A stretch of DNA of 64,000 nt from Ancylobacter koreensis. GTDB taxonomy: Bacteria; Pseudomonadota; Alphaproteobacteria; Rhizobiales; Xanthobacteraceae. A program made the translations under genes and the position numbers. The stretch lies in NCBI RefSeq assembly GCF_023016525.1, contig NZ_JALKCG010000005.1:62001-126000 (forward strand). The letters are read 5' to 3'. Shown here in pieces: positions 1-64,000 of this stretch (its first letter is position 1; each line of letters opens with the position of its first letter). Under the pieces are notes generated by a model. That model worked only from the letters and a program-made list of their open reading frames with translations. It was not told the origin of the DNA and made no database searches.

Positions 1-192
1 CGGCTTGTCGGGGCGCGGCTGCACGGCAGCGTTGGAGGCCGGCAGGTCCACCGCCACGTCCACCGTCGAAAGCGGCGCCGCGACCATGAAGATGATGAGC
101 AGCACGAGGATCACGTCGATGAACGGCGTGACGTTGATCTCGTGGTTCTCGACGAGATCGTCGCTGTCGGAGCTCTGGAGCTTGGCAGCCAT
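1..192 (-). CDS. exbD: ExbD biopolymer transport protein, 3' part missing
   Basis: The reading frame starts at the ATG at 192 and runs off the left edge, so only the first 64 residues are seen. A short cytoplasmic N-terminus is followed by [20 protein letters not shown], the single membrane helix of ExbD/TolR with its conserved Asp that carries protons. Known role: with ExbB it uses the proton gradient to energise TonB-dependent outer-membrane uptake. It starts 6 bases after exbB ends, so the two are one transcription unit. TolR is the alternative, but the upstream ExbB has the long Ala/Pro-rich leader common in alphaproteobacterial ExbB. Confidence 0.9.
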
Positions 193-198
193 GGGCGC

Positions 199-1320
<1,122 letters not shown>

Positions 1321-1355
1321 GGCGGCTTTCCGAGTTTCGGTCGGCCACGCCCGTG

Positions 1356-1373
1356 CCACTCACGCGTGAGTGG
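1356..1373. repeat. Perfect 18-bp palindrome upstream of exbB
   Basis: CCACTCACG followed directly by CGTGAGTGG is a perfect inverted repeat with no spacer, 36-53 bases upstream of the chosen exbB start. The absence of a loop favours a dimeric protein site over an RNA hairpin. No regulator is identified. Confidence 0.6.
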
Positions 1374-1461
1374 ACGCAATCGTCGGCCGCCCCGTCAGTC
1401 ACCGGCTTCCATAAACCCTGCGATACGCGCTCGACAATACGAAAAAGCCTGAATTCGCAAA

Positions 1462-1478
1462 TGTAGAACGCTTCAAAA
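1462..1478. promoter_or_regulatory. Candidate iron-control element (Irr/ICE-like) for exbBD
   Basis: The 17 bases TGTAGAA-CGC-TTCAAAA lie in an AT-rich part of the exbB upstream region. They match 12 of 14 fixed positions of the 7-3-7 inverted repeat TTTAGAA-N3-TTCTAAA, which I recall as the ICE motif bound by Irr in Rhizobiales. exbB/tonB-type uptake genes are known Irr targets. The match is read by eye and not scored against a matrix. The rest of 1379-1537 shows no gene. Confidence 0.45.
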
Positions 1479-1537
1479 CAACGAATACGTTCGCGAAGTC
1501 TAGTTTATCATCGTTCCAGACAGGTAACTATTGTGGA

Positions 1538-2965
1538 CTAAGCGCCGATCACCTTGCCCGGGTTGAGCGTGCCGGCGGGATCAAGTGCCTGCTTGAGCCG
1601 GTGCATCAGGTCCAGAGCGACGGGATCTGCGTAATGCGCCAGCTCCTCGCGCTTGAGGATGCCAATGCCGTGCTCGGCCGCGATGGAGCCATCCATGTCG
1701 GTCACGATGTCGTGCACGATCCGGTTGAAGGTCTCCCACATGGCGATGAAGGCGGCCTTCTCCATGCCGACCGGCTGGCTCAGGTTGAAATGGATGTTGC
1801 CGTCGCCGACATGACCGAAGGGGCATGGCCGCAGCCCCGGCAGCGCCGCCGTCACCGCCCCCAGCGCCCGCTCCAGGAATTCCGGCACGCGCGAGACCGG
1901 CACCGAGACGTCGTGCTTGATCGAGCCGCCCTCGTGCTTCTGCGCCTCCGACATGTCCTCGCGCAGCCGCCACATATTGGCGGCCTGCGCCTCGGAGGTC
2001 GCAATCGCCGCGTCCAGCACCTCGCCGGCCTCCATAGCGGCGGCGAGCGTCTCCTCCATCAGCGCGCCGAGATCGAAGGCGCGCGTGGGCGCGCTGAGTT
2101 CGGCCAGCACGTACCAGTCGTGGCTCTCCTGCAGCGGACGCACGGTGCCGGGCATATGCGCCAGCACGGTCTCGACGCCGAAGGCCGCCATCAGCTCGAA
2201 GGTGGTGAGCGCATCGCCCGCCTCGCCGCGGAGCCGCGCCAGCAGGGCGAGCGCGGCGGCCGGGTCCGGCACGGCGAGGAAGGCCGTAGTGCGCTGCGCC
2301 GGCAGCGGGAACAGCTTGAGCACGGCGGCGGTGATGAGGCCGAGCGTGCCCTCCGTGCCGAGGAAGAGTTGCTTGAGGTCGTAGCCCGCATTGTTCTTGC
2401 GCAGCCGCTTGAGGCCGTTCCACACCCGACCGTCAGCGAGCACGACTTCGAGGCCGAGCACGAGGTCGCGCGCATTGCCGTAGCGCAGCACGGCGGTGCC
2501 GCCGGCATTGGTGGAGAGGTTGCCGCCGATGCGGCAGGAACCCTGCGAGGCGATGTGCAGCGGGAACAGGCAGCCGGCCGCCACCGCCGCCTCATGCGCC
2601 TTGTCGAGGATGCAGCCGGCTTCCACCGTCATCGTCATGTCGACCGGGTCGACGTTGCGCACCCGGTCGAGCCGGGCGAGCGAGACCAGCATCTGCCCGA
2701 ACGGCATCTGCCCGCCGACGAGCCCGGTATTGCCGCCCTGCGGCACCAGCGCGACGCCCGCCCGCGCGCAGGCCTCGACGATGAACGCCACCTCCTGCGT
2801 CGTGCCCGGCCGCAGCACGGCGGGGGTGACGCCCTGATAGAGCCCGCGCTCCTCGCGCAGATAAGGCGCCATGTCGGCGGCATCGGTCAGCACATGGGCC
2901 GGGCCAATGCGCTGGGCGATGGCGGCGAGAAGGGGAGAGAGGGGGGACGAGGCTGCGAGCGTCAT
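1538..2965 (-). CDS. FAD-binding 2-hydroxyacid dehydrogenase (GlcD / D-2-hydroxyglutarate dehydrogenase-like)
   Basis: 475 residues of the FAD-linked oxidase family. The PCMH-type FAD-binding domain carries VPQGGNTGLVGG near residues 74-85. The C-terminal domain carries GHVGDGNIHFN near 383-393 and AEHGIG close to the end, both typical of D-lactate, glycolate and D-2-hydroxyglutarate dehydrogenases. Expected reaction: oxidation of a D-2-hydroxyacid to the 2-oxoacid with electrons passed to a carrier. It is a lone minus-strand gene, and its ATG overlaps the -35 element of the divergent parD promoter. Substrate cannot be read from sequence. An LhgO-like gene for the L-isomer lies at 34248-35357. 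Confidence 0.85.
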   Translation of the reverse strand: MTLAASSPLSPLLAAIAQRIGPAHVLTDAADMAPYLREERGLYQGVTPAVLRPGTTQEVAFIVEACARAGVALVPQGGNTGLVGGQMPFGQMLVSLARLDRVRNVDPVDMTMTVEAGCILDKAHEAAVAAGCLFPLHIASQGSCRIGGNLSTNAGGTAVLRYGNARDLVLGLEVVLADGRVWNGLKRLRKNNAGYDLKQLFLGTEGTLGLITAAVLKLFPLPAQRTTAFLAVPDPAAALALLARLRGEAGDALTTFELMAAFGVETVLAHMPGTVRPLQESHDWYVLAELSAPTRAFDLGALMEETLAAAMEAGEVLDAAIATSEAQAANMWRLREDMSEAQKHEGGSIKHDVSVPVSRVPEFLERALGAVTAALPGLRPCPFGHVGDGNIHFNLSQPVGMEKAAFIAMWETFNRIVHDIVTDMDGSIAAEHGIGILKREELAHYADPVALDLMHRLKQALDPAGTLNPGKVIGA

Positions 2966-2992
2966 TGAACTCCCAGGGGCAAGCGGTATGAT
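2965..2992 (+). promoter_or_regulatory. Predicted sigma-70 promoter of parD
   Basis: TTGAAC at 2965-2970 and TATGAT at 2987-2992 are separated by 16 bases and lie 28 bases upstream of the parD ATG. The -10 box lies within the palindrome at 2986-3002, the usual layout for antitoxin self-repression. Confidence 0.5.
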
Positions 2993-3002
2993 GAATTCAT
3001 AC
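2986..3002. promoter_or_regulatory. Candidate ParD operator
   Basis: GTATGA and TCATAC form a 6-bp inverted repeat around a 5-base centre. It overlaps the predicted -10 box and precedes the GGAGG ribosome site of parD. ParD-type antitoxins bind such repeats through their ribbon-helix-helix domain, so self-repression is the likely role. This is inferred from position and symmetry. Confidence 0.45.
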
Positions 3003-3019
3003 TATGGAGGGAAGGCCCG

Positions 3020-3307
3020 ATGGCGAATGCCGAGAAGCGCACCTTCAGTCTGCCACGCGAGCAGGCGGAATTCATAGACCGGCTGGTGGATTCGGGCACG
3101 TATGGCAGCGCCAGCGAGGTCGTCCGCGCCGGGCTGCGCGCGCTGCAGGAACGCGACGCGGCGGTGGAGCGCTGGCTGCGCGAGGAAGTAGCGCCGGTGA
3201 TGCGGGCGGCCCAAGCCGACCCTTCGTCGCTCCTCACCGAAGACCAGGTCTTCGGCGAAATCCGGCGGCGGCACGATGACCGGATGAAGAACCGACGTGC
3301 GGTATGA
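3020..3307 (+). CDS. parD: ParD/CopG-type antitoxin
   Basis: 95 residues. The N-terminal part (about 1-45: RTFSLPREQAEFIDRLV then GSASEVVRAGLRAL) is the ribbon-helix-helix DNA-binding fold of type II ParD antitoxins. The charged C-terminal half would wrap the toxin. ATG at 3020 has GGAGG 10 bases upstream. The ParE reading frame starts at GTG 3297, inside the last codons of parD, the usual translational coupling. Since the toxin gene is broken, this may be an orphan antitoxin that still represses its own promoter. Confidence 0.85.
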   Translation: MANAEKRTFSLPREQAEFIDRLVDSGTYGSASEVVRAGLRALQERDAAVERWLREEVAPVMRAAQADPSSLLTEDQVFGEIRRRHDDRMKNRRAV

Positions 3308-3596
3308 GGTTAGATTCACTGCAGCGGCCTTGGACGATCTCGCGGGGATCTATGATTTCATCGCCGCGCGCTCCGGACCGCTCACCGCCTTAGCCTATGT
3401 CGAGCGTGTCAGGGCTTATTGCCGTTCCTTCTCCGATTTCCCCGCGCGGCACCCTCCGTGACGATGTCGCTCCCGGCCTGCGCATTGTCGGCTTCGAGCG
3501 GGGGTGACAATAGCGTTCCATATCGAGAGCGACCGCGTGGTGTTCAACCGCATCCTGTATGGAGGGCGCTCGCTCGAAGGGCTCGGCGACGACTGA
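3297..3596 (+). pseudogene. parE: ParE toxin, disrupted by two frameshifts
   Basis: From GTG 3297 the frame reads VRYEVRFTAAALDDLAGIYD, a normal RelE/ParE start, through FPAR and then stops at 3459. The homologous sequence continues in the next frame as RGTLRDDVAPGLRIVGFER (about 3447-3509), and then after another shift as VTIAFHIESDRVVFNRILYGG to a stop at 3594. Compared with the usual ParE pattern FPERGTPRDD...FERRVTIAFH, about two bases are missing near 3444-3450 and one near 3509-3512. All three pieces together span the normal ParE length of about 100 residues. Sequencing error is possible, but two independent errors in one 300-base gene is less likely than decay. Confidence 0.85.
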
Positions 3597-3644
3597 CCGC
3601 TCCCGCCCCTTGCCCCGGCGCTTCTTTCCCCCTATCCCCGCGCT

Positions 3645-5474
3645 ATGGCGCCTCCTCTCCTTCTGCTTCAGGATACCAAGCTCACCTTCGGCGGCACGCC
3701 GCTGCTGGAGGGGGCGGAGCTTTCCGTTTCCGCCGGCGAACGCGTCGGCCTCGTCGGCCGCAACGGCTCGGGCAAATCCACCCTGCTGAAGATCGCCGCC
3801 GGCCTCGTCGTGGCCGACAGCGGCGCGCGCTTCGTGCAGCCCGGCGCGACGGTGCGCTATCTCCCGCAGGAGCCGGACCTCTCCGGCTTCGAGACCACGC
3901 TCGCCTATGTCGAGGCCGGAATGGGGCCGGGCGATGCGGAATACCGCGCGCAATATCTGCTCAGCGAGCTGGGTCTCACCGGGACCGAACATCCGGCGAA
4001 CCTCTCCGGCGGCGAGGCCCGCCGTGCTGCGCTGGCCCGCGTGCTAGCGCCCGAGCCCGATATCCTGCTGCTCGACGAGCCGACCAACCATCTCGATCTG
4101 CCGGCCATCGAATGGCTGGAGGCGGAAATCGCCTCGCTGCGCTCCGCCCTCGTGCTGATCAGCCATGACCGGCGCTTCCTGCAGGACCTCACCCGCGCCA
4201 CCGTCTGGCTCGACCGGGGCCGCACGCGGCGCATGGAGCGCGGCTTCGCGTTCTTCGAAGAATGGCGCGACCAGGTGCTGGAAGAGGAAGAGCGCGACCA
4301 GCAAAAGCTCGCCCGCAAGATCGTCGCGGAAGAGCACTGGATGCGCTACGGCGTCACCGCGCGCCGCAAGCGGAACGTCCGCCGCGTCGGCGAGCTCGCG
4401 GCCCTGCGCACCCAGTATCGCGAGCATCGCGGCGCGGTCGGCACCATTTCCGTCACCGCCACCGAGGCGGACGTCTCCGGCAAGCTGGTGATGGAGGCCG
4501 AGCACATCTCCAAGGCCTATGGGGACCGCGTCATCGTGCGCGATCTCTCCATCCGCATCCAGCGCGGCGACCGCATCGGCATCGTCGGGCCCAATGGCGC
4601 GGGCAAGACCACGCTGCTGAAGATGCTGACCGGGGAACTCGCACCGGACAGCGGCAAGGCCAAGATGGGCACCAATATCGAGATGGCGACGCTGGACCAG
4701 CGCCGCGCCGCCCTCGACCCCAACCGTTCGGTACGTGAAACGCTGACCGACGGGCGCGGCGACCAGGTGTTCGTCGGCGGCAATCCGCGCCATGTCATCG
4801 GCTACATGAAGGACTTCCTGTTCACGCCGGAACAGGCCGGCACCGCCGTCTCGCGCCTGTCCGGCGGCGAGCGCGGGCGGCTGCTGCTGGCGTGTGCGCT
4901 GGCGCAGGCGTCCAACCTCATGGTGCTGGACGAGCCGACCAACGACCTCGATCTCGAAACACTCGACCTCCTGGAAGAGATGATCGACGACTATGCCGGC
5001 ACGGTGCTGCTGGTGAGCCATGACCGCGACTTCCTCGACCGCACCGTCACCGCCACCATCGCCTATGAAGGCGACGGCAACTGGGCGGTCTATGCGGGCG
5101 GCTATTCCGACATGGTGGCCCAGCGCGGCCATGGCGTGAAGGCGCGGGCCGCTGCCGCCGCCGCTTCGCCCCCGAAGGCCGCCCCAGCCGGCGCAACGCA
5201 GGCCGTGCCCCCTGCCGCGAGCTCGCCGGCCTCCCGACGCAAGCTCTCCTTCAAGGAGAAGCACGCGCTGGAACAACTGCCCAAGAAGGTCGCCCAGCTC
5301 GAATCCGACGTGAAGCGCCTCAACAACACCCTGCACACGCCGAATTTCTACACGCGCGATCCCGCCGGATTCCAGAAGGCGACCGCCGAACTGACCCGCG
5401 TGCAGGCCGAACTTGCCGCCGCCGAGGAACAGTGGCTGGAGCTGGAGATGCTGCGCGAGGAAATCGGGGGGTGA
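3645..5474 (+). CDS. uup: ABC-F family ATPase, Uup type
   Basis: 609 residues with two ABC ATPase domains and no membrane segments. Domain 1 has Walker A GRNGSGKS near residue 38, signature LSGGE near 120 and Walker B LLLDEPTNHLD near 145. Domain 2 has Walker A GPNGAGKT near 315, signature LSGGE near 405 and LMVLDEPTNDLD near 425. The C-terminal 75 residues are a coiled coil beginning KLSFKEKHALEQLP, which marks Uup rather than EttA. Uup proteins are ribosome- or DNA-associated ATPases linked to ribosome assembly and transposon excision. It stands alone, 48 bases after the parE remnant. Confidence 0.9.
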   Translation: MAPPLLLLQDTKLTFGGTPLLEGAELSVSAGERVGLVGRNGSGKSTLLKIAAGLVVADSGARFVQPGATVRYLPQEPDLSGFETTLAYVEAGMGPGDAEYRAQYLLSELGLTGTEHPANLSGGEARRAALARVLAPEPDILLLDEPTNHLDLPAIEWLEAEIASLRSALVLISHDRRFLQDLTRATVWLDRGRTRRMERGFAFFEEWRDQVLEEEERDQQKLARKIVAEEHWMRYGVTARRKRNVRRVGELAALRTQYREHRGAVGTISVTATEADVSGKLVMEAEHISKAYGDRVIVRDLSIRIQRGDRIGIVGPNGAGKTTLLKMLTGELAPDSGKAKMGTNIEMATLDQRRAALDPNRSVRETLTDGRGDQVFVGGNPRHVIGYMKDFLFTPEQAGTAVSRLSGGERGRLLLACALAQASNLMVLDEPTNDLDLETLDLLEEMIDDYAGTVLLVSHDRDFLDRTVTATIAYEGDGNWAVYAGGYSDMVAQRGHGVKARAAAAAASPPKAAPAGATQAVPPAASSPASRRKLSFKEKHALEQLPKKVAQLESDVKRLNNTLHTPNFYTRDPAGFQKATAELTRVQAELAAAEEQWLELEMLREEIGG

Positions 5475-5499
5475 GCGGGCATATCCCTTCAGTCCGGCC

Positions 5500-5589
5500 G
5501 TCATCCCGGCCGCAGCGAAGCGGAGCGCCGGGATCGTTCTCCATTGCTCTCGCGATCCCGGATCGGTCCTGCGGACCGTTCGGGACGAC
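5500..5589. repeat. Palindromic intergenic repeat between uup and the RNA methyltransferase gene
   Basis: About 90 bases begin GTCATCCCGG and end GTTCGGGACGAC. They contain ATCCCGG and CCGGGAT pairs that can fold back on themselves. Layout resembles the dispersed palindromic elements elsewhere in the window, but the sequence differs from the 45516/58495/62006 family. Confidence 0.5.
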
Positions 5590-5610
5590 GCCCCACGCAA
5601 CCTTCTAGCC

Positions 5611-6411
5611 ATGCCCCGCCTCATCCCCCTCACCTCCCCCGACGACCCGCGCATCGACGCCTATCGCGTCATCAAGGAGCGCGATCTGGTCGGGCGCGGC
5701 GGGCGGTTCATCGTCGAGGGGCGCACGGTGCTGGACGTCGCGCTCTCGAAGCGCAACCGCTTCGCGCTGGAATCGCTACTGCTGGCGGAAAGCCGGGTGG
5801 AGGCGCTGGCCGGGCTGATCGCGCAGGCACCGGACGACCTGCCGGTCTACACCGCCAGCCAGGCGATCCTCGACGGCATCACCGGCTTCCACATCCATCG
5901 CGGCCTGCTCGGCATCGGGCTGCGGGGAGCGGAGCCGGGCATCGAGGACGTGCTCGCCCGCCTGCCGGAGGAGGCGCTGGTGGTGGTGCCGCTCGGCATC
6001 ACCAACCATGACAATGTCGGCGGCATCATGCGCAACGCCGCCGCCTTCGGCGCCGATGCCGCGCTGTTCGACTTTGCTTCCTGCGACCCGCTCTACCGCA
6101 AGGCGATCCGCGTCTCGGTCGGCGGCAGCCTCGTCGTGCCCTTCGCCCGCGAGGGCAGCGCCGGCGCGCTGTGCGACCGGCTGATCGCCCATGGCTTCGA
6201 GCTGCTGGCGCTGAGCCCCGCTGGTGCGGTGACGCTCGCCGAGGTGCACCGGCCGAAGCGCGCGGCCCTGTTGCTCGGCGCGGAAGGGCCCGGCCTGCCG
6301 GACGAGATCCTTGCCCGCGCCACCACGGTGCGCATCCCGATGAAGGCCGGCTTCGACTCGCTCAACGTGGCGACCACCAGCGGTATCGCGCTACACGCCC
6401 TCGCCGCCTGA
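5611..6411 (+). CDS. TrmH/SpoU-family RNA 2'-O-methyltransferase
   Basis: 266 residues from ATG 5611. An earlier in-frame start at 5413 would run back through uup and the repeat, so I rejected it. The C-terminal SPOUT domain shows the three knotted-fold motifs: HDNVGGIMRNAAAFGA (near 131-146), LLLGAEGPGLPDEIL (near 220-234) and IPMKAGFDSLNVATTSG (near 242-258). The N-terminal third resembles the substrate-binding domain. It would methylate a ribose in tRNA or rRNA using S-adenosylmethionine. The exact target cannot be told. Confidence 0.87.
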   Translation: MPRLIPLTSPDDPRIDAYRVIKERDLVGRGGRFIVEGRTVLDVALSKRNRFALESLLLAESRVEALAGLIAQAPDDLPVYTASQAILDGITGFHIHRGLLGIGLRGAEPGIEDVLARLPEEALVVVPLGITNHDNVGGIMRNAAAFGADAALFDFASCDPLYRKAIRVSVGGSLVVPFAREGSAGALCDRLIAHGFELLALSPAGAVTLAEVHRPKRAALLLGAEGPGLPDEILARATTVRIPMKAGFDSLNVATTSGIALHALAA

Positions 6412-6542
6412 CCGGCGCACATGGCTGGGCTGCGTCAAGCGCGCGTGATCGGGCCGAATCAGGCTCGACAACCGGCAGGGCGAGGCGCATCCTCGTTTCA
6501 CTTCTACAGGCGGGCAGCCGTCTGACTGATCGTCACCTTATC

Positions 6543-6572
6543 AAGGCCCGAGGCATTGCCACGGGCCTTTTT
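6543..6572 (+). terminator. Rho-independent terminator
   Basis: AAGGCCCG and CGGGCCTT form a perfect 8-bp stem around an 11-base loop, followed by a T run. It sits 131 bases after the methyltransferase stop and 96 bases before the C1 biosynthesis operon, insulating the two. The remainder of 6412-6668 shows no gene. Confidence 0.8.
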
Positions 6573-6668
6573 CTTTGTGCCGCCTCCTCCCGGCAGGGGG
6601 CGCGACAGCGGTGCCGGTTTGCGCCGACGGGCGTTTGGCGTAGCTTCGCCCCGAACGGAAACCGAGCC

Positions 6669-7286
6669 ATGCCCGACCTTTACCCCACGCCTCGCGCCGC
6701 GTTTCGCCGCCCCGAGATCGTCAAGCTCGGCGGCAGCCTTGTCAGCCATCCGCGCCTGACGGCGGTGCTGGAGGCGCTGGCCGAGCGCGGCGCGCCGCTG
6801 GTGCTGGTCGCCGGCGGCGGCCCGCTGGCCGATGGCGTGCGGGCGCTGCAGCCGCGCCTGTCGCTCTCCGATGCCGCCTGCCACCGCATGGCGATCCTCG
6901 CCATGGAGCAGACGGCGCACGCCTTCGCCGATCTCATGCCCAGCCTCGTTCTCGCCGACAATCCGGACGCCATCGCGCAGGCGCACGGGGAAGGCCGCGC
7001 CGCGCTGTGGCTGCCCGCCCGCATGGCGCTCGCCGCGCGCGATCTGCCCGAGAGCTGGGAGCTGACTTCCGACAGCCTCGCCGCCTGGCTCGCGGTCGAG
7101 ATCCACGCCGCCCGGCTCACTCTCGTGAAATCCCTGCCCACCGGCGGGGCGACACCGGACGAGTGGGCGCGCGCGGGGCTCACCGACCCGCTGTTCCCCG
7201 CCTTCGCCGCGCGGTTCGCCGGGCCGGTCGAGGTGACGACGCCGGAGGCGCTGCTGGCCGGCACGAAAGGGAGCCTTGCCGCATGA
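6669..7286 (+). CDS. mfnE: Amino acid kinase family protein, MfnE-like (methylofuran pathway)
   Basis: 205 residues with the amino acid kinase fold: VKLGGSL at 18-24 and LVAGGGPLADGVR near 45-57 bind phosphate. Archaeal MfnE phosphorylates aminomethylfuranmethyl phosphate to the diphosphate during methanofuran synthesis. Homologs in H4MPT-using bacteria cluster with C1 genes, as here. It is first in a tight operon: the next ATG overlaps its stop (ATGA). The generic annotation would be uridylate or aspartate kinase-like, and the context favours MfnE. I see no ribosome site stronger than weak purines. Confidence 0.7.
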   Translation: MPDLYPTPRAAFRRPEIVKLGGSLVSHPRLTAVLEALAERGAPLVLVAGGGPLADGVRALQPRLSLSDAACHRMAILAMEQTAHAFADLMPSLVLADNPDAIAQAHGEGRAALWLPARMALAARDLPESWELTSDSLAAWLAVEIHAARLTLVKSLPTGGATPDEWARAGLTDPLFPAFAARFAGPVEVTTPEALLAGTKGSLAA

Positions 7287-7849
7287 GCGCGAACAAGGGG
7301 CTTTATCCGCGCTGGGCTTGGGCGCTGACCGGCTCGGGGCACTTCTTCACCGAGTCCATCGCGCTGATAAAGTCGCTGGACGCGGTGGACCTGTTCGTCT
7401 CCAAAGCCGCCGACGAGGTGCTGCGCATGTACAAGCAGGACCTGCCGGAAGGCACGCGCATCTTCAAGGAGACGACGGCGAGCTCGGCGCCGGTCGGGCG
7501 GTTCTACGAGGGGCTCTACCACACGCTGGTGGTGTCTCCCGCCTCCTCCAACACGGTCGCCAAGGCGGTGTTCGGCATCTCCGACACGCTGGTGACGAAC
7601 TGCTTCGCGCAGGCCGGCAAGTGCCGGGTGCACGCCATCGTCTTCGCCTGCGACACCGCGCCTGAAATGATCACCATGGCGCCCAAAGGGCCGGTGCCGG
7701 TCTATCCGCGCCGCATCGACCTTGAGAACACGGCGAAGCTCAAGGAATTCGACGACACCACTGTGGTCGAATCCATCGAGGATCTGGAGGCCGCCATCGC
7801 CGCCCGCCAGCGGCACCTCGCGGAGAAGGCCGCCCCGCTCGATGGCTGA
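7283..7849 (+). CDS. Flavoprotein, DmrB/AfpA-like (putative dihydromethanopterin reductase)
   Basis: 188 residues of the flavoprotein (Coq3/DFP-type FMN) family, with ALTGSGHFFTES near the start and SSAPVGRFYEGLYHTLVVSPASSNTVAKA in the middle (residues about 72-98). Bacterial relatives in C1 clusters are called AfpA or DmrB, and one has been shown to reduce dihydromethanopterin to tetrahydromethanopterin. Cysteines near 112 and 118 fall in a region where relatives may bind a further cofactor. It overlaps both neighbours by a few bases, so it is cotranscribed. The assignment rests on family and context. Confidence 0.7.
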   Translation: MSANKGLYPRWAWALTGSGHFFTESIALIKSLDAVDLFVSKAADEVLRMYKQDLPEGTRIFKETTASSAPVGRFYEGLYHTLVVSPASSNTVAKAVFGISDTLVTNCFAQAGKCRVHAIVFACDTAPEMITMAPKGPVPVYPRRIDLENTAKLKEFDDTTVVESIEDLEAAIAARQRHLAEKAAPLDG

Positions 7850-9314
7850 CGAGCCCGCCGACGGCGCTGGCCGGCCGGAAAGGATAGCGCTCGTCACCGG
7901 CTCACTGGCCGAGCCGCGCCTCAGCAAGATCGCCGGCGAGATCGCCGACGCGGCGCTCGACCCCGTGGTGGTGAATGTCGGGGTCAAGGTCGCCGCGCTG
8001 ATGACGGCGGAGATCGTCGAGCGCCGGCTTAAACTGCCCGAAGGCACCGACCGCGTGCTGATGCCCGGCCGCTTTCGTGGCGACCTCGACCGGCTGGAGC
8101 GCTTCTTCGGCGTGCCCTTCGCGCGCGGGCCGGACGAGATCGCCGACATCCCCGACTATTTCGGTCAGCAGCGCCGGGCGGCGGACCTCTCGAAGCACGA
8201 CGTCGCCATCTTCGCCGAGATCGTCGACGCCACGACGCTCAGCGTCGAGGCCATCGTGGCGCGTGCGCTGTTCCTCAGGGGCGAGGGCGCCGACGTCATC
8301 GACCTCGGCTGCCTGCCCGATACCGAATTCCCGCATCTTGAAGAAGCCATCGCCGCCCTGCACGGCGAGGGGCTGAAGGTCAGCGTCGACAGCTTCGACC
8401 TCGACGAGTTGCGGCGCGCCACGCGGGCGGGCGCTGACTACCTTCTCAGCCTCAATGAGAACAACCTGCACATCGCCGGGGAAGGATCGGCCGTGCCGGT
8501 GCTGGTGCCGTCGACGCAGGGCGACCTCGAATCGCTGTCACGGGCGGTGGAGGCGTGCCTCGCGAGCGGGCAGCCCTTCTACGCCGACCCGATCCTCGAC
8601 CCGATCCATTACGGCTTCACAGCTTCGGTGGTGCGCTACAGCGAGTTGCGCCGGCGCTATCCCGGCATCCCGATCCTGATGGGCATCGGCAACGTCACCG
8701 AGCTTACCGACGCCGATACCACCGGCATCAACGCCATCCTCATGGGGCTGATCTCGGAACTGCACCTTCAGGCGGTACTGGCGGTGCAGGTGAGCCCGCA
8801 TTGCCGGACGGCGGTGCGCGAATTCGACCGGGCGCGGCGCGAATTCTACGCCGCCCGGCAGGCGGGGGCGCTGCCGCAGGGCTTCGGCGGCGGGCTGATG
8901 GCGCTGCGCGACCGCAAGCCCTTTGCGGCCTCTCCCGAGGACATCGACCGGCTGGCCGGCGAGGTCCGCGACCGCAACTTCCGCATCGACGTCGCGCAGG
9001 ACGGCATCCACATCTACAACCGCGACGGCCATCACGTGGCCAGCGAGCCCTTCGCCCTGTTTCCGCAGCTCGGGGTGGAAGCCGACGGCGCCCATGCTTT
9101 CTATCTCGGCGTCGAGACGGCGCGGGCGGAAATCGCCTACAAGCTCGGCAAGCGCTACGCGCAGGACGAGGGGCTGAAATGGGGCGTGGCCGGCGAGATC
9201 GCCGGCAGCCCCGAGGCGGCCCACCGTTTGACTTTCAAGGAGGCCGGCACGACCTTGCAAGCCAAAGTCGCTGCCAAAACAGACGCCAAGGCGAAAGCCG
9301 GAGAGACCCCGTGA
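7842..9314 (+). CDS. Dihydropteroate synthase-like protein of the H4MPT pathway
   Basis: 490 residues from ATG 7842, which overlaps the previous stop. An N-terminal DUF6513-type domain (about 1-140) is followed by a DHPS-like TIM barrel, with EGADVIDLGCLPDTEFPHLE (near 160), KVSVDSFD and LMGIGNVTELTDADTTGINA (about 280-300). The C-terminal 120 residues include an Ala/Lys-rich tail. This family occurs with H4MPT genes in methylotrophs and methanogens. The archaeal version is implicated in joining the pterin to the ribofuranosyl-aminobenzene unit made by MptG. That step is therefore the likely role here, by inference. Confidence 0.75.
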   Translation: MADEPADGAGRPERIALVTGSLAEPRLSKIAGEIADAALDPVVVNVGVKVAALMTAEIVERRLKLPEGTDRVLMPGRFRGDLDRLERFFGVPFARGPDEIADIPDYFGQQRRAADLSKHDVAIFAEIVDATTLSVEAIVARALFLRGEGADVIDLGCLPDTEFPHLEEAIAALHGEGLKVSVDSFDLDELRRATRAGADYLLSLNENNLHIAGEGSAVPVLVPSTQGDLESLSRAVEACLASGQPFYADPILDPIHYGFTASVVRYSELRRRYPGIPILMGIGNVTELTDADTTGINAILMGLISELHLQAVLAVQVSPHCRTAVREFDRARREFYAARQAGALPQGFGGGLMALRDRKPFAASPEDIDRLAGEVRDRNFRIDVAQDGIHIYNRDGHHVASEPFALFPQLGVEADGAHAFYLGVETARAEIAYKLGKRYAQDEGLKWGVAGEIAGSPEAAHRLTFKEAGTTLQAKVAAKTDAKAKAGETP

Positions 9315-9877
9315 TCCGTGAAGCCATCGTCACCACCCGCTCGCTCGACGGCGAGCCGCATATCGCCCCCATGGGCGCCACGGTGATCGAGGGCGGCTAC
9401 CTGCTTCAGCCCTTCCGCCCCTCGCGCACGCTCGACAACCTCGCCAGCACCCGCATCGCGGTAGTGAACTTCACCGACGATGTGCGCATCTTCGCGAGCT
9501 GCGTCGTCGGACGCCGGCTGAACGTCGACGTGAAGAAGGCGACCTATATCGACTGCCCGCGCCTCGCCGACGCGCTCTCCCATGACGAGATCACGGTGGA
9601 GCGCGCCGAGGACGACCCGCAGCGGCCGAAATTCTTCTGCAAGACCTATCATTCCGAGGGCCATACCCGCTTCGAGGGCATGAACCGCGCCAAGGCCGCC
9701 GTGCTGGAGGCTGCCGTGCTGGTGAGCCGGCTCAACTTGCTGCCCGACGACAAGGTGGACCAGGAAATGGCCTATCTCGCCATCGCGGTGGAAAAGACCG
9801 CCGGGCCGGACGAGCTTGAGGCATGGGGCTGGATGCTGGAGGCCGTCGCCGAGCACCGCCGCCGGCGCGCCTCCTGA
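9311..9877 (+). CDS. DUF447 family protein (FMN-binding split-barrel type)
   Basis: 188 residues starting at GTG 9311, which overlaps the previous stop (GTGA). The pattern IREAIVTTRSLDGEPHIAPM, LLQPFRPSRTLDNL and FTDDVRIFASCV is typical of DUF447. Members occur in methanogens and H4MPT-containing bacteria and are predicted to bind FMN. The exact step is not known to me. The tight overlap with the DHPS-like gene, and the MfnB-like gene 10 bases downstream, tie it to coenzyme synthesis. Confidence 0.7.
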   Translation: MIREAIVTTRSLDGEPHIAPMGATVIEGGYLLQPFRPSRTLDNLASTRIAVVNFTDDVRIFASCVVGRRLNVDVKKATYIDCPRLADALSHDEITVERAEDDPQRPKFFCKTYHSEGHTRFEGMNRAKAAVLEAAVLVSRLNLLPDDKVDQEMAYLAIAVEKTAGPDELEAWGWMLEAVAEHRRRRAS

Positions 9878-9887
9878 GCCGGCGCTC

Positions 9888-10640
9888 ATGAGTCAGCTGC
9901 GCGACACCGCCTCGTCGCTTCCGCCGGGCCTTCTCGCCAGCGTCGCGGATCTGCGCGAGATGGAGCTGGCGCGCGCCGGCGGGGCGGACATCATCGATCT
10001 GAAGCAGCCGGCCTTCGGCGCGCTCGGCGCCTGGAGCCCGGAGGCGCTGACCGCCGCCGTCATGCTGTGGAACGCCTGGGGCGAGCAGCTGGGCGAGGCC
10101 GCCCGCCCGGCGCTGAGCGCCACCGCCGGCGACCAGCCCATGGTCCCGGCGCTCATCCGTGCCGCCGCGGAGCGCGTGGCCGAGACCGGGGTGCCCATCG
10201 TCAAGGTCGGGCTGTTCCACTCCAAACACACCAACGAGTGCATCGAGGCGCTGGCCCCGCTCGCCAGCCGCGCGCGACTCATCGGCGTGCTGTTCGCCGA
10301 TCAGGAGCCGGACTTCGCCGTGGTCGGCGCGCTCGGCCGCGCGGGCTTCGCCGGGGTGATGATCGACACCGCCGACAAACGGGCCGGCTCCCTGACCGAG
10401 CATCTCGACCCGCTCACCCTCGGCCAGTTCGTCGCCGAGGCCCGCCGGCACGGGCTGATCACCGGGCTCGCCGGCTCGCTCAGGCTCGGCGACATCCCCT
10501 CCCTCACAGGCGTCGGCGCGGACTATCTCGGCTTCCGCGGCGCGCTGTGCGAGGGCGGGCGCACGGGCGCGCTCGACCCGATGCGGCTCGGGCAGGTTTA
10601 CGCCCGGCTGCGCGAGCCGACGGACCATTCGCGACCCTGA
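9888..10640 (+). CDS. mfnB: MfnB-like (5-formylfuran-3-yl)methyl phosphate synthase
   Basis: 250 residues of the DUF556/MfnB family, a TIM-barrel Schiff-base enzyme. Archaeal MfnB makes the furan ring precursor from two glyceraldehyde 3-phosphates. Visible conserved parts are LASVADLREMELARAGGADI (20-39) with DLKQP, PIVKVGL, GVMIDTADKRAG (Lys in the strand) and TGLAGSLRLGDI. These contain the lysines and Asp expected of the active site. It is the last gene of the five-gene operon started at 6669. It marks the cell as a maker of methylofuran, the formyl carrier of the Fhc complex. Confidence 0.8.
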   Translation: MSQLRDTASSLPPGLLASVADLREMELARAGGADIIDLKQPAFGALGAWSPEALTAAVMLWNAWGEQLGEAARPALSATAGDQPMVPALIRAAAERVAETGVPIVKVGLFHSKHTNECIEALAPLASRARLIGVLFADQEPDFAVVGALGRAGFAGVMIDTADKRAGSLTEHLDPLTLGQFVAEARRHGLITGLAGSLRLGDIPSLTGVGADYLGFRGALCEGGRTGALDPMRLGQVYARLREPTDHSRP

Positions 10641-10800
10641 TCGCGCCGCTTGACTCCGCCTCCCCGGAGGTTCATTCCCCGCCTGCTGCGTGTCACCGCG
10701 GCGCAACCGGAATCCCCTAACCATGCCCAGCGACAGTTACAGTCGATTGTCCGGCCGGCGACGGCCGGCGCCGTGAGCCGACCGCAGAACTGATCTGGGT

Positions 10801-10852
10801 TTCGGCTCCCTGCGCCCGCCTTCGAAGGCCGGACAGCGGAAAGAGAGCCGAA
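10801..10852 (+). promoter_or_regulatory. Inverted repeat abutting the mgtE start (possible structured leader)
   Basis: TTCGGCTC at 10801-10808 and GAGCCGAA at 10845-10852 are perfect complements enclosing 36 bases, and the second arm ends at the base before the mgtE ATG. Inside lies the 10-bp palindrome CCTTCGAAGG (10820-10829). Pairing would hold the ribosome site in a stem. I cannot match it to a known Mg2+ riboswitch. The rest of 10641-10800 holds no gene that I see. Confidence 0.45.
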
Positions 10853-12232
10853 ATGGAAGAACGGACGGAAGACCGCCGCGACGACGAGGTCGTGGACGCC
10901 GCTGCCCTCGCGGCCGAGCTCGCCGAAGAACACCCCGCCGACATTGCCGAAGCCCTCGACGACGAGGACCCCGAGGTCGCCTCCGCCGTCCTCGCCAGCC
11001 TGCCGCGCGAACGGCAGGTCGAGGTGCTGGACCTGCCCGATGTCGACCTCTCCATTGACCTCATCGAGGCGCTGCCGGTCGAGGAGGCGGTGCGCCTGCT
11101 CTCGGACATGTCGGCCGACCGCGTCGCCGACCTGTTCCGCTGGATGGAGGAGCCCGGCCGCTCGCATCTGTTCGCCCGCCTGCCGCCGGACACGCAGGCC
11201 GAGCTGAACCGGCTGCTGTCCTGGCCAGAGCACACCGCCGGCAGCCTGATGACCACGGAATTCGTCACCGTGCCCTCCACCTGGACGGTGGGCGAGACGC
11301 TGCGCCACATCCGCGAGATCGAGCGCACGCGCGAGACGATCTATGCCATTTACGTGCTCGATCCCATCGATCACCGGCTGCTCAAGGCGGTGACGCTGCG
11401 CCGGCTCATCATCGGCGAGCCGGGCCAGCCGATCCTCTCCATCGCGCCGACGCACGACCCGATCACCGCCGACCCCATGATGGACCGCGAGGACGTCGCC
11501 CGCCTCATCTCGAAATACGACCTGCTGGCCGTGCCCGTGGTCGACGAGAAGGAGCACGTGCTCGGCATCGTCACCGTGGACGACATGATCGACGCCATCA
11601 TCGAGGAGGGCACCGAGGACGCGCAGAAGTTCGGCGGCATGGAAGCGCTCGACGAGCCCTATATGGAGATCGGCTTCTTCGACATGCTGAAGAAGCGTGC
11701 CGGCTGGCTCTGCGTGCTGTTCCTCGGCGAGATGGCGACCGCAAGCGCCATGCAGCATTTCGAAGACGAGCTGGAACGCGCCATCGTGCTGACCCTGTTC
11801 ATCCCGCTCATCATGAGCTCGGGCGGCAATTCCGGCTCGCAGGCGACCTCGCTCATCATCCGCGCGCTGGCGCTGCACGAAATCAAGCTGGGCGACTGGT
11901 GGCGCGTGGCGCTGCGCGAGCTGCCCTCCGGCCTCGTGCTGGGCGCCATACTCGGCACGCTGGGCGTCACCCGCATCACCGTCTGGCAGCTCGCCGGCTT
12001 CCACGATTACGGCGAGCACTGGATGCTGGTCGCGGCTACCGTGGGCGCGGCGCTGATCGCCATCGTCACCTTCGGCTCGATGATCGGCTCGATGCTGCCC
12101 TTCGTGCTGCGCCGGCTCGGCTTCGACCCCGCCAGCGCCTCGGCGCCCTTCGTCGCCACCTTCGTCGACGTGACGGGCCTCGTGATCTACTTCTCGGTCG
12201 CGCTGATGATACTGCACGGCACGCTGCTGTAG
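10853..12232 (+). CDS. mgtE: Magnesium transporter MgtE
   Basis: 459 residues with the full MgtE layout: an acidic N-terminal superhelical domain (about 15-130), tandem CBS domains (about 135-255, including VVDEKEHVLGIVTVDDM) and five membrane helices from about 280 to 455 with SSGGNSGSQATSLIIRAL, the pore-helix signature. It is a Mg2+-gated channel in the inner membrane. The gene separates two C1 blocks with no obvious functional tie, although kinases and ATP-grasp ligases nearby need Mg2+. A possible structured leader ends at its start codon. Confidence 0.92.
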   Translation: MEERTEDRRDDEVVDAAALAAELAEEHPADIAEALDDEDPEVASAVLASLPRERQVEVLDLPDVDLSIDLIEALPVEEAVRLLSDMSADRVADLFRWMEEPGRSHLFARLPPDTQAELNRLLSWPEHTAGSLMTTEFVTVPSTWTVGETLRHIREIERTRETIYAIYVLDPIDHRLLKAVTLRRLIIGEPGQPILSIAPTHDPITADPMMDREDVARLISKYDLLAVPVVDEKEHVLGIVTVDDMIDAIIEEGTEDAQKFGGMEALDEPYMEIGFFDMLKKRAGWLCVLFLGEMATASAMQHFEDELERAIVLTLFIPLIMSSGGNSGSQATSLIIRALALHEIKLGDWWRVALRELPSGLVLGAILGTLGVTRITVWQLAGFHDYGEHWMLVAATVGAALIAIVTFGSMIGSMLPFVLRRLGFDPASASAPFVATFVDVTGLVIYFSVALMILHGTLL

Positions 12233-12242
12233 GCCCCGGGCC

Positions 12243-12278
12243 GTCCTCCCGACCGGCCGCGCGGCCGGCCGGGAGGAC
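12243..12278. terminator. Hairpin between convergent mgtE and fhcC
   Basis: GTCCTCCCG (12243-12251) pairs with CGGGAGGAC (12270-12278), with further GGCC/GGCC pairing inside. No T run follows on either side, but the place between two convergent genes fits a two-way transcription barrier. Confidence 0.55.
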
Positions 12279-12287
12279 TGATCGCGG

Positions 12288-13088
12288 TTAGCCCGGCACC
12301 AGCACCTCGCCCTGCCCGCCCATCAGCGTGTCGCCGACGAGGCGGCGGGCCGAGGTCCAGCCATTGAGCGGGCCGGCGAGTTCGGCAACGCGGCGGGCCA
12401 TGAGGCGCAGTGCGACCAGTTCATGCACGCCGGTATCGACGAAGCCGGCAGGCAGTTCGGGGCGTGCCTGCGCGATGATCGTGCCGCGCTTCATCCCGCG
12501 CCCGGCAAGCGGGCCGATGGCACCGGCGACGCTCACCGTGCCGGCGATCATGTCGGTCGCCAGCCCCTCGCCGGCATCGCCCGCGATGACGATGAGGCCG
12601 CCGCGCTGGCGCTCGGCCGCGCGCGGACCGGCGTTGCCACCGATCTTCAGCACGCCGCCCGACAGGCCGCGCCGCGAGCCCGAGCCCGCCGCCCCGGCAC
12701 GCGCACCCGCCGTACCGGCGAGTTCGATGCGCCCGCCGGACATTTCCGCGCCGAGGAAGTCGCCGGCATCGCCCGCGATGCGCAGCACGCCCCCGCTCAG
12801 CCCACGTCCTGCCCAGGCGCCGACGCGCCCGTCGACGATCAGCTCGCCCTCGGTCATGCCGGCGCCCACGCCGTCGAGGCGCTCGTCGCCGATCTCGATC
12901 AGCAGCACGCCGTCCGGCGCGCCCTCGATGAAGAACAGCTCGGCCAGCTTCACGCTGCGCCCGCCATGCGGCACCGGCAGGTGCTCCAGCTCGCGCAGGG
13001 TCAGCGGGCAGGTGACGGCCGGCGTGATCCCGGACAGGTCCACCCGCGCGGCGAATGGCGCACGCGGCTTGAGAGAAACCCCGCTCAT
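12288..13088 (-). CDS. fhcC: Formyltransferase/hydrolase complex subunit C
   Basis: 266 residues. The body (about 75-245) is a run of short Gly-rich repeats such as GRGLSGGVLRIAGDAGDFLG and RRGLSGGVLKIGGNAG. This is the beta-helix shared by FwdC of formylmethanofuran dehydrogenase and the C-terminus of glutamate synthase. FhcC is a structural subunit of the complex that takes formyl-dH4MPT to formate through methylofuran. I took the ATG at 13088, which overlaps the fhcD stop (ATGA); longer frames run into fhcD. It is the last gene of the block fhcB-fhcA-fhcD-fhcC. Confidence 0.9.
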   Translation of the reverse strand: MSGVSLKPRAPFAARVDLSGITPAVTCPLTLRELEHLPVPHGGRSVKLAELFFIEGAPDGVLLIEIGDERLDGVGAGMTEGELIVDGRVGAWAGRGLSGGVLRIAGDAGDFLGAEMSGGRIELAGTAGARAGAAGSGSRRGLSGGVLKIGGNAGPRAAERQRGGLIVIAGDAGEGLATDMIAGTVSVAGAIGPLAGRGMKRGTIIAQARPELPAGFVDTGVHELVALRLMARRVAELAGPLNGWTSARRLVGDTLMGGQGEVLVPG

Positions 13089-14002
13089 GCCGTGCCTCCC
13101 GCGCTGTCTTTCATGATCTCGCGCAGCTTGAAGTGGAACGGGCCGAGATTGCCGCCGTAATTGCCGGCATCCACCGCCACCACGCCGCCCTCGGCACCCA
13201 CCGCGCAGACCGCCGCGACGCCGACCTTTGTGGCCTCCGACACCGCCTCGAAGCTGAAGCCGTCGATGACGATCTCCAGCACCGAGCCGACCTCGGGCGG
13301 GAGGGCGCTCGGCCGGGTGCCGCGCAGGGTCGGGCAATAGGCGTCGTTGGTGGAGGCGAACAGGCCCTTATACTTCGAGCCGACCTTGGAGCCCGAGCGC
13401 ACCACCCCGCCGGGGAACGGCAGGATGACGCCCTCGACCTTGCCCATCGCCGCCACCGCCTGCTCGGAGGCATGCAGCGCGGCGGCGCGCGAGCGGGCGA
13501 GGATGAGGAAATTGCCGCCGCCGACGCCTTCCACCGAGCCGGTATCCTCGTCGCAGACGAACTCGCCCTCCATGACCGGCAGGCGCCAGAAGCGCTTCTC
13601 GCCGATCTTCTTGGAAATCTGGTGCCCGTCGGCGAAGTAGCGGATCGTCTTGGCCAGCGGCACGCGCTTGCCGCCTTCCACGCCGGCATAGCAGGCCGTG
13701 GTCGGGCAGGTCAGCACGCATTGGCCGAGGCGCAGCGGCACCACTTTCTTCAGCGAGCCGAAATCCATCGCGAAGATCAGCAGCGACACGCCGGGCCGGC
13801 CGTCCGGCGTCTCCTCTGGGCTGAGCGTGCGCTCGATGCCCGCCTCGCAGCCGCAGCCGATGACGGAGGTGGCAAAACCCGTGGTGGTACGCCCGGCCGT
13901 CAGCGCCCATTCCGGCGTGTCGGCGGTGACGATGAGGCGGGTGCCGACCATCGGGAAGGCTTCCGCGAAATTGTCGCGTATCTCGACGCCATTGAGGATC
14001 AT
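13085..14002 (-). CDS. fhcD: Formylmethanofuran:H4MPT formyltransferase subunit (Ftr/FhcD)
   Basis: 305 residues beginning MILNGVEIRDNFAEAFPM, the standard Ftr start. LGQCVLTCPTTACYAG (near 95-110) and VPLAKTIRYFADGHQISKKI are conserved Ftr segments. The protein moves the formyl group from formyl-dH4MPT to methylofuran in the cytoplasm, as part of the four-subunit Fhc complex. It overlaps fhcC by 4 bases. Upstream, 187 bases with a palindromic repeat separate it from fhcA, a gap not expected inside a four-subunit operon. Confidence 0.93.
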   Translation of the reverse strand: MILNGVEIRDNFAEAFPMVGTRLIVTADTPEWALTAGRTTTGFATSVIGCGCEAGIERTLSPEETPDGRPGVSLLIFAMDFGSLKKVVPLRLGQCVLTCPTTACYAGVEGGKRVPLAKTIRYFADGHQISKKIGEKRFWRLPVMEGEFVCDEDTGSVEGVGGGNFLILARSRAAALHASEQAVAAMGKVEGVILPFPGGVVRSGSKVGSKYKGLFASTNDAYCPTLRGTRPSALPPEVGSVLEIVIDGFSFEAVSEATKVGVAAVCAVGAEGGVVAVDAGNYGGNLGPFHFKLREIMKDSAGGTA

Positions 14003-14056
14003 CGGGCGCCCTCCTGCAATGTCGACCGACGCCTGCGGCGATCTTTCGGCCCTGCT

Positions 14057-14172
14057 CCCTCTCCCCGACGGGGAGAGGGTTGGGGTGAGGGGCCCGGACG
14101 CCCGGAAGTGCGGAGCGCGTGCCCCCTCACCCGGCGCTGCGCGCTGACCTCTCCCCCACGGGGAGAGGTGAG
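14057..14172. repeat. Palindromic repeat inside the fhc operon
   Basis: CCCTCTCCCCGACGGGGAGAGGG at 14057-14079 (imperfect central 3 bases) and CCTCTCCCCCACGGGGAGAGG at 14148-14168 are two strong hairpins. They flank GGGGTGAGGGGCCC and its partner GGCCCCCTCACCC-type sequence, so the whole unit can fold as one long palindrome. Such CTCTCCCC elements are scattered through many Rhizobiales genomes. It lies between fhcA and fhcD, where it could cause partial termination or protect mRNA ends. Confidence 0.75.
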
Positions 14173-14189
14173 AAGTCCGTCGATCGGTC

Positions 14190-15857
14190 TCACGACGCAC
14201 CTCCCTCGCATTTGAGGATGGTCGGGCCGGCACCGTTCCGCAATTCGCCGTCGGCGACACGGAAATGCTTTGCCTTAAGCCCCACCGCCTCGTCGAACCA
14301 GCGGTCGATGTCCTTCTCGACCGCGCGGTCGAAATCGGGCCGCGCGACATGGGTGGTGCCCTGCGCCAGCTCGACCACGACGCCGTCCTTCACGATCAGC
14401 CGGCCGTTCTTGAACACCATGCGGGTGGTCGAGAACATCGCCTCGCGGTCGGCGTCCTCGGTGTGCACGGCGATGTCGGCCACCGCGCCGGGGCCGAGGT
14501 GGCCCTTGTCGGTGAGCCCGAGGATGCGGGCCGGCGCGGCGCGGGTGAGGATGGCGACTTCCTCCAGCGAATATTCGCGGGTGATCTCGCTGAGCACCGT
14601 GTGCTTCTGCGCCGCCTTGTTCAGCGTGGAGAGCTGAGCGTTGCGGAAATCGCGGTCCATCAATAGGCGGATGAGGTGGGGATAGGTGGTGAACGGCCCG
14701 CCATTGGGATGGTCCGTGGTGAGGAAGATCCGCCAGGGGTCCTCCACCAGCAGGAACAGCTCCAGCCCGATCGCCCATTGCAGCGCGTTGACGAAGGACT
14801 TGTCCTTGTACTCGAACGGCACCACGCCGCAGGCGGCGTCCAGCTCGATGTCCATGCCGATGGATTTCTTCGGCGAGGCGAGGCCGCGGTTTCGGTATTG
14901 CGACATGTAGTCGGCCGAGGCGGTAACGGTCTGGCCGAACATCACCTGCCCGACATCGACCGAGATGTTCGGGTTGGCGTTGACCATCTCGGCGATGCGC
15001 GCCGCCGAGGAGGAGAAGCGCCGGTCGCCCTCGGTACCGTAGGAATGGAACTGCAGATGGGTGAGGTGCAGCCGCCGGCCCTCGGTGGCGGCGATGGTGG
15101 CGAGCGTCGTCTCGTCATTGCCCGGCACACCGAGATTGCAGCCGTGCAGATGGATCGGGTGCGGGATGCCGAGCTCGGTGACGGCGCGGATCAGCGTGGT
15201 GAGCACCTTGCGCGGCGATACCCCGTAATGCGGGTTCGCCTCGTCCAGCTCCATCTTGCGGGCGTTGAACTTGAAGGCGTTGATGCCGCCGGGATTGACG
15301 ATCTTGATGGCGAAGGCCTGCGTCGCCTCCAGCATCCAGCCGACATAGGCGTTCACCTGCTCCTGCCCGGCGCCGGCCGCCAGCAGGCGCAGGAAATAGT
15401 CGTCATTGCCCAGCACCAGATAGGCGCCGGTGTCGAGATTGGGAATGTCGGCCATTTCCAGATGCGCGCCACGCGCATTGGCGCCGACCATGGCCGGCTC
15501 GAACACCGTGGTGTAGCCGAGTTCCGCATAGCGGCAGCCGGTGGCGTGCGCCGTCGGCACCGCCCGCCCGCCGCCGCAGCCGCAGAAATTGCCGGGCATT
15601 TCCGGGTAGGCCCGCCGGTCCTCCTGCATCAGCAGGCGGGCCAGGTTCATCTTGCCGCCGGCGATGTGGCTGTGCAGGTCGATGCCGCCCGCCATCACCA
15701 CGTCGCCGCCGAGGTCGTATTCCGCGTCGGCCCTGAGGTCGGTGGGCGCGACGATGCGCCCGTCCTCGATCTCGATGTCGCGCACGGCGCCGCTGGCGAC
15801 ACCGTTCTCGCCATTGGCCGGGTCGAGCACACGCCCGCCCTTCAGCCGCAGTCTCAT
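14190..15857 (-). CDS. fhcA: Formyltransferase/hydrolase complex subunit A (amidohydrolase)
   Basis: 555 residues of the formylmethanofuran dehydrogenase subunit A / dihydroorotase-type amidohydrolase family. GGIDLHSHIAGGKMNLARL gives the metal-binding His62 and His64. ATGCRYAELGYTTVFEPAM, PIHLHGCNLGVPGN and TTDHPNGGPF follow in the usual order, with a Lys expected to bridge the metals in between. In bacteria this subunit hydrolyses formyl-methylofuran to formate. Its ATG directly follows the fhcB stop (TAAATG), so they are coupled. Confidence 0.93.
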   Translation of the reverse strand: MRLRLKGGRVLDPANGENGVASGAVRDIEIEDGRIVAPTDLRADAEYDLGGDVVMAGGIDLHSHIAGGKMNLARLLMQEDRRAYPEMPGNFCGCGGGRAVPTAHATGCRYAELGYTTVFEPAMVGANARGAHLEMADIPNLDTGAYLVLGNDDYFLRLLAAGAGQEQVNAYVGWMLEATQAFAIKIVNPGGINAFKFNARKMELDEANPHYGVSPRKVLTTLIRAVTELGIPHPIHLHGCNLGVPGNDETTLATIAATEGRRLHLTHLQFHSYGTEGDRRFSSSAARIAEMVNANPNISVDVGQVMFGQTVTASADYMSQYRNRGLASPKKSIGMDIELDAACGVVPFEYKDKSFVNALQWAIGLELFLLVEDPWRIFLTTDHPNGGPFTTYPHLIRLLMDRDFRNAQLSTLNKAAQKHTVLSEITREYSLEEVAILTRAAPARILGLTDKGHLGPGAVADIAVHTEDADREAMFSTTRMVFKNGRLIVKDGVVVELAQGTTHVARPDFDRAVEKDIDRWFDEAVGLKAKHFRVADGELRNGAGPTILKCEGGAS

Positions 15858-17099
15858 TTACCCCTCCGCTATGCGACGCACAGCCTCGGCGACGCTGGGG
15901 AGCGTCGCGACGCGCAAGGCGCCGAGCGGCAGGCTCACGATGGAATCCATTCGGAACACCGTGCCGGCGTGGTCCACGCCGGGGGTGCCCACAGGAATCA
16001 GAACATCCGGTTCCTTGTCGAACACCGTATCGGGATGGGCAAGGGCGATGACCCTGCCCGCAAAGGCCGGCGGCGGCTCGGGCCGGAAGGCCGAGACCCA
16101 CACCAGCAGGTCGGCGTCGGCGAGCGCTGAAGCCGTCGAATAGAGCGCGCCGTCATGCGCGCTCGCCTGTCCGCGCACCGCCGTTCGCAGCGGATAGCCG
16201 AGGCGCCACAGCATAAGCTGGTTGACGCCGATGATGTTGTCGCGCCCGCCCAGCGGGAACACGCCCGCCCGCGTGGTGACGTTGAGCGCATCTACGAGGC
16301 CCGTCGCACGTTCGGCGACGAGATCGCCGTCATCGAGCGTGCCGGCGTTCCACGTCACCACCGCATAGGCGCTCGCGCGCAACTCGCCGGCGAGCGAGGC
16401 CAGCGTCTCGCAGTCAATGCCGCCGAAGCTCCCGCCCGGCGGGGTGCGACCGGCAACGAGGCTGGAGAGCGCCTCCAGCGCGGCGACCGCATCATCGGTT
16501 GCGAGATGGACGACATCTACGCCGGAGAGCTGCGCCTTCGCCTTCTCGCCCGGCGCGCCGCCGAGGAAGATGACCTTGCGGCCGGCCGTCGCGAACAGCG
16601 GCGCTTCGGGGTAGAGACGCTCGAACAGCCGTCCCCAGGTCGCGGCAGGATCGTCGCCGACGACGAGCAGCAGGTCGCAATGGTTGCGCGCCTCGGCGAG
16701 CGTCGTCGACAGCCAGCCGGTGCGCTGGGCGGCGGCGTAATTGCGGAACAGGCCCTCGGACGCATAGTGGTCGAGCACCCCGCCGAAACGGACGGCGAGG
16801 TCGACCAGCGCGCCAGCCCCGGCCATGTCGGTGCCGAGCCCGCCGATCAGCGGCGAACGGGCTTCCGCCAGCAGGTGGCGGGCGACGGCGGCCGCCTCCT
16901 CGAAGCTGGCGGGGGCGCCGGCGATGCTGGCCGGGCGGTCGGCGACGTCGAGCCGGCGAAGCAGCCGGGCGGCTTCCGGGCAGATGCTGCCGGTGGGGCG
17001 GATGGCGCGACCCTCGACCTCGACGCTCAGATCGTCGCAGCCGAGCCCGCAGAACCCGCAGACCACATCGTGGATCGTCTCGCTCGCAGCACCGGCCAT
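15858..17099 (-). CDS. fhcB: Formyltransferase/hydrolase complex subunit B
   Basis: 413 residues related to the molybdenum/tungsten subunit FwdB. Near the N-terminus it keeps C14-X2-C17-X3-C21 and C40, which in molybdopterin oxidoreductases bind a [4Fe-4S] cluster. In the bacterial complex FhcB is thought not to act as a redox enzyme and to serve a structural or substrate-tunnel role. Whether the four cysteines still hold a cluster here is open. GRDNIIGVNQLMLWRLGYPL near 280-300 is a further conserved block. It lies upstream of fhcA and 17 bases downstream of the carbinolamine dehydratase gene. Confidence 0.9.
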   Translation of the reverse strand: MAGAASETIHDVVCGFCGLGCDDLSVEVEGRAIRPTGSICPEAARLLRRLDVADRPASIAGAPASFEEAAAVARHLLAEARSPLIGGLGTDMAGAGALVDLAVRFGGVLDHYASEGLFRNYAAAQRTGWLSTTLAEARNHCDLLLVVGDDPAATWGRLFERLYPEAPLFATAGRKVIFLGGAPGEKAKAQLSGVDVVHLATDDAVAALEALSSLVAGRTPPGGSFGGIDCETLASLAGELRASAYAVVTWNAGTLDDGDLVAERATGLVDALNVTTRAGVFPLGGRDNIIGVNQLMLWRLGYPLRTAVRGQASAHDGALYSTASALADADLLVWVSAFRPEPPPAFAGRVIALAHPDTVFDKEPDVLIPVGTPGVDHAGTVFRMDSIVSLPLGALRVATLPSVAEAVRRIAEG

Positions 17100-17116
17100 G
17101 GCTCAATCGCAACCGT

Positions 17117-17497
17117 TCAATCGTATTTGATGTAGGAGAAGCGCAGATCGCCGCGCGGCGTGCCTTCCAGCGCGCCGCCCGCCTCGGTGCCCGGCTGCCA
17201 GCCGACCACCTCTTCGATCTTCTTCGCCAGCTGAAAGTCCCGCTCGGTAATGCCTTTGGCGTCGTGCGACATGAGCCGCACCTCCACCCAGGCATAGGAA
17301 GCGGTGATATCAGGATGGTGCCAGGCGGCCTCGGCCAGATGGCCGACGGCGTTGATCACCATCAGCGTGCCCTTCCAGCTCGACGTGCGGAAGGTGCGCC
17401 GAATCCAGCCGTCCTGCAGCTTCCAATGCGGCAGGTCGGCAGCGAGCCGTTCCTCCACCTCGTTGTCGGTGAAGGTTTTTTTCGGATCCAGCGCCAT
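17117..17497 (-). CDS. Pterin-4a-carbinolamine dehydratase-like protein
   Basis: 126 residues. HWKLQDGWIRRTFRTSSWKG, VGHLAEAAWHHPDI and YAWVEVRLMSHDAKGITERD match the PCD/DCoH family, with the EAAWHHPD active-site segment (family form xxxHHP). The start at 17497 has AGGAGG upstream; the longer frame to 17584 adds an unconserved leader. PCD dehydrates 4a-hydroxy pterins. Copies in methylotrophy clusters are thought to act on H4MPT-type pterins, though no step is proven to my knowledge. As first gene of the minus-strand block it would be cotranscribed with fhcBADC. Confidence 0.85.
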   Translation of the reverse strand: MALDPKKTFTDNEVEERLAADLPHWKLQDGWIRRTFRTSSWKGTLMVINAVGHLAEAAWHHPDITASYAWVEVRLMSHDAKGITERDFQLAKKIEEVVGWQPGTEAGGALEGTPRGDLRFSYIKYD

Positions 17498-17654
17498 GCT
17501 CTGGCGTCCTCCTGGCGGCGTCCGCCCGTTCTGTCGCGGGCAGGTTTTAACGATTCGGTAGCACGCACCCGGCGGTTCCCGCAAACGCGGAAATCGACAG
17601 GGCGGCTTGTCCGCTGCGCCATCCGCGCCTTACCATGCCCGCGAGGAAACGCCG

Positions 17655-18674
17655 GTGAACACGACAACACGAGATTTCGGCACCGCGAAGGACGGGCAGG
17701 ACAGGGCGGTGGTGCGCATCACCGCGCCGGGCCGGCTGCATCTTGGATTCCTCGATCTTTCCGGCACTCTGGGGCGGCGCTTCGGCAGCCTCGGCATCGC
17801 GCTTGACCGGCCCTCCACCGTGGTGCGCCTGCGCCGCGCCGAGAAGCTGACGGCGAGCGGGCCAGATGCCGGCCGCGCGGTGGCGGCGGTGGAGAAGGCG
17901 GCCGCCCGCTTCGGCCTCGACAAGGCGGTCGAGGTGACGGTGGAGACCGCGCTGCCGCCCCATTCCGGCCTCGGCTCCGGCACCCAGCTCGGCCTCGCGG
18001 TCGCGACCGGCCTCTGCCTCGTCAACGGGCTGGACCTCAGCCCGCGCGAGATCGGCGCGGCCTTGGGTCGCGGGGCGCGCTCGGCGATCGGCATCGGCGC
18101 CTTCACCGAGGGCGGCGTGATCCTCGACGGCGGCAAGAAGCGGGGCTCGGACGCCCCTCCTCCCATCCTCTCGCGGCTGCCCTTCCCCGAGAACTGGCGC
18201 ATCCTGCTGGTATATGACCACGCGCATCAGGGACTTAGCGGCACAGAGGAAGTCAGCGCGATGGAGGGCCTGCCGCCCTTCGCCGACACGCTCGCCGGCC
18301 ACATGGCGCGGCTTGCGGTGATGGTGGCGCTGCCGGCGCTGGCGGAAGCGGATGTGGATTATTTCGCCGCGGCGGTCGGCGAAATGCAGCGGCTGCTCGG
18401 AGAGCACTATGCGGGCGCCCAAGGTGGCCGCTATACAAGCTCATCCGTCGCCGAAGTGATGGATTGGCTCGAGACGCGCGGCCTGCGCGGTCTGGGGCAG
18501 AGTTCCTGGGGGCCCACGGGTTTCGCCATTATCGGCAGCCCCGAGGAGGCCGAACAGGTGATTTGCGAGGCCCGCGCCCGTTTCGGCGACCGGCCCGCTT
18601 TGGCTTTCGACTGCGCGCGCGGCAGCAATGCCGGCGCACGGATCGAGTGGCTTGCCTGCCTGGAGCAGTGCTAG
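17655..18674 (+). CDS. mptG: Beta-ribofuranosylaminobenzene 5'-phosphate synthase
   Basis: 339 residues of the GHMP-kinase-like RFAP synthase family. RITAPGRLHLGFLDLSG (22-38) and the phosphate loop ALPPHSGLGSGTQLGLA (near 98-114) are diagnostic, and SIGIGAFTEGGVILDGGKK also fits. The enzyme couples PRPP with p-aminobenzoate and is the committed step of H4MPT synthesis. I chose GTG 17655 because GAGGAAA lies just upstream; the in-frame ATG at 17607 has none and adds 16 unconserved residues. It is divergent from the dehydratase/fhc block, so the 157-base gap must hold promoters for both. Confidence 0.92.
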   Translation: MNTTTRDFGTAKDGQDRAVVRITAPGRLHLGFLDLSGTLGRRFGSLGIALDRPSTVVRLRRAEKLTASGPDAGRAVAAVEKAAARFGLDKAVEVTVETALPPHSGLGSGTQLGLAVATGLCLVNGLDLSPREIGAALGRGARSAIGIGAFTEGGVILDGGKKRGSDAPPPILSRLPFPENWRILLVYDHAHQGLSGTEEVSAMEGLPPFADTLAGHMARLAVMVALPALAEADVDYFAAAVGEMQRLLGEHYAGAQGGRYTSSSVAEVMDWLETRGLRGLGQSSWGPTGFAIIGSPEEAEQVICEARARFGDRPALAFDCARGSNAGARIEWLACLEQC

Positions 18675-18761
18675 CGGCGGTTTTGGCGTTCAGCCCGCGT
18701 CGCTCCCTATCCTTCCCACGAGAGGCCGCAAGGCCCGATTCTGACCTAGGGACCGAACGCA

Positions 18762-19658
18762 ATGGCGGATATCGCCCCCATTCTTCATATCGTTTCACCG
18801 CTTCGCCACGTCAGCCCGTTCGACGTGAACATGGCTGTCGACGCCGGCTACGCGACCATCCTGCCCTATTCCGGCGTGACGCTGGACGAGATCGCCGACC
18901 TGACGCAGGACATGATGTTCTCGCGCCACCCCGATGCCGCGCCGCGCACCGGCCTGTTCATCGGCGGCAAGGATGCCGGCCTCGCGCTCGACATGGCGAG
19001 CCGGGCGAAGAGCGTGCTGTTTCCTCCCTTCGAGATTTCCGTCTTCGTCGATCCGGCCGGCTCCTTCACCACGGCGGCGGCGATGATCGCCGAGGTCGAG
19101 AAGAAGCTGCGCCCCTCCCGCCCCGAGGGGCTCAAGGGCGCCAAGGTGCAGGTCTATGGCGCGACCGGCGTGGTCGGCGGCATTGCCGGCGTGATCGCCG
19201 CGCAGGCGGGGGCGCAGGTGACGCTGGTCAGCCACCGCGAGATCGAGGCGGTCGAGGCGAAGGCGCGCGACTTCAAGCAGCGCTTCGGCGTCGAGCTTGC
19301 GGGCGCGGCGGCCAAGGGAGAGGACGACAAGCGCGCCCTGCTGGCCGACGCCGAGGTGGTTCTCGCCTGCGGGCGTGCCGGTGTCGAGATCCTCTCGGCC
19401 GACGCGCTGGCCGGCGCGAAGCACCTCAAGGTCGCCGCCGACGTCAATGCCGTGCCGCCCTCGGGCATCGCCGGCATCGACGCGCACGCCGACGGAAAGA
19501 CTCTTGTGAATGGCGCGCTCGGTATCGGCGCACTCACCATTGGCCATCTGAAGTACAGCGTGCAACATGAGCTGCTGAAGCGCATGCGCGTTGCTCATGC
19601 CGCGCTGACCATCGGGTTCGAGGATGCCTTCCTCCTGGCGCGATCACTCTCGGTCTAG
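18762..19658 (+). CDS. mtdB: NAD(P)-dependent methylene-H4MPT dehydrogenase
   Basis: 298 residues starting MADIAPILHIVSPLRHVSPFD, typical of MtdB. The Rossmann-type nucleotide loop is GATGVVGGIAGV (near 132-143). The conserved MDVA-like segment DAGYATILPYSGVTLDEI is also present. MtdB oxidises methylene-dH4MPT to methenyl-dH4MPT in the formaldehyde oxidation pathway, and Mch (encoded two genes downstream) acts next. The following ATP-grasp gene overlaps its end by 35 bases. MtdA is the closest alternative, but the start and cluster context favour MtdB. Confidence 0.93.
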   Translation: MADIAPILHIVSPLRHVSPFDVNMAVDAGYATILPYSGVTLDEIADLTQDMMFSRHPDAAPRTGLFIGGKDAGLALDMASRAKSVLFPPFEISVFVDPAGSFTTAAAMIAEVEKKLRPSRPEGLKGAKVQVYGATGVVGGIAGVIAAQAGAQVTLVSHREIEAVEAKARDFKQRFGVELAGAAAKGEDDKRALLADAEVVLACGRAGVEILSADALAGAKHLKVAADVNAVPPSGIAGIDAHADGKTLVNGALGIGALTIGHLKYSVQHELLKRMRVAHAALTIGFEDAFLLARSLSV

Positions 19659-20793
19659 GGACGAAGCCGATGTCGTCATCGTCGGCATCGCGGCCCGTGC
19701 ATTGGCCGCCGCCGCCCGCCGCGCCGGGCACCGCGCCATCGTCCTCGACTTGTTCGGCGACGACGACACGCGCGAACTCGCCGTCGAGGCGATCCCGCTA
19801 CGCCGCCTCGGCGGCTTCGCCATCGACCCGGACGACCTGTTCGAGCAGCTCGCCATCCACGCCGGGACAGACCTGCCGGTCGTGCTCGGCACCGGCTTCG
19901 AGCATGCGCCCGAGATCGTCGAGGCGCTCGCCGCGCGGTTCCGGCTGGTCGGCAACGGCCCTGCCACGCTGGCCGCGCTCAAGGAGCCGCGGGCTTTCAG
20001 TGCCCTGCTCGGCGCCCTCGGCATCCCCCATCCCCGTGTCTTCGCCGAGCGCGCGCCCGCCGGCGTTGCGACGCTGGAGAAGCGCATCGGCGGCTCCGGC
20101 GGCTGGCATGTGCGCGAGGCGGACGAGACACGCGGCACCGGCTGGTATCTGCAGGAGCGCGTCGAGGGCCGCACCGTCTCGGCGCTGTTCCTCGGCGACG
20201 GGCGCGCCGCGCGCCTCCTTGCCTTCTCCGAGCAATGGTGCGAGCCCGGCGAGGACGCGCCGTTCCGCTATGGCGGGGCGGCCGGTCCCATCCGGCTCGA
20301 TCCCGCCGTCGAGGGCGAGGTGGAGCGGGCGCTGGAGCGCATCGTCGGCGCGACGGGCCTCGTCGGCCTTGCCAGCGCGGACCTCGTGCTCGGCACCCGG
20401 GACGGGGAATGGAGCCTCATCGAGGTCAATCCACGCCCCGGCGCCACGCTTGACGTGTTCGACCATGCACCGCTGCCGCCTCTGTTCGGCCTGCATCTCG
20501 ACGCCTGCGCGGGCACGCTGCCGGAGCTGGCGCTTCTCGCTCCCGGTCCGGGCGTGGCGGCGCGCGCCGCGGGAGTCCTCTATGCGCCCGCCGCCTTCGA
20601 ACGGCGGCTCGATGCCTTACCCGACTGGGTGGCCGATCGGCCCCCGCCGGGCACGCGCATCGAGGCCGGCGAGCCCGTCTGCACGGTGCTTGCCGACGGA
20701 CAGGACGCTCATCAGGCCCGCGAGAACCTTTCGCTGCGCCTCGATCACCTTTGGCGTGAGCTGAACAGAGCCGGCCGCAAGGCGGCGGAGTAA
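19624..20793 (+). CDS. ATP-grasp family protein of the H4MPT cluster (unknown substrate)
   Basis: 389 residues. The ATP-grasp core spans about 115-300, ending in the Mg2+-binding segment EWSLIEVNPRPGATLDVFD. A Rossmann-like preATP domain with VVIVGIAARALAAAARRAGH lies at the N-terminus. It would join a carboxylate to an amine using ATP. Its position between mtdB and mch recurs in methylotrophs, and a role in H4MPT or methylofuran side-chain assembly is likely but unproven to me. The ATG at 19624 overlaps mtdB by 35 bases. No better downstream ATG keeps the whole N-terminal fold. Confidence 0.75.
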   Translation: MPSSWRDHSRSRDEADVVIVGIAARALAAAARRAGHRAIVLDLFGDDDTRELAVEAIPLRRLGGFAIDPDDLFEQLAIHAGTDLPVVLGTGFEHAPEIVEALAARFRLVGNGPATLAALKEPRAFSALLGALGIPHPRVFAERAPAGVATLEKRIGGSGGWHVREADETRGTGWYLQERVEGRTVSALFLGDGRAARLLAFSEQWCEPGEDAPFRYGGAAGPIRLDPAVEGEVERALERIVGATGLVGLASADLVLGTRDGEWSLIEVNPRPGATLDVFDHAPLPPLFGLHLDACAGTLPELALLAPGPGVAARAAGVLYAPAAFERRLDALPDWVADRPPPGTRIEAGEPVCTVLADGQDAHQARENLSLRLDHLWRELNRAGRKAAE

Positions 20794-20798
20794 ACCCC

Positions 20799-21767
20799 AT
20801 GCTCGACACTCCCACGGACAGGCGCCCGAGCGTTTCCGCTCTCACCGGACCGCTTGTCGACGACCTCGTGAACAAGGCCGACATCCTGCGCCTCGACATC
20901 AGCCGCAGTGCGTGCGGCGCCCGCATCGTCGATGCCGGCATCGCCGCGCGCGGCGGCATCGAAGCGGGCCGGCGCATCGCCGAAATCTGCCTCGGCGGTC
21001 TCGGCGCGGTCTCGATCGACGCCAGCGCCCGCTTCCAGCGCTGGAACACCATGGTCACGGTGACGACCGCCGATCCGGTCGTGGCCTGCCTCGGCAGCCA
21101 GTATGCCGGCTGGAGCCTGGCGGAAGGCGACTTCTTCGCCCTCGGCTCCGGGCCCGCCCGCGCGCTGTGGGGCAAGGAGGCGCTGTTCGGCGAGCTCGGC
21201 TATCGCGACCGCGCCGACCAGGCGACGCTGGTGCTGGAGGTGGACCGCACGCCGCCCGACAGCCTCGTCGCCCATGTCGCCGCCGAATGCGGCGTGGCGC
21301 CGGAAAACCTGACCATGGTCCTCACCCCGACATCGAGCCTTGCCGGCACCGTGCAGATCGTCGCGCGGGTGCTGGAGGTCGCGCTGCACAAGACGCACGC
21401 GCTGCACTTCCCGCTGGAACGCGTGGTGGACGGCATCGGCTCCTCGCCGCTGCCCCCGCCGGCGCCGGACTTCGTGGCCGCGATGGGCCGCACCAACGAC
21501 GCCACGCTCTATGGCGGCGACGTGCAGCTCTTCGTCACCGGCCCCGAAAGCGAGGCGCGCGAGCTGGCCAAGGGCCTGCCCAGCTCCTCCTCGCGCGACC
21601 ACGGGCGCACCTTCGCGGAGATATTCACCGCCTATAATGGCGACTTCTACGCGATGGACCCGATGCTGTTCAGCCCCGCCCGCGTCACCGTGACGGCGCT
21701 GGAGACCGGCCGCAGCTTTACCTTCGGCGCGTTCCACGACGACATATTGGAGCGCTCCTTCGCATGA
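20799..21767 (+). CDS. mch: Methenyl-H4MPT cyclohydrolase
   Basis: 322 residues, matching Mch along its length: PLVDDLVNKADILRLDISRS, GIEAGRRIAEICLGGLG, PVVACLGSQYAGWSL, GSGPARAL and NDATLYGGDV. It hydrolyses methenyl-dH4MPT to formyl-dH4MPT, the substrate of the Fhc complex encoded nearby. It starts 5 bases after the ATP-grasp gene. Its stop codon lies inside the first unit of a 17-base tandem repeat. Confidence 0.95.
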   Translation: MLDTPTDRRPSVSALTGPLVDDLVNKADILRLDISRSACGARIVDAGIAARGGIEAGRRIAEICLGGLGAVSIDASARFQRWNTMVTVTTADPVVACLGSQYAGWSLAEGDFFALGSGPARALWGKEALFGELGYRDRADQATLVLEVDRTPPDSLVAHVAAECGVAPENLTMVLTPTSSLAGTVQIVARVLEVALHKTHALHFPLERVVDGIGSSPLPPPAPDFVAAMGRTNDATLYGGDVQLFVTGPESEARELAKGLPSSSSRDHGRTFAEIFTAYNGDFYAMDPMLFSPARVTVTALETGRSFTFGAFHDDILERSFA

Positions 21768-21829
21768 AGACGGATCGCGCATGAAGACGGCTCGCGCATG
21801 AAGACGGCTCGCGCATGAAGACGGCTCGC
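21762..21829. repeat. 17-base tandem repeat, four units, at the end of mch
   Basis: Four head-to-tail copies of GCATGAAGACGGCTCGC (the first has A for C at position 13) start in the last codons of mch. A degraded fifth copy follows at 21830-21846. Each unit carries ATG and TGA sharing two bases, and since 17 is not a multiple of 3 the TGA recurs in all three frames. The units fill the gap to the next gene at 21849. Confidence 0.9.
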
Positions 21830-21848
21830 GCATGAGGGCCGGGCACGC

Positions 21849-22757
21849 ATGACGGCCGCACGGTCCCGCACGGTCGTCATCTTCACCGAGGACGCCGACT
21901 GGCACACCCGCCGGCTCAAGGCAGCGGTGGAGCGCGAGGGATTCGACGTGCTCGTGCTCTCGCTCAACGAGTGCGGCTTCGCCATCGGCGAGACCGCGCA
22001 CGGCCTCGTTTTGCCGGGGCTGGGCGACCTTTTGCCGGCCGCCGCCTTCGTGCGCCTCATCGCCAAGGGCTCGACCGAGCAGATCACCGCCCGGCTCGGC
22101 CTGCTGCACGCGCTGCGCGAGCTCGGCGTGAAGGTGATGAACGATGCCCGCGCGGTGGAGCGCTGCGTCGACAAGTCGACCACCAGCTTCCTGATCGCGC
22201 AGGCCGGGCTGCCGACCCCGCGCAGCTTCGTCGGCGAGGATCGCGCACAGATGCAGGCGCTGGTCGATTCCGCGCCGGGCGACATGGTGCTGAAACCCCT
22301 GTTCGGCGCGCAGGGACGCGGGATACGCCGCATCCCGGCCCGCTCGCAGCTCCCCGAGCCGGACAAGGTCGGCGGCATCTACTACCTCCAGGACTTCATC
22401 CCCCCGAAGGTCGCCGGCGAACATCAGGACTGGCGCGTCTTCGTGATCGGCGGCGCGGTGGCGGGCGCCATGCTGCGCCGCTCGCCGGGCTGGATCACCA
22501 ACATCCATCAGGGCGCGGTCGGCGTGCCCGCGCCTTTCGACGCGCGCGCCCATGACTATGCCATCCGCGCCACCGCCGCGGTGGGGGCCGACTATGCCGG
22601 CGTCGATCTGATCGAGGACGCGGCAGGGCAGTTGCACGTGCTGGAGGTCAACTCCATGCCGGCGTGGAAGGGCCTCCAGCGCACCACCGAAACCGACATC
22701 GCCGGCGCGCTGGCGCGCCATCTCGCCGCCGCGCTCGCCCCCGTGCCCGTGCCATGA
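21849..22757 (+). CDS. RimK-like ATP-grasp ligase (MptN-like glutamate ligase candidate)
   Basis: 302 residues of the RimK/alpha-L-glutamate ligase family. CVDKSTTSFLIAQAGLPTPRSF (near 115), DMVLKPLFGAQGRGIRRI (lysine plus flexible loop, near 143-160), DWRVFVIGGAVAGAMLRR and HVLEVNSMPAWKGLQ (metal site) are all present. Archaeal MptN adds glutamate to H4MPT to make tetrahydrosarcinapterin. In bacteria, glutamylation of the pterin or of methylofuran would be the analogous job, by inference. The CitG-like gene begins inside its stop codon. Confidence 0.78.
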   Translation: MTAARSRTVVIFTEDADWHTRRLKAAVEREGFDVLVLSLNECGFAIGETAHGLVLPGLGDLLPAAAFVRLIAKGSTEQITARLGLLHALRELGVKVMNDARAVERCVDKSTTSFLIAQAGLPTPRSFVGEDRAQMQALVDSAPGDMVLKPLFGAQGRGIRRIPARSQLPEPDKVGGIYYLQDFIPPKVAGEHQDWRVFVIGGAVAGAMLRRSPGWITNIHQGAVGVPAPFDARAHDYAIRATAAVGADYAGVDLIEDAAGQLHVLEVNSMPAWKGLQRTTETDIAGALARHLAAALAPVPVP

Positions 22758-23590
22758 GCGCCAGCGCGATCGAGGCCGCCTTTCTTTCCGCCTGCCGGGC
22801 CGAGCTCGATGCGCTCAAGCCCGGCAACGTCCACCGCTTCGGCGCCGGCCACGGCATGGACGTGTCCCATTTCGAGCGCGCCGCCGAGGCCGCGGCTCCC
22901 TTCGTCGCCGCTCCCGGCATGCGGGTCGGCGCGCGCATCGAGGGCGCCGTCGGGGCCTCGCTGAAGGCGACCGGGCTCAACGCCAATCTCGGCATCGTGC
23001 TGCTGTGCGCCCCGCTGGCGGCGGCGGCCGAGCGGCAGGGTCCGCTGCGTGCCAATCTTCGCCGTGTGCTCGACGGGCTCGACATGGCGGATGCGCAGGC
23101 GACTTTCCGCGCCATCGCCGCCGCCAGCCCCGGCGGCCTCGGCCAGCACCCGGAACACGACGTCTCCACTCCCGCCCGCATCGGCCTCGTGGAGGCCATG
23201 GCGCTGGCGGCCGGCGGCGACCGTATCGCCGTGCAGTATGTCTCGGGCTTCGTCGACCTGTTCGACACCGGCCTCGCCCGCTACGGCGACCTCGCCGGCG
23301 CGGCGCCGGAGGCGCGCACGGAAGCCGTGCACCTCGCCTTCCTCGGCGCCTTTCCCGACAGCCATATCGCCCGCAAGTTCGGCATCGAGATTGCCGATGC
23401 AGTGCGGGCGGAAGCCGCCGCCCTTCTGGCGAATGTCGATTTCCGTGCCCCGGCGGCGGAACGCCATGCGACGCTCGGCCCCTTCGACGCATCGCTGAAG
23501 GCGCGCGGCCTCAACCCCGGCACCAGCGCCGACCTCACCGTGGCGACGCTGTTCGCGGCCGGCCTCTGCGCGTCGAGCTTCAGCCTGTGA
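22754..23590 (+). CDS. CitG/MdcB-like triphosphoribosyl-dephospho-CoA synthase family protein
   Basis: 278 residues. ACRAELDALKPGNVHRFGAG near the start and LKATGLNANLGIVLLCAPLA, then GLVEAMALAAGGDRIA and GTSADLTVATLFAAGL, match the CitG/MdcB family. True CitG makes the prosthetic group of citrate lyase, and no lyase genes are nearby. Copies of this family sit in methylotrophy clusters, where they presumably act in H4MPT or methylofuran synthesis; the reaction is unknown to me. The ATG overlaps the previous stop. Its 3' end overlaps the opposing HisA-like gene by 11 bases. Confidence 0.8.
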   Translation: MSASAIEAAFLSACRAELDALKPGNVHRFGAGHGMDVSHFERAAEAAAPFVAAPGMRVGARIEGAVGASLKATGLNANLGIVLLCAPLAAAAERQGPLRANLRRVLDGLDMADAQATFRAIAAASPGGLGQHPEHDVSTPARIGLVEAMALAAGGDRIAVQYVSGFVDLFDTGLARYGDLAGAAPEARTEAVHLAFLGAFPDSHIARKFGIEIADAVRAEAAALLANVDFRAPAAERHATLGPFDASLKARGLNPGTSADLTVATLFAAGLCASSFSL

Positions 23591-24284
23591 AGGCGGCGAT
23601 GTCCGCGCGCGACAGCCGCCCGTCATGCAGCGCGCTCGCCAGCAGCACGCCGGCGACGCCGAGAGCGGCCAGCGCATGAAGATCGCCTGCGTCGCGCACC
23701 CCGCCGGCGGCGTAGACGCGCCGCCCGCCGGCCCGCGCCAGCACCGCGCGCAGCGTTTCGAGGTCCGGCCCCTGCCCGGCGCCGACGCGCGAGAGAGTCA
23801 TCACGATCACCGCCCCGGGCCAGAGATCGGCGTCCGCGTGCAGCTCGCGCGGGCCGCGCGGGCCTTCGGGGCCGTAGTCGAGGGAGAGGATACCGCCCTC
23901 TCCGACCGCTCCCAGCGCCGCCTTCGCCTGGTCGAGCGCGGGAAGGCTCTCGCTGCCGATCACAGGCCGGCCGGGTCCGCTCGATGCCCGGCGGGCAAGC
24001 GCGGCGGGATCGGCCTCGCCAGCGTCGACCCAGAGAGCGAGGCCGGGATGGCGCGCCTCCAGCGCTGCCAGCGCTGCATCATGGCCGGGCCGGCCGGCGA
24101 TGGCGTCGAGATCGGCGACATAGAGCGTGCGGAAGGCGCCGAGCGCCAGCAGTCCGTCCGCCACGTCGAGCGGTTCGGCGCCGGCGCTGAGCGGCGTCTC
24201 GATGGGGCGGTAGGCCTCGCGCGCGCCGCGCCGGGCATGCACGACGGCACCTCCCATCAGGTCGATGACCGGTATAAGTTCCAC
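23580..24284 (-). CDS. HisA/HisF-family protein of the C1 cluster
   Basis: 234 residues beginning MELIPVIDLMGGAVVHARRG, the HisA-type barrel start with catalytic-type Asp8. Phosphate-binding parts VMTLSRVGAGQGPDL and VYAAGGVRDAGDLHAL follow. It lacks the histidine-operon setting of true HisA. Relatives in methanogens and methylotrophs are encoded beside H4MPT genes, so a role in coenzyme synthesis is likely and the reaction is unknown. It is the only minus-strand gene between mptG and the fae homolog, divergent from the MfnD-like gene with under 30 bases between start codons. Confidence 0.75.
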   Translation of the reverse strand: MELIPVIDLMGGAVVHARRGAREAYRPIETPLSAGAEPLDVADGLLALGAFRTLYVADLDAIAGRPGHDAALAALEARHPGLALWVDAGEADPAALARRASSGPGRPVIGSESLPALDQAKAALGAVGEGGILSLDYGPEGPRGPRELHADADLWPGAVIVMTLSRVGAGQGPDLETLRAVLARAGGRRVYAAGGVRDAGDLHALAALGVAGVLLASALHDGRLSRADIAAFTG

Positions 24285-24313
24285 CGCGTGCCTACCTCTG
24301 CGACGTGTCGATA

Positions 24314-25276
24314 ATGCTTGTCTTCGTCTGCGAAACCGTCACCGGCGGCGATCATCTCGGCAGCGAGCTTCCCGCCTCGCTGATAGCCGAAGGAATGCTG
24401 ATGCGCGACACGCTCATCGGCGATCTGGAGGATCTTCCCGGCGTGCGCGTCGTCACGACGCACGATGCGCGCCTGCCCGCCCCCGCGCGCGGCACCAGCA
24501 CGGCGCTGCGTCTCGGCGACGATGCCCCATCGGTATGGAACCTGATGGCCGAACAGGCCGATGTGGTCTGGCCGATCGCACCGGAGACCGATGGAAGGCT
24601 GGAACTGCTGGCCGAGGCCTTCCGCGCCCGCGCCCGCCGCGTGCTGCTGCCCGATCAGCCCACCCTCGCCCTGTGCGCCAGCAAATGGCGCACCGCCGCC
24701 GCGCTGTCGGCGGCCGGCGTGCCGGCGATCCCGACCTGGTGGCCGGATGCGATTCCCGAATCGGCCGCCGGCCCCTTCGTGGTGAAACCGGACGATGGCG
24801 CCGGCGCCTCGGGGGTGCGTATCCTCGACGGACGGCCGACGCCACCCTTCCCGCCAGGCCTCGTCGCGCAGCCGCTCGTCGAGGGCACGCCGGCGAGCCT
24901 CACTCTCCTTTGCCAGAGCGGGCGCACCTATGTGCTCGCCGCCAACCGCCAGCACGTGGAACCGCGCGACGGCGCCTTCCATTTCAGCGGCGTCACGGTC
25001 GGCGCCTTTCCGGTCGATGCGATGCTCGCCGATCTCGGTGCCCGCATCGGCGCGGCGCTGCCGGGCCTGCACGGCATCGTAGGCGCCGACTACATCGCCA
25101 CCCCGGCCGGCCCGGTCGTGGTTGAGGTCAATCCGCGCCTCACCACCGCCTATGCCGGGCTGCGGCGCGCGCTCGGCGTTAATCCGCTCGCCTTCGTGGC
25201 CGAGCTCATCCGCGACGGCGAGGTGCCGGAGATTCCGCGCCTGCCGCCCGCCATTCCCGTCGAGGTCCTTCTGTAA
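24314..25276 (+). CDS. ATP-grasp ligase, MfnD-like (methylofuran glutamylation candidate)
   Basis: 320 residues from ATG 24314; a GTG at 24305 would add three residues. It begins MLVFVCETVTGGDHLGSELPAS, the usual start of this ATP-grasp_3 family. PFVVKPDDGAGASGVRIL (near 155-172) is the nucleotide-binding lysine and loop, and GPVVVEVNPRLTTAYAGLR the metal site. Archaeal MfnD joins glutamate to tyramine in methanofuran synthesis. Bacterial methylofuran has a tyrosine or tyramine core with a polyglutamate chain, so this protein may add the first or later glutamates. Its stop overlaps the MfnF-like start (TAATG). Confidence 0.75.
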   Translation: MLVFVCETVTGGDHLGSELPASLIAEGMLMRDTLIGDLEDLPGVRVVTTHDARLPAPARGTSTALRLGDDAPSVWNLMAEQADVVWPIAPETDGRLELLAEAFRARARRVLLPDQPTLALCASKWRTAAALSAAGVPAIPTWWPDAIPESAAGPFVVKPDDGAGASGVRILDGRPTPPFPPGLVAQPLVEGTPASLTLLCQSGRTYVLAANRQHVEPRDGAFHFSGVTVGAFPVDAMLADLGARIGAALPGLHGIVGADYIATPAGPVVVEVNPRLTTAYAGLRRALGVNPLAFVAELIRDGEVPEIPRLPPAIPVEVLL

Positions 25277-26310
25277 TGAACATCGCCCGCCTGGGTTGGG
25301 ACGTCGGTGGCGCCCATGTGAAGCTCGCCGCCTTCGGCCGCGACGGCCGTCTCAAGGCGGTGCGCATCGCCCCCTGCCCGGTATGGAAGGGCGAGGACCA
25401 GCTCGCCGAAGCGGTGCGCGGGCTGCGCGCCGAGTTCGCGCCGGAGGTGGCCTCCGCCGTTACCATGACCGCCGAAGTCGCCGATCTGTGGCCGGACCGG
25501 CGCGCCGGCGTGGTCGGCACCGCCGCCGTGCTGATGCGCGAACTCGGCGGCGCGCCGCTCGCACTTTTCGCGGGCCCGGAAGGCTTCGTGCCGGCCGAGC
25601 GCGCAGCCGAGCATGCCGATGCCATCGGCTCAGCCAACTGGTACGCCACCGCTGCCGTGCTGGCTCATCTGCTGCCGGGCGGCGTGCTGGTGGATATCGG
25701 CTCGACCACGGCCGACCTCATTCCCTTCGGCTCCGGCCGGGTGGCGGCGCGCGGCTTCACCGATGCCGAGCGGCTGGCGAACAACGAACTCATCTACACC
25801 GGCGTCGCCCGCACCCCCGTCATGGCGCTCGCCGCCGAGGCGCCGTTCGGCGGGCGCTGGCTGCCGCTGATGGCCGAGCACTACGCCACCACGGCGGATG
25901 TCCACCGCCTCACCGGCGATCTTCCCGAAGGGGCCGACCTGCACCCGAGCGCCGATGGCGGGCCCAAGACAGAGGAAGCGAGCGCGCGCCGCCTGCTGCG
26001 CATGGTGGGGCAGGACCTCACCCCCGTCACGCTGCCGCAGGCGAAGGCGCTGGCACGGCATCTGGCGGAAGCGCAGACCCATCGGCTCGGCCGCGCGCTC
26101 GATTGCGTGGCGTCCGGCATGGAAGCGGCGCCGGAACTCATCGTCGGCGCCGGGGTGGGCCGCTTCCTCACCGCCCGCCTCGCCGAGCGCCGGACCACCG
26201 CCTATCTCGACCTTGCCGACGTGCTGACCGACGATCCCGCCCTCGCCCGCCCGGCGGCGGACTGCGCGCCGGCGGTGGCGGTCGGCCTGCTCGCCGCCGC
26301 CCTCGCCTGA
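25276..26310 (+). CDS. mfnF: MfnF-like / H4MPT-linked C1 transfer pathway protein
   Basis: 344 residues with the acetate/sugar kinase-hydantoinase ATPase fold: GWDVGGAHVKLAAF (7-20, phosphate 1), VDIGSTTADLIPFGSG (near 138-153, phosphate 2) and the adenosine segment LIVGAGVGRFL near 290. Archaeal MfnF links the furan diphosphate made by MfnE with the glutamyl-tyramine unit. Bacterial homologs were first described only as H4MPT-linked C1 proteins. With MfnB, MfnE and MfnD homologs in this window, most known methylofuran steps are covered. MfnC and the tyrosine decarboxylase MfnA are not seen. Confidence 0.8.
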   Translation: MNIARLGWDVGGAHVKLAAFGRDGRLKAVRIAPCPVWKGEDQLAEAVRGLRAEFAPEVASAVTMTAEVADLWPDRRAGVVGTAAVLMRELGGAPLALFAGPEGFVPAERAAEHADAIGSANWYATAAVLAHLLPGGVLVDIGSTTADLIPFGSGRVAARGFTDAERLANNELIYTGVARTPVMALAAEAPFGGRWLPLMAEHYATTADVHRLTGDLPEGADLHPSADGGPKTEEASARRLLRMVGQDLTPVTLPQAKALARHLAEAQTHRLGRALDCVASGMEAAPELIVGAGVGRFLTARLAERRTTAYLDLADVLTDDPALARPAADCAPAVAVGLLAAALA

Positions 26311-26336
26311 TCCTTCACGGAACCCGGAATCCCGCC

Positions 26337-26699
26337 ATGTCCGACCGCATCTTCCTCCGAGGCGTCGAGTTGCACGCCCATCACGGCCTGCACCCCGAGG
26401 AGGCGCGGCTCGGCCAGCGTTTCATCGTGGATGTCGACTGGTGGCTCGACACCGGCGCGGCCGCCGCGCACGACAATTATGGCGAGACGGTCGGCTACGA
26501 GAAGGTGTTCGAGGTGGTCCACGAGGTGTCCTCCGGCCACCGCTTCCATATTCTGGAAGCCTTCGCACATGCCATCGCCGATGCCGTGCTCACGCGTTAC
26601 CCCCGCGTCGAGAAGGTGCGGGTGGAGCTCCACAAGCCCGCCGCCCCCATTGCCGGCATCTTCCGCGACGCCGGCGTCGAGATCGTGCGTTCGCGCTGA
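26337..26699 (+). CDS. Dihydroneopterin aldolase family protein (FolB-like)
   Basis: 120 residues. RIFLRGVELHAHHGLHPEEA, GQRFIVDVDWWLD, FHILEAFAHAIADAVL and KVRVELHKPAAP are the standard FolB blocks, including the catalytic Lys in HKP and the Glu of the HILEAFA segment. It cleaves dihydroneopterin to hydroxymethyl-dihydropterin, needed for both folate and H4MPT. Its place at the end of the C1 cluster suggests a copy serving H4MPT; a separate folate copy would be expected elsewhere. A GACCGG/CCGGTC hairpin at 26717-26736 may mark the transcript end. Confidence 0.88.
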   Translation: MSDRIFLRGVELHAHHGLHPEEARLGQRFIVDVDWWLDTGAAAAHDNYGETVGYEKVFEVVHEVSSGHRFHILEAFAHAIADAVLTRYPRVEKVRVELHKPAAPIAGIFRDAGVEIVRSR

Positions 26700-26808
26700 T
26701 CTTCGACCCCGCGCGGGACCGGCGGCCCTTCCGGTCGGCGGCCCGAGCCCTTACCTCTTGGTGACTGCCTCTTGGCGACGCCCGCCCCTTTCCCTCCGGG
26801 AGCCTTCC

Positions 26809-29457
26809 ATGCCGCGCGATGCCGTGCCCCAGCCCGTCCGCCTCAGCGATTACCGTCCGCCGGACTGGCTCGTCGACACCGTGCATCTCGACGTGCGGCT
26901 GCACCCCACCGCGACGCGCATCCTCGCCCGGCTCGCTCTACGGCCGAACCCAGAGGGGCGCGAGGGCTCGCCCATCGTGCTCGACGGCGACGAGCTGTCG
27001 CTGAAGTCGCTCACGCTCGACGGCACCCCGCTCGCCGGCAATGCCTATGTCGCGACGGCCTCGGCGCTCACCGTGCTGGCACCGCCGCAGCGGGCCCTGA
27101 CGCTGGAGATCGAGACCGTCGTCGACCCCTCGGCCAACACCAAGCTGATGGGCCTCTACCGCTCCTCGGGCGCCTATTGCACCCAGTGCGAGGCCGAGGG
27201 CTTCCGCCGCATCACCTATTTCCCCGACCGGCCGGACGTGCTCGCCGTCTACACCGTGCGGATCGAGGCCGAGCGCGAGGAGGCCCCCGTCCTGCTCGCC
27301 AACGGCAACCCGGTCGAGAGCGGCCCGGTCGAGGGCACGAGCCGCCATTATGCGGTCTGGCACGACCCGTGGCCCAAGCCGAGCTACCTGTTCGCCCTCG
27401 TCGGCGGGCGGCTGGAGCGCATCGTCGAGGAGTTCGTGACCGCGAGCGGGCGCAAGGTCGAGCTCGGCATCTATGTCGAGCCGGGCAAGGCGGGCCGCGC
27501 CGGCTACGCCATGGACGCGCTGCGCCGTTCGCTGCGCTGGGACGAGGAGGCGTTCGGCCGCGAATACGACCTCGACGTGTTCAACATCGTGGCGGTGGCC
27601 GATTTCAACATGGGCGCGATGGAGAACAAGGGGCTCAACGTCTTCAACGACAAATACGTGCTCGCCAGCCCCGAGACGGCGACCGATGCCGACTACGCGA
27701 ACATCGAGGCGATCATCGCCCACGAGTATTTCCACAACTGGACCGGCAACCGCATCACCTGCCGTGACTGGTTCCAGCTCTGCCTCAAGGAAGGGCTCAC
27801 CGTCTTCCGCGACCAGGAGTTCTCCTCCGACCAGCGTTCGCGCGCGGTCAAGCGCATCGCCGACGTGCGCCTGCTGAAAAGCCACCAGTTCCCCGAGGAT
27901 GCCGGCCCGCTGGCCCATCCCGTGCGCCCGGACACCTATCGCGAGATCAACAATTTCTACACGGCGACCGTCTACGAGAAGGGCGCCGAGGTCGTGCGCA
28001 TGCTGAAAACCCTGCTCGGCGAGGATGGCTTCCGCTCCGGCATGGACCTCTATTTCGAGCGCCATGACGGCGACGCGGCGACGGTGGAGGACTTCCTCGC
28101 CTGCTTCGCCGCCGCCGCCGGGACTGACCTGAGCCAGTTCGCGCTGTGGTACGCGCAGTCGGGCACGCCGCAGCTCACCGTCTCCGGCCATTGGGACGCC
28201 AGCGCGCGCAGCTTCCGGCTCGACGTCGAGCAGACGCTCGCCCCGACGCCGGGGCAGGACGAGAAGCGCCCGATGGTGATCCCGCTGGCGCTCGGCCTCG
28301 TCGGGCCGGACGGGCGCGACATGCCGCTCCTCCTCGACGACGGCACCAATGCCGGGCGCGGCGTGCTCACCATTACCCAGCCGCGCCAGAGCTTCGTCTT
28401 CCGCGACGTCGAGCACCGCCCGGTGCCCTCGCTCAATCGCGGCTTCTCCGCTCCGGTGAAGCTCGTCAGCGGCCTGACGACGGAGGATCTGGTCTTCCTC
28501 GCCCGCCACGATGCCGATCCGTTCAACCGCTTCGACGCCGGCCAGTCCATCGCCCTCGCCCATCTGGTGGAGGCGACGGCGGCCCATCGCGCCGGCCACC
28601 CGCTGCCGGCGCCGGACGCGCTGGTCGCCGCGCTCGGCGCGACGCTGGGCGATGCCTCGCTGGACCCCGCCTTCGTCGCGCAGGCGCTCTCCCTCCCTTC
28701 CGAGAGCGACGTGGCGCGCGAGATCGGCGGCGATGTCGATCCGGACGCCATCCATGCCGCCCGCCTTGCGCTGCGTCGCGCGCTTGGCGAGGCACTCGCT
28801 CCGGCGCTGGAGGAGGCCTATGCCCGCCACGCCCTCGCCGGTCCCTATTCGCCCGATGCCGCCTCCGCAGGCCGCCGCGCTCTGCGCAATGCCGGCCTCG
28901 ACCTTCTGGCCGCCACCGGCTCGGCGGAAGGCGTCGCGCGGGCGCTCGCCCATTTCGAGCGCGCCGACAACATGACGGACCGCTTCCATGCGCTCTCCGT
29001 GCTCGCCCACAACGCCCCGCTGGCACGGGAGGCGGCGCTGTCGGCCTTCTACGAGCGGTTCCGCGACGACCCGCTGGTCGTCGACAAATGGCTCGCCCTG
29101 CAGGCACAGATCGCCGAGCCCGGCACGCTGGAGCGCGTGCGCGCGCTCGCCGCGCATCCCACCTTCTCCTGGGGCAACCCGAACCGGGTGCGCTCGCTGA
29201 TCGGCTCCTTCGCCAGCATCAACCAGACGCAGTTCCACCGGGCCGACGGCGCCGGCCACGACTTCGTGGCGGAGGCGGTGCTGGAGCTCGACGGCCGCAA
29301 CCCGCAGGTGGCGGCGCGGCTGCTCGCCGCCTTCAAGAGCTGGCGCGCGCTGGAGCCGGTGCGGCGGTCCTCCGCCGAGCGGGCGCTGCGCCGGGTCGCC
29401 GCCCGCGAGGGGTTGTCGCCGGACGTGGCCGACATCGTCTCGCGCTCGCTCGATTGA
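26809..29457 (+). CDS. pepN: Aminopeptidase N
   Basis: 882 residues from ATG 26809; longer frames run back into the folB gene. It belongs to peptidase family M1: GAMENKGLN at 269-277 binds the free N-terminus, and HEYFHNWTGNRIT at 305-317, followed by KEGLTVF, gives the zinc ligands and catalytic Glu. The C-terminal half (about 540-882) is the helical bowl of the E. coli-type enzyme. It is a cytoplasmic enzyme in peptide turnover. No operon partner; it stands between the C1 cluster and the GGDEF gene. Confidence 0.95.
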   Translation: MPRDAVPQPVRLSDYRPPDWLVDTVHLDVRLHPTATRILARLALRPNPEGREGSPIVLDGDELSLKSLTLDGTPLAGNAYVATASALTVLAPPQRALTLEIETVVDPSANTKLMGLYRSSGAYCTQCEAEGFRRITYFPDRPDVLAVYTVRIEAEREEAPVLLANGNPVESGPVEGTSRHYAVWHDPWPKPSYLFALVGGRLERIVEEFVTASGRKVELGIYVEPGKAGRAGYAMDALRRSLRWDEEAFGREYDLDVFNIVAVADFNMGAMENKGLNVFNDKYVLASPETATDADYANIEAIIAHEYFHNWTGNRITCRDWFQLCLKEGLTVFRDQEFSSDQRSRAVKRIADVRLLKSHQFPEDAGPLAHPVRPDTYREINNFYTATVYEKGAEVVRMLKTLLGEDGFRSGMDLYFERHDGDAATVEDFLACFAAAAGTDLSQFALWYAQSGTPQLTVSGHWDASARSFRLDVEQTLAPTPGQDEKRPMVIPLALGLVGPDGRDMPLLLDDGTNAGRGVLTITQPRQSFVFRDVEHRPVPSLNRGFSAPVKLVSGLTTEDLVFLARHDADPFNRFDAGQSIALAHLVEATAAHRAGHPLPAPDALVAALGATLGDASLDPAFVAQALSLPSESDVAREIGGDVDPDAIHAARLALRRALGEALAPALEEAYARHALAGPYSPDAASAGRRALRNAGLDLLAATGSAEGVARALAHFERADNMTDRFHALSVLAHNAPLAREAALSAFYERFRDDPLVVDKWLALQAQIAEPGTLERVRALAAHPTFSWGNPNRVRSLIGSFASINQTQFHRADGAGHDFVAEAVLELDGRNPQVAARLLAAFKSWRALEPVRRSSAERALRRVAAREGLSPDVADIVSRSLD

Positions 29458-29524
29458 GCGTTGCAACGGCGCGCGACACGCCTTTCGCGGGCCTGCGCCC
29501 ATTGGACGCGCGTATAATTAGGGG

Positions 29525-29578
29525 CCTCCGGGATTACCGGTGCGGTGCGAAGATGCTTATTGTGCATTGCATCGGAGG
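29525..29578 (+). promoter_or_regulatory. Leader that can hide the ribosome site of the GGDEF gene
   Basis: CCTCCG at 29525-29530 is complementary to CGGAGG at 29573-29578, which contains the ribosome-binding GGAGG. GATGC (29552-29556) and GCATC (29569-29573) form a competing small stem. A TATAAT at 29513-29518 would start transcription near 29525, so the transcript would begin with the anti-ribosome-site arm. No good -35 box is seen. Confidence 0.4.
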
Positions 29579-29589
29579 ATTCTGGTTCG

Positions 29590-31056
29590 ATGGACCGCGA
29601 CGCCGCCCCGATATCCGACGCGGAGCCGCCCCTGCGGGAGGTCGCCTTCGCGCGCGCCCCCGTCGCCCTGTGCGTGGTCGATCGCGAATTGCGGCTCACC
29701 GCTGCCAATGAGCGGATGGCGGTGCTCGCCGGCCGGCCCGCCCCGGACCTCGCCGGATGCGCCGCCGACGAGCTGCTGCCCGGTGCCGGCGCCGTGCTGC
29801 GTCACTGGTTCGCACGCCTCCTCGCCGGCCGCACGGTGTCCGAGCGCGAAATCGTCGACCCCATTGGCAAGCGCACCTTTATCGTTGCCGCCACGCCCGT
29901 GTTCGACGCGGCCGGCGTGCTCGTGGCGCTCACGGTCTCGCTGACCGACATCACCCGCCGACGCGAGCTGCGCACGGCCCTTGCCCGCCGCGAGCGCGAG
30001 ATCGGCGCGGCGCTGGAAAGCGCCGGCCAATGGATCTGGGAACTCGACATCCCCAGCGGGCGCGTCGAGCGCTCGCGCCACTGGCATGCGGCCCTCGGCT
30101 TCGAGGGCGGCGAGGGGCCGAAGGAAGAACGGCAGCTCGCCTGGGGCATCGTCCACCCTGAGGACCGGCCGGGCGTGCTGCGGCATTACGAACAGGTGCT
30201 CTCCGGCGCGAGCCCGGTGTTCGAGGCGGTCTACCGCATCGCCGACGCCGCCGGCCGCTGGCGCTGGATCCTCGGGCGAGGCCGCATCGTGGCGCGCGAT
30301 GCCGATGGGAAGCCGCTGCGCCTGCTCGCCACCAGCGTCGACATCACCCGCCAGAAGCGGATCGAGGAGGAGCTGGAGGCGACGGTGCGCCAGCGCGCCC
30401 GGCTGGAGCGCGAGCTGGTGGAGGCCAACCGGCGCCTCACCGAATTGTCCGAGATGGACGCGCTGACCGAGCTGCCGAACCGGCGCAAATTCGACAAGGC
30501 GCTGACCCGCGAGCTCGGCCGCGCCGGCCGCAACGAGCCCTCTCTGGCGCTGGTGATGATCGATGTGGACGACTTCAAGTCCTACAACGACCTCTACGGC
30601 CATCCGGAGGGCGACGAGTGCCTGCGGCGCATCGCCGGCGCGTTGCGCGGCTGCGCCATCCGCCCGGCCGATCTCGTGACGCGCTATGGCGGGGAGGAAT
30701 TCGCAGCCGTGCTGCCGGACTCGACCGAGGCGGACGGCGTAGCGGTCGCGACCGCCATGCTGGCGGCGGTGCGGGCGCTGCGCATTCCCCACGCCGGCAG
30801 CCCGCACGGCATCGTCACCGTGAGCATCGGCATCACGGTCCGCCATGCCGAGCGCAACACCAAGGCGCCGGCGACCGATCTCGTGGCCGGCGCCGACCGG
30901 GCGCTCTACGCCGCCAAGCACGCCGGCCGCAACCGCATCCTCATCGCCGGGCCGGACGGCTTCATGCGTCCCGTCCCGGTGCCCGAGCCCTCGCCCGAGA
31001 CACCGCAGGCCGCGCCGCCGCGAGCCATGGCACGGCGCGCGGCGGCGCGGCGCTGA
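29590..31056 (+). CDS. Diguanylate cyclase with two PAS domains
   Basis: 488 residues, soluble. PAS 1 covers about 17-125 and PAS 2 about 140-265; a coiled coil RQRARLERELVEANRRLTEL then leads to a GGDEF domain (about 285-460). The active site is GGEEF at 367-371. R358-P-A-D361 five residues upstream is the RxxD inhibitory site for c-di-GMP, so the enzyme should be active and product-inhibited. The ATG at 29590 has GGAGG upstream, though 11 bases away. It likely senses a ligand or redox state through PAS and makes c-di-GMP. The signal is unknown. Confidence 0.9.
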   Translation: MDRDAAPISDAEPPLREVAFARAPVALCVVDRELRLTAANERMAVLAGRPAPDLAGCAADELLPGAGAVLRHWFARLLAGRTVSEREIVDPIGKRTFIVAATPVFDAAGVLVALTVSLTDITRRRELRTALARREREIGAALESAGQWIWELDIPSGRVERSRHWHAALGFEGGEGPKEERQLAWGIVHPEDRPGVLRHYEQVLSGASPVFEAVYRIADAAGRWRWILGRGRIVARDADGKPLRLLATSVDITRQKRIEEELEATVRQRARLERELVEANRRLTELSEMDALTELPNRRKFDKALTRELGRAGRNEPSLALVMIDVDDFKSYNDLYGHPEGDECLRRIAGALRGCAIRPADLVTRYGGEEFAAVLPDSTEADGVAVATAMLAAVRALRIPHAGSPHGIVTVSIGITVRHAERNTKAPATDLVAGADRALYAAKHAGRNRILIAGPDGFMRPVPVPEPSPETPQAAPPRAMARRAAARR

Positions 31057-31060
31057 CGCC

Positions 31061-31600
31061 TCAGTACTCGACCACGCCGTCCAGCGCGTAGTGCTTCACG
31101 CTCTTGCGGTTGGCGATCAGCTCGTCGACGGTCGGGCGGCCGGTCATGGCGCGCTCCAGCGCGATCTTCATCGCCTCGTAATTGGTGCGGTAGAGGTCCG
31201 CCTTGTCGAGATTCTCGTCCTCGGCGCAGCGCGGGTCGAGCCACACCATCACGATCATGCACAGCTCGTCGGCCTGGTCCCTGGGCAGGATGCCCTCGGC
31301 GAGCGCATCGACGATGGCGTCACCGATGGCGCCCTGCACCACGCCGCCGAGCAGGTCGACATATTCCAGCGTGTGGATGGTAGCCTTGGTGGTCATCATG
31401 GTGGCGGGGCGCACCTGCTGGTTCAGGTCGCGCACCACGAACATGCGGGTGTGGCCCTGCACCTGACCCATCATGGAGGCGAAGGCGTGCCCGGCCGGGC
31501 CGCGCACGGAGCCGATCAGCACCTCGGGCATCGCGTCGGTATACTGCCCGTCGGCCGCGAGCACGGTGGCCTCGCCGGTGCGGAACCAGATGTCGCTCAT
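31061..31600 (-). CDS. Formaldehyde-activating enzyme (Fae) homolog, atypical
   Basis: 179 residues, start at 31600 with GGGAGAG upstream. It aligns with Fae over its length: RTGEATVLAADG, LIGSVRGPAGHAFASM, AIVDALAEGILPRDQADELCMIVMVWL and YEAMKIALERAMTGRP. Fae condenses formaldehyde with H4MPT to methylene-H4MPT. In authentic Fae the segment before the LIIG strand reads AHIDLIIG, with the catalytic His. Here it reads AMPEVLIG, with Met24 in that place. So this is a divergent paralog (Fae2/Fae3-like) that may bind formaldehyde or the pterin without normal catalysis. A true Fae is not in the window. Confidence 0.82.
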   Translation of the reverse strand: MSDIWFRTGEATVLAADGQYTDAMPEVLIGSVRGPAGHAFASMMGQVQGHTRMFVVRDLNQQVRPATMMTTKATIHTLEYVDLLGGVVQGAIGDAIVDALAEGILPRDQADELCMIVMVWLDPRCAEDENLDKADLYRTNYEAMKIALERAMTGRPTVDELIANRKSVKHYALDGVVEY

Positions 31601-31909
31601 GTGGTCGTCTCTCCCTGCTGGCGCCCGGAACGGGCCGCCTGCGCATAGCATCGGCCGCCTTGGCCCGTCCATGCGGCGCGGTTGACCGCATGCGCCGTGT
31701 GCGCTGTCGCCGGCCGTCACCGGCAAACCCGCGCCGGCCACACCCGAGTGTGGCAGCCACAACCGGAAGGTTGCCGAATCCTTAACTTGACTCCCAGGGA
31801 CTCTGGACGCGGCGGGACGATTCGATTCAAATCGCGGTGATTCGGAGAGATGCGGCACATCGCTCCTGTCGTTTGGGATCGGGGTTGGGACTTCGGGGGA
31901 GGCCGGCGG
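31601..31909. other. 309-base divergent gap between the fae homolog and a histidine kinase gene
   Basis: No gene is supported. It contains a 7-bp hairpin GCCACAC-CCGA-GTGTGGC at 31737-31754, a lone TTGACT at 31787-31792 without a clear -10 box, and the repeat ATTCGATT...AATCG near 31820-31835. Promoters for both flanking genes should lie here. Confidence 0.5.
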
Positions 31910-34237
<2,328 letters not shown>

Positions 34238-34247
34238 GATCGCCGGC

Positions 34248-35357
34248 ATGAGCGAGGAATACGCCGTCGACTGCGTGGTCGCCGGGGCTGGCGTGGTTGG
34301 CCTCGCCATCGCCCGCGCGCTGGCGCTGAGCGGCCGCGAGGTGCTGGTGCTGGAGGCGACCGGCCTCGTCGGCTCGGAAACCTCCGCCCGCAACAGCGAG
34401 GTCATCCACGCCGGCATCTATTATGCCCCCGACACGCTGAAGGCCCGGCTCTGCGTCGAGGGGAAGCGCGCGCTCTATGCCTATTGCGCCGCGCGCGGCG
34501 TGCCGCACCGCAACTGCGGCAAGCTGATCGTCGCCACCAGCCCCGCCGAGACGGAGAAGCTCGCCGCCATCGACGCCCACGCCCGCGCTTGCGGGGTCGA
34601 CGATCTCGAACCGCTGTCGGGCGCGCAGGCGCGCGCGCTGGAGCCGGCGCTCAATGCCGAGGCGGCGCTGCTCTCGCCCTCCACCGGCATTATCGACAGC
34701 CACGCGCTGATGCTGGCCTATCGCGGCGATCTGGAGGATGCCGGCGGCATGATCGCCTTCAACGCCCCGATCCTCGCCGGCCAAGTGGCAGCAGATGGCT
34801 TCGCACTCGACATCGGCGGCGCCGAGCCGATGCGGCTGACCTGCACGAGCTTCGTCAACGCCGCCGGCCATGGCGCCGTGCCGCTCGCCCGCGCCATCGC
34901 CGGCATCCCGGCGGGGGCGATCCCGCAGGCGTGGTTCTGCAAGGGTTCCTATTTCACGCTCTCCGGCCGCGCGCCGTTCTCGCGGCTGGTCTATCCCGTG
35001 CCGGAGCAGGCCGGGCTCGGCGTGCATCTGACCCTCGACCTCGGCGGGCAGGCCCGTTTCGGGCCGGACACGCAATGGGTGGGCGGGCTCAACTACGACG
35101 TCGACCCGGCGCGCGGCGAGAAATTCTACGCCGCGATCCGCCGCTACTGGCCGGCGCTGCCGGACAGCGCGCTGAACCCGGCCTATGCCGGCGTCCGCCC
35201 GAAGATCGTGCCCCCCGGCGCCCCGGCGGCGGATTTCCGCATCGACGGGCCGGAGGAGCACGGCGTGCCGGGGCTGGTGCAGCTCTTCGGCATCGAATCC
35301 CCCGGCCTCACCGCCAGCCTCGCCATCGCCGACCGCGTGGTGGAGAAACTCCTCTAG
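34248..35357 (+). CDS. FAD-dependent oxidoreductase, L-2-hydroxyglutarate oxidase-like (LhgO)
   Basis: 369 residues of the DAO family. [20 protein letters not shown] near residues 9-28 is the FAD dinucleotide fold. [17 protein letters not shown] (near 44-60) and the C-terminal [19 protein letters not shown] are typical of the LhgO/L2HGDH group. It should oxidise L-2-hydroxyglutarate or a similar acid to 2-oxoglutarate, at the membrane or with quinone acceptors. It starts 10 bases after the kinase gene and its stop overlaps the end of convergent glnE. Glycerol-3-phosphate or amino acid oxidase activity cannot be excluded. Confidence 0.82.
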
Positions 35358-38332
35358 GCTCGCCGGCGCGCCGGCTCGTCGTTCAGCAGCCGCTCGAAGG
35401 TGGCGCGCACCTGGCTCTGCGTCTCGAACAGATGCGCCTCCAGCGTCGAGAAGTCCGGCATGGCGCCCGCCCGCGCCAGCAGCCGGCGCAGCGCCGGGCT
35501 CGCCTCGGCCGGCTTGAACGGGCCGGAGAGCGCGAGGCGCAGCACCTGCGTGAGATCGTGCATCAGCCGGCAGGCATCGCCGAGGAGATGCCCGTCGAGC
35601 ACGTCGATCAGCCCGGCCTGCGCGGCGTGGCCGATCACCCTGAGCGTCGACGTATCGACGATGCGCGGTTCGCGGCGCGCATGGGCGAGCACAAGGTACT
35701 GGGCGATGAACTCGATATCGACCAGCCCGCCGCGCGCATATTTCAGGTCCCACGGGTCGTCGTCGCCCTTCTCGTCGGCGATGGCGCCGCGCATGTCGAG
35801 AATGTCGGCGGCGAGCCGCGAGGCGACGCGCGGCCGGCGCAGCACCTCGGCGATAGCCTCCTCCACGCGCGTGCGGAAGGCGGGCGAGGCCGAGACGACG
35901 CGCGCCCGCGTCAGCGCCATGTGCTCCCAGGTCCACGCTTCCTCGGCCTGATAGGCCTCGAAGCGCGGCAGGCTCGTCGCCACCGGGCCGGCCCGGCCGG
36001 AGGGGCGCAGGCGCAGATCCACCTCGTAGAGCTGGCCGGCATTCGTCGGCGTGGTGAGTGCGCTGACGAGGCGCTGGGTAAGGCGGGCGAAATACTGCGC
36101 GCCATAGAGCGGACGTGGGCCGTCGCTCTCGGGATGCTCCCCGTCGAAATCATAGAGCACGATGAGGTCGAGGTCGGAGCCGGCGGTCATCTCGCGCCCG
36201 CCGAGCTTGCCCATGGCAAGCACCGCCACCTCGGCGCCGGCAATCGTGCCGTGCGCCTCGCGGAACCGCGCCGTCACCGCCTCGCCGAGCGCGCGGATGA
36301 TGATGTCGGCCAGCCGCGCGAAGGCCTCCCCGGCGCGCGCCGCCGGCAGGGTGCCGGAGAGGATGCGCACGCCGATCAGCACATGGTGCTCCTGCCGGAA
36401 GCGGCGGGCGCGATCGAGCAGGTCCTCCTGGTCCTCCGCCTGCGCGAGATCAGCCTTGAGGCGCGCGGCAAGCTCGGGCTCGTCGGGCAGGGAGCCGAAG
36501 AAGGCGGGATCGAGCAGCGCGTCGATCAGCGAGGGGCGGTGCGCCAGCATCTCGCCGAGCCGCGGCGCGGTGCCGAGGATGGTCGCCATCAGCCGCACGA
36601 GATCAGGATTATGCCGCAGCGCCGGCAGCAGGCGGTGCGCGGTCGGCAGCTCGCGGAAGAAACGGTCGGCGGCGTTCAGCCCGGCATCGGGCGCCCCGCC
36701 GCGCGCCAGCGCGTCGACGAGCAGCGGCACGACGGCCTCCAGCTCCTCGCGCATGCCCTCGGGCCGCAGGGCGCGGGGTTCGCCGGCCAGCCAGCCGCGC
36801 ACCGTCGCGCTCGCCGCCCCCGGGTCGGCATAGCCGAGGCCCTTCAGCGTCGCCAGCGTCTCGCGGTCGTCCTTGCCGGGGGGGAAGTCGAGGCGCCCCT
36901 CCACCGCCGCGCGCGGCCGGGCCTCCTCGAACAGCCGGGAATAATGATCCTGCACGCGGGCGAGGCGCTCGGTCAGCGCGTCGGCGAAGTTCGCGCGGTC
37001 CTCATAGCCCATGAAGCGCGCGAAGCCCGCCAGCGCCTCCTCGCTCTCGGGCAGGGAATGGGTCTGCGCGTCCGCCGCCATCTGCAGCCGGTGCTCGACA
37101 CGGCGCAGATAATGGTAGGCCTCGTCCAGCTCCTCGCGCGCGGCCTCGCCGATCCAGCGGGCCTCTGCCAACGTGGCCAGCGCTTCCAGCGTGCGCGGGG
37201 TGCGCAGGCGCGGGTCGCGCCCGCCGGCGATGAGCTGCTGAGTCTGCACGAAGAACTCGATCTCGCGTATGCCGCCGCGCCCGAGCTTGACGTTGTGACC
37301 TTCCACCGCGATGGCGCCGTGGCCGCGAAAGGCGTGGATGTCCTGCTTCATCGCATGGACCTCGGCCACCGCCGCATAGTCGAGCGCGCGGCGCCAGACG
37401 AAGGGTGCCATCTGCCTGAGAAAGGCGTTGCCCAGCTCGATGTCGCCGGCGATGGGGCGCGCCTTGATATAGGCGGCACGCTCCCAGGTGGCGCCCTCGC
37501 GCTCGTAATAGTTCAGCGCCGCGTCGACCGAGAGCGCGACCGGTGTCGAGGCCGGATCGGGGCGCAGGCGCAGGTCGACGCGGGCGACATAGCCCTCGCC
37601 CGTGCGCTCCTGAATGAGCTTCACGAGCCGCTGGGTCAGCCGCACGAAGAAGGGCGCCACCTCCACATCCTTCGCCAGCGGCGCGATGTCCGGGTCGTAG
37701 AGCACGATCAGGTCGACATCGCTGGAATAGTTCAGCTCGCGCGCGCCGTGCTTGCCCATGGCAAGCACGGTGTAGCCGAGGCGCGTGGCGGCGGCCCTCT
37801 TCAGCTTGCGGCCGGCGATAGCCTCGCGCACGAGGAATTCCACCGTCTGCGCGATGCAGGCATCGGCCGTGGCGGTCAGCTCGGCGGTGACGGCCGCAAG
37901 GTCGAACACGCCGCCGATATCGGCCAGCGCGACCGTCAGCGCGGTCTGCGCGCGCAGGCGCCGCAGCGCGGCCATGACGTCCGCCTCGTCGTCGGTGGCG
38001 CCGACCGCCGCTGCCATGGCGACGCGGGCGGCTGCCAGCGCCTCGGCGGGATCGCTGTCGAGGATATCGGCCAGCCGGGCGGGATCGACGCGGATCAGCT
38101 CGGTGAGGAAGGGCGAATGCGCGACGACGCCGGCCAGCACGGCGCGCGCCTGCGGATGGGCGGCCAGCAAGGCGTCGAGCCGCGCGCGTGTCTGCGGCGA
38201 GGCGTCGGCAAGCGCGCCCTTCAGCGCGGCAGGCAGGCGCGCGGACACGGCAAAGCCCGGCTCCCGGCGCAGCCGCGCCGCAAGGCCGTTCCCCTGCTCC
38301 TCCGTCGCCTTCACGCTGCGCCGTGACGCCAT
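35354..38332 (-). CDS. glnE: Bifunctional glutamine synthetase adenylyltransferase / adenylyl-removing enzyme
   Basis: 992 residues with two nucleotidyltransferase domains: [13 protein letters not shown] near residue 200 (deadenylylating half) and [15 protein letters not shown] near 717 (adenylylating half), each followed by a helical GlnD-type domain. It switches glutamine synthetase off and on by adding or removing AMP, under PII control. Length and layout are full. It follows the two-component genes on the same strand, the arrangement familiar from Rhizobiales genomes. Confidence 0.95.
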
Positions 38333-38398
38333 CGCTGCGCCGCCTCCCCCGCTGCGCCTAACCTAACGCCATCCGGTTGTCGAATGCTGAGCGCCCTT

Positions 38399-39808
38399 TC
38401 AGGCGGCCCGCTCGGGTTCGGCGAGATCGAGCGGCAGGTCGACAACGATCCGCAGCCCGGGATCGTTGCCTTCCAGCGACAGCGTGCCGCCGTGCAGGCG
38501 CACCACCGCCGCCACCAGCGAGAGCCCGAGCCCGAAGCCCGGCTGCGTGCGGCTCGCCTCCAGCCGCACGAAACGCTCCAGCACGCGCGGCCGGTCCGCC
38601 TCGGGAATGCCGGGGCCGCGGTCGGCCACGGCCAGCCGGGCGCGCTCGCCCTCGCGCGTGACGGTGAGCGTCAATTCGCGGCGCTCGCCGGGCGTGTCCG
38701 GGGCGCTGTATTTGATGGCGTTGTCGATCATGTTGGAGAGCGCCTGCGCGAACAGTTCGCGCACGCCATGCACCGGCAGCGGGCCGGAGGCGTCGACCAC
38801 GAGGTCGAGCCCGGCCTCGTCGGCCAGCGGCTCGTAGAGCTCGGCGACGCTGGCCGCCGTCTCCGCGAGGTCGAAGCGCACCATGGCGGCGCGCGCCTGC
38901 CCGGCCTCGGCGCGGGCGATCATCAGCAGCGCGTCGAAGGTGCGGATCAGCCCGTCGGATTCTTCGATGGTCTGCTCGGTGGCGGCGCGCCAGTCCGCCT
39001 CGGCCCCGGCGGTGCGCAGCGCGTCCTCGGCGCGGTTGCGCAGGCGCGTCAGCGGGGTCTTGAGGTCGTGGGCGATGTTGTCGGAGACCTCCTTCAGCCC
39101 CGCCATCAGCGCCTCGATGCGCTCCAGCATGGCGTTGAGGCTCAGCGCGAGGCGGTCGAACTCGTCGCCGGTATCCGCCACCGAGAGCCGGCCGGAGAGG
39201 TCGCCGGCCATGATGCCGTCGGAAATCGCCGTCATCTGGTCGATCCGCTTGAGCACGCGGCGGGTGACGAACAGTCCGCCGGCGACGCCCAGCACCACCA
39301 GCAGCACCAGACCCCAGACGGCGGGCCCGATAATGATCTGGCGCAGCTCCTCGCGCTCCACGATGTCGCGCCCGACCAGCAGGCGGAACTCGCCGGGCAG
39401 GAAGGTGACGTAGACCAGCGCCCGGCTCGGCGCGGCGGAGGCTTCCTCCGAGCGCAGATAGTCGATCTCGCGCCAGCCGGGCTTGTCGAGGAAGTTCAGC
39501 GGCAGGTTCAGCACGTTGCCGGCCAGCGGGTCGCCGCTGAAGCTGGTGACGAGCAGCAGGCCGGCATCGGGCGCGCGGGCGCGGCGGTTGACCACCTGCA
39601 CGGCGCGCGAGATGCCGCCGCGCTCGAACTGCGCCTCGATGAAGCGGGTGTCGGCCTCGATCGATTCCGTCGCCTGCCGCGTCACCAGCCGCTGCGTGTG
39701 CCAGCCGAGATAGGCGATGACCGAGCCGGCGAAGACCGCGAAGACGAACAGATAGGCGGCGATCAGCTTGAACGCCGTGGTGCGGATGAGCTTACCGAGC
39801 GCCGTCAC
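38399..39808 (-). CDS. Sensor histidine kinase (partner of the DegP-linked regulator)
   Basis: 469 residues from GTG 39808, which overlaps the regulator gene by 17 bases; the longer frame runs inside that gene in the wrong phase. TM1 is near 12-32 and TM2 near 155-178, with a periplasmic domain between. HAMP follows, then HisKA with NIAHDLKTPLTRLRNRAEDA (His near 246), and HATPase with NAIKYSA, GPGIPEADRP and FGLGLSL. The degP gene upstream suggests an envelope-stress role. Confidence 0.9.
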   Translation of the reverse strand: MTALGKLIRTTAFKLIAAYLFVFAVFAGSVIAYLGWHTQRLVTRQATESIEADTRFIEAQFERGGISRAVQVVNRRARAPDAGLLLVTSFSGDPLAGNVLNLPLNFLDKPGWREIDYLRSEEASAAPSRALVYVTFLPGEFRLLVGRDIVEREELRQIIIGPAVWGLVLLVVLGVAGGLFVTRRVLKRIDQMTAISDGIMAGDLSGRLSVADTGDEFDRLALSLNAMLERIEALMAGLKEVSDNIAHDLKTPLTRLRNRAEDALRTAGAEADWRAATEQTIEESDGLIRTFDALLMIARAEAGQARAAMVRFDLAETAASVAELYEPLADEAGLDLVVDASGPLPVHGVRELFAQALSNMIDNAIKYSAPDTPGERRELTLTVTREGERARLAVADRGPGIPEADRPRVLERFVRLEASRTQPGFGLGLSLVAAVVRLHGGTLSLEGNDPGLRIVVDLPLDLAEPERAA

Positions 39809-40472
39809 GGATGATGTATCCCGCGCCGCGCACCGTGTGGAGCAGCGGCGGATCGAAGCCCTTGTCGATCTTGGAGCGCAGCCGCGAGACATGCACGTCG
39901 ATGACGTTGGTCTGCGGGTCGAAATGGTAGTCCCACACATTCTCCAGCAACATGGTGCGCGTCACCACCTGCCCCGCATGGCGCATGAGATATTCGAGCA
40001 GGCGGAACTCGCGCGGCTGCAGCACGATCTCCTGACCGGCGCGGGTGCAGCGATGCGCCAGCCGGTCGAGTTCGAGATCGGCGACGCGGTACATGGTGTC
40101 GGTCGCCTGCGGCGCGCCGCGCCGGGCCAGCGCCTCGACGCGGGCCAGCAGCTCGGAGAAGGCGTAGGGCTTGGGCAGGTAGTCGTCGCCGCCGGCGCGC
40201 AGCCCGGTCACGCGGTCATCGACCTGGCCGAGGGCGGAGAGGATGAGCGAGGGCGTCTTGTCGCCGCGCCCGCGCAGCTCGGCGATCAGCGAGAGACCGT
40301 CGCGGCGCGGCAGCATGCGGTCGACGACCAGCACGTCGTAGCCGCCGTCGAGCGCGTGGGCGAGGCCGTCCTCGCCGTCGGACGCGACGTCGACGACATG
40401 GCCCGCCTCGCGAAACGCCTTGCGCAGATAGTCGGCGGCATCACGGTCGTCCTCGACGATCAGCAGGCGCAT
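39792..40472 (-). CDS. OmpR-family response regulator
   Basis: 226 residues from ATG 40472. The frame is open back to 40856 but the extra N-terminus is not receiver-like. The receiver has Glu7/Asp8/Asp9, phosphoacceptor Asp51 (VLVVDRMLP) and Lys in LPKPYAF. The winged-helix domain ends with VHVSRLRSKIDKGF and TVRGAGYII. It overlaps the kinase gene and lies 394 bases downstream of degP. It likely controls envelope-stress genes and perhaps its own operon. Confidence 0.93.
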   Translation of the reverse strand: MRLLIVEDDRDAADYLRKAFREAGHVVDVASDGEDGLAHALDGGYDVLVVDRMLPRRDGLSLIAELRGRGDKTPSLILSALGQVDDRVTGLRAGGDDYLPKPYAFSELLARVEALARRGAPQATDTMYRVADLELDRLAHRCTRAGQEIVLQPREFRLLEYLMRHAGQVVTRTMLLENVWDYHFDPQTNVIDVHVSRLRSKIDKGFDPPLLHTVRGAGYIIRDGAR

Positions 40473-40772
40473 GGCGGGCTCTTGGTCGTGCAGGCGGCGA
40501 TCCCGCCGGACATCCGCGAGGTCGATGACGGGCCCATCGCAGGCCCGGCCATCGCGACGCGGCGTGGAATCGGCGGCGGCGAGAGGATTCGAACTCGTCC
40601 CCATGTACGTCATTTCGCGCCTCCCGCCTATCTGGTGCCTTGGCGGACATGCCGTCCGCCGGCGCCCCAAAAAGATGACGCGGAAAGCCCTTTCGGACCT
40701 CCCGCGCCACCGAACCGGCCGCAGCCCAAGGGGCGACGGAACGAGCCGCAACCGGAACTCCCAGAGTGCGAT

Positions 40773-40789
40773 CCGATCGGACCGATCGG
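40773..40789. promoter_or_regulatory. Tandem palindrome, candidate regulator site
   Basis: CCGATCGG, one A, CCGATCGG: two 8-bp palindromes that also form a direct repeat with a 9-base period. OmpR-family regulators bind direct repeats about 10-11 bases apart, so this is near that spacing. It lies about 300 bases upstream of the response regulator gene. Confidence 0.35.
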
Positions 40790-40824
40790 CACATCGCCCT
40801 CTGATCGACTGGAGGACGCGCGGT

Positions 40825-40853
40825 CCGATCCGCCCGCAGTACAGGCGGATCGG
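40825..40853 (-). terminator. Stem-loop after degP
   Basis: A perfect 10-bp stem with a 9-base loop begins 14 bases past the degP stop. No T run follows, so it may slow or protect the transcript rather than end it. Confidence 0.5.
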
Positions 40854-40866
40854 CACGCATCTATTG

Positions 40867-42432
40867 TCAGCCGCGCTGTTCGCCGAGCGAGATGGCGACG
40901 AAGCGGGTGCCCTGCTCGGACTTGACGCGCATCAGGACGGCCTTGCGGTTGTCCTTCTTGGCGGTGGCAAGGCCGTCGCGCACGTCGGCCGGGGTCATGA
41001 CCGGCTTGCCGGCCACGTCGAGGATGACGTCACCCGCCTTCAGGCCGCGCTCGGCGCCGGGGCCGTTCGGGTCGACCTCGGTGATGACCACGCCCTGGTC
41101 GCCGGCGCCGGCGACACCCTTGGCGGGGGCCAGCGACAGGCCGAGGCGCGGCACGCCGTGGTTGCCCTGCTCGGCATCGCCGCCCTTCTTGTCGAGGGAG
41201 GCGACGTCGGTCGGCAACTGCTCCAGCGTCACCGGCACGGTGATCGACTTGCCGTCGCGCAGCACGCTCAGCTTCACCGTCACGCCCGGCTTCTTGCGGG
41301 CGATCTCGCGCGACATCTCGCGGGAGTCCTTGATGGTCTCGCCGTCGATCGCTGTCACGATGTCGCCCGCCTTGAGGCCGGCCTTGTCGCCGGGCGTGCC
41401 GGGCTGCACCTGGGCGATCAGCGCGCCGTCGGTCTCCTTCAGGTCCATCGCCTCGGCAACTTCGTCGCTGACCGGCTGGATCTGCACGCCGACATAGCCA
41501 CGCGCCACCTGACCGCCGGACTTCAGCGCCTCGACCACCTCGGAGACGGTCTCGGAGGGAATGGCGAAGGCGATGCCGACATTGCCGCCCGAGGGGGAGA
41601 CGATGGCGGTGTTCATGCCGATCACGTCGCCGTCGAGGCCGAAGGTCGGGCCGCCGGAATTGCCGCGGTTGATCGGCGCGTCGATCTGGATGAAGTCGTC
41701 ATACGGGCCCGAGCCGATGTCGCGGCCACGCGCCGAGACGATGCCCGCCGTGACGGTGCCGCCGAGGCCGAAGGGGTTGCCGACCGCGACCACCCAGTCG
41801 CCGACGCGCGGCGCCTTCTCGGCCAGCTTCACCCACGGGAAGTTGCCCTTGCCCTCGACCTTCAGCAGCGCCACGTCGGTGCGCGGGTCGGTGCCGATCA
41901 CCTTGGCGGTGTAGCTCTTGCCGTCCGTGGTGGTCACATCGACTTCCGAGGCGCCGTCGACCACGTGGTTGTTGGTGACGACATAGCCGTCATTGGAGAT
42001 GAAGAAGCCGGAACCCTGGCCGACGACGGCGCGATGGCCGGGGCCGCGACGCGGGCCCATGTCGGGGCCACCCTGGCCCGGGCCGCCGGGGCCGAAGCCG
42101 AAGCGGCGCATGAAGCGCTCGATCTGCGGGGGAACGTTCTGGCCGCCCATGCCCTCGTCGTCATTGGCGGCGACCTCGTCCTCGTCCTTCTTCACCTTCA
42201 CGCTGACGACGGCGGGCGAGACCTTCTCGACGATGTCGGCGAAGGAGAAGGTGCCGGCCGGCTGGTTGGTCGTCAGCTGGGCGGCGGCGGGAGTAATGGT
42301 CTCGGGGAGCACCAGGGCGCCGAAGGCGCCGCCGGCGAGCGCCAGCGTAAAGACGCCGGCGAGCAGCCGGGAACGGCTGTGGCGCAGCGTGGACGAAGAA
42401 GGCGTGGTCTGGTTGAGCGCGTTGCGCGACAT
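40867..42432 (-). CDS. degP: Periplasmic serine protease DegP/MucD
   Basis: 521 residues. A signal sequence covers about 1-51 (LLAGVFTLALAGGAFGALVL core). A Gly-rich insert (about 115-140) lies in the LA loop region. The catalytic triad is His156 (NNHVVDG), Asp186 (DPRTDVALL) and Ser259 (RGNSGGP). Two PDZ domains follow (about 320-415 and 430-515). It degrades or refolds damaged periplasmic proteins. GAGGAA precedes ATG 42432; a much longer frame crosses ccmH and is not real. A TTAACGC inverted repeat lies about 70-95 bases upstream. Confidence 0.94.
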   Translation of the reverse strand: MSRNALNQTTPSSSTLRHSRSRLLAGVFTLALAGGAFGALVLPETITPAAAQLTTNQPAGTFSFADIVEKVSPAVVSVKVKKDEDEVAANDDEGMGGQNVPPQIERFMRRFGFGPGGPGQGGPDMGPRRGPGHRAVVGQGSGFFISNDGYVVTNNHVVDGASEVDVTTTDGKSYTAKVIGTDPRTDVALLKVEGKGNFPWVKLAEKAPRVGDWVVAVGNPFGLGGTVTAGIVSARGRDIGSGPYDDFIQIDAPINRGNSGGPTFGLDGDVIGMNTAIVSPSGGNVGIAFAIPSETVSEVVEALKSGGQVARGYVGVQIQPVSDEVAEAMDLKETDGALIAQVQPGTPGDKAGLKAGDIVTAIDGETIKDSREMSREIARKKPGVTVKLSVLRDGKSITVPVTLEQLPTDVASLDKKGGDAEQGNHGVPRLGLSLAPAKGVAGAGDQGVVITEVDPNGPGAERGLKAGDVILDVAGKPVMTPADVRDGLATAKKDNRKAVLMRVKSEQGTRFVAISLGEQRG

Positions 42433-42502
42433 GTGTCGTTCCTCGTTCGACAAATCACTCTCCCCTCGGGGAGCGTTGACGAGGAAGCTAGAGAGCGCCG
42501 CC

Positions 42503-42528
42503 TTAACGCAGGCTGGCGGCGGCGTTAA
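42503..42528. promoter_or_regulatory. Inverted repeat upstream of degP
   Basis: TTAACGC and GCGTTAA are perfect arms 12 bases apart, 71-96 bases upstream of the degP start. They overlap the ccmH stop codon. This is a plausible site for the adjacent regulator, and a role as part of the ccmH transcript end is also possible. Confidence 0.35.
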
Positions 42529-43016
42529 AGTTTCGTAACGTCCGCCGCGCCCTCGCCGAGCGCCCGGCGCAGCTTTTCCTCCTCCTCCGGCGAGAGGGGA
42601 GCCGTAGCGCCGGCCAGAACCGTCCGGCGGCGATAGGCAATGACAAGACCGGCGCCGCCCACCAGCAGCACCGCGAAAGGCGCGAGCCACAGAATGGCGT
42701 TGGCGCCGTGCCAGCTCGGGCGCAGCAGCACGAATTCGCCGTAGCGCGAGACCAGATAGTCCATCACCTGCCGGTCGCTGTCGCCGGCGGCGATGCGCTC
42801 GCGCACGAGCAGGCGCAGGTCGCGCGCCAGCGGGGCGTTGGAATCGTCGATGGACTGGTTCTGGCAGACCATGCAGCGCAGCTCCTTGGAGAGCTCGCGC
42901 GCCCGCGCCTCCTGTGCGGCGTCGGGCAGGACCTCGTCGGGCTGTACGGCATGGGCCGGCGCGGCCAGCGCCGCCAGCAGCAGGGCGGCTCCCGCGAGGC
43001 GGCACAATCGGGTCAT
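42525..43016 (-). CDS. ccmH: Cytochrome c maturation protein CcmH (CycL)
   Basis: 163 residues: a signal peptide (1-23), the thiol motif RCMVCQNQS with Cys48 and Cys51, and a membrane anchor (about 105-125). CcmH keeps the apocytochrome CXXCH motif reduced for haem attachment, in the periplasm with CcmF. Its start overlaps the stop of a DUF2283 gene instead of following ccmF directly. No ccmG is seen in the window. Confidence 0.94.
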   Translation of the reverse strand: MTRLCRLAGAALLLAALAAPAHAVQPDEVLPDAAQEARARELSKELRCMVCQNQSIDDSNAPLARDLRLLVRERIAAGDSDRQVMDYLVSRYGEFVLLRPSWHGANAILWLAPFAVLLVGGAGLVIAYRRRTVLAGATAPLSPEEEEKLRRALGEGAADVTKL

Positions 43017-43204
43017 TCGGCGGCTTCCGTCAGTACTTCCGGCGCCAGCTTCTCGCGCGCCTGCAGGAGTTCGAGCGCGAGAATGTGGCCCTGCTCGTCA
43101 TAGTCGAGCACGACGCCGGGCGACACTTCCGCGCTTTCGACGACGGCGCCCGCGCTGAAGCGGACATAAAGCGCATTCGCCTCGGGATCATATTTGAGTT
43201 TCAT
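43013..43204 (-). CDS. DUF2283 family small protein
   Basis: 63 residues. MKLKYDPEANALYVRFS and SPGVVLDYDEQGHILALELLQA are the hallmarks of DUF2283, a small all-beta family often encoded beside DUF4258 proteins. The pair is suspected to be toxin-antitoxin-like, with this protein the likely antitoxin side. It overlaps both neighbours by 4 bases, sitting within the ccm operon. No activity is known to me. Confidence 0.85.
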   Translation of the reverse strand: MKLKYDPEANALYVRFSAGAVVESAEVSPGVVLDYDEQGHILALELLQAREKLAPEVLTEAAE

Positions 43205-43449
43205 CGCCGCGCTCCGCGATCGAAGAAGGTCGTGACGACGAAGACCGCATCGCCATCCGGCCGGTAGACTACACGCAAAACCCGGCCGTCGCGCTCAGCT
43301 ATCGCCGCGAAGGCCCGTTCGAGCGCCGGATCGTTGGGATCGACATCCACCCGATCCGGCGCCTCCAGCGTCCGTGCGACCCAAGCTGCCTCGATGCCGC
43401 GTTCGGCCATCACGACCCTGACATGCGCGCTGAGCCGAATATCCCTCAC
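43201..43449 (-). CDS. DUF4258 family small protein
   Basis: 82 residues from GTG 43449. IRLSAHVRVVMAERGIEAAWV, RVLRVVYRPDG and VFVVTTFFDR fit DUF4258, a small RelE-like fold. With DUF2283 directly downstream it forms a two-gene cassette of toxin-antitoxin shape. It begins 3 bases after the ccmF stop. Residues for RNA cleavage cannot be assigned from sequence. Confidence 0.83.
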   Translation of the reverse strand: MRDIRLSAHVRVVMAERGIEAAWVARTLEAPDRVDVDPNDPALERAFAAIAERDGRVLRVVYRPDGDAVFVVTTFFDRGARR

Positions 43450-43452
43450 GCC

Positions 43453-45465
43453 TCACTCCGCCGGCACCGGGGCGGCCGGGTCGGCATCCGGGCCCGGCCT
43501 GGCCTTCGGCTTCTTCGCCGGCTTGGGTGCGCCGACGCGCAGGCGGCGGTCGCTCAGCGACAGCACGCCGCCCAGTGCCATGATGAGCGCGCCGATCCAG
43601 ATCAGCGTGACGAAGGGCTTCCAGTAGGCGCGCACGCCGACGGCCCCGCCCGGCAGCTCGTCGCCGACGCTCACATAGAGCTGGCTGAAGCCGATGGTGC
43701 GGATGCCGGCCTCGGTGGTCGGCATGTTGCGGGCGGTGAACAGGCGCTTGGCCGATTCGATGGTGCCGGCGTCGACGCCGCCCTTGCGCACCGAGAACAC
43801 GCCGACGAGATCGCGGTAGTTCGGCCCGTTGCGCGGCTCCAGCCGGTCGAGGGTCAGCTCGTAGCCGCCGACCTCGAAGCTCCCGCCGACCTTCACGCCG
43901 GTGATGCGTTCGGCGTTCCAGCTCGTCTCGGCGATGATGCCGAACAGGCAGACGCCGATGCCGGCATGGGCCAGCGCCCCGCCGAAGGCCGAGCGCGGCA
44001 GGCCGCGCAGCCGTGCGAAGGCGGTCGCCGCCGGCAGGCGTCCGAAGCCCGCGCGCTCGACGATCTCCACCGCCGCGCCGATGACGACGAACACCGCCAA
44101 CCCCATGCCGAAGGGCGCCAGCAGCGGCCCGCCGCCCTGCGCCCACAGGGCGAGGGCGCCGGCGACGATAGCGAGGCCGAAAGCGGCCATCATGCGCTGC
44201 GCCGCGCCGGCAAGGTCGCCGCGCTTCCAGGCCAGCAGCGGCCCGAAGGGCATGGCGAAGACCACGGGGAGCATCAGCGCGCCGACCGTCAGGTTGAAAT
44301 AGGGCGGGCCGACGGTGATCTTCTCGCCGTTGAAGGCTTCCAGCGCCAGCGGGTAGAGCGTGCCGACCAGCACGGCGGCCGCGGCGGCGGTCAGCAGCAG
44401 GTTGTTCAGCACAAGCGCCCCCTCGCGGGACACGGGGGCGAAGATGCCGCCCTGCCGGAGCGTGGGCGCGCGCAGCGCATAGAGCGCCAGCGAGCCGCCG
44501 ATGAAGAAGATCAGGATGCCGAGGATGAACACGCCGCGCGAGGGATCGGTGGCGAAGGCGTGCACGGAGGTCAGCACGCCCGAGCGCACGAGGAAGGTGC
44601 CGAGCAACGACAGCGAGAAGGCGAGGATGGCGAGGAGCACCGTCCATACCTTCAGCGCGTCGCGCTTTTCCATCACGACGGCGGAATGGATCAGCGCCGT
44701 GCCGGCGAACCACGGCATCAGCGAGGCGTTCTCCACCGGGTCCCAGAACCACCAGCCGCCCCAGCCGAGCTCGTAATAGGCCCAGTAGGAACCCATGGCG
44801 ATGCCGAGCGTCAGGAAGCCCCAGGCGGCCAGCGCCCACGGGCGCACCCATCGCGCCCAGGCGGCGTCGATGCGCCCCTCGATCAGCGCGGCGACGGCGA
44901 AGGCGAAGGTGATGGAGAAGCCGACATAGCCGAGATAGAGCAGCGGCGGATGGATGGCGAGGCCGATATCCTGCAGGATCGGGTTGAGGTCGTTGCCCTC
45001 CGCCGGCGGGGGCACCACGCGGGTGAACGGGTTCGACGTGAGCAGGATGAACAGCAGGAAGGCGACCGCGATCGAGCCCTGCACGCCCAGCACATTCGCC
45101 TTCAGCCGCGCCGGCAGGTTCGTGCCGAACAACGCCACCAGCGCGCCGAACACCGCCAGCACCAGCACCCAGAGCAGCATCGAGCCCTCATGGTTCCCCC
45201 ATGTGCCGGTGATGCGGTAGAGCAGCGGCTTGGCGGAATGCGAGTTCTCGACGACGTTCAGCACCGAGAAGTCGGACTGCACATAGGCGCTCACCAGCGC
45301 CGCGAAGGCGAGGCTCACGAAACCGGCCAGCACCAGCGCCAGCGTCGAGCCCACCCGCATCAGAGCTTCATCCCCGGAGCGCGCGCCCCAGATCGGGATC
45401 ACCGTCATCAATATGGCGACGGCGAGAGAGAGGACGAGGGCGTAATGGCCGATCTCGGGATTCAT
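43453..45465 (-). CDS. ccmF: Cytochrome c maturation protein CcmF (CycK)
   Basis: 670 residues with about 15 membrane helices. The WWD haem-handling motif GWGGWWFWDPVENASLMPW lies near residue 230. HNEGSMLLW-like GNHEGSMLLWVLVLA near 90, and several conserved His (for example LIHSAVV) are present. It is the core of cytochrome c haem lyase in the inner membrane. It is separated from ccmE by 163 bases that contain a palindromic repeat. The C-terminal tail is Lys/Pro-rich. Confidence 0.95.
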   Translation of the reverse strand: MNPEIGHYALVLSLAVAILMTVIPIWGARSGDEALMRVGSTLALVLAGFVSLAFAALVSAYVQSDFSVLNVVENSHSAKPLLYRITGTWGNHEGSMLLWVLVLAVFGALVALFGTNLPARLKANVLGVQGSIAVAFLLFILLTSNPFTRVVPPPAEGNDLNPILQDIGLAIHPPLLYLGYVGFSITFAFAVAALIEGRIDAAWARWVRPWALAAWGFLTLGIAMGSYWAYYELGWGGWWFWDPVENASLMPWFAGTALIHSAVVMEKRDALKVWTVLLAILAFSLSLLGTFLVRSGVLTSVHAFATDPSRGVFILGILIFFIGGSLALYALRAPTLRQGGIFAPVSREGALVLNNLLLTAAAAAVLVGTLYPLALEAFNGEKITVGPPYFNLTVGALMLPVVFAMPFGPLLAWKRGDLAGAAQRMMAAFGLAIVAGALALWAQGGGPLLAPFGMGLAVFVVIGAAVEIVERAGFGRLPAATAFARLRGLPRSAFGGALAHAGIGVCLFGIIAETSWNAERITGVKVGGSFEVGGYELTLDRLEPRNGPNYRDLVGVFSVRKGGVDAGTIESAKRLFTARNMPTTEAGIRTIGFSQLYVSVGDELPGGAVGVRAYWKPFVTLIWIGALIMALGGVLSLSDRRLRVGAPKPAKKPKARPGPDADPAAPVPAE

Positions 45466-45515
45466 GGGCGCGTGCTCCTCGCCATGGGCACATCAGCGAC
45501 CCGACCCAATGCAAC

Positions 45516-45605
45516 GTCATCCCCGGGCCTGACCCGGGGATCCACGTCTTCGAGACGGGCGGAACGGAGGAAGACGTGGATGGCCGGGTCAAGCCCGGCC
45601 ATGAC
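45516..45605. repeat. Dispersed palindromic repeat, copy 1 (inverted)
   Basis: About 90 bases between ccmE and ccmF. Read on the minus strand it starts GTCATGGCCGGGCTTGAC and ends CCCGGGGATGAC, with GTGGAT/ATCCAC arms in the middle. The same architecture recurs at 58495-58573 and 62006-62088. Confidence 0.85.
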
Positions 45606-45628
45606 GGGGCAGAAGGTGGTGCGCACCC

Positions 45629-46075
45629 TCACGGCTTGCCCTCCCCTTCCTTCCACACGCCCTGCTTCTTCAGCGCGTCGGCGACTTCCTTGGGCATGTA
45701 GTTCTCGTCGTGCTTGGCGAGCACGCTGTCGGCGGTGAAGGTGCCGTCGGGCGCCATCGTGCCCTCGGCGATCACGCCCTGCCCCTCGCGGAACAGGTCC
45801 GGCAGCAGGCCGACATAGTTCACCGCGAGGTCTCCCCCGCCATCGGTGACGACGAAGCGCACATGGGTGTTGTCGGACTTCACGACGCTGCCGTCCTTCA
45901 CCAGCCCGCCGAGGCGCAGGCGCGTGCCCGGGGCGGTGCGCTCGGCGGCGATCTCGCTCGGCGAGCGGAAGAACACGATGGTGTCGCTCAGCGCGAACAG
46001 CACGAGGCCGGCAGCGACCGCGAGCACGCCGAGCGCGCCGGAGATGAGCAGAAGGCGGCGTCCCTTGCGGGTCAT
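45629..46075 (-). CDS. ccmE: Cytochrome c maturation haem chaperone CcmE (CycJ)
   Basis: 148 residues from ATG 46075. One N-terminal membrane anchor (about 8-28) is followed by the OB-fold domain: [32 protein letters not shown], and [12 protein letters not shown] with the haem-binding His122 and Tyr126 (HxxxY). It carries haem from CcmC to CcmF on the periplasmic side. It starts 4 bases after ccmI ends. Confidence 0.95.
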
Positions 46076-46079
46076 GGCG

Positions 46080-47231
46080 TCAGCTCCCGAGGCCGAGTTC
46101 GCGGGCCAGCGTGTCGATGCGCCCGAGCGCCCCGTCGTCCTTGGCGAAATGGGTGCGCGCATCGGCGGCGGCGGCCTTCGCCTTGTCCGCCTCGCCCAGC
46201 ACGTTCCAGGCCCGCATCAGCCGCAGCCAGCCGTCGAGATCGTCGCCGTCCTGCGCCAGCCGGTCGGACAGGCGCTGCACCATGCCACGCACCATCTGCT
46301 GGCGCTCCTCCGGGGAGAGGCTGCCGGCGGCAGCGACATCGGCGGCGCCGGGTCCCGCCCCTTGCCCCGACCCTTGCCCCGGTGCAACTGCCGGCGCCGG
46401 GGCGCCGACCCGTGCGAGGGACTCGCGCAGCAGTCCCTGCCACGGCGCGTCGGGCGGGGAGGCGGCAGCCAGCGCGCTCCACAGGCGGGCCGCCTCGGCG
46501 GGCTGGCCGTCCTGCTCGGCGGCGAGGCCGAGGAAATAGCGCGCCTTGGGATCGTCCGGCGCCTGCGCCAGCGCGGCCTGGAAGGCGGCCTTGGCTTCCG
46601 CCGTGACGACGCCGCCGGACTGCGCGACCAGCGCCTCGCCGAGCCCGGTCTGGCGCTGGGCGTTCGAGCCGAGCAGGCGGATGGCGTTGCTCCACGCCCG
46701 CACCGCGTCGTCGAGCCGCCCGATCCGGGCATAGATCGGCGCCACCACCTCATAGCCGCGCCCGTCATCGGGATTGGCTTCGAGATGGCCCTCGACCTTG
46801 CGGATGAGAATGGCGATGTCGGACTGGTCGGGCCGCGCCTCCAGCCGCTGCGCCAGCGGCTGCGGGGGGTAGAGCGGCGAGCCGAGGGTGAAATAGAGCC
46901 CGCTCGCCAGCAGCGGCACGCCGAGGAGCGCGATCACCGCCACGGCGCGGCGGCGCAGATCGGCCCCGCAGGCGGTGACGCGTCCGGCCTCGGCCTCGGC
47001 GGTGGCGCGCAGGATGCGGCGGGCGACCTCGGCCCGCGCCGCCTCGCCTTCGGCCGGGCCGATGAGCCCGCTCTCACGGTCACGCTCGATCTCGGCGAGC
47101 TGGTCGCGATAGACGGCAAGGTCCGCCTGCGCGGCGCTGGCGGCGGGGGCGGACGCCCCGGCGCGCAATGGCCAGAGCACCGCCAGAATGGCGGCGGCGG
47201 TCATCAGCGAGAAGGCGATCCACAGCAACAT
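46080..47231 (-). CDS. ccmI: Cytochrome c maturation protein CcmI (CycH)
   Basis: 383 residues: a first membrane helix (1-24), a cytoplasmic loop with [28 protein letters not shown], a second helix (about 93-115), then TPR-type repeats in the periplasm (about 130-380). It presents apocytochromes to the CcmF/CcmH haem lyase. It heads the ccm operon. The 157 bases upstream (47232-47388) show no gene or clear signal. Confidence 0.92.
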
Positions 47232-47388
47232 TAGTCTTCCTCTAATGCGCTGAGGTAGCCGACCGAAGGGCCGCCGCCAATCCGTAAGAGCCTCAGTCGG
47301 ATCGCCGCAGGCTCACAGTCGCGCGAGACGGCACGCCTTCCATGCCACCCCTGCGTCAGCCCGCCACGGGCGCGTAGACCGCGCGCCG

Positions 47389-47856
47389 TCAGCCGGCGAC
47401 CGGCGACCAGGTGCCGTCCGGGTTGCGGCAGGCGGTGCCGCGCGCCGTCTGCGGCTGGCCGTTGATGTAGATGGTGTGGGTGAATTCGCGGCACTTGGGC
47501 GAGCCGCCGCGCGCATAGGTCGGGCCCGGCACGATGGTGCCGTAGGCGCCGCTCTCGCCGCGCCAGCTCACCGGCGCGCCCGGCGTGCCGTTCTCCAGCG
47601 CCTGCATCTCGGCGTCGCGCGCACGGGCCCGGTCCGCCTGGTCCAGCGCGTTGCCGATGGAGCCGCCGATCAAGCCACCCACCGCCGCGCCGAGGACGGT
47701 GGCGGCGGTATTGTGGCCGACGACCTGGCCGATCACGCCGCCCGCCACCGCGCCGATGGCCGCCCCGCCCACGGTGTTCGGATTCTCCTGGGCGGTTGAG
47801 CAGCCCGCGACGATGCCGCCGATCAGGCCAATGGCCACAAGGTGGTGTGCGCGCAT
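47389..47856 (-). CDS. Glycine-zipper lipoprotein
   Basis: 155 residues from ATG 47856 with GGAGGG upstream. The signal peptide ends in the lipobox VAGC. Two Gly-zipper helices follow (GGAAIGAVAGGVIGQVVG and GAAVGGLIGGSIGNAL, about 30-70), then a C-terminal domain with CREFTHTIYINGQPQTARGTAC that resembles surface antigens of the 17-kDa (Rickettsia) type. It is probably an outer-membrane lipoprotein. The role is unknown; downstream of a two-component system it might be a regulated target. Confidence 0.8.
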   Translation of the reverse strand: MRAHHLVAIGLIGGIVAGCSTAQENPNTVGGAAIGAVAGGVIGQVVGHNTAATVLGAAVGGLIGGSIGNALDQADRARARDAEMQALENGTPGAPVSWRGESGAYGTIVPGPTYARGGSPKCREFTHTIYINGQPQTARGTACRNPDGTWSPVAG

Positions 47857-47949
47857 GAAAAGATTCCCTCCGGCTCGATCCCGTAACGAATGGCACGAAG
47901 CGAGAGGAATAGGGCGAAAGCGCGGCCCCGTCACCTGTAGCGTGGCACC

Positions 47950-49335
47950 TCAGGCTGCGGGAAGCCGCACGACGCAGCGCAGGCCGCCGAAGGGCGAGCG
48001 GCCCAGCGACAGCCGCCCGCCATAGAGCGCGGTCAGTTCCGAGACGATGGAGAGCCCCAGCCCCGAGCCCGGCACGGTCTCGTCGAGCCGCTTGCCGCGC
48101 TTGAGCGCCTCGGCCTGTTCCGCCGGCGTCAGGCCCGGCCCGTCATCGTCGATGACGATCTCGAAATAGTCCCTCTCGCCGAGGACCGCCGGCGCCGGGG
48201 CGACCGTGATCTCGACCAGCGTGCGCGCCCATTTGCAGCCATTGTCGACGAGGTTGCCGACGATCTCCTCCAGATCCTGCCGCTCGCCACGGAAGCGCAC
48301 GCCCTCCGTGACCTCCGCTTCCACCGCGACGCCCTTGCCGCGATAGACCTTGCCGAGCGTGCCCGCCAGCCGCTCGACGATGGGGCCGACCTCCTCCACC
48401 GTGGTGACGACGGTGGCGCGCGCCGCCATGCGGGCGCGCTCCAGATGATGGGCCACCTGCCCTTTCATGATTTCGGCCTGCTCGCCCACCTTGGCGGCGA
48501 GCGCGTCGTCGGGCGCCAGCGCGCCGGCGCGCGCGGCCTCGTTCTGCAGCACGGAAATCGGGGTCTTCAGCGCATGAGCGAGGTTGCCGACATGGGTGCG
48601 GGCGCGCTCGACGATCTCGCGATTGGTCTCGATCAGCGCGTTCACCTCGGCGGCGAGCGGGGCGATCTCGACGGGATAATCGCCCTCGATGCGGTCGGCG
48701 CGTCCGGTGCGCACGGCGTGCAGGGCGGCCAGCATGCGCTTGAGCGGGCGCAGGCCGAACAGCACCTGGAAGACGAGGGTGAGCAGGAAGGCGCCGCCCA
48801 GAATCGCCAGCGTCACCTGCAGCGCGCGGTCGAAGGCGGCGACCTCCTCTTCGATCTCGCCGGCATCGGCCGCCACCGACACGGCGTAGCGTCCGTCCTC
48901 GCCGAGATCGACCACCCGCTCGACGATGCGCAGGTTCTGGTCCGAAGGCCCCTTGCCATAGCCCTCGCGCAGGCCCGACAGGTCGGGCTGGCCATCGCGC
49001 TCGAACAGCAGCGGCAGCGTGCCCTCGGGCAGCGAGCGCGAGGTCTTCACCTGCCGCGCCGGCCCGTCGGTGCGGGTGATCTGCCAGTACCAGCCGGAAA
49101 TGGGGAAGTTGAACAGCGGATCGCCGAGCGTGGTCGGCTCCGGCATGGTGCCGGAGGCCGAATTGGCGACATCCGCCACGATGGTCTTGAGATAGACGTC
49201 GAGCCGCTGGTCGAAGGCGCGCTCCACCGCGTCGCGATAGACCGAATGCAGCGCGAAGCCGGTGATCAGCAGCACGCAGACGCTGACCACCGTGGCCGAG
49301 GCGAAGAGGCGGAGCGCCAGCGAGCCGGCGCGCAT
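47950..49335 (-). CDS. Sensor histidine kinase, PhoQ/FeuQ-like
   Basis: 461 residues: TM1 (about 10-32), a periplasmic sensor (33-160), TM2 (about 165-190), HAMP, HisKA with GNLAHALKTPISVLQNEAA (His near 251), and HATPase with DNGCKWA, DDDGPGL and GSGLGLSI. AHALKTP is typical of the PhoQ subgroup. Its start overlaps the regulator gene by one base, so the two are coupled. The match to FeuQ of rhizobia, an envelope or osmotic sensor, is by resemblance and is not certain. Confidence 0.88.
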   Translation of the reverse strand: MRAGSLALRLFASATVVSVCVLLITGFALHSVYRDAVERAFDQRLDVYLKTIVADVANSASGTMPEPTTLGDPLFNFPISGWYWQITRTDGPARQVKTSRSLPEGTLPLLFERDGQPDLSGLREGYGKGPSDQNLRIVERVVDLGEDGRYAVSVAADAGEIEEEVAAFDRALQVTLAILGGAFLLTLVFQVLFGLRPLKRMLAALHAVRTGRADRIEGDYPVEIAPLAAEVNALIETNREIVERARTHVGNLAHALKTPISVLQNEAARAGALAPDDALAAKVGEQAEIMKGQVAHHLERARMAARATVVTTVEEVGPIVERLAGTLGKVYRGKGVAVEAEVTEGVRFRGERQDLEEIVGNLVDNGCKWARTLVEITVAPAPAVLGERDYFEIVIDDDGPGLTPAEQAEALKRGKRLDETVPGSGLGLSIVSELTALYGGRLSLGRSPFGGLRCVVRLPAA

Positions 49336-50021
49336 CAGCGCGGGCTTTCCTGACGCGGATTTTCCGGCGGCACCAGCAGATAGCCGAGCCCGCGCACGGT
49401 CTGGATCACGTCGACATCGAGCTTTTTGCGCAGCCGGCCGACAAAGACCTCGATGGTGTTGGAATCGCGGTCGAAATCCTGATCGTAGAGATGCTCCACC
49501 AGCTCGGTGCGCGAGACCACCCGCCCGGTGTGGTGCATGAGATAGGCGAGCAGCCGGTGCTCATGCGAGGTCAGCTTCACCTGCTTGCCGTTCACCGTCA
49601 CGCGGCCCGAGCGCGTGTCGAGCATGACAGGCCCGCAGGTAAGTTCGCTCGCCGCATGCCCGGCCGAGCGCCGCAGCAGCGCGCGCAGGCGCGCCAGCAC
49701 CTCCTCCATGTGGAAGGGCTTGGCCACATAATCGTCGGCGCCGGCATCGAAGCCCTGCACCTTGTCGCTCCAGCGGTCGCGCGCGGTGAGAATCAGCACG
49801 GGCATCTTGCGCCCGTCGCGCCGCCAGGCCTCCAGCACCGAGAGCCCGTCCATCTTGGGCAGGCCGATGTCAAGCACCACCGCGTCATAGGGCTCGGTGT
49901 CGCCGAGGAAATGGCCTTCCTCACCGTCATAGGCACGGTCGACGGCATAGCCGGCATCGACCAGCGCCTCGTGGAGCTGCCGGTTGAGATCAGGATCGTC
50001 CTCGACGACAAGCAGGCGCAC
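49335..50021 (-). CDS. OmpR-family response regulator, PhoP/FeuP-like
   Basis: 228 residues from GTG 50021 with GGGGAGA upstream; an ATG at 50075 would add 18 residues not found in receivers. It has Glu7/Asp8/Asp9, phosphoacceptor Asp51 (VVLDIGLPKMDG) and Lys in VAKPFHMEEVLARL. The winged helix ends with TIEVFVGRLRKKLD and TVRGLGYLL. YDGEEGHFLGDTEPYDAVVLD is close to rhizobial FeuP/PhoP-type regulators. It is the partner of the kinase gene it overlaps. Confidence 0.92.
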   Translation of the reverse strand: MRLLVVEDDPDLNRQLHEALVDAGYAVDRAYDGEEGHFLGDTEPYDAVVLDIGLPKMDGLSVLEAWRRDGRKMPVLILTARDRWSDKVQGFDAGADDYVAKPFHMEEVLARLRALLRRSAGHAASELTCGPVMLDTRSGRVTVNGKQVKLTSHEHRLLAYLMHHTGRVVSRTELVEHLYDQDFDRDSNTIEVFVGRLRKKLDVDVIQTVRGLGYLLVPPENPRQESPR

Positions 50022-50090
50022 GTTCTCTCCCCAGGCTTGCCCGCGCGACGCAGCGCGGCGCGGGGAGAATGCCATTGCGGGGCGAGGATG

Positions 50091-50402
50091 TCAGGAGGAA
50101 GGCGCCGGCCGGCCTTCGCGCCAGGCGAGCCATGTCACCGTGACGAAGGCGCCGAACCACGAGCCGCAGGCGGCGAACAGCACATAGACCCATTCCTGGG
50201 TGTAGCTGATGACCGCGAAGGCGGAGAGCAGATACCAGCCGGCGCTCCAGTTCGCCGCCGCGACGCGCCGGCGGGCGACGATGGCGGCGTTGAACAGCAC
50301 GTAGACCGTGTCGGTGGCGGCGGTGAACACGAACACCGCCGCCGCCACCAGCGGGTCGATGGAGGACAGCGAGGCGGTCAGGTCGAGCGCATGGGACGTC
50401 AT
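50091..50402 (-). CDS. Small membrane protein of unknown function
   Basis: 103 residues from ATG 50402. Three hydrophobic stretches (about 18-42, 53-70 and 72-92) suggest three membrane helices, with a short polar tail. I recognise no family. It lies between the two-component pair and the lysis genes, 69 bases upstream of the regulator start on the same strand. It could belong to either group. Confidence 0.6.
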   Translation of the reverse strand: MTSHALDLTASLSSIDPLVAAAVFVFTAATDTVYVLFNAAIVARRRVAAANWSAGWYLLSAFAVISYTQEWVYVLFAACGSWFGAFVTVTWLAWREGRPAPSS

Positions 50403-50457
50403 GGAACAGGCTCCGCGGGACGGACCCGGCCGCCGGGATCGGGCGGCACGCACCATC

Positions 50458-50688
50458 CTACCGCGTCCCGCGCCACCCGCAGAGCGCCTTTCCCACCGCA
50501 TTATGCGCCTTCACCTGCCGGATGGTCGGGTCGGTGTCGGCCATCGCCCAGGAGATCGGGCGAAAGGCGCCGCACGCGCCTCTAGTCGCGGCGGAAGGCG
50601 TCGTCGTCGCGCAGCCGGCGATCGTCGCCATTGCGCCGGTCAGCGTCAGCACGCGCGCGATCCGCGCGCTCGATCGTCTCCACCACAT
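50458..50688 (-). CDS. Rz1-like outer-membrane spanin lipoprotein
   Basis: 76 residues; residues 1-25 form a signal peptide ending at the lipobox IAGC with Cys26. The rest has CGAFRPISW, DTDPTIRQVKAHN and a final LCGW, a pattern common in small lipoproteins of alphaproteobacterial phages. Its start lies 107 bases inside the upstream spanin gene in another frame, the hallmark of Rz/Rz1 pairs. Outer-membrane fusion to release particles is the expected role. The exact start is uncertain. Confidence 0.65.
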   Translation of the reverse strand: MWWRRSSARIARVLTLTGAMATIAGCATTTPSAATRGACGAFRPISWAMADTDPTIRQVKAHNAVGKALCGWRGTR

Positions 50689-50830
50689 CGCGTTCCCCTT
50701 CCAGCCGGCAGGCCTCGCGGCCCTCGCTGCGTCCCTTCAAATAGATCCAGCCCGCCGCCGCCAGCAGGGCGAGGGCGAGCGCGCCGGTCCGCCCGAGCGG
50801 GCTCACCAGCAGGCCGAGCAGCGCCGTCAT
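50582..50830 (-). CDS. Rz-like inner-membrane spanin
   Basis: 82 residues: one N-terminal membrane helix (about 4-31) followed by a strongly charged, helical periplasmic part rich in Arg, Asp and Glu (EGERDVVETIERADRARADA). This is the layout of inner-membrane spanins. It overlaps the endolysin stop by 4 bases and contains the start of the Rz1-like gene in another frame. The assignment rests on structure and neighbours, since spanins share little sequence. Confidence 0.65.
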   Translation of the reverse strand: MTALLGLLVSPLGRTGALALALLAAAGWIYLKGRSEGREACRLEGERDVVETIERADRARADADRRNGDDRRLRDDDAFRRD

Positions 50831-51615
50831 CGCGCGCCCTCCCCGGCGAGGCGCCGCAGCGCGCCGTGCAGCGTCAGCCCGACGCCGGCCAGCACCAGCG
50901 CGGCGAACAGCCATCTCAGCGGGCCGGCATAGGCGGCGAGCGGGGCCAGCCGGTCGGCCTGCTCGGCCACCATGGCGCCCAGCGTGCCGGTGCCAGCGAC
51001 GAGCCCGCCCGCCCCTTCCGGCGTACGCGAAAGGCGGGTATCGGCGGGGCGCGCCCTGCCGCCGGAAGCCTGCCGGGCCAGCGGCGCGGAAGCGGCCCCA
51101 CGCGCCATCGCCGTGGCGGCGGCCCGCACCTCGCCGACGCGCCGCATCCAGCCAGCGCCGAAGGTCGGGTAGGTCTTCAGGCCCCGCAGCATGGCGAGCC
51201 GGCGCGCGCAGACCGCCTCGACCAGCGCCGGGGGGTCGGCGTCCGCCAGCGCGGCGAGCGTCACCTCGCCGATCTCGCCGTCGGCGAAGACGCCCAGCGC
51301 GCGCTGGAGCCATTTCGCCGCCTGCGCCGGGCCGGAGTTCACCGCCGCGTCGAACACGCAATAGTCGATGCCGGCCGGCAGTTCGTCGGCGCGCACCGCC
51401 TCCCAGTACTGCCGGCGGTAGATCGCCTCGATCTCCCCGGGCTCGATCAGGCGGACGGGCCGCGCGGGCGCGCCGCGCCGGCGGCGCCAGCCGTCATAGA
51501 CGCGCTGGGTCACACCCTTCATGGTCGCCCCGCCAGGGTCGGCGGGATGGTCGGCATAGCCGCCCTCATGCGCGAGGACGCGGCTGAGCGCCTCGTCGAA
51601 GCTCGACGCGGTCAT
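50827..51615 (-). CDS. GTA endolysin, glycoside hydrolase family 108
   Basis: 262 residues. LSRVLAHEGGYADHPADPGG has the GH108 catalytic Glu17 in EGGY, and GVTQRVYDGWRR follows. The peptidoglycan-binding type 3 domain covers about 95-165. A linker (about 165-230) and a C-terminal membrane helix (about 232-253) end the protein. The enzyme cleaves peptidoglycan sugars to lyse the producer cell. The membrane anchor could hold it inactive until release. A CtrA-type site lies 33 bases upstream of the ATG. Confidence 0.88.
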   Translation of the reverse strand: MTASSFDEALSRVLAHEGGYADHPADPGGATMKGVTQRVYDGWRRRRGAPARPVRLIEPGEIEAIYRRQYWEAVRADELPAGIDYCVFDAAVNSGPAQAAKWLQRALGVFADGEIGEVTLAALADADPPALVEAVCARRLAMLRGLKTYPTFGAGWMRRVGEVRAAATAMARGAASAPLARQASGGRARPADTRLSRTPEGAGGLVAGTGTLGAMVAEQADRLAPLAAYAGPLRWLFAALVLAGVGLTLHGALRRLAGEGAR

Positions 51616-51647
51616 AATGGCCTCGCAAAAAGCAGGAAAATTGTGAA

Positions 51648-51662
51648 TTAACGATTCATTAA
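51648..51662. promoter_or_regulatory. CtrA-binding box (TTAA-N7-TTAA)
   Basis: TTAACGATTCATTAA is an exact match to the full CtrA consensus TTAA-N7-TTAA, followed by C as in the extended form. It lies in an AT-rich 144-base gap between the endolysin gene (33 bases away, minus strand) and the 51760 gene (97 bases away, plus strand), and the motif can be read from both sides. CtrA is known to control GTA production and release in Rhodobacter and relatives. Confidence 0.75.
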
Positions 51663-51759
51663 CTACGCCACTACCGGGACACGGTTGCGCTGCGGCAAGG
51701 TTTGCCGGACGATTTCCCCTCGAAGTCAGTGGGTTCCGCCACAAGGGAGTTCCGCCGGC

Positions 51760-52269
51760 ATGCCCAGGGAAGACAATCTCGTCGACGACCTGAGGAATAT
51801 TTTTGATGATGCACGCCGCAGCTCCGGACAGGTGCAGGCGGAAGCGCTTCTCGCCGCCGCGCCGATCACGCTGCGCGGCGAGGATCGCGTGCTCGGCTAC
51901 ATGCGCGACCGGCTCAGCCAGGACAGCTATCGCGCCATCTGCCGTGCCATCGGCGAGGAGCTCGACCGGCTCAATGGCGAGATCACCCGCCTGCGCCGCT
52001 TCGAGCGGATGTCGGCCGTGGTCGAGGAGGCGCGCAGCCGCATCGCCGCCGGCCCGGTGCTGACGCCGCGCGCGCCCTCGCCGACGGTATCCCGGCCCTC
52101 CGGCTTCATCGGCCCCCGTCTTCCCTCGGCCAGCCGTGCGGCGGCGGGCACGCCGTCCGGCGCCGCCTCCGGCACGACGACGACCGCCGCGACGGCAGCG
52201 CGCATCGCCCGGCCGTCGGCGCCTCCCGCGCGCCCGGCCGCGACCGAGGTCCCCGGCCCCGCCGAGTAA
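51760..52269 (+). CDS. Hypothetical protein inside the GTA cluster, opposite strand
   Basis: 169 residues from ATG 51760 with GGGAG upstream. Residues 1-115 are helical and charged (NLVDDLRNIFDDARRSSGQV, DRVLGYMRDRL, ELDRLNGEITRLRRFERM). The tail (about 120-169) is low-complexity, rich in Ala, Pro, Thr and Ser. I recognise no family. It is the only plus-strand gene in this region, divergent from the endolysin across the CtrA box and convergent with the spike-side genes. It might be a CtrA-dependent factor tied to particle release or to the cell cycle. Confidence 0.6.
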   Translation: MPREDNLVDDLRNIFDDARRSSGQVQAEALLAAAPITLRGEDRVLGYMRDRLSQDSYRAICRAIGEELDRLNGEITRLRRFERMSAVVEEARSRIAAGPVLTPRAPSPTVSRPSGFIGPRLPSASRAAAGTPSGAASGTTTTAATAARIARPSAPPARPAATEVPGPAE

Positions 52270-52308
52270 ATCGCCGCCGACAAGTCCGGGCGCGGGCCGC
52301 CATGGGCC

Positions 52309-52596
52309 TCAGGCGTCGCCGCCCTCCCACTCCGCCGCCGGCAGTTCGTCGAGCAGCGCCTCGCGTTCCCCGGAGGTCAGCAGCCCGTCATAGGCTGCCT
52401 GGCTGAGGCTGAGCCCGGCCTCGCCGGGCGTTGCGGGGATGCACAGCGCCGCACGCCCGTCGGGATGGTTGACCAGCGGCCAGAGCGCCTCGGTGAGCGG
52501 CCCGTCCGGCTCGCCCGACTGGCGCAGCGGCGCAAAGGCGGCGCGCGAGCGTGCCCGCGCTTCCTCCGTCGTCGGCAGGATCAGATAGCGGCTCAT
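52309..52596 (-). CDS. Small GTA-cluster protein of unknown function
   Basis: 95 residues, acidic toward the end. SRYLILPTTEEARARSRAAF is followed by a compact helical region with ALWPLVNHPDGRAALCIP and a C-terminal LTSGEREALLDELPAAEW. No family is recognised. It overlaps the stop of the gene upstream by 4 bases (ATGA), so it belongs to the spike operon and may chaperone or cap a spike protein. Confidence 0.65.
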   Translation of the reverse strand: MSRYLILPTTEEARARSRAAFAPLRQSGEPDGPLTEALWPLVNHPDGRAALCIPATPGEAGLSLSQAAYDGLLTSGEREALLDELPAAEWEGGDA

Positions 52597-53483
52597 GCGG
52601 CGATCCTCGCAAGGGCGCCGTCGAGCGCGGCGATGTCGAGCGGCTGGCGGGACAGGACGAGCGCCTGCAGGCTTCCCTGAAAGCGGTTGCTGCCGCCCGA
52701 GGTCGGCGCCCCGATCCGCGCCAGCGACCCCCCGTCCGCATCGGCGGTCGGCAGCGCGGCGTTGAGCGGCCCGGTGGTGATCGCGCCGTCGGTCGCCACG
52801 TCGATCTGCCCGGCGGAGAGCCGGGCGCGGCCGATCAGCCGCCGCGCGGTGCCGCGCGAGCGCGAGATGGAGATGGGCGAAGCGCCGGAATCGGCCGGGC
52901 GGGCGTAGTAATAGGTGCCGCCGGGCGGCACGAGCTGGAGAGCGATACGCGCCACCGAAACGCTCGTCGTCGGCGCGTAAAACAGTTGCTGGATGCTGCC
53001 GGGCCCGATGGTCGCGACGCCCAGCACGGCGGCGGCGGTAAAGGCGCCGGCATTGCGCGCCAGCCCCGTGCTGCCTCCGATCTCCAGATAGTCGTCTCCG
53101 CCGTCGAAGGCGAGCGCCGCGCCGCCATTCGCGCCGAGCTCGGGCACGCCGGCCTCGACGAGGCGCGGCTGCGCGGCGGCGCTGGTCTGCACCGCGTGCC
53201 GCCCGTTTCCGGTCTGGTCGTACCAGGCGACGACATAGGCCGAGGCGCCGCCGACGAAGGCGAGCAGCGCGGCGGCGTCGAGGCTTTCGCCGGCGAAGCC
53301 GATGTCGAGCTGCCCGTTGTCGGAGGCGCGGCGCACCCGCAGGCACGGCCCGGCATAGGTAGAGGCGAGGCGCTTCACGCCGAACGCGGCCTCGATCCGC
53401 CCGGCGAAGGCGTCGAGCGGGGCGGGCGGCGCCGCCAGATGCCGGCCGGCAAGGTCCAGCCGTAATGCGAAGGACGCCGCCAT
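52593..53483 (-). CDS. Arabinofuranosidase-B/LamG-like domain protein (putative spike or fibre)
   Basis: 296 residues. AAFGVKRLASTYAGPCLRVR, RRASDNGQLDIGFAGESLDA and VAWYDQTGNGRHAVQ are typical of the catalytic-domain fold of alpha-L-arabinofuranosidase B (GH54-like). Phages and GTAs use it as a carbohydrate-binding module. The second half resembles a LamG/concanavalin fold. In this operon a surface-polysaccharide-binding fibre is more likely than an enzyme. It lies 1 base downstream of the GhsA-like gene. Confidence 0.75.
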   Translation of the reverse strand: MAASFALRLDLAGRHLAAPPAPLDAFAGRIEAAFGVKRLASTYAGPCLRVRRASDNGQLDIGFAGESLDAAALLAFVGGASAYVVAWYDQTGNGRHAVQTSAAAQPRLVEAGVPELGANGGAALAFDGGDDYLEIGGSTGLARNAGAFTAAAVLGVATIGPGSIQQLFYAPTTSVSVARIALQLVPPGGTYYYARPADSGASPISISRSRGTARRLIGRARLSAGQIDVATDGAITTGPLNAALPTADADGGSLARIGAPTSGGSNRFQGSLQALVLSRQPLDIAALDGALARIAA

Positions 53484-53484
53484 C

Positions 53485-53790
53485 TCAGTCGATCCGGTGG
53501 ATGACGAGGCCGGCCGTGGTGCCGGTTGCCAGCACCCGCCGCACCAGGAATTCGAGCACGCTCGCCTGGCCGGGCGGCACCGGCAGGGTCAGCGGCGCGT
53601 CATCCGCCGCGTCGACGGGCAGGATGCGCACCTCGGCGCTGGCCAGCGTCGCCGGGGCGAAGACCCGCAGGCGCGCGTAGCGCGGCAGGTCGGCGGCATC
53701 GTCCGGCACCACCGGCGCGCCCGCGCGGCCGAGCGCGGCGGGCGAGAGGGCGCGGCCGCGCCAGGGGTCCTTGGCGGGATCGTAGGGCAT
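53485..53790 (-). CDS. Head-spike base protein, GhsA (rcc01079)-like
   Basis: 101 residues. An N-terminal arm (about 1-30, DPAKDPWRGRALSP, with PVVPDDAADLPRYARLRVFA) precedes a small beta domain ending in PPGQASVLEFLVRRVLATGTTAG. This is the pattern of the spike base family named after R. capsulatus rcc01079. In RcGTA, GhsA and GhsB form head fibres that help bind the recipient's capsule. Here the gene lies next to the tail genes instead of at a distant locus. Recognition is from memory of the family. Confidence 0.7.
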   Translation of the reverse strand: MPYDPAKDPWRGRALSPAALGRAGAPVVPDDAADLPRYARLRVFAPATLASAEVRILPVDAADDAPLTLPVPPGQASVLEFLVRRVLATGTTAGLVIHRID

Positions 53791-53811
53791 CGTGTGTCTC
53801 CGGGGTTGGGA

Positions 53812-54498
53812 TCAGATGTCGAAGGCGAGGTAGGAGAGGACGAGGCGCACGCGTCCGCCGGTGAAGGCGCCGCCCAGCGCGGTAACGCGCAGCGGCGTGT
53901 CGGCATAGAAGGCCTGCGGGCCGATGACGCCGATATTGGTGGCGCCCGGCACGACGCTCAGCAGCCCGCCGAATTTCGAGGTCTCGCCGGCGATGCCGAC
54001 CTCATAGGCGGTGGCGCCCGTCACTGCCGCCAGCGTCCGGCTCGCCACGGCGAGGCCGATGGCGCGGTTCGGGATGACGAGCTCCGTCTCGACGAAGGCG
54101 CCGGCGAGGTCGAGTTCCTCCTCCTCGGCAGCCAGCCGCACGCCGCCGCCCGGCGTCGCCGCCAGCAGGTCGCGCCAGTTCGTGCCGTCATGGATCAGCG
54201 TGCGCCCCTCGGCCGCGACATGGGCGCGCCAGCCGGCGCCGGGCGCGAGGAAACGCCAGCCGGCGTCGAACAGCGCCACCTCGCCCGCGTGTCCGGCCCA
54301 GTCGCCGGTCGCGCCCGCCGCCACGATGTGCCGGTCGCCCGGCACGGGATCGGCCGGCGGCGCCGTGCGGGTGCGGTCATGGACGCCAAGCTGCGCCAGC
54401 GCGTCGAGCCGCAGCAGCGCCTCGTTATGGGTCACGTGCTTCTGCGCCTGCGCCGCCGCGATCAGCGGCAGCGCCAGCAGGGGGGTCGTCTCGCTCAT
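53812..54498 (-). CDS. DUF2793 head-spike protein, GhsB-like
   Basis: 228 residues. TPLLALPLIAAAQAQKHVTHNEALLRLDAL at the start and PGDRHIVAAGATGDWAGHAG, GWRFLAPGAGW and HDGTNWRD are the DUF2793 signature (about 1-130), found in GhsB of RcGTA. A beta-rich C-terminal part (about 135-228) would be the receptor-binding end. It lies 25 bases downstream of the tip protein gene and upstream of the GhsA-like gene. Confidence 0.78.
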   Translation of the reverse strand: MSETTPLLALPLIAAAQAQKHVTHNEALLRLDALAQLGVHDRTRTAPPADPVPGDRHIVAAGATGDWAGHAGEVALFDAGWRFLAPGAGWRAHVAAEGRTLIHDGTNWRDLLAATPGGGVRLAAEEEELDLAGAFVETELVIPNRAIGLAVASRTLAAVTGATAYEVGIAGETSKFGGLLSVVPGATNIGVIGPQAFYADTPLRVTALGGAFTGGRVRLVLSYLAFDI

Positions 54499-54523
54499 GG
54501 CATTTCCTGTCTGTGGACGGGGG

Positions 54524-57500
54524 TCAGACCGCCAGCCGGGTCTCCAGCGCCGCCCCGGCGCCGACCTCGGCCGAGAGCTGGACGACGCGGATATCGAGGA
54601 AGGACTGCGGGGCGCCGAAATCGGCGATCTCGTCGGTCGCCGCATAGAGGACGGAGGGGGCGGACGTCGCGAGGCGGCGCACCACCGCCTCCCCGTCGAG
54701 GATGGCGACCTCGTAGGCCTCGACGGTCTCGCCGAGCGGCACCTCGAAAAGGTCCCAGGAATCCCCGCCCCCGCGTGTGCGCCGTGTCCAGCCCAGCACT
54801 ACCCCTTCCGGCGTGCGGCGGGCGCGGGCATGGACGGGGGCGAGCGGGCGCAGCGCCTGCGGGCCGGCCATGGCGGCGATCTCGGTGACGGCGGGGTCGC
54901 CATGGTCGCGATCCGCCCGGCCGACGCGCAGCAGCAGCGCGCGGCCGAGCATGTCGAGCCCGCCCGCGACCGGGAGGAGATTGGCGTCGAGACGGATCAG
55001 CCGCGTGCCGGCAGGCCAGGGCGCGGCGGCGCGCGCCTCGGTGCCGAGCTGGCCGCGCAGCAGGCCGGAAAGCCGCCAGCGCCGTTCGCCGATCAGCTCG
55101 GCCTCGGCGAACTGGATCGCCTCCACCTCGCCGGAAGGCGCGACCAGCGCGAGCGCATTGGCCCCGCCCAGCACCGCCTCCTCGCTGGCGGCGGCGATCA
55201 GCCCGCCATCGAGCTCGATCTCGAGCCTCGTCCGGCTCCAGCGCCAGCACGGGCCGGGCGGCAGATCGGCGAGCGTCGCGCCCGTCACCGCCGGAGCGGG
55301 GATGGTCGCGACGCGCTCGAAGCTCGCCCCGTCCACCGCCCGCCACACGGCCAGGCTCCCCGGCCACGGCGCGAGGAACGCACCGAGCCAGGCCAGCACC
55401 GGCCCCGCCTCCCCGCCCGGCAGCGGCAAGGCGACAAGCTGCACCTGCGGCGGCCCGTCTCCGGCCGGCATGTCGAGCGTGACCGGCCGGGCCGCCTGCA
55501 CGGCGAGGTCGAACACGGCGGGGTCGATGCTGCGCGCGCTGACGAGCCGCGCCTCGCGGTCCTCGATCGCGGTGATCTCCATGAGCCGCGCGCGTCCGTC
55601 GCGCTCGATGCGCAGCAGGTCGCCCGGCTCCAGCGCCAGATGCGAGGGCGGCAGCGTCAGGCTCAGCGTGTCGCGCCCGGCCCAGATGTCCTGTAGGAAG
55701 CGGTCGGCAAGTCCCGCCGCAAATCCGGGATCCGTCACCATGGCGACGTCGAGCCCGGTGGCCGCCCGTGCCGCGCCGGCAAGCCGGCGGGAGGAGGCGG
55801 TCGCGCGCCGGTAGTCGCCATTGCCGTCGATGAAGCCGAGCGTCGCGCTCGCCGGCAACTCGCCCTCGGCGGCGCGCACGAAGCGCGGCGGCGCGATGTC
55901 CTCGCCGGCGGCGATGTCCTCGTCGGTGATGAGTGCGCGCACCCGCCCGCCGCGCCGGCGCAGCGCCAGCCCCTCGCCGCGCTCGACGAGATCGAAGGCG
56001 AAGGCCCGCGCCAGAGGTTCCAGCGCCGCCCGCGCCGTCATCGGCCGGTCCACGACATAGCCGTCGACGACGCCGGAAAGCGCCGCCGCGTCGATAGCCT
56101 CCACGCCGAAATCGGCGGCCAGCGCGGCCGCCAGCTCCGCGAGCGGAGCGGCGCCGAGCCGGCCGCTCAGCCAGTGGCCGGTCTCCCAGTTCGCCCCGTC
56201 CGCCCACACGTCGCGGGCGAGCGGGAACACCGGGAAGGGCCGCGCGTCCCAGCTCCAGGCGAAGATGCCCGCCGGCTCGATCATCCGCCCGCCGGGCAGC
56301 GCGGGCGCCGCCGGGTTGAGCGCGGCCGAGGTCGCAAAGCCCGTCAGCGTCGCCTCGATCAGCCGGCGCTGCATCAGGTCGTCGCGCCGTCCGCTGGAGA
56401 AGGGCGGCAGGCCGCCATCGGCCGATTTGGCGTCGGGGAAGACGCTTGGCCGGTTGGCTCCCTTGTCGACCGCCGGGCAGCCGATCTCGGTGAGGCGCAC
56501 CGGCTTGGAACCCGGCAGCCAGGCGGTCGGCGCCGCCTGCCGCACGCCGCCGACGCGCTCGTGATGGGCCTGGCTCCACCAGCCGGCAATGTCCTTCTGG
56601 CGGAACACCCAGGGCTCGCCATAGGCGCCGTCAGTGATGGGAAACCGCGCCTGCGCGGCGCGGGCGGCCTCGTCGGCGTAGTACCAGTCGAAGGCCTCGC
56701 CCGCGTTGAGGTTGCCCGCGAGATAGGCCGGATCGTGCAGGCTCTCATGGTCCTGCGCGTCGAGATGGGCGTCGCCGTCGCGCCAGTCCGCGAGCGGGGG
56801 ATACCAGTCGATGCCGACGAAATCGAGCGCGGGCGCGGCCCAGAGCGGGTCGAGCGGGAAGCGCACCTCCGCCCCGCCGTCACGCACATCGGCGCCGTAT
56901 TCGGCCCAGTCGGCGGCGTAGCCGACCTTGGTTCCCGCCCCGACGATGGTCTTCACCTCGCCCGCCAGCGCGGCGAAGGCGGCGGCGGCGGGATAGGTTC
57001 CCGGCGCCGAGCGCACGCGGGTCAGCGCCGTCATTTCGGAGCCGACGAGGATCGCCTCCACCCCGCCGGCCAGCACGGAAAGCCGGGCATAGTGCAGCGC
57101 CATGCGGCGCAGGGACCATTCCTCCGGCCCGGAATAGACGACGCGTCCGCCGAGAACGCTGAAATGCGCCGCGCTCGCCGTGCCGAACAACGCCGCGACC
57201 TGCGTGCCCGCCGCCGCCGTGCCGTCCGGCGAGCCGGGCCGGCCGGGCGCGGGGTGGCAGGTGATGCGCCCGCGCCAGGGATAGGCCGGCTGGCTCGCCT
57301 CCCCGCTCCACGGGTCGGGGCGCGCATTGCCGGCGGGAATGTCCATCATCACGAAGGGATAGAGCGTCACCGCCAGCCCGCGCGCCTTCAGCGCCCGGAT
57401 CGCCTCGACCACGCTGTCGTCGGAGGGCGTGCCGCCATAGGCCGGGCGTCCCTCATGCTGGCTGACGAGGGTGGCAGTCTCGCGCAGCTGCCCCGCCACC

Positions 57501-58435
57501 CGCCAGGCGACGTTGAACGGAAAGATCTGCGTCGGCTTCACGCGTCGCTCGACGCCGGGGCGCACCCGGCAGGTGCCGGCCCGCAGGTCGTCGCCGAACC
57601 AGCTCACCACCAGCGCCACCCGCTCCAGATTGGGACAAGTCGCGAGAAGCTGGTCGAGCGCGGCGGAAAAGTCGCTGGCATGGGTGGCGACGTGCCGGTT
57701 CTCCGGCTGGTAGACGCCGGGCCGGTCGACCCGGACCACCTCGCGCGGATCGTAGCCGAATTCGGTGGCGCCGGGGATCAGCGTCACCGCGCGCAGGTCG
57801 CGCTCCAGCGTGCCGACCGCCCGCTCCACCTCGACCGATATCTGCGGCAGCCGGTTGCCGAAGGAGGCGAGCGCCAACCGCTCGAAAACGAGATAGGCGA
57901 GGCCGCGATAGGCCGGCGCGCCCGGCACGCGCGCCTCGATCAGCGGGTCGGGAAGCTGGTCCTCGCCGCCCAGATGCCGACGCACCACACGCCAGCGCGT
58001 ATCGAGCAGCCGCCCGTCGGCCCAGATGCGGCCGATCCGCGTCACCGGCCCCTCGCACAGGCCGACGGCGAAGCTGCCGAAATAGCTGTAGCTGGTGGTG
58101 GAGACGCCGCCCGCCCCCGCGCCGATGCTGCCGCCCTTGCCGCCGCCCGATTGCGTCTGGGTGGAGACCACCTCCTCCACCGGCGCCGCCCAGATCACCT
58201 GGCCGGAGAGCCGGGCGCGGCCGTAGAGGCGCGGCATCGCCGCCCCTTCGGTGGACGTCATGGTGCCGAATTCGGCGAGGCGCGGCCCCTCGACCCGGCG
58301 GCCGGGGTTCAGCACCAGGCTGTCGACCGCCGAACCGCCGAGCGCGCCGAGCGCCCGCCCGGCCAGCGCACCGACCGGCCCGAACAGCGCCCCGCCGACC
58401 GCCCCGCCAAGGGCGCCGAGAATGAGTGTGGCCAT
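54524..58435 (-). CDS. GTA tail-tip 'megatron' protein (gp15-like)
   Basis: 1303 residues. The N-terminus is a Gly/Ala-rich hydrophobic stretch (ILGALGGAVGGALFGPVGAL). A tail-assembly region follows, then a glycoside-hydrolase-like TIM barrel (about 430-740, with FVGIDWYPPLADW and GEPWVFRQKDI), then a phage-tail_3 domain (about 780-960) and C-terminal fibronectin-like parts. RcGTA gp15 is the tip protein that contacts the cell surface and helps deliver DNA. Size and order match. It is followed by the spike genes. Confidence 0.92.
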   Translation of the reverse strand: MATLILGALGGAVGGALFGPVGALAGRALGALGGSAVDSLVLNPGRRVEGPRLAEFGTMTSTEGAAMPRLYGRARLSGQVIWAAPVEEVVSTQTQSGGGKGGSIGAGAGGVSTTSYSYFGSFAVGLCEGPVTRIGRIWADGRLLDTRWRVVRRHLGGEDQLPDPLIEARVPGAPAYRGLAYLVFERLALASFGNRLPQISVEVERAVGTLERDLRAVTLIPGATEFGYDPREVVRVDRPGVYQPENRHVATHASDFSAALDQLLATCPNLERVALVVSWFGDDLRAGTCRVRPGVERRVKPTQIFPFNVAWRVAGQLRETATLVSQHEGRPAYGGTPSDDSVVEAIRALKARGLAVTLYPFVMMDIPAGNARPDPWSGEASQPAYPWRGRITCHPAPGRPGSPDGTAAAGTQVAALFGTASAAHFSVLGGRVVYSGPEEWSLRRMALHYARLSVLAGGVEAILVGSEMTALTRVRSAPGTYPAAAAFAALAGEVKTIVGAGTKVGYAADWAEYGADVRDGGAEVRFPLDPLWAAPALDFVGIDWYPPLADWRDGDAHLDAQDHESLHDPAYLAGNLNAGEAFDWYYADEAARAAQARFPITDGAYGEPWVFRQKDIAGWWSQAHHERVGGVRQAAPTAWLPGSKPVRLTEIGCPAVDKGANRPSVFPDAKSADGGLPPFSSGRRDDLMQRRLIEATLTGFATSAALNPAAPALPGGRMIEPAGIFAWSWDARPFPVFPLARDVWADGANWETGHWLSGRLGAAPLAELAAALAADFGVEAIDAAALSGVVDGYVVDRPMTARAALEPLARAFAFDLVERGEGLALRRRGGRVRALITDEDIAAGEDIAPPRFVRAAEGELPASATLGFIDGNGDYRRATASSRRLAGAARAATGLDVAMVTDPGFAAGLADRFLQDIWAGRDTLSLTLPPSHLALEPGDLLRIERDGRARLMEITAIEDREARLVSARSIDPAVFDLAVQAARPVTLDMPAGDGPPQVQLVALPLPGGEAGPVLAWLGAFLAPWPGSLAVWRAVDGASFERVATIPAPAVTGATLADLPPGPCWRWSRTRLEIELDGGLIAAASEEAVLGGANALALVAPSGEVEAIQFAEAELIGERRWRLSGLLRGQLGTEARAAAPWPAGTRLIRLDANLLPVAGGLDMLGRALLLRVGRADRDHGDPAVTEIAAMAGPQALRPLAPVHARARRTPEGVVLGWTRRTRGGGDSWDLFEVPLGETVEAYEVAILDGEAVVRRLATSAPSVLYAATDEIADFGAPQSFLDIRVVQLSAEVGAGAALETRLAV

Positions 58436-58494
58436 GAGGGCTCCGATTCAGGGAAGGGTCGTCGTCCGGGATCGCGGCATCGACAAAGAAGCTC

Positions 58495-58573
58495 GTCATG
58501 GCCGGGCTTGACCCGGCCATCCACGTCTTTGGCGCAAAGGAGCCGTGGATCCCCCGTCAAGCCCGGGGGTGAC
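58495..58573. repeat. Dispersed palindromic repeat, copy 2 (inside the GTA cluster)
   Basis: About 79 bases between the tip and peptidase genes. It starts GTCATGGCCGGGCTTGAC, has ATCCACGTCTT and GTGGATCC in the middle, and ends CCCGGGGGTGAC. Same family as 45516-45605 and 62006-62088. The gap 58436-58630 holds nothing else that I can support. Confidence 0.85.
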
Positions 58574-58630
58574 GGTGTGCGGGAGGATACCGGGCAGGAA
58601 TAACAATAGCCGGGGGCCCCACTGAACGCC

Positions 58631-59068
58631 TCACGTCCCCGGAAAGGCGAAGGCGAAGGCCAGCCGCCGGCGCCACCAGGGGGCGAGGCACACCTCGGCC
58701 GCCGCCGCCCCGTCATGGGCGTGCACCATGCGGTCCGGCGCGACGAGGATGGCCGCATGCTTGGCCGGGAAGCCCGCGCGCCAGCGGAACAGCAGCACGT
58801 CGCCCGGCACGATGGCCTCCGGCGCCACCGCGCGCATGTGGCGGCCGGCGGCCTCCGCCATCTGCTCGGCCTTCGTCGCCTCCGCCCAGTCGGGCGCGTA
58901 GGGCGGCAGGTCCTGCGGCTCGGCGCCGATCACCGCCCGCCACACGCCGCGTACCAGCCCGAGGCAGTCCGCCCCCTGTCCCTTGCAGGACGCGCGGTGC
59001 AGATAGGGCGTGCCGATCCAGCCGCGTGCCTCGGCGACGATCGCCGCGCGCGCCTTGTCCGCGTCCAT
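58631..59068 (-). CDS. GTA NlpC/P60 tail peptidase (gp14-like)
   Basis: 145 residues from ATG 59068 (a GTG at 59071 is possible). NlpC/P60 fold with catalytic Cys35 in GADCLGLVRG and His104 in FPAKHAAIL. In RcGTA the homologous peptidase at the tail tip opens the cell wall peptidoglycan during DNA delivery. It overlaps the hub gene stop by one base (TGATG). Confidence 0.92.
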   Translation of the reverse strand: MDADKARAAIVAEARGWIGTPYLHRASCKGQGADCLGLVRGVWRAVIGAEPQDLPPYAPDWAEATKAEQMAEAAGRHMRAVAPEAIVPGDVLLFRWRAGFPAKHAAILVAPDRMVHAHDGAAAAEVCLAPWWRRRLAFAFAFPGT

Positions 59069-59931
59069 CACTGGCCCCCCGGCATGGCGACGCGCAGCAC
59101 CGCGTCATTGCCCGGCATGTCGGGAAAGCCGCGAAAGTTCGACGTGTTGGCGAAGCGGTCGCGGCAGGTCTCGAAGCGCCGGTCGCAGCCGGCGGTCACG
59201 GTGAAAGCGTCGCCGGACGCGAGCGGCTCGGGCGGACGCTGCCACAGCTCCAGCCGCGTGCCGGCGTCGCGCCCATGCGCCTTCACCTCGGTGGCGAAGC
59301 CAGCACTTGCGCCCCCGGTGAAGACGAGCCGCCCTTGCGCGAACCAGCCCGCCACATAGGCGTCCAGCCCCTCCGCGGCGAACAGGCCGGGCCCGAGCAC
59401 CGACGCCACCGTGCCCTCAGCGCGATAGGCGGGATCGTCCAGCGCCACCTTGCAGCGCGCGTCACCGAGGTCCGCGTCGCAGCCGGCAGTGAACAGCCGG
59501 CCGCGCACCACGTTGAGCGCCGCCGAGAGGCCGCGTAGCTCGGCATGGAAGCTGCCGCCCTCGCGCCGCACCTCGCCGAGATGCGCCCGGCGCAGCACGA
59601 GGAAATTCTCCGGCGCCGACCAGTCCACGAGGATCAGCTCGATCGCCGCTCCGTCGTAGCGGCCGGCGTCGAGATCGGCCTCGTCGATCAGTTCGGAGGT
59701 CAGCGCCGCCGACATCTCCCCGCCGCCGACGGCGAAGCCCAGCGCGTTCGCGTCCTCGCTGCCGGCCACGCCCGAGGCGGCGCGAAAGAGCGTGCCGTCG
59801 ACGAACAGCTCCGCGTCATGCTCGGTGAGGCCGATCACCGCGCCGTCGCGTCGGGTCAGCCGCCAGCAGCGCGCCAGCGTCGTCGCTCCTCCCGCCAGTG
59901 CGGCGGCGAGCCCGTCCGGAATGTCTCTCAC
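59068..59931 (-). CDS. GTA tail hub protein, DUF2163 (gp13-like)
   Basis: 287 residues with the DUF2163 N-terminal domain (about 1-160) and the C-terminal phage_BR0599-type domain. Cys151-X8-Cys160 and Cys249-X6-Cys256 form two pairs. The RcGTA hub protein has been shown to hold an iron-sulfur cluster, so these four are the likely ligands. It would close the tail tube and connect to the tip. It overlaps the distal tail gene by 4 bases. Confidence 0.92.
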   Translation of the reverse strand: MRDIPDGLAAALAGGATTLARCWRLTRRDGAVIGLTEHDAELFVDGTLFRAASGVAGSEDANALGFAVGGGEMSAALTSELIDEADLDAGRYDGAAIELILVDWSAPENFLVLRRAHLGEVRREGGSFHAELRGLSAALNVVRGRLFTAGCDADLGDARCKVALDDPAYRAEGTVASVLGPGLFAAEGLDAYVAGWFAQGRLVFTGGASAGFATEVKAHGRDAGTRLELWQRPPEPLASGDAFTVTAGCDRRFETCRDRFANTSNFRGFPDMPGNDAVLRVAMPGGQ

Positions 59932-60569
59932 GGCCGTATCTCCAGGATCGGGATGCGCGGGATCGCCCCCGCCTCGAAGGCGGTGAGGTTCACCTCCAGA
60001 AAATCGGTGTCGAAGCGCGCCGGCACGTCGAACAGGAAGCCCGCCGTCACGTCCGCGCCCTCGGCGGGCACATGGCCGGCGAGAAAGGTGAGCGCGCCGG
60101 TGGTCACGTCGAGCGCGAAATGCACGCCCTCGGTGCGCTCGGCCCCGCCCACCGCCACCCGCACCGAGCCGGCCACCGGCTTGGCGATGGGCCGCGTATA
60201 GGGCGCGTGGTCACCGCCATAGGTCTTGGCGAGGGTGAAGACCGCACGCACGCCGTCGCCGGTGCCGAGCGGCTGGTCGAACGGGGTCACCGCTTGGCCC
60301 GGCGCGGCGGAGGAATGGTCCAGCCGGTCGCGCCAGCGGAAGCCGTAGAGCCGCCCGCGCCGCTCCTCGAAGAAGGCGACGACGGCCGAGAGCTGGGGGA
60401 GCGAGGTCACGCCATAGCCGGCATCCCAGCGCCGGCGCGAATGGGCGAGCCGCGTGTTGCGCTCCTCGCGGCCGGTCAGCGTGGTGACGATCTCGGTCGC
60501 CCGCTCCGGCCCGCCCGCCGCGCCGAGCGCGATGTCGAGCGGGAACAGCGTCTCGTGGAAGGCGGGCAT
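59928..60569 (-). CDS. GTA distal tail protein, DUF2460 (gp12-like)
   Basis: 213 residues of the DUF2460 / TIGR02217 family: FHETLFPLDIALGAAGGPER, SRRRWDAGYGVTSLPQLSAV and VVAFFEERRGRLYGFRWRDRLDH. It forms the ring between tail tube and hub. It starts 1 base after the tape measure gene ends and overlaps the hub gene. Confidence 0.92.
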   Translation of the reverse strand: MPAFHETLFPLDIALGAAGGPERATEIVTTLTGREERNTRLAHSRRRWDAGYGVTSLPQLSAVVAFFEERRGRLYGFRWRDRLDHSSAAPGQAVTPFDQPLGTGDGVRAVFTLAKTYGGDHAPYTRPIAKPVAGSVRVAVGGAERTEGVHFALDVTTGALTFLAGHVPAEGADVTAGFLFDVPARFDTDFLEVNLTAFEAGAIPRIPILEIRP

Positions 60570-61172
60570 CTAGAGGCTCCTTTCCCCGCGCGCCACGGCG
60601 CGGGCGACGAGGCCGGCGAGATAAGCGTCGGAGCGGCGGAACGAGGAGGCGTCGGGCGTGGCGACATTCACCGTCACGTTCATCGAACGGCCGCCCGCTC
60701 CGCTCCCGGCGGCGACGCCGAGCCGTCCGTCCGGCCCGCGCCGCAGCGGCAGGATCGCCTCGGCGCCGGCCTCGCCCATCAGGCCGAGGGCGCCGCCCGC
60801 CATCGGGAAATAGGTCGGCGCGGCCACCACCCCGCCCTGCGCGAAGGGCACGACGCGGCCATGGGCGAGCGCAGCGCCCTTCGCGAAGCCGAACGCGCTC
60901 CCGAGCCCGCCCAGCGCGCCCTGCAGCAGCCCGGCGACGCCCTGTTCCAGCGGCCGGAAGGCGACGTCGAGCGCCAGCGAGGAGAGCCGGCCCGCCAGCG
61001 CGCGCAGCACGTCGTCGGCCTCGCGGCCCTTCAGCGCCGCCCCGGTCAGCGCGTCGCCGACCACCCGCCCGAAGCCGCGCGCCAGCCGCTCGGCCTCGGC
61101 GATCTCGCGGCGGAAGGCGCCGGTGTCGGCGGCGATCTCGACGGTGAGCCCGTCCTCCATCTCGTCGGCCAT
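60570..61172 (-). CDS. GTA tape measure protein (gp11-like)
   Basis: 200 residues, start at 61172 with GGAGGAG upstream. A helical N-terminal part (VEIAADTGAFRREIAEAERL, 1-65) is followed by a Gly/Ala-rich amphipathic stretch (about 65-125, AFRPLEQGVAGLLQGALGG) and a C-terminal GEAGAEAILPLRRGPDG typical of lambda-like tape measure ends. Such a short tape measure sets a very short tail, as in RcGTA, and differs from full phages. The gap upstream holds a palindromic element. Confidence 0.85.
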   Translation of the reverse strand: MADEMEDGLTVEIAADTGAFRREIAEAERLARGFGRVVGDALTGAALKGREADDVLRALAGRLSSLALDVAFRPLEQGVAGLLQGALGGLGSAFGFAKGAALAHGRVVPFAQGGVVAAPTYFPMAGGALGLMGEAGAEAILPLRRGPDGRLGVAAGSGAGGRSMNVTVNVATPDASSFRRSDAYLAGLVARAVARGERSL

Positions 61173-61234
61173 CTTCTCCTCCCTCGCTCGCATGCCCGTT
61201 TCAGATATCGCCCGCCGTGGCGGCGGTTTTCCCC

Positions 61235-61340
61235 CCGGGTCCCGGATCAACGTTCCGCCTGCGGCGTCACTGGTCCGGGACACGAGGGAACACGTTTCCC
61301 GGACAAGGTGCGCCTCGCGCACCGCCGATCCGGGACCCGG
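61235..61340. repeat. Three-stem palindromic element in the GTA cluster
   Basis: CCGGGTCCCGGATC (61235-61248) and GATCCGGGACCCGG (61327-61340) are perfect 14-base arms. They enclose GTCCGGGA/TCCCGGAC (61273-61280, 61297-61304) and GGTGCGC/GCGCACC (61307-61313, 61317-61323). The whole would fold as a closing stem with two hairpins. It fills most of the 190-base gap between the tape measure gene and the rcc01693-like gene. Confidence 0.8.
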
Positions 61341-61362
61341 CGAAGATTCTTCGGCCACCCGC

Positions 61363-61566
61363 TCAATCCGGGAACCGCGCCATCAGCGCATCGAGCGCGG
61401 CGCGGCCGAGCGGCACGCGGACCGGCCCGGTAGGGCCGAGCGCGGCGGCGAGCTCGCGCGGCGTCATGCGCCAGAAATCGCGCGGGGAAAGCTGCAGCCG
61501 CCCGAGGCCGAAGGCCATCGCCTCCGCCCAGGGGAAGGCCCGGGGAAGGGCGGCGCCGCCGGTCAC
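61363..61566 (-). CDS. GTA rcc01693-family protein (tail chaperone region)
   Basis: 67 residues. FPWAEAMAFGLGRLQLSPRD and WRMTPRELAAALGP are the signature of the small rcc01693 family between the tail chaperone and tape measure genes of GTAs. The start overlaps the upstream gene by 4 bases. In tailed phages this spot encodes the frameshifted chaperone extension (G/GT). Here it is a separate overlapping frame. Confidence 0.85.
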   Translation of the reverse strand: MTGGAALPRAFPWAEAMAFGLGRLQLSPRDFWRMTPRELAAALGPTGPVRVPLGRAALDALMARFPD

Positions 61567-61946
61567 GTCGCCGGCGGCGGTTGGGGCAAAGGGGCGCGGG
61601 CGGCCTCCCCGCCCATGCCCGCGTCGGACCCCGCATCGGCAGCCCCGAAGGTGGCGGCGATCAGCTCGCCGACGAGGCGCGCAAAACCCGCCGCCCCGCC
61701 GGGCGTGGTCATGCGCGCCACTTCCTCCTCGGCGACGCTCTCCCCCGCCCCGCGCAGCCCCGCCGCCACGATGCGGATGGCGTCACGGGCGGACAGGCGC
61801 CCGCCGGCGAAGCGGCCGGTGAGCGCGACGAGATCCTCGGCGCCGAAGGCGTCCTCAAGCTCCGCCAGCGCGCCGAGCGTCAGCACCAGCGTGCGACGCC
61901 GCCCGTCGAGCTCGGCGGAGATTTCCCCGCGATGCCGGTTCGTCAT
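61563..61946 (-). CDS. GTA gp10-like tail assembly chaperone
   Basis: 127 residues. RHRGEISAELDGRRRTLVLT and LGALAELEDAFGAEDLVALT match the GTA chaperone family (Phage_TAC_11 type). The C-terminus (about 100-127) is Ala/Pro-rich. It would coat the tape measure during tail assembly and is not expected in the finished particle. It lies 163 bases downstream of the tail tube gene, a gap holding repeat copy 3. Confidence 0.87.
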   Translation of the reverse strand: MTNRHRGEISAELDGRRRTLVLTLGALAELEDAFGAEDLVALTGRFAGGRLSARDAIRIVAAGLRGAGESVAEEEVARMTTPGGAAGFARLVGELIAATFGAADAGSDAGMGGEAARAPLPQPPPAT

Positions 61947-62005
61947 GGTCGCTCCCTTTGAAGGATCGGAGGGAAGCCGTGTGCAGCGGTGCTCAAGAAA
62001 GCACC

Positions 62006-62088
62006 GTCATGGCCGGGCTTGATCCGGCCATCCACGTCTTCCCAGTGCGCAAAAAGTCATGGATCCTCGGGTCATGCCCGGGGATGAC
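62006..62088. repeat. Dispersed palindromic repeat, copy 3 (inside the GTA cluster)
   Basis: About 83 bases between the tail tube and chaperone genes: GTCATGGCCGGGCTTGAT at the left, ATCCACGTCTT and ATGGATCC in the middle, CCCGGGGATGAC at the right. Same family and orientation as 58495-58573. Confidence 0.85.
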
Positions 62089-62109
62089 GGCGCTCGGGGC
62101 GGGACCGCC

Positions 62110-62517
62110 TCACAGCGCCGCGAAGGTGATCTCGCCGGCGCTCTCCAGCGCGATGTCGAACGTCACCTCGCGGTCGTGCTCGGCGGCGATCTCCAGCGCC
62201 GTGATCTGGAACGGGCCGGTCAGCGTGCCGAAATCGGGCACCACGATCTGCGTGTTGCGGATCGTCCCGTCGAAGAAGCTCTGGCGGATCAGCGCGTCGG
62301 AGGCGGCGTCCTTGAACACGCCCGAGCCCGCCACCGAGGCGCGCTTCACTCCCGCGCCGGCGAGCAGCTCGCGCCAGCGCCCGGCGCTCTCGGCATGGGT
62401 CACGTCCACCGGCTCGGTGTTGAACGCGATCTGCCGCGAGCGCAGCCCCGCCACCGTGGCGTAGGCTGCCCCGTCATGGATCTTCAGCAAGAGGTCCTTG
62501 CCCTTCTGTGCCGCCAT
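62110..62517 (-). CDS. GTA major tail tube protein (gp9-like, TP901-1 family)
   Basis: 135 residues. KGKDLLLKIHDGAAYATVAG, FNTEPVDVTHAESAGRWREL and LESAGEITF at the end are typical of TP901-1-type major tail proteins. It builds the tail tube as stacked hexamers. It is flanked by two unusually wide gaps (163 and 234 bases), so it may be transcribed or translated at its own level. Confidence 0.92.
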   Translation of the reverse strand: MAAQKGKDLLLKIHDGAAYATVAGLRSRQIAFNTEPVDVTHAESAGRWRELLAGAGVKRASVAGSGVFKDAASDALIRQSFFDGTIRNTQIVVPDFGTLTGPFQITALEIAAEHDREVTFDIALESAGEITFAAL

Positions 62518-62751
62518 CGGCCGATCCTTTCCTTGCGCTCGCCCGCAACGGGCGGTATTCAGAGATGGTTAACCCTGTCGGTGTAGATTTGGCGAGGAAG
62601 GCCGGCAGACGAGGCGTCGAAAACATCCTCCAGGCTTCGCGGATCGATTCCGCAAACCCCGCCAAGTGACTTCATCTTCGGATTCAACTTCACGCGGATT
62701 CGCGAGTCGTCGGAATCGCTTGCGCGCGAAAGCTCGCGCGGGCGGAAAATC
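62518..62751. other. 234-base gap between tail terminator and tail tube genes
   Basis: No gene is supported; a 63-codon frame at 62474-62665 overlaps the tail tube gene and resembles nothing. Base composition is less GC-rich than the flanking genes. It contains the hairpin at 62723-62740. The ribosome site and perhaps a separate promoter for the tail tube gene lie here. Confidence 0.5.
62723..62740 (-). terminator. Hairpin just after the tail terminator gene
   Basis: CGCGCGA and TCGCGCG make a 7-bp stem with a 4-base loop, starting 12 bases past the DUF3168 stop. No T run, so termination would be weak, if any. Confidence 0.35.
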
Positions 62752-63168
62752 TCAATCGGTTTCCGTCACCGCCCGGAAACGCATCAGCGCGCGATAGGTC
62801 CGCCCGCCGGGTTCACGCCGAATCTCGGCGCCTGTGATGCGCAGATTGACCAGCCGGTGCCCCTCCAGCGCCAGCGGCGCGTCGTGCAGCACCTGCTGCA
62901 CCAGATGGGCGATCGCATGCGCCTCGCCATGCCCGCCCTGCCGCGACCAGGCGGCGAGCGTGATGCGATGTTCCAGCCCGCTCTCGGTGGCGGTCGACCA
63001 GTCGCTCACCTGCGCCTCGCCGAGCGTGACATAGGGAAATTCCGGCGCCGCCGGCGGCACGTCATGCACCCGCGCGCCGCCCAGCGCGGCGAGCAGCGGC
63101 CCGTCCGCGAGCAGCGCCGCGTGGATCGCCCGGCGCAGTTCCACCGCCGCGCCCGTCAACGTGACCAT
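62752..63168 (-). CDS. GTA tail terminator, DUF3168 (gp8-like)
   Basis: 138 residues of DUF3168: LRRAIHAALLADGPLLAALG, PEFPYVTLGEAQVSDWST and EHRITLAAWSRQGGHGEAHA. It caps the tail tube at its head end. Its start overlaps the end of a 32-codon frame that precedes it. Confidence 0.92.
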   Translation of the reverse strand: MVTLTGAAVELRRAIHAALLADGPLLAALGGARVHDVPPAAPEFPYVTLGEAQVSDWSTATESGLEHRITLAAWSRQGGHGEAHAIAHLVQQVLHDAPLALEGHRLVNLRITGAEIRREPGGRTYRALMRFRAVTETD

Positions 63169-63254
63169 CGCCGCCTCCCCGTCACCCGCTCGCCCATCGC
63201 GGCGAGGCGCCGCCTAAGCGCCTCCAGCCCCCTCACCCGCACCTCGAACCTCAC
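63156..63254 (-). CDS. 32-residue frame, possible relic of an HK97-gp10-like protein
   Basis: GTG 63254 overlaps the stopper stop (GTGA) and has GGAGGAA upstream, so translation is plausible. It reads MRFEVRVRGLEALRRRLAAM then GERVTGRRRWSR and stops at 63156, inside the DUF3168 start. The beginning resembles the N-terminus of HK97-gp10-type phage proteins (a beta strand, then GL..L...L), a gene that sits at this place in many phages but is usually 120-150 residues. It may be a truncated remnant kept for translational coupling. It is too short for firm assignment. Confidence 0.4.
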   Translation of the reverse strand: MRFEVRVRGLEALRRRLAAMGERVTGRRRWSR

Positions 63255-63571
63255 GGCGTTTCCTCCCGGCAGTCGCAGACGAGGAAGCGCCCGCGATTGT
63301 CGGGATCGCGCACCGCCTCGACGAGGAGGCGCCGCGCCCCCGACCTCAGCCGGTCGCCCGGCTGAAGCGTCGCCGGCGCGCGCACCGTCACCGCATGGGT
63401 GAGCACGGCGCCGGGCCGGTCGGCGATCTCACCGGGCACGGCGCGCGTCTCGATAGCGGCCCACAATGCGTCGACCGCGATGAAGGCGATGGTCGTCCCG
63501 CCCAGCCCGTCCGGCGTCTCCACCGGCGTCTCGTGCACCAGCCGGTGCCGCAGCGAACCGAGCGCGCTCAC
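63251..63571 (-). CDS. GTA head-tail stopper/adaptor (gp7-like)
   Basis: 106 residues of the phage head-tail adaptor family: GSLRHRLVHETPVETPDGLG, DALWAAIETR, LTHAVTVRAP and CDCREETP. It forms part of the neck below the portal. The start overlaps the connector gene stop by 4 bases. Confidence 0.9.
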   Translation of the reverse strand: MSALGSLRHRLVHETPVETPDGLGGTTIAFIAVDALWAAIETRAVPGEIADRPGAVLTHAVTVRAPATLQPGDRLRSGARRLLVEAVRDPDNRGRFLVCDCREETP

Positions 63572-64000
63572 AGCCGCGTCACCCGGTAGGGCACGACCAG
63601 CGCGTCGAGCCGGGCGGGAAAGGCCGCACCCGGGCCCGGCACATCGCGGTGCTCGTAGAAATGCGCCAGCACCACCCGCACCGCCTCGACGAGCGGCGAC
63701 GGCACGTGGTCGGCGGTGGGACCGTGGCCGGCGATCACATCGAGCGCAATGCCGGCAATGGGCCGGCCGGGCGCCGGCACCGCGCCGCGCTCCACCCGGA
63801 CCACGCCGGGAAGGCGTGACGTGTCGGCCGTGAAGGCGCCGAGCGGCACCTCGGCCTCGCGGCCGGCCGCGTCGATCACACGGGCGGCGATCACCTCGCG
63901 CAGCGGGTTCACCGGCACCGCGATCAGCCCGGAAGCCGGCCAGGCGTCGCGCACGAGGCGCCAGCTCTGGTCGATCAGCACCCGGCGGGTCAGCGCCTCC
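63568..64000 (-). CDS. GTA head-tail connector (gp6-like), 5' end outside the window
   Basis: The frame is open to the right edge, so the start is missing; an internal GTG at 63981 is not the true start because EALTRR precedes it in frame. Visible blocks are LIDQSWRLVRDAWPASGLIA, PLREVIAARVIDAAGREAEV and PSPLVEAVRVVLAHFYEHRD, matching the phiE125 gp8 / GTA adaptor family. It joins portal and stopper. Confidence 0.88.
   Translation of the reverse strand, partial: EALTRRVLIDQSWRLVRDAWPASGLIAVPVNPLREVIAARVIDAAGREAEVPLGAFTADTSRLPGVVRVERGAVPAPGRPIAGIALDVIAGHGPTADHVPSPLVEAVRVVLAHFYEHRDVPGPGAAFPARLDALVVPYRVTRL

Follow-up and report, generated by a model that had tools for sequence, protein, structure and literature searches.

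The window (the whole 64,000-nucleotide stretch of DNA that was analysed) ends in a run of phage-like genes, and the question it raises is whether these belong to a gene transfer agent (GTA), to a prophage or to a remnant. A GTA is a domesticated virus-like particle that would carry bacterial DNA from cell to cell. Judged from their genes, positions 50458-64000 encode tail, fibres, head spikes and lysis functions of a GTA of the RcGTA type, and the whole cluster of about 21 kb, carried by an Ancylobacter relative (Xanthobacteraceae), is very probably an alphaproteobacterial type I (RcGTA-type) GTA, complete and domesticated. The particles themselves are predicted. The cluster lies on one strand, from a TerS candidate to the baseplate and then through fibre, spike base and spike fibre, GH108 endolysin and spanin pair; antisense genes break the strand uniformity at two places. 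Inside the window, the connector and tail genes are:

63568..64000, minus strand: g6, head-tail connector, continuing beyond the window end
63251..63571, minus strand: g7, head completion, Phage_HCP (PF05521)
62752..63168, minus strand: g8, tail completion, gp17 family (PF11367)
62110..62517, minus strand: g9, tail tube (PF06199)
61563..61946, minus strand: g10 (PF11836, GTA-gp10)
61363..61566, minus strand: g10.1, tail assembly chaperone, TAC (PF09550)
60570..61172, minus strand: g11, short tape measure of 200 aa (NF058675, RcGTA_tape, E 4e-53; 180 bits, under the model cut-off of 220)
59928..60569, minus strand: g12, distal tail protein, DUF2460 (PF09343)
59068..59931, minus strand: g13, hub (PF09931, PF09356; hub N-terminus family)
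58631..59068, minus strand: g14, NlpC/P60 cell-wall peptidase (PF00877, E 1.1e-6)
54524..58435, minus strand: g15, megatron (GTA_TIM, baseplate; PF13547, E 9e-132)

The sequence-only reading had proposed a search past position 64000 for the head and packaging genes, and all of them were found there (coordinates are 63999 plus the position in locus L004):

64437-65168, plus strand: trypsin-like gene, antisense, between capsid and g6
65498-65716, plus strand: small protein, between capsid and g6
65838-66050, plus strand: small protein, between capsid and g6
66135-67391, minus strand: capsid, matching the RcGTA structure in the PDB
67582-68166, minus strand: S78 protease
68781-69938, minus strand: portal
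70020-71354, minus strand: TerL
71320-71901, minus strand: TerS candidate

Family profiles and PDB matches place homologues of the core of RcGTA, the GTA of Rhodobacter capsulatus, in RcGTA order, as membership of the Rhodogtaviriformidae demands. The likeness extends to the megatron, hub, short tape measure, capsid and spike base, and PDB matches to RcGTA were obtained for capsid, spike base and gp15, the last with the megatron 6TBA at E 2e-296. Downstream of the megatron follow:

53812..54498, minus strand: DUF2793 tail fibre (PF10983, E 5e-31; 8GTC chain S, E 8e-41)
53485..53790, minus strand: GhsB, head-spike base (NF048002, 37 bits, cut-off 28)
52593..53483, minus strand: GhsA-like head-spike fibre (PHROG 10356, virion structural protein, E 2e-16)
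52309..52596, minus strand: u95, small protein behind GhsA; Bosea sp. 117 (L011) has a homologue at the corresponding position
51760..52269, plus strand: u169, antisense ORF within the block, with antisense homologues in L007 and L008
50827..51615, minus strand: GH108 endolysin (PF05838, E 1.9e-29)
50582..50830, minus strand: i-spanin (Rz-like) candidate (PHROG 1026, weak, E 0.003)
50458..50688, minus strand: o-spanin (Rz1-like) candidate, 76 aa, lipobox IAGC, overlapping the i-spanin out of frame

The fibre is of the DUF2793 type, like that of RcGTA. The GhsB profile matches Rcc01079 in 6TB9 (PDB, E 1.6e-4), so the Rcc01079 family, which supplies the base of the RcGTA head spike, is represented; tblastn at E 0.01 found no phage relatives of GhsB. 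GhsA gave a weak Pfam match to ArabFuran-catal, and in the PDB its sequence did not match the head fibre of RcGTA (Rcc01080 family) significantly; its N-terminal residues, FALRLDL, are similar to the alternating-hydrophobic plug seen in RcGTA. The Ancylobacter GhsA shows a 4-fold plug, and so does a gene following the base at 4 of 7 loci, one of these four genes being a 47-aa ORF and another the second gene behind the base; since 116 of 1058 background proteins of at least 150 aa also carry the motif, it is weak evidence. A structure model of GhsA, built on a three-sequence alignment, was unusable (pLDDT 33). The assignment of u95 as an assembly factor is a guess, and u169 matched no family in Pfam, NCBIfam or PHROGs. 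The endolysin has a borderline C-terminal TM segment (231-249), barely above threshold. The i-spanin candidate, placed behind the endolysin in relatives too, has an N-terminal TM segment (4-22, by hydropathy); because the 76-aa lipobox ORF overlaps it out of frame, a spanin pair is a fair prediction, and a similar 76-aa ORF was recognised by eye behind the endolysin of Aquabacter cavernae (L036). The pieces named in the sequence-only reading, from connector to tip together with GhsB- and GhsA-like proteins, fibre, endolysin and spanins, are present, intact and contiguous according to Pfam, NCBIfam, PHROGs and PDB searches.

A block that combines tailed-phage structural genes with an endolysin and spanins looks phage-like, and a TerS candidate with a phage-style helix-turn-helix would also suit a temperate prophage, still self-mobile and with its integrase nearby. 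However, the flanking genes that were scanned include no integrase, and nothing from TerS to the lysis genes was recognised as a replication gene. The 5.6-kb flanks contain no att-like repeat: their sole long match, 37 bp, tried as flanking att sites, belongs to a dispersed element whose core occurs in 31 exact copies genome-wide, one of them inside the cluster. The neighbourhood is also constant across genera, the same response regulator following the cluster in 55 of the 58 named loci and a kinase in 54, which is the stable endogenised place expected of Rhodogtaviriformidae; an integrase-bearing prophage of the same genome sits elsewhere, on contig C11. A self-mobile prophage is therefore extremely improbable.

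A decaying remnant, with particle production lost, finds a parallel in a congener (G072), where TerL is truncated to a single matching piece of 113 aa and no TerS match occurs beside it within the 19.9 kb read. In the Ancylobacter cluster, instead, all recognised frames are intact, as first stated, an activator pair is present, and dN/dS is below 1 for every gene compared. By these ratios purifying selection acts on the core genes as it does on their neighbours: values are 0.10-0.43 for core genes, fibre, GhsB and endolysin (the endolysin 0.30-0.38), versus 0.07-0.30 for the neighbouring response regulator, kinase, ccmI and ccmF, and the identity of the cluster to its relatives is similar to that of the neighbours. 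Faster evolving are GhsA (0.57 and 0.71), u95 and the i-spanin (0.54-0.77); 0.43 is exceeded also by u169 in one comparison and by the TerL of G072 (0.56, over 103 residues of the truncated copy). We consider a remnant very unlikely, and with the capsid present the earlier choice of a GTA over both alternatives is supported.

The activator is a GafY/GafZ-like pair (Bac_DnaA_C and DUF6456) found 20 kb from the cluster between sufE and mucR, an arrangement described for Hyphomicrobiales GafA in PMC9638019. The division into two genes differs from RcGTA and resembles the CcGTA of Caulobacter crescentus, which combines a two-gene GafY/GafZ activator with a core cluster (PMC11150451, PMC9632790). 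CcGTA differs in lysis, since PMC13236601 reports no holin-endolysin homologues and lysis via LypABC, while the Ancylobacter cluster itself includes an endolysin and candidate spanins. The proposal of a fully self-contained GTA is therefore nearly right: the genes for structure, spikes, fibre and lysis adjoin one another, but the activator pair is not among them. Because spikes, fibre and lysis genes share one stretch, this nearly self-contained cluster is convenient to study.

The R. capsulatus endolysin gene is ectopic. So are its fibre and spike genes, as PMC6854486 describes, whereas fibre, spike and lysis genes are contiguous in the Ancylobacter cluster. This contrast, on which the sequence-only reading relied, stands for R. 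capsulatus and is less telling within the order: among 120 genomes of the order, the DUF2793 fibre comes right after gp15 in 52 of the 87 having it and the GH108 endolysin is contiguous in 22 of 39, so that only their combination with the spikes is unusual. The spike base is contiguous in 6 of 18 genomes (10 have it elsewhere or on another contig, 2 lack GTA_TIM), and fibre, endolysin and spike base are all contiguous only here and in one congener. Frequencies in the 80 named loci do not stand for the order, since those loci are the ones most similar to the Ancylobacter gp15. The Cronusvirus phages R4C and RcRhea share tail and baseplate genes with the cluster, and in them too the gp15 homologue is directly followed by a DUF2793 fibre gene; R4C differs by an annotated integrase, and in the first 6 kb of both phages models of TerS, helix-turn-helix, TerL and portal reach a best E of 0.088. 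The suggestion of an ancestral layout is thus supported by gene order for the fibre only, and for the spikes the counts point neither way.

In the proposed working of this GTA, the GafY/GafZ-like pair would activate the cluster in a fraction of the cells, host DNA would be loaded into the heads by the headful mechanism, and the endolysin and spanins would open the producer cell; spikes and fibres may then bind surface sugars of the recipient, with GhsA as the diversifying part. The helix-turn-helix predicted in the TerS candidate would grip DNA, and therefore packaging may begin at preferred places and not at random.

A central question about GTAs is how the packing of random host DNA arose, and the explanation cited in part of the literature is that their TerS lost its DNA-binding domain. 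The RcGTA TerS has no helix-turn-helix according to PMC6854486, whereas the Ancylobacter candidate has a predicted one, a comparison made by description; for CcGTA, no TerS is known according to PMC11841831. The domain was also predicted in 41 of 53 clusters. Among 61 order-level loci (60 and the present one) TerL was matched in 53 and TerS in 48, and among 11 class-level loci TerS was matched in 5 at first; of three further genomes one has the TerS domain and two do not. The helix-turn-helix model matches no ORF except TerS among 10,931, and Pfam (E up to 0.1) found a helix-turn-helix in 6 of the 10 domain-bearing proteins searched, out of 22 outside the training set, and in none of 10 searched among 12 domain-less ones. 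The Ancylobacter candidate has weak Pfam matches (best HTH_38, E 0.022); the dN/dS of its domain is 0.22-0.57 versus eight Ancylobacter and Bosea sp. 117, and 0.68-0.97 in more distant genomes, where dS is near 1. A single-sequence model of a relative's TerS shows a three-helix N-terminus (pLDDT 82-89).

The helix-turn-helix ORF upstream of TerL might be a regulator, fused or adjacent by chance, and not a DNA-reading TerS. Indeed, a fold search of the PDB with the TerS model (mean pLDDT 61) gave nothing significant, the best hit having E 1.5 and two phage small terminases scoring E 5.0 and 5.6, and tblastn at E 0.01 found no phage relatives. On the other hand, the same ORF has a conserved, predicted-helical C-terminal half, common to the domain-less TerS ORFs at TerL (94-249 aa as longest frames), and W55 is invariant in 20 of 20 aligned domain-bearing proteins. 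A chance regulator is accordingly very unlikely.

On a quick TerL tree, where 8 of 50 branches are starred and gain and loss are indistinguishable, the helix-turn-helix label changes 11 times against a shuffled mean of 10.9 and is therefore scattered; starred branches force only 4 of these changes. If most GTA clusters retain the domain, the domain-loss answer is incomplete. The 53 surveyed clusters include no demonstrated producer, but domain loss cannot be taken for granted as the step that turns a phage-like cluster into a GTA. It is conceivable, though we would not favour it at present, that in most alphaproteobacterial GTAs a DNA-reading TerS persists and, with a lineage-tuned recognition helix, sets the start of packaging at preferred chromosomal sites, the blind packaging of the RcGTA style being derived and reached several times by domain loss. 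Natural pairs with and without the TerS domain occur within one bacterial family, which makes the role of the domain, and with it packaging specificity, testable.

A conserved terminator between capsid and trypsin-like gene was considered and rejected: it is bidirectional only here and in L008 (2 of 46 intervals), and therefore a dependence on anti-termination there was dropped as a general statement. Terminators were found in forward orientation in 2 and in reverse in 3 of the 46 intervals, many merely 25-60 bp long, versus 0.1-0.4 in shuffled sequences. The trypsin-like protein itself, of 243 aa, is without the extra domains that PMC13236601 gives for Caulobacter LypA/LypC. Its antisense gene is also present in L011, L017, L066 and the congener L088; as these four failed the strict overlap rule, counts made under that rule are a lower bound.

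The cluster is of an ordinary kind, correctly spotted from the sequence alone, and its layout is tidier than that of the model gene transfer agent (GTA); what makes it truly interesting is the packaging gene. The cluster was read on either side of the window end, and its proteins were named through Pfam, PHROGs, NCBIfam and PDB. The sequence-only reading had described a contiguous block of connector-to-tip, fibre, spike and lysis genes, and it was right, since all of these were found on the minus strand; it had also proposed looking past position 64000, where capsid, S78 protease, portal and TerL genes, a TerS candidate of 193 aa and two small ORFs among the head genes are present. The features are as follows, L004 being the stretch beyond the window end and C15 the contig.

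64000 down to 50458, minus strand: g6 to g15, DUF2793 fibre, spike base (GhsB), spike fibre (GhsA), a small protein, GH108 endolysin and two spanin candidates
51760-52269, plus strand, against the rest of the block: antisense ORF u169, with antisense homologues in two relatives' loci (L007 and L008)
47950-50021: genes for a response regulator and a histidine kinase, immediately behind the GTA
45578-45606, 58494-58522 and 62005-62033: copies of a dispersed palindromic repeat
L004:438-1169 (64437-65168 on the window scale), plus strand, antisense: trypsin-like protease of 243 aa, between capsid and g6
L004:1499-1717 and L004:1839-2051: two very similar small proteins beside the trypsin-like gene, with apparent signal peptides (by eye)
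C15:153922-154822: adjoining DUF6456 protein and DnaA-type helix-turn-helix protein, between sufE and mucR, about 20 kb from TerS

PDB searches matched gp15 to the megatron of RcGTA, the GTA of R. capsulatus (E 2e-296), the capsid to Rcc01687 of RcGTA (E 4.5e-100), the spike-base profile to Rcc01079 (E 1.6e-4) and the fibre to chain S of 8GTC (E 8e-41), an entry that also includes a 'Megatron protein'. Both 8GTC and roseophage records (phage R4C, L187:6950-7642) name the DUF2793 fibre 'ribonuclease III', which looks like a propagated misnaming. A second GH108 domain is found elsewhere in the same genome (G000:C16:104630-104881).

The genome, in which the window spans C15:62001-126000, measures 4.06 Mb and is 99% complete; among named records its gp15 is closest to that of Ancylobacter moscoviensis (79%), though records very near this genome may be left out. 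Comparisons were made with 80 named loci, chosen as those most like the cluster's own gp15, with 60 stretches forming an even sample of the order and with 11 from outside it; for TerS, 16 regions of named genomes were added.

The cluster is very probably not a prophage. No integrase was found among the flanking genes scanned. The longest exact repeat common to both flanks, each 5.6 kb, measures 37 bp (12-17 when one flank is shuffled), but its core has 31 exact copies across the genome, and gaps between GTA genes hold an exact copy and a second one that has a mismatch, so that it is a dispersed element. The latter copies agree with long chromosomal residence. Of the 58 named loci that extend 7 kb or more behind gp15, 55 have the same response regulator there and 54 have the histidine kinase. 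Contig C11 of the same genome carries another element, a prophage in which portal, terminase and integrase were recognised and a capsid was seen by eye (L005:14309 to L006:10779).

The proposal that the arrangement is ancestral finds support for the fibre only. In phages R4C and RcRhea the fibre gene lies directly behind the gp15 homolog, as it does here; thus a contiguous fibre gene appears to be the ancestral state, and the arrangement in R. capsulatus a derived one. Of 120 genomes sampled evenly across the order, 92 have GTA_TIM, the gp15 domain, and genes were scored as lying behind it when on the same strand within 12 kb. This was the case for DUF2793 in 52 of 87 bearing genomes (33 elsewhere or on another contig, 2 without GTA_TIM), for GH108, the one lysozyme type surveyed, in 22 of 39 (10 elsewhere, 7 without GTA_TIM) and for the spike base in 6 of 18 (10 elsewhere, 2 without GTA_TIM); the cluster's own protein clears the cut-off of the spike model only narrowly, and divergent spikes will therefore escape it. 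Fibre, GH108 and spike base occur all together only in this genome and its congener G072, while among the 58 named loci 45 have the fibre, 40 an endolysin match and 12 a spike-base model match. A second spike-base match in G072 (contig C13, L164) has weak matches to portal and capsid nearby, and phages may therefore carry spike bases too.

The trypsin-like protease, whose apparent signal peptide (by eye) leads straight into IVGG, marks part of the order, being found in 4 of 53 of the even sample plus the congener. By a strict rule it lies between capsid and g6 in at least 46 of the 51 named loci in which both neighbours are readable, with two or more copies in 15, and three of the five failing loci still show it. 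Catalytic His, Asp and Ser are present in 65, 66 and 67 of 67 aligned rows, respectively (own sequence counted twice). The accessible literature text has nothing on this protease among the matches listed. Homologs of the two small proteins beside it are present in A. moscoviensis, A. lacus and a Xanthobacteraceae MAG.

The idea of a fully self-contained GTA stands in part, since an activator pair is present but outside the block: the DUF6456 and DnaA-type proteins occupy the sufE-mucR neighbourhood that excerpts of PMC9638019 describe for GafA homologs in Hyphomicrobiales, about 20 kb away. The Caulobacter cluster is driven by GafY and GafZ, according to excerpts of PMC11150451.

In comparison with G072, A. 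moscoviensis and a Xanthobacteraceae MAG, core genes, fibre, GhsB and endolysin have dN/dS values, computed without TerS, of 0.10-0.43; the neighbouring genes RR, HK, ccmI and ccmF, comparable in two of the three references, have 0.07-0.30. Values are 0.54 for u95, 0.54-0.77 for the i-spanin, 0.23-0.46 for u169, and 0.57 and 0.71 for GhsA, which has no homolog in A. moscoviensis. GhsA identity is 47-48% where that of GhsB is 84-85%, and these sequences suggest that the spike fibre is likely the diversifying, receptor-facing part and the base constant. TerL gives 0.56, solely over 103 residues of a truncated copy in G072. There, the TerL match is a 113-aa piece only, beside genes phage-like by eye, and no TerS match was found within L170:1-19901; the congener's GTA is probably broken.

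RcGTA TerS (107 aa) lacks an N-terminal helix-turn-helix, which the available text of PMC6854486 proposes as the defining trait of GTA-type TerS and that of PMC7947584 repeats. Conversely, the TerS candidate here starts with a predicted helix-turn-helix domain (weak Pfam match), as do 41 of 53 candidates from the surveyed clusters (12 without). Of these 41, 22 were outside the set used to build the model and 39 pass E < 0.01 at a database size of 10,931 ORFs, among which no ORF other than TerS matched; a Pfam helix-turn-helix family matched 6 of 10 positives and none of 10 negatives submitted (E <= 0.1). Among the 16 named genomes, out of the 80 loci, 11 have the domain at E < 0.01 (eight Ancylobacter, Bosea sp. 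117, Azorhizobium doebereinerae and a Xanthobacteraceae MAG). Borderline scores were obtained for Microvirga terricola (E 0.048) and Methylobacterium gregans (E 0.096), and the domain is absent from Aquabacter cavernae, Rhodopseudomonas rhenobacensis and Bosea sp. SCN18. The TerS of a relative, modelled by AlphaFold2 from its single sequence (mean pLDDT 61), has three helices at 23-60, a block with pLDDT 82-89, followed by long helices. Compared with Ancylobacter species and Bosea sp. 117, dN/dS is 0.22-0.57 for the domain and 0.46-0.72 for the rest of TerS; for genomes further away in which the domain is clear or borderline, the domain's value, where computable, is 0.68-0.97, with dS near 1. 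In the literature text available, no report of a helix-turn-helix TerS in RcGTA-type clusters was found.

On the TerL tree, presence and absence are scattered: the best tree has 11 changes, of which starred branches force no fewer than 4, and both states occur within six families. The tree alone cannot separate loss from gain; repeated loss is the simplest account, since recognisably the same domain is found in five families that do not belong to the order. Of three additional genomes from beyond the order, one has it and two lack it. The review statement on TerS, in the portion available, refers to known GTAs; judged by gene content, the surveyed clusters, none a demonstrated producer, are of the same kind, and thus random packaging cannot in general be put down to a missing DNA-binding domain in TerS. 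We infer one of two things: DNA binding by the domain shows little sequence preference, or these GTAs favour particular sites. In genome G122, a TerS-like stretch heads the TerL open frame (L192:534-2135), as a fusion or merely an extended frame.
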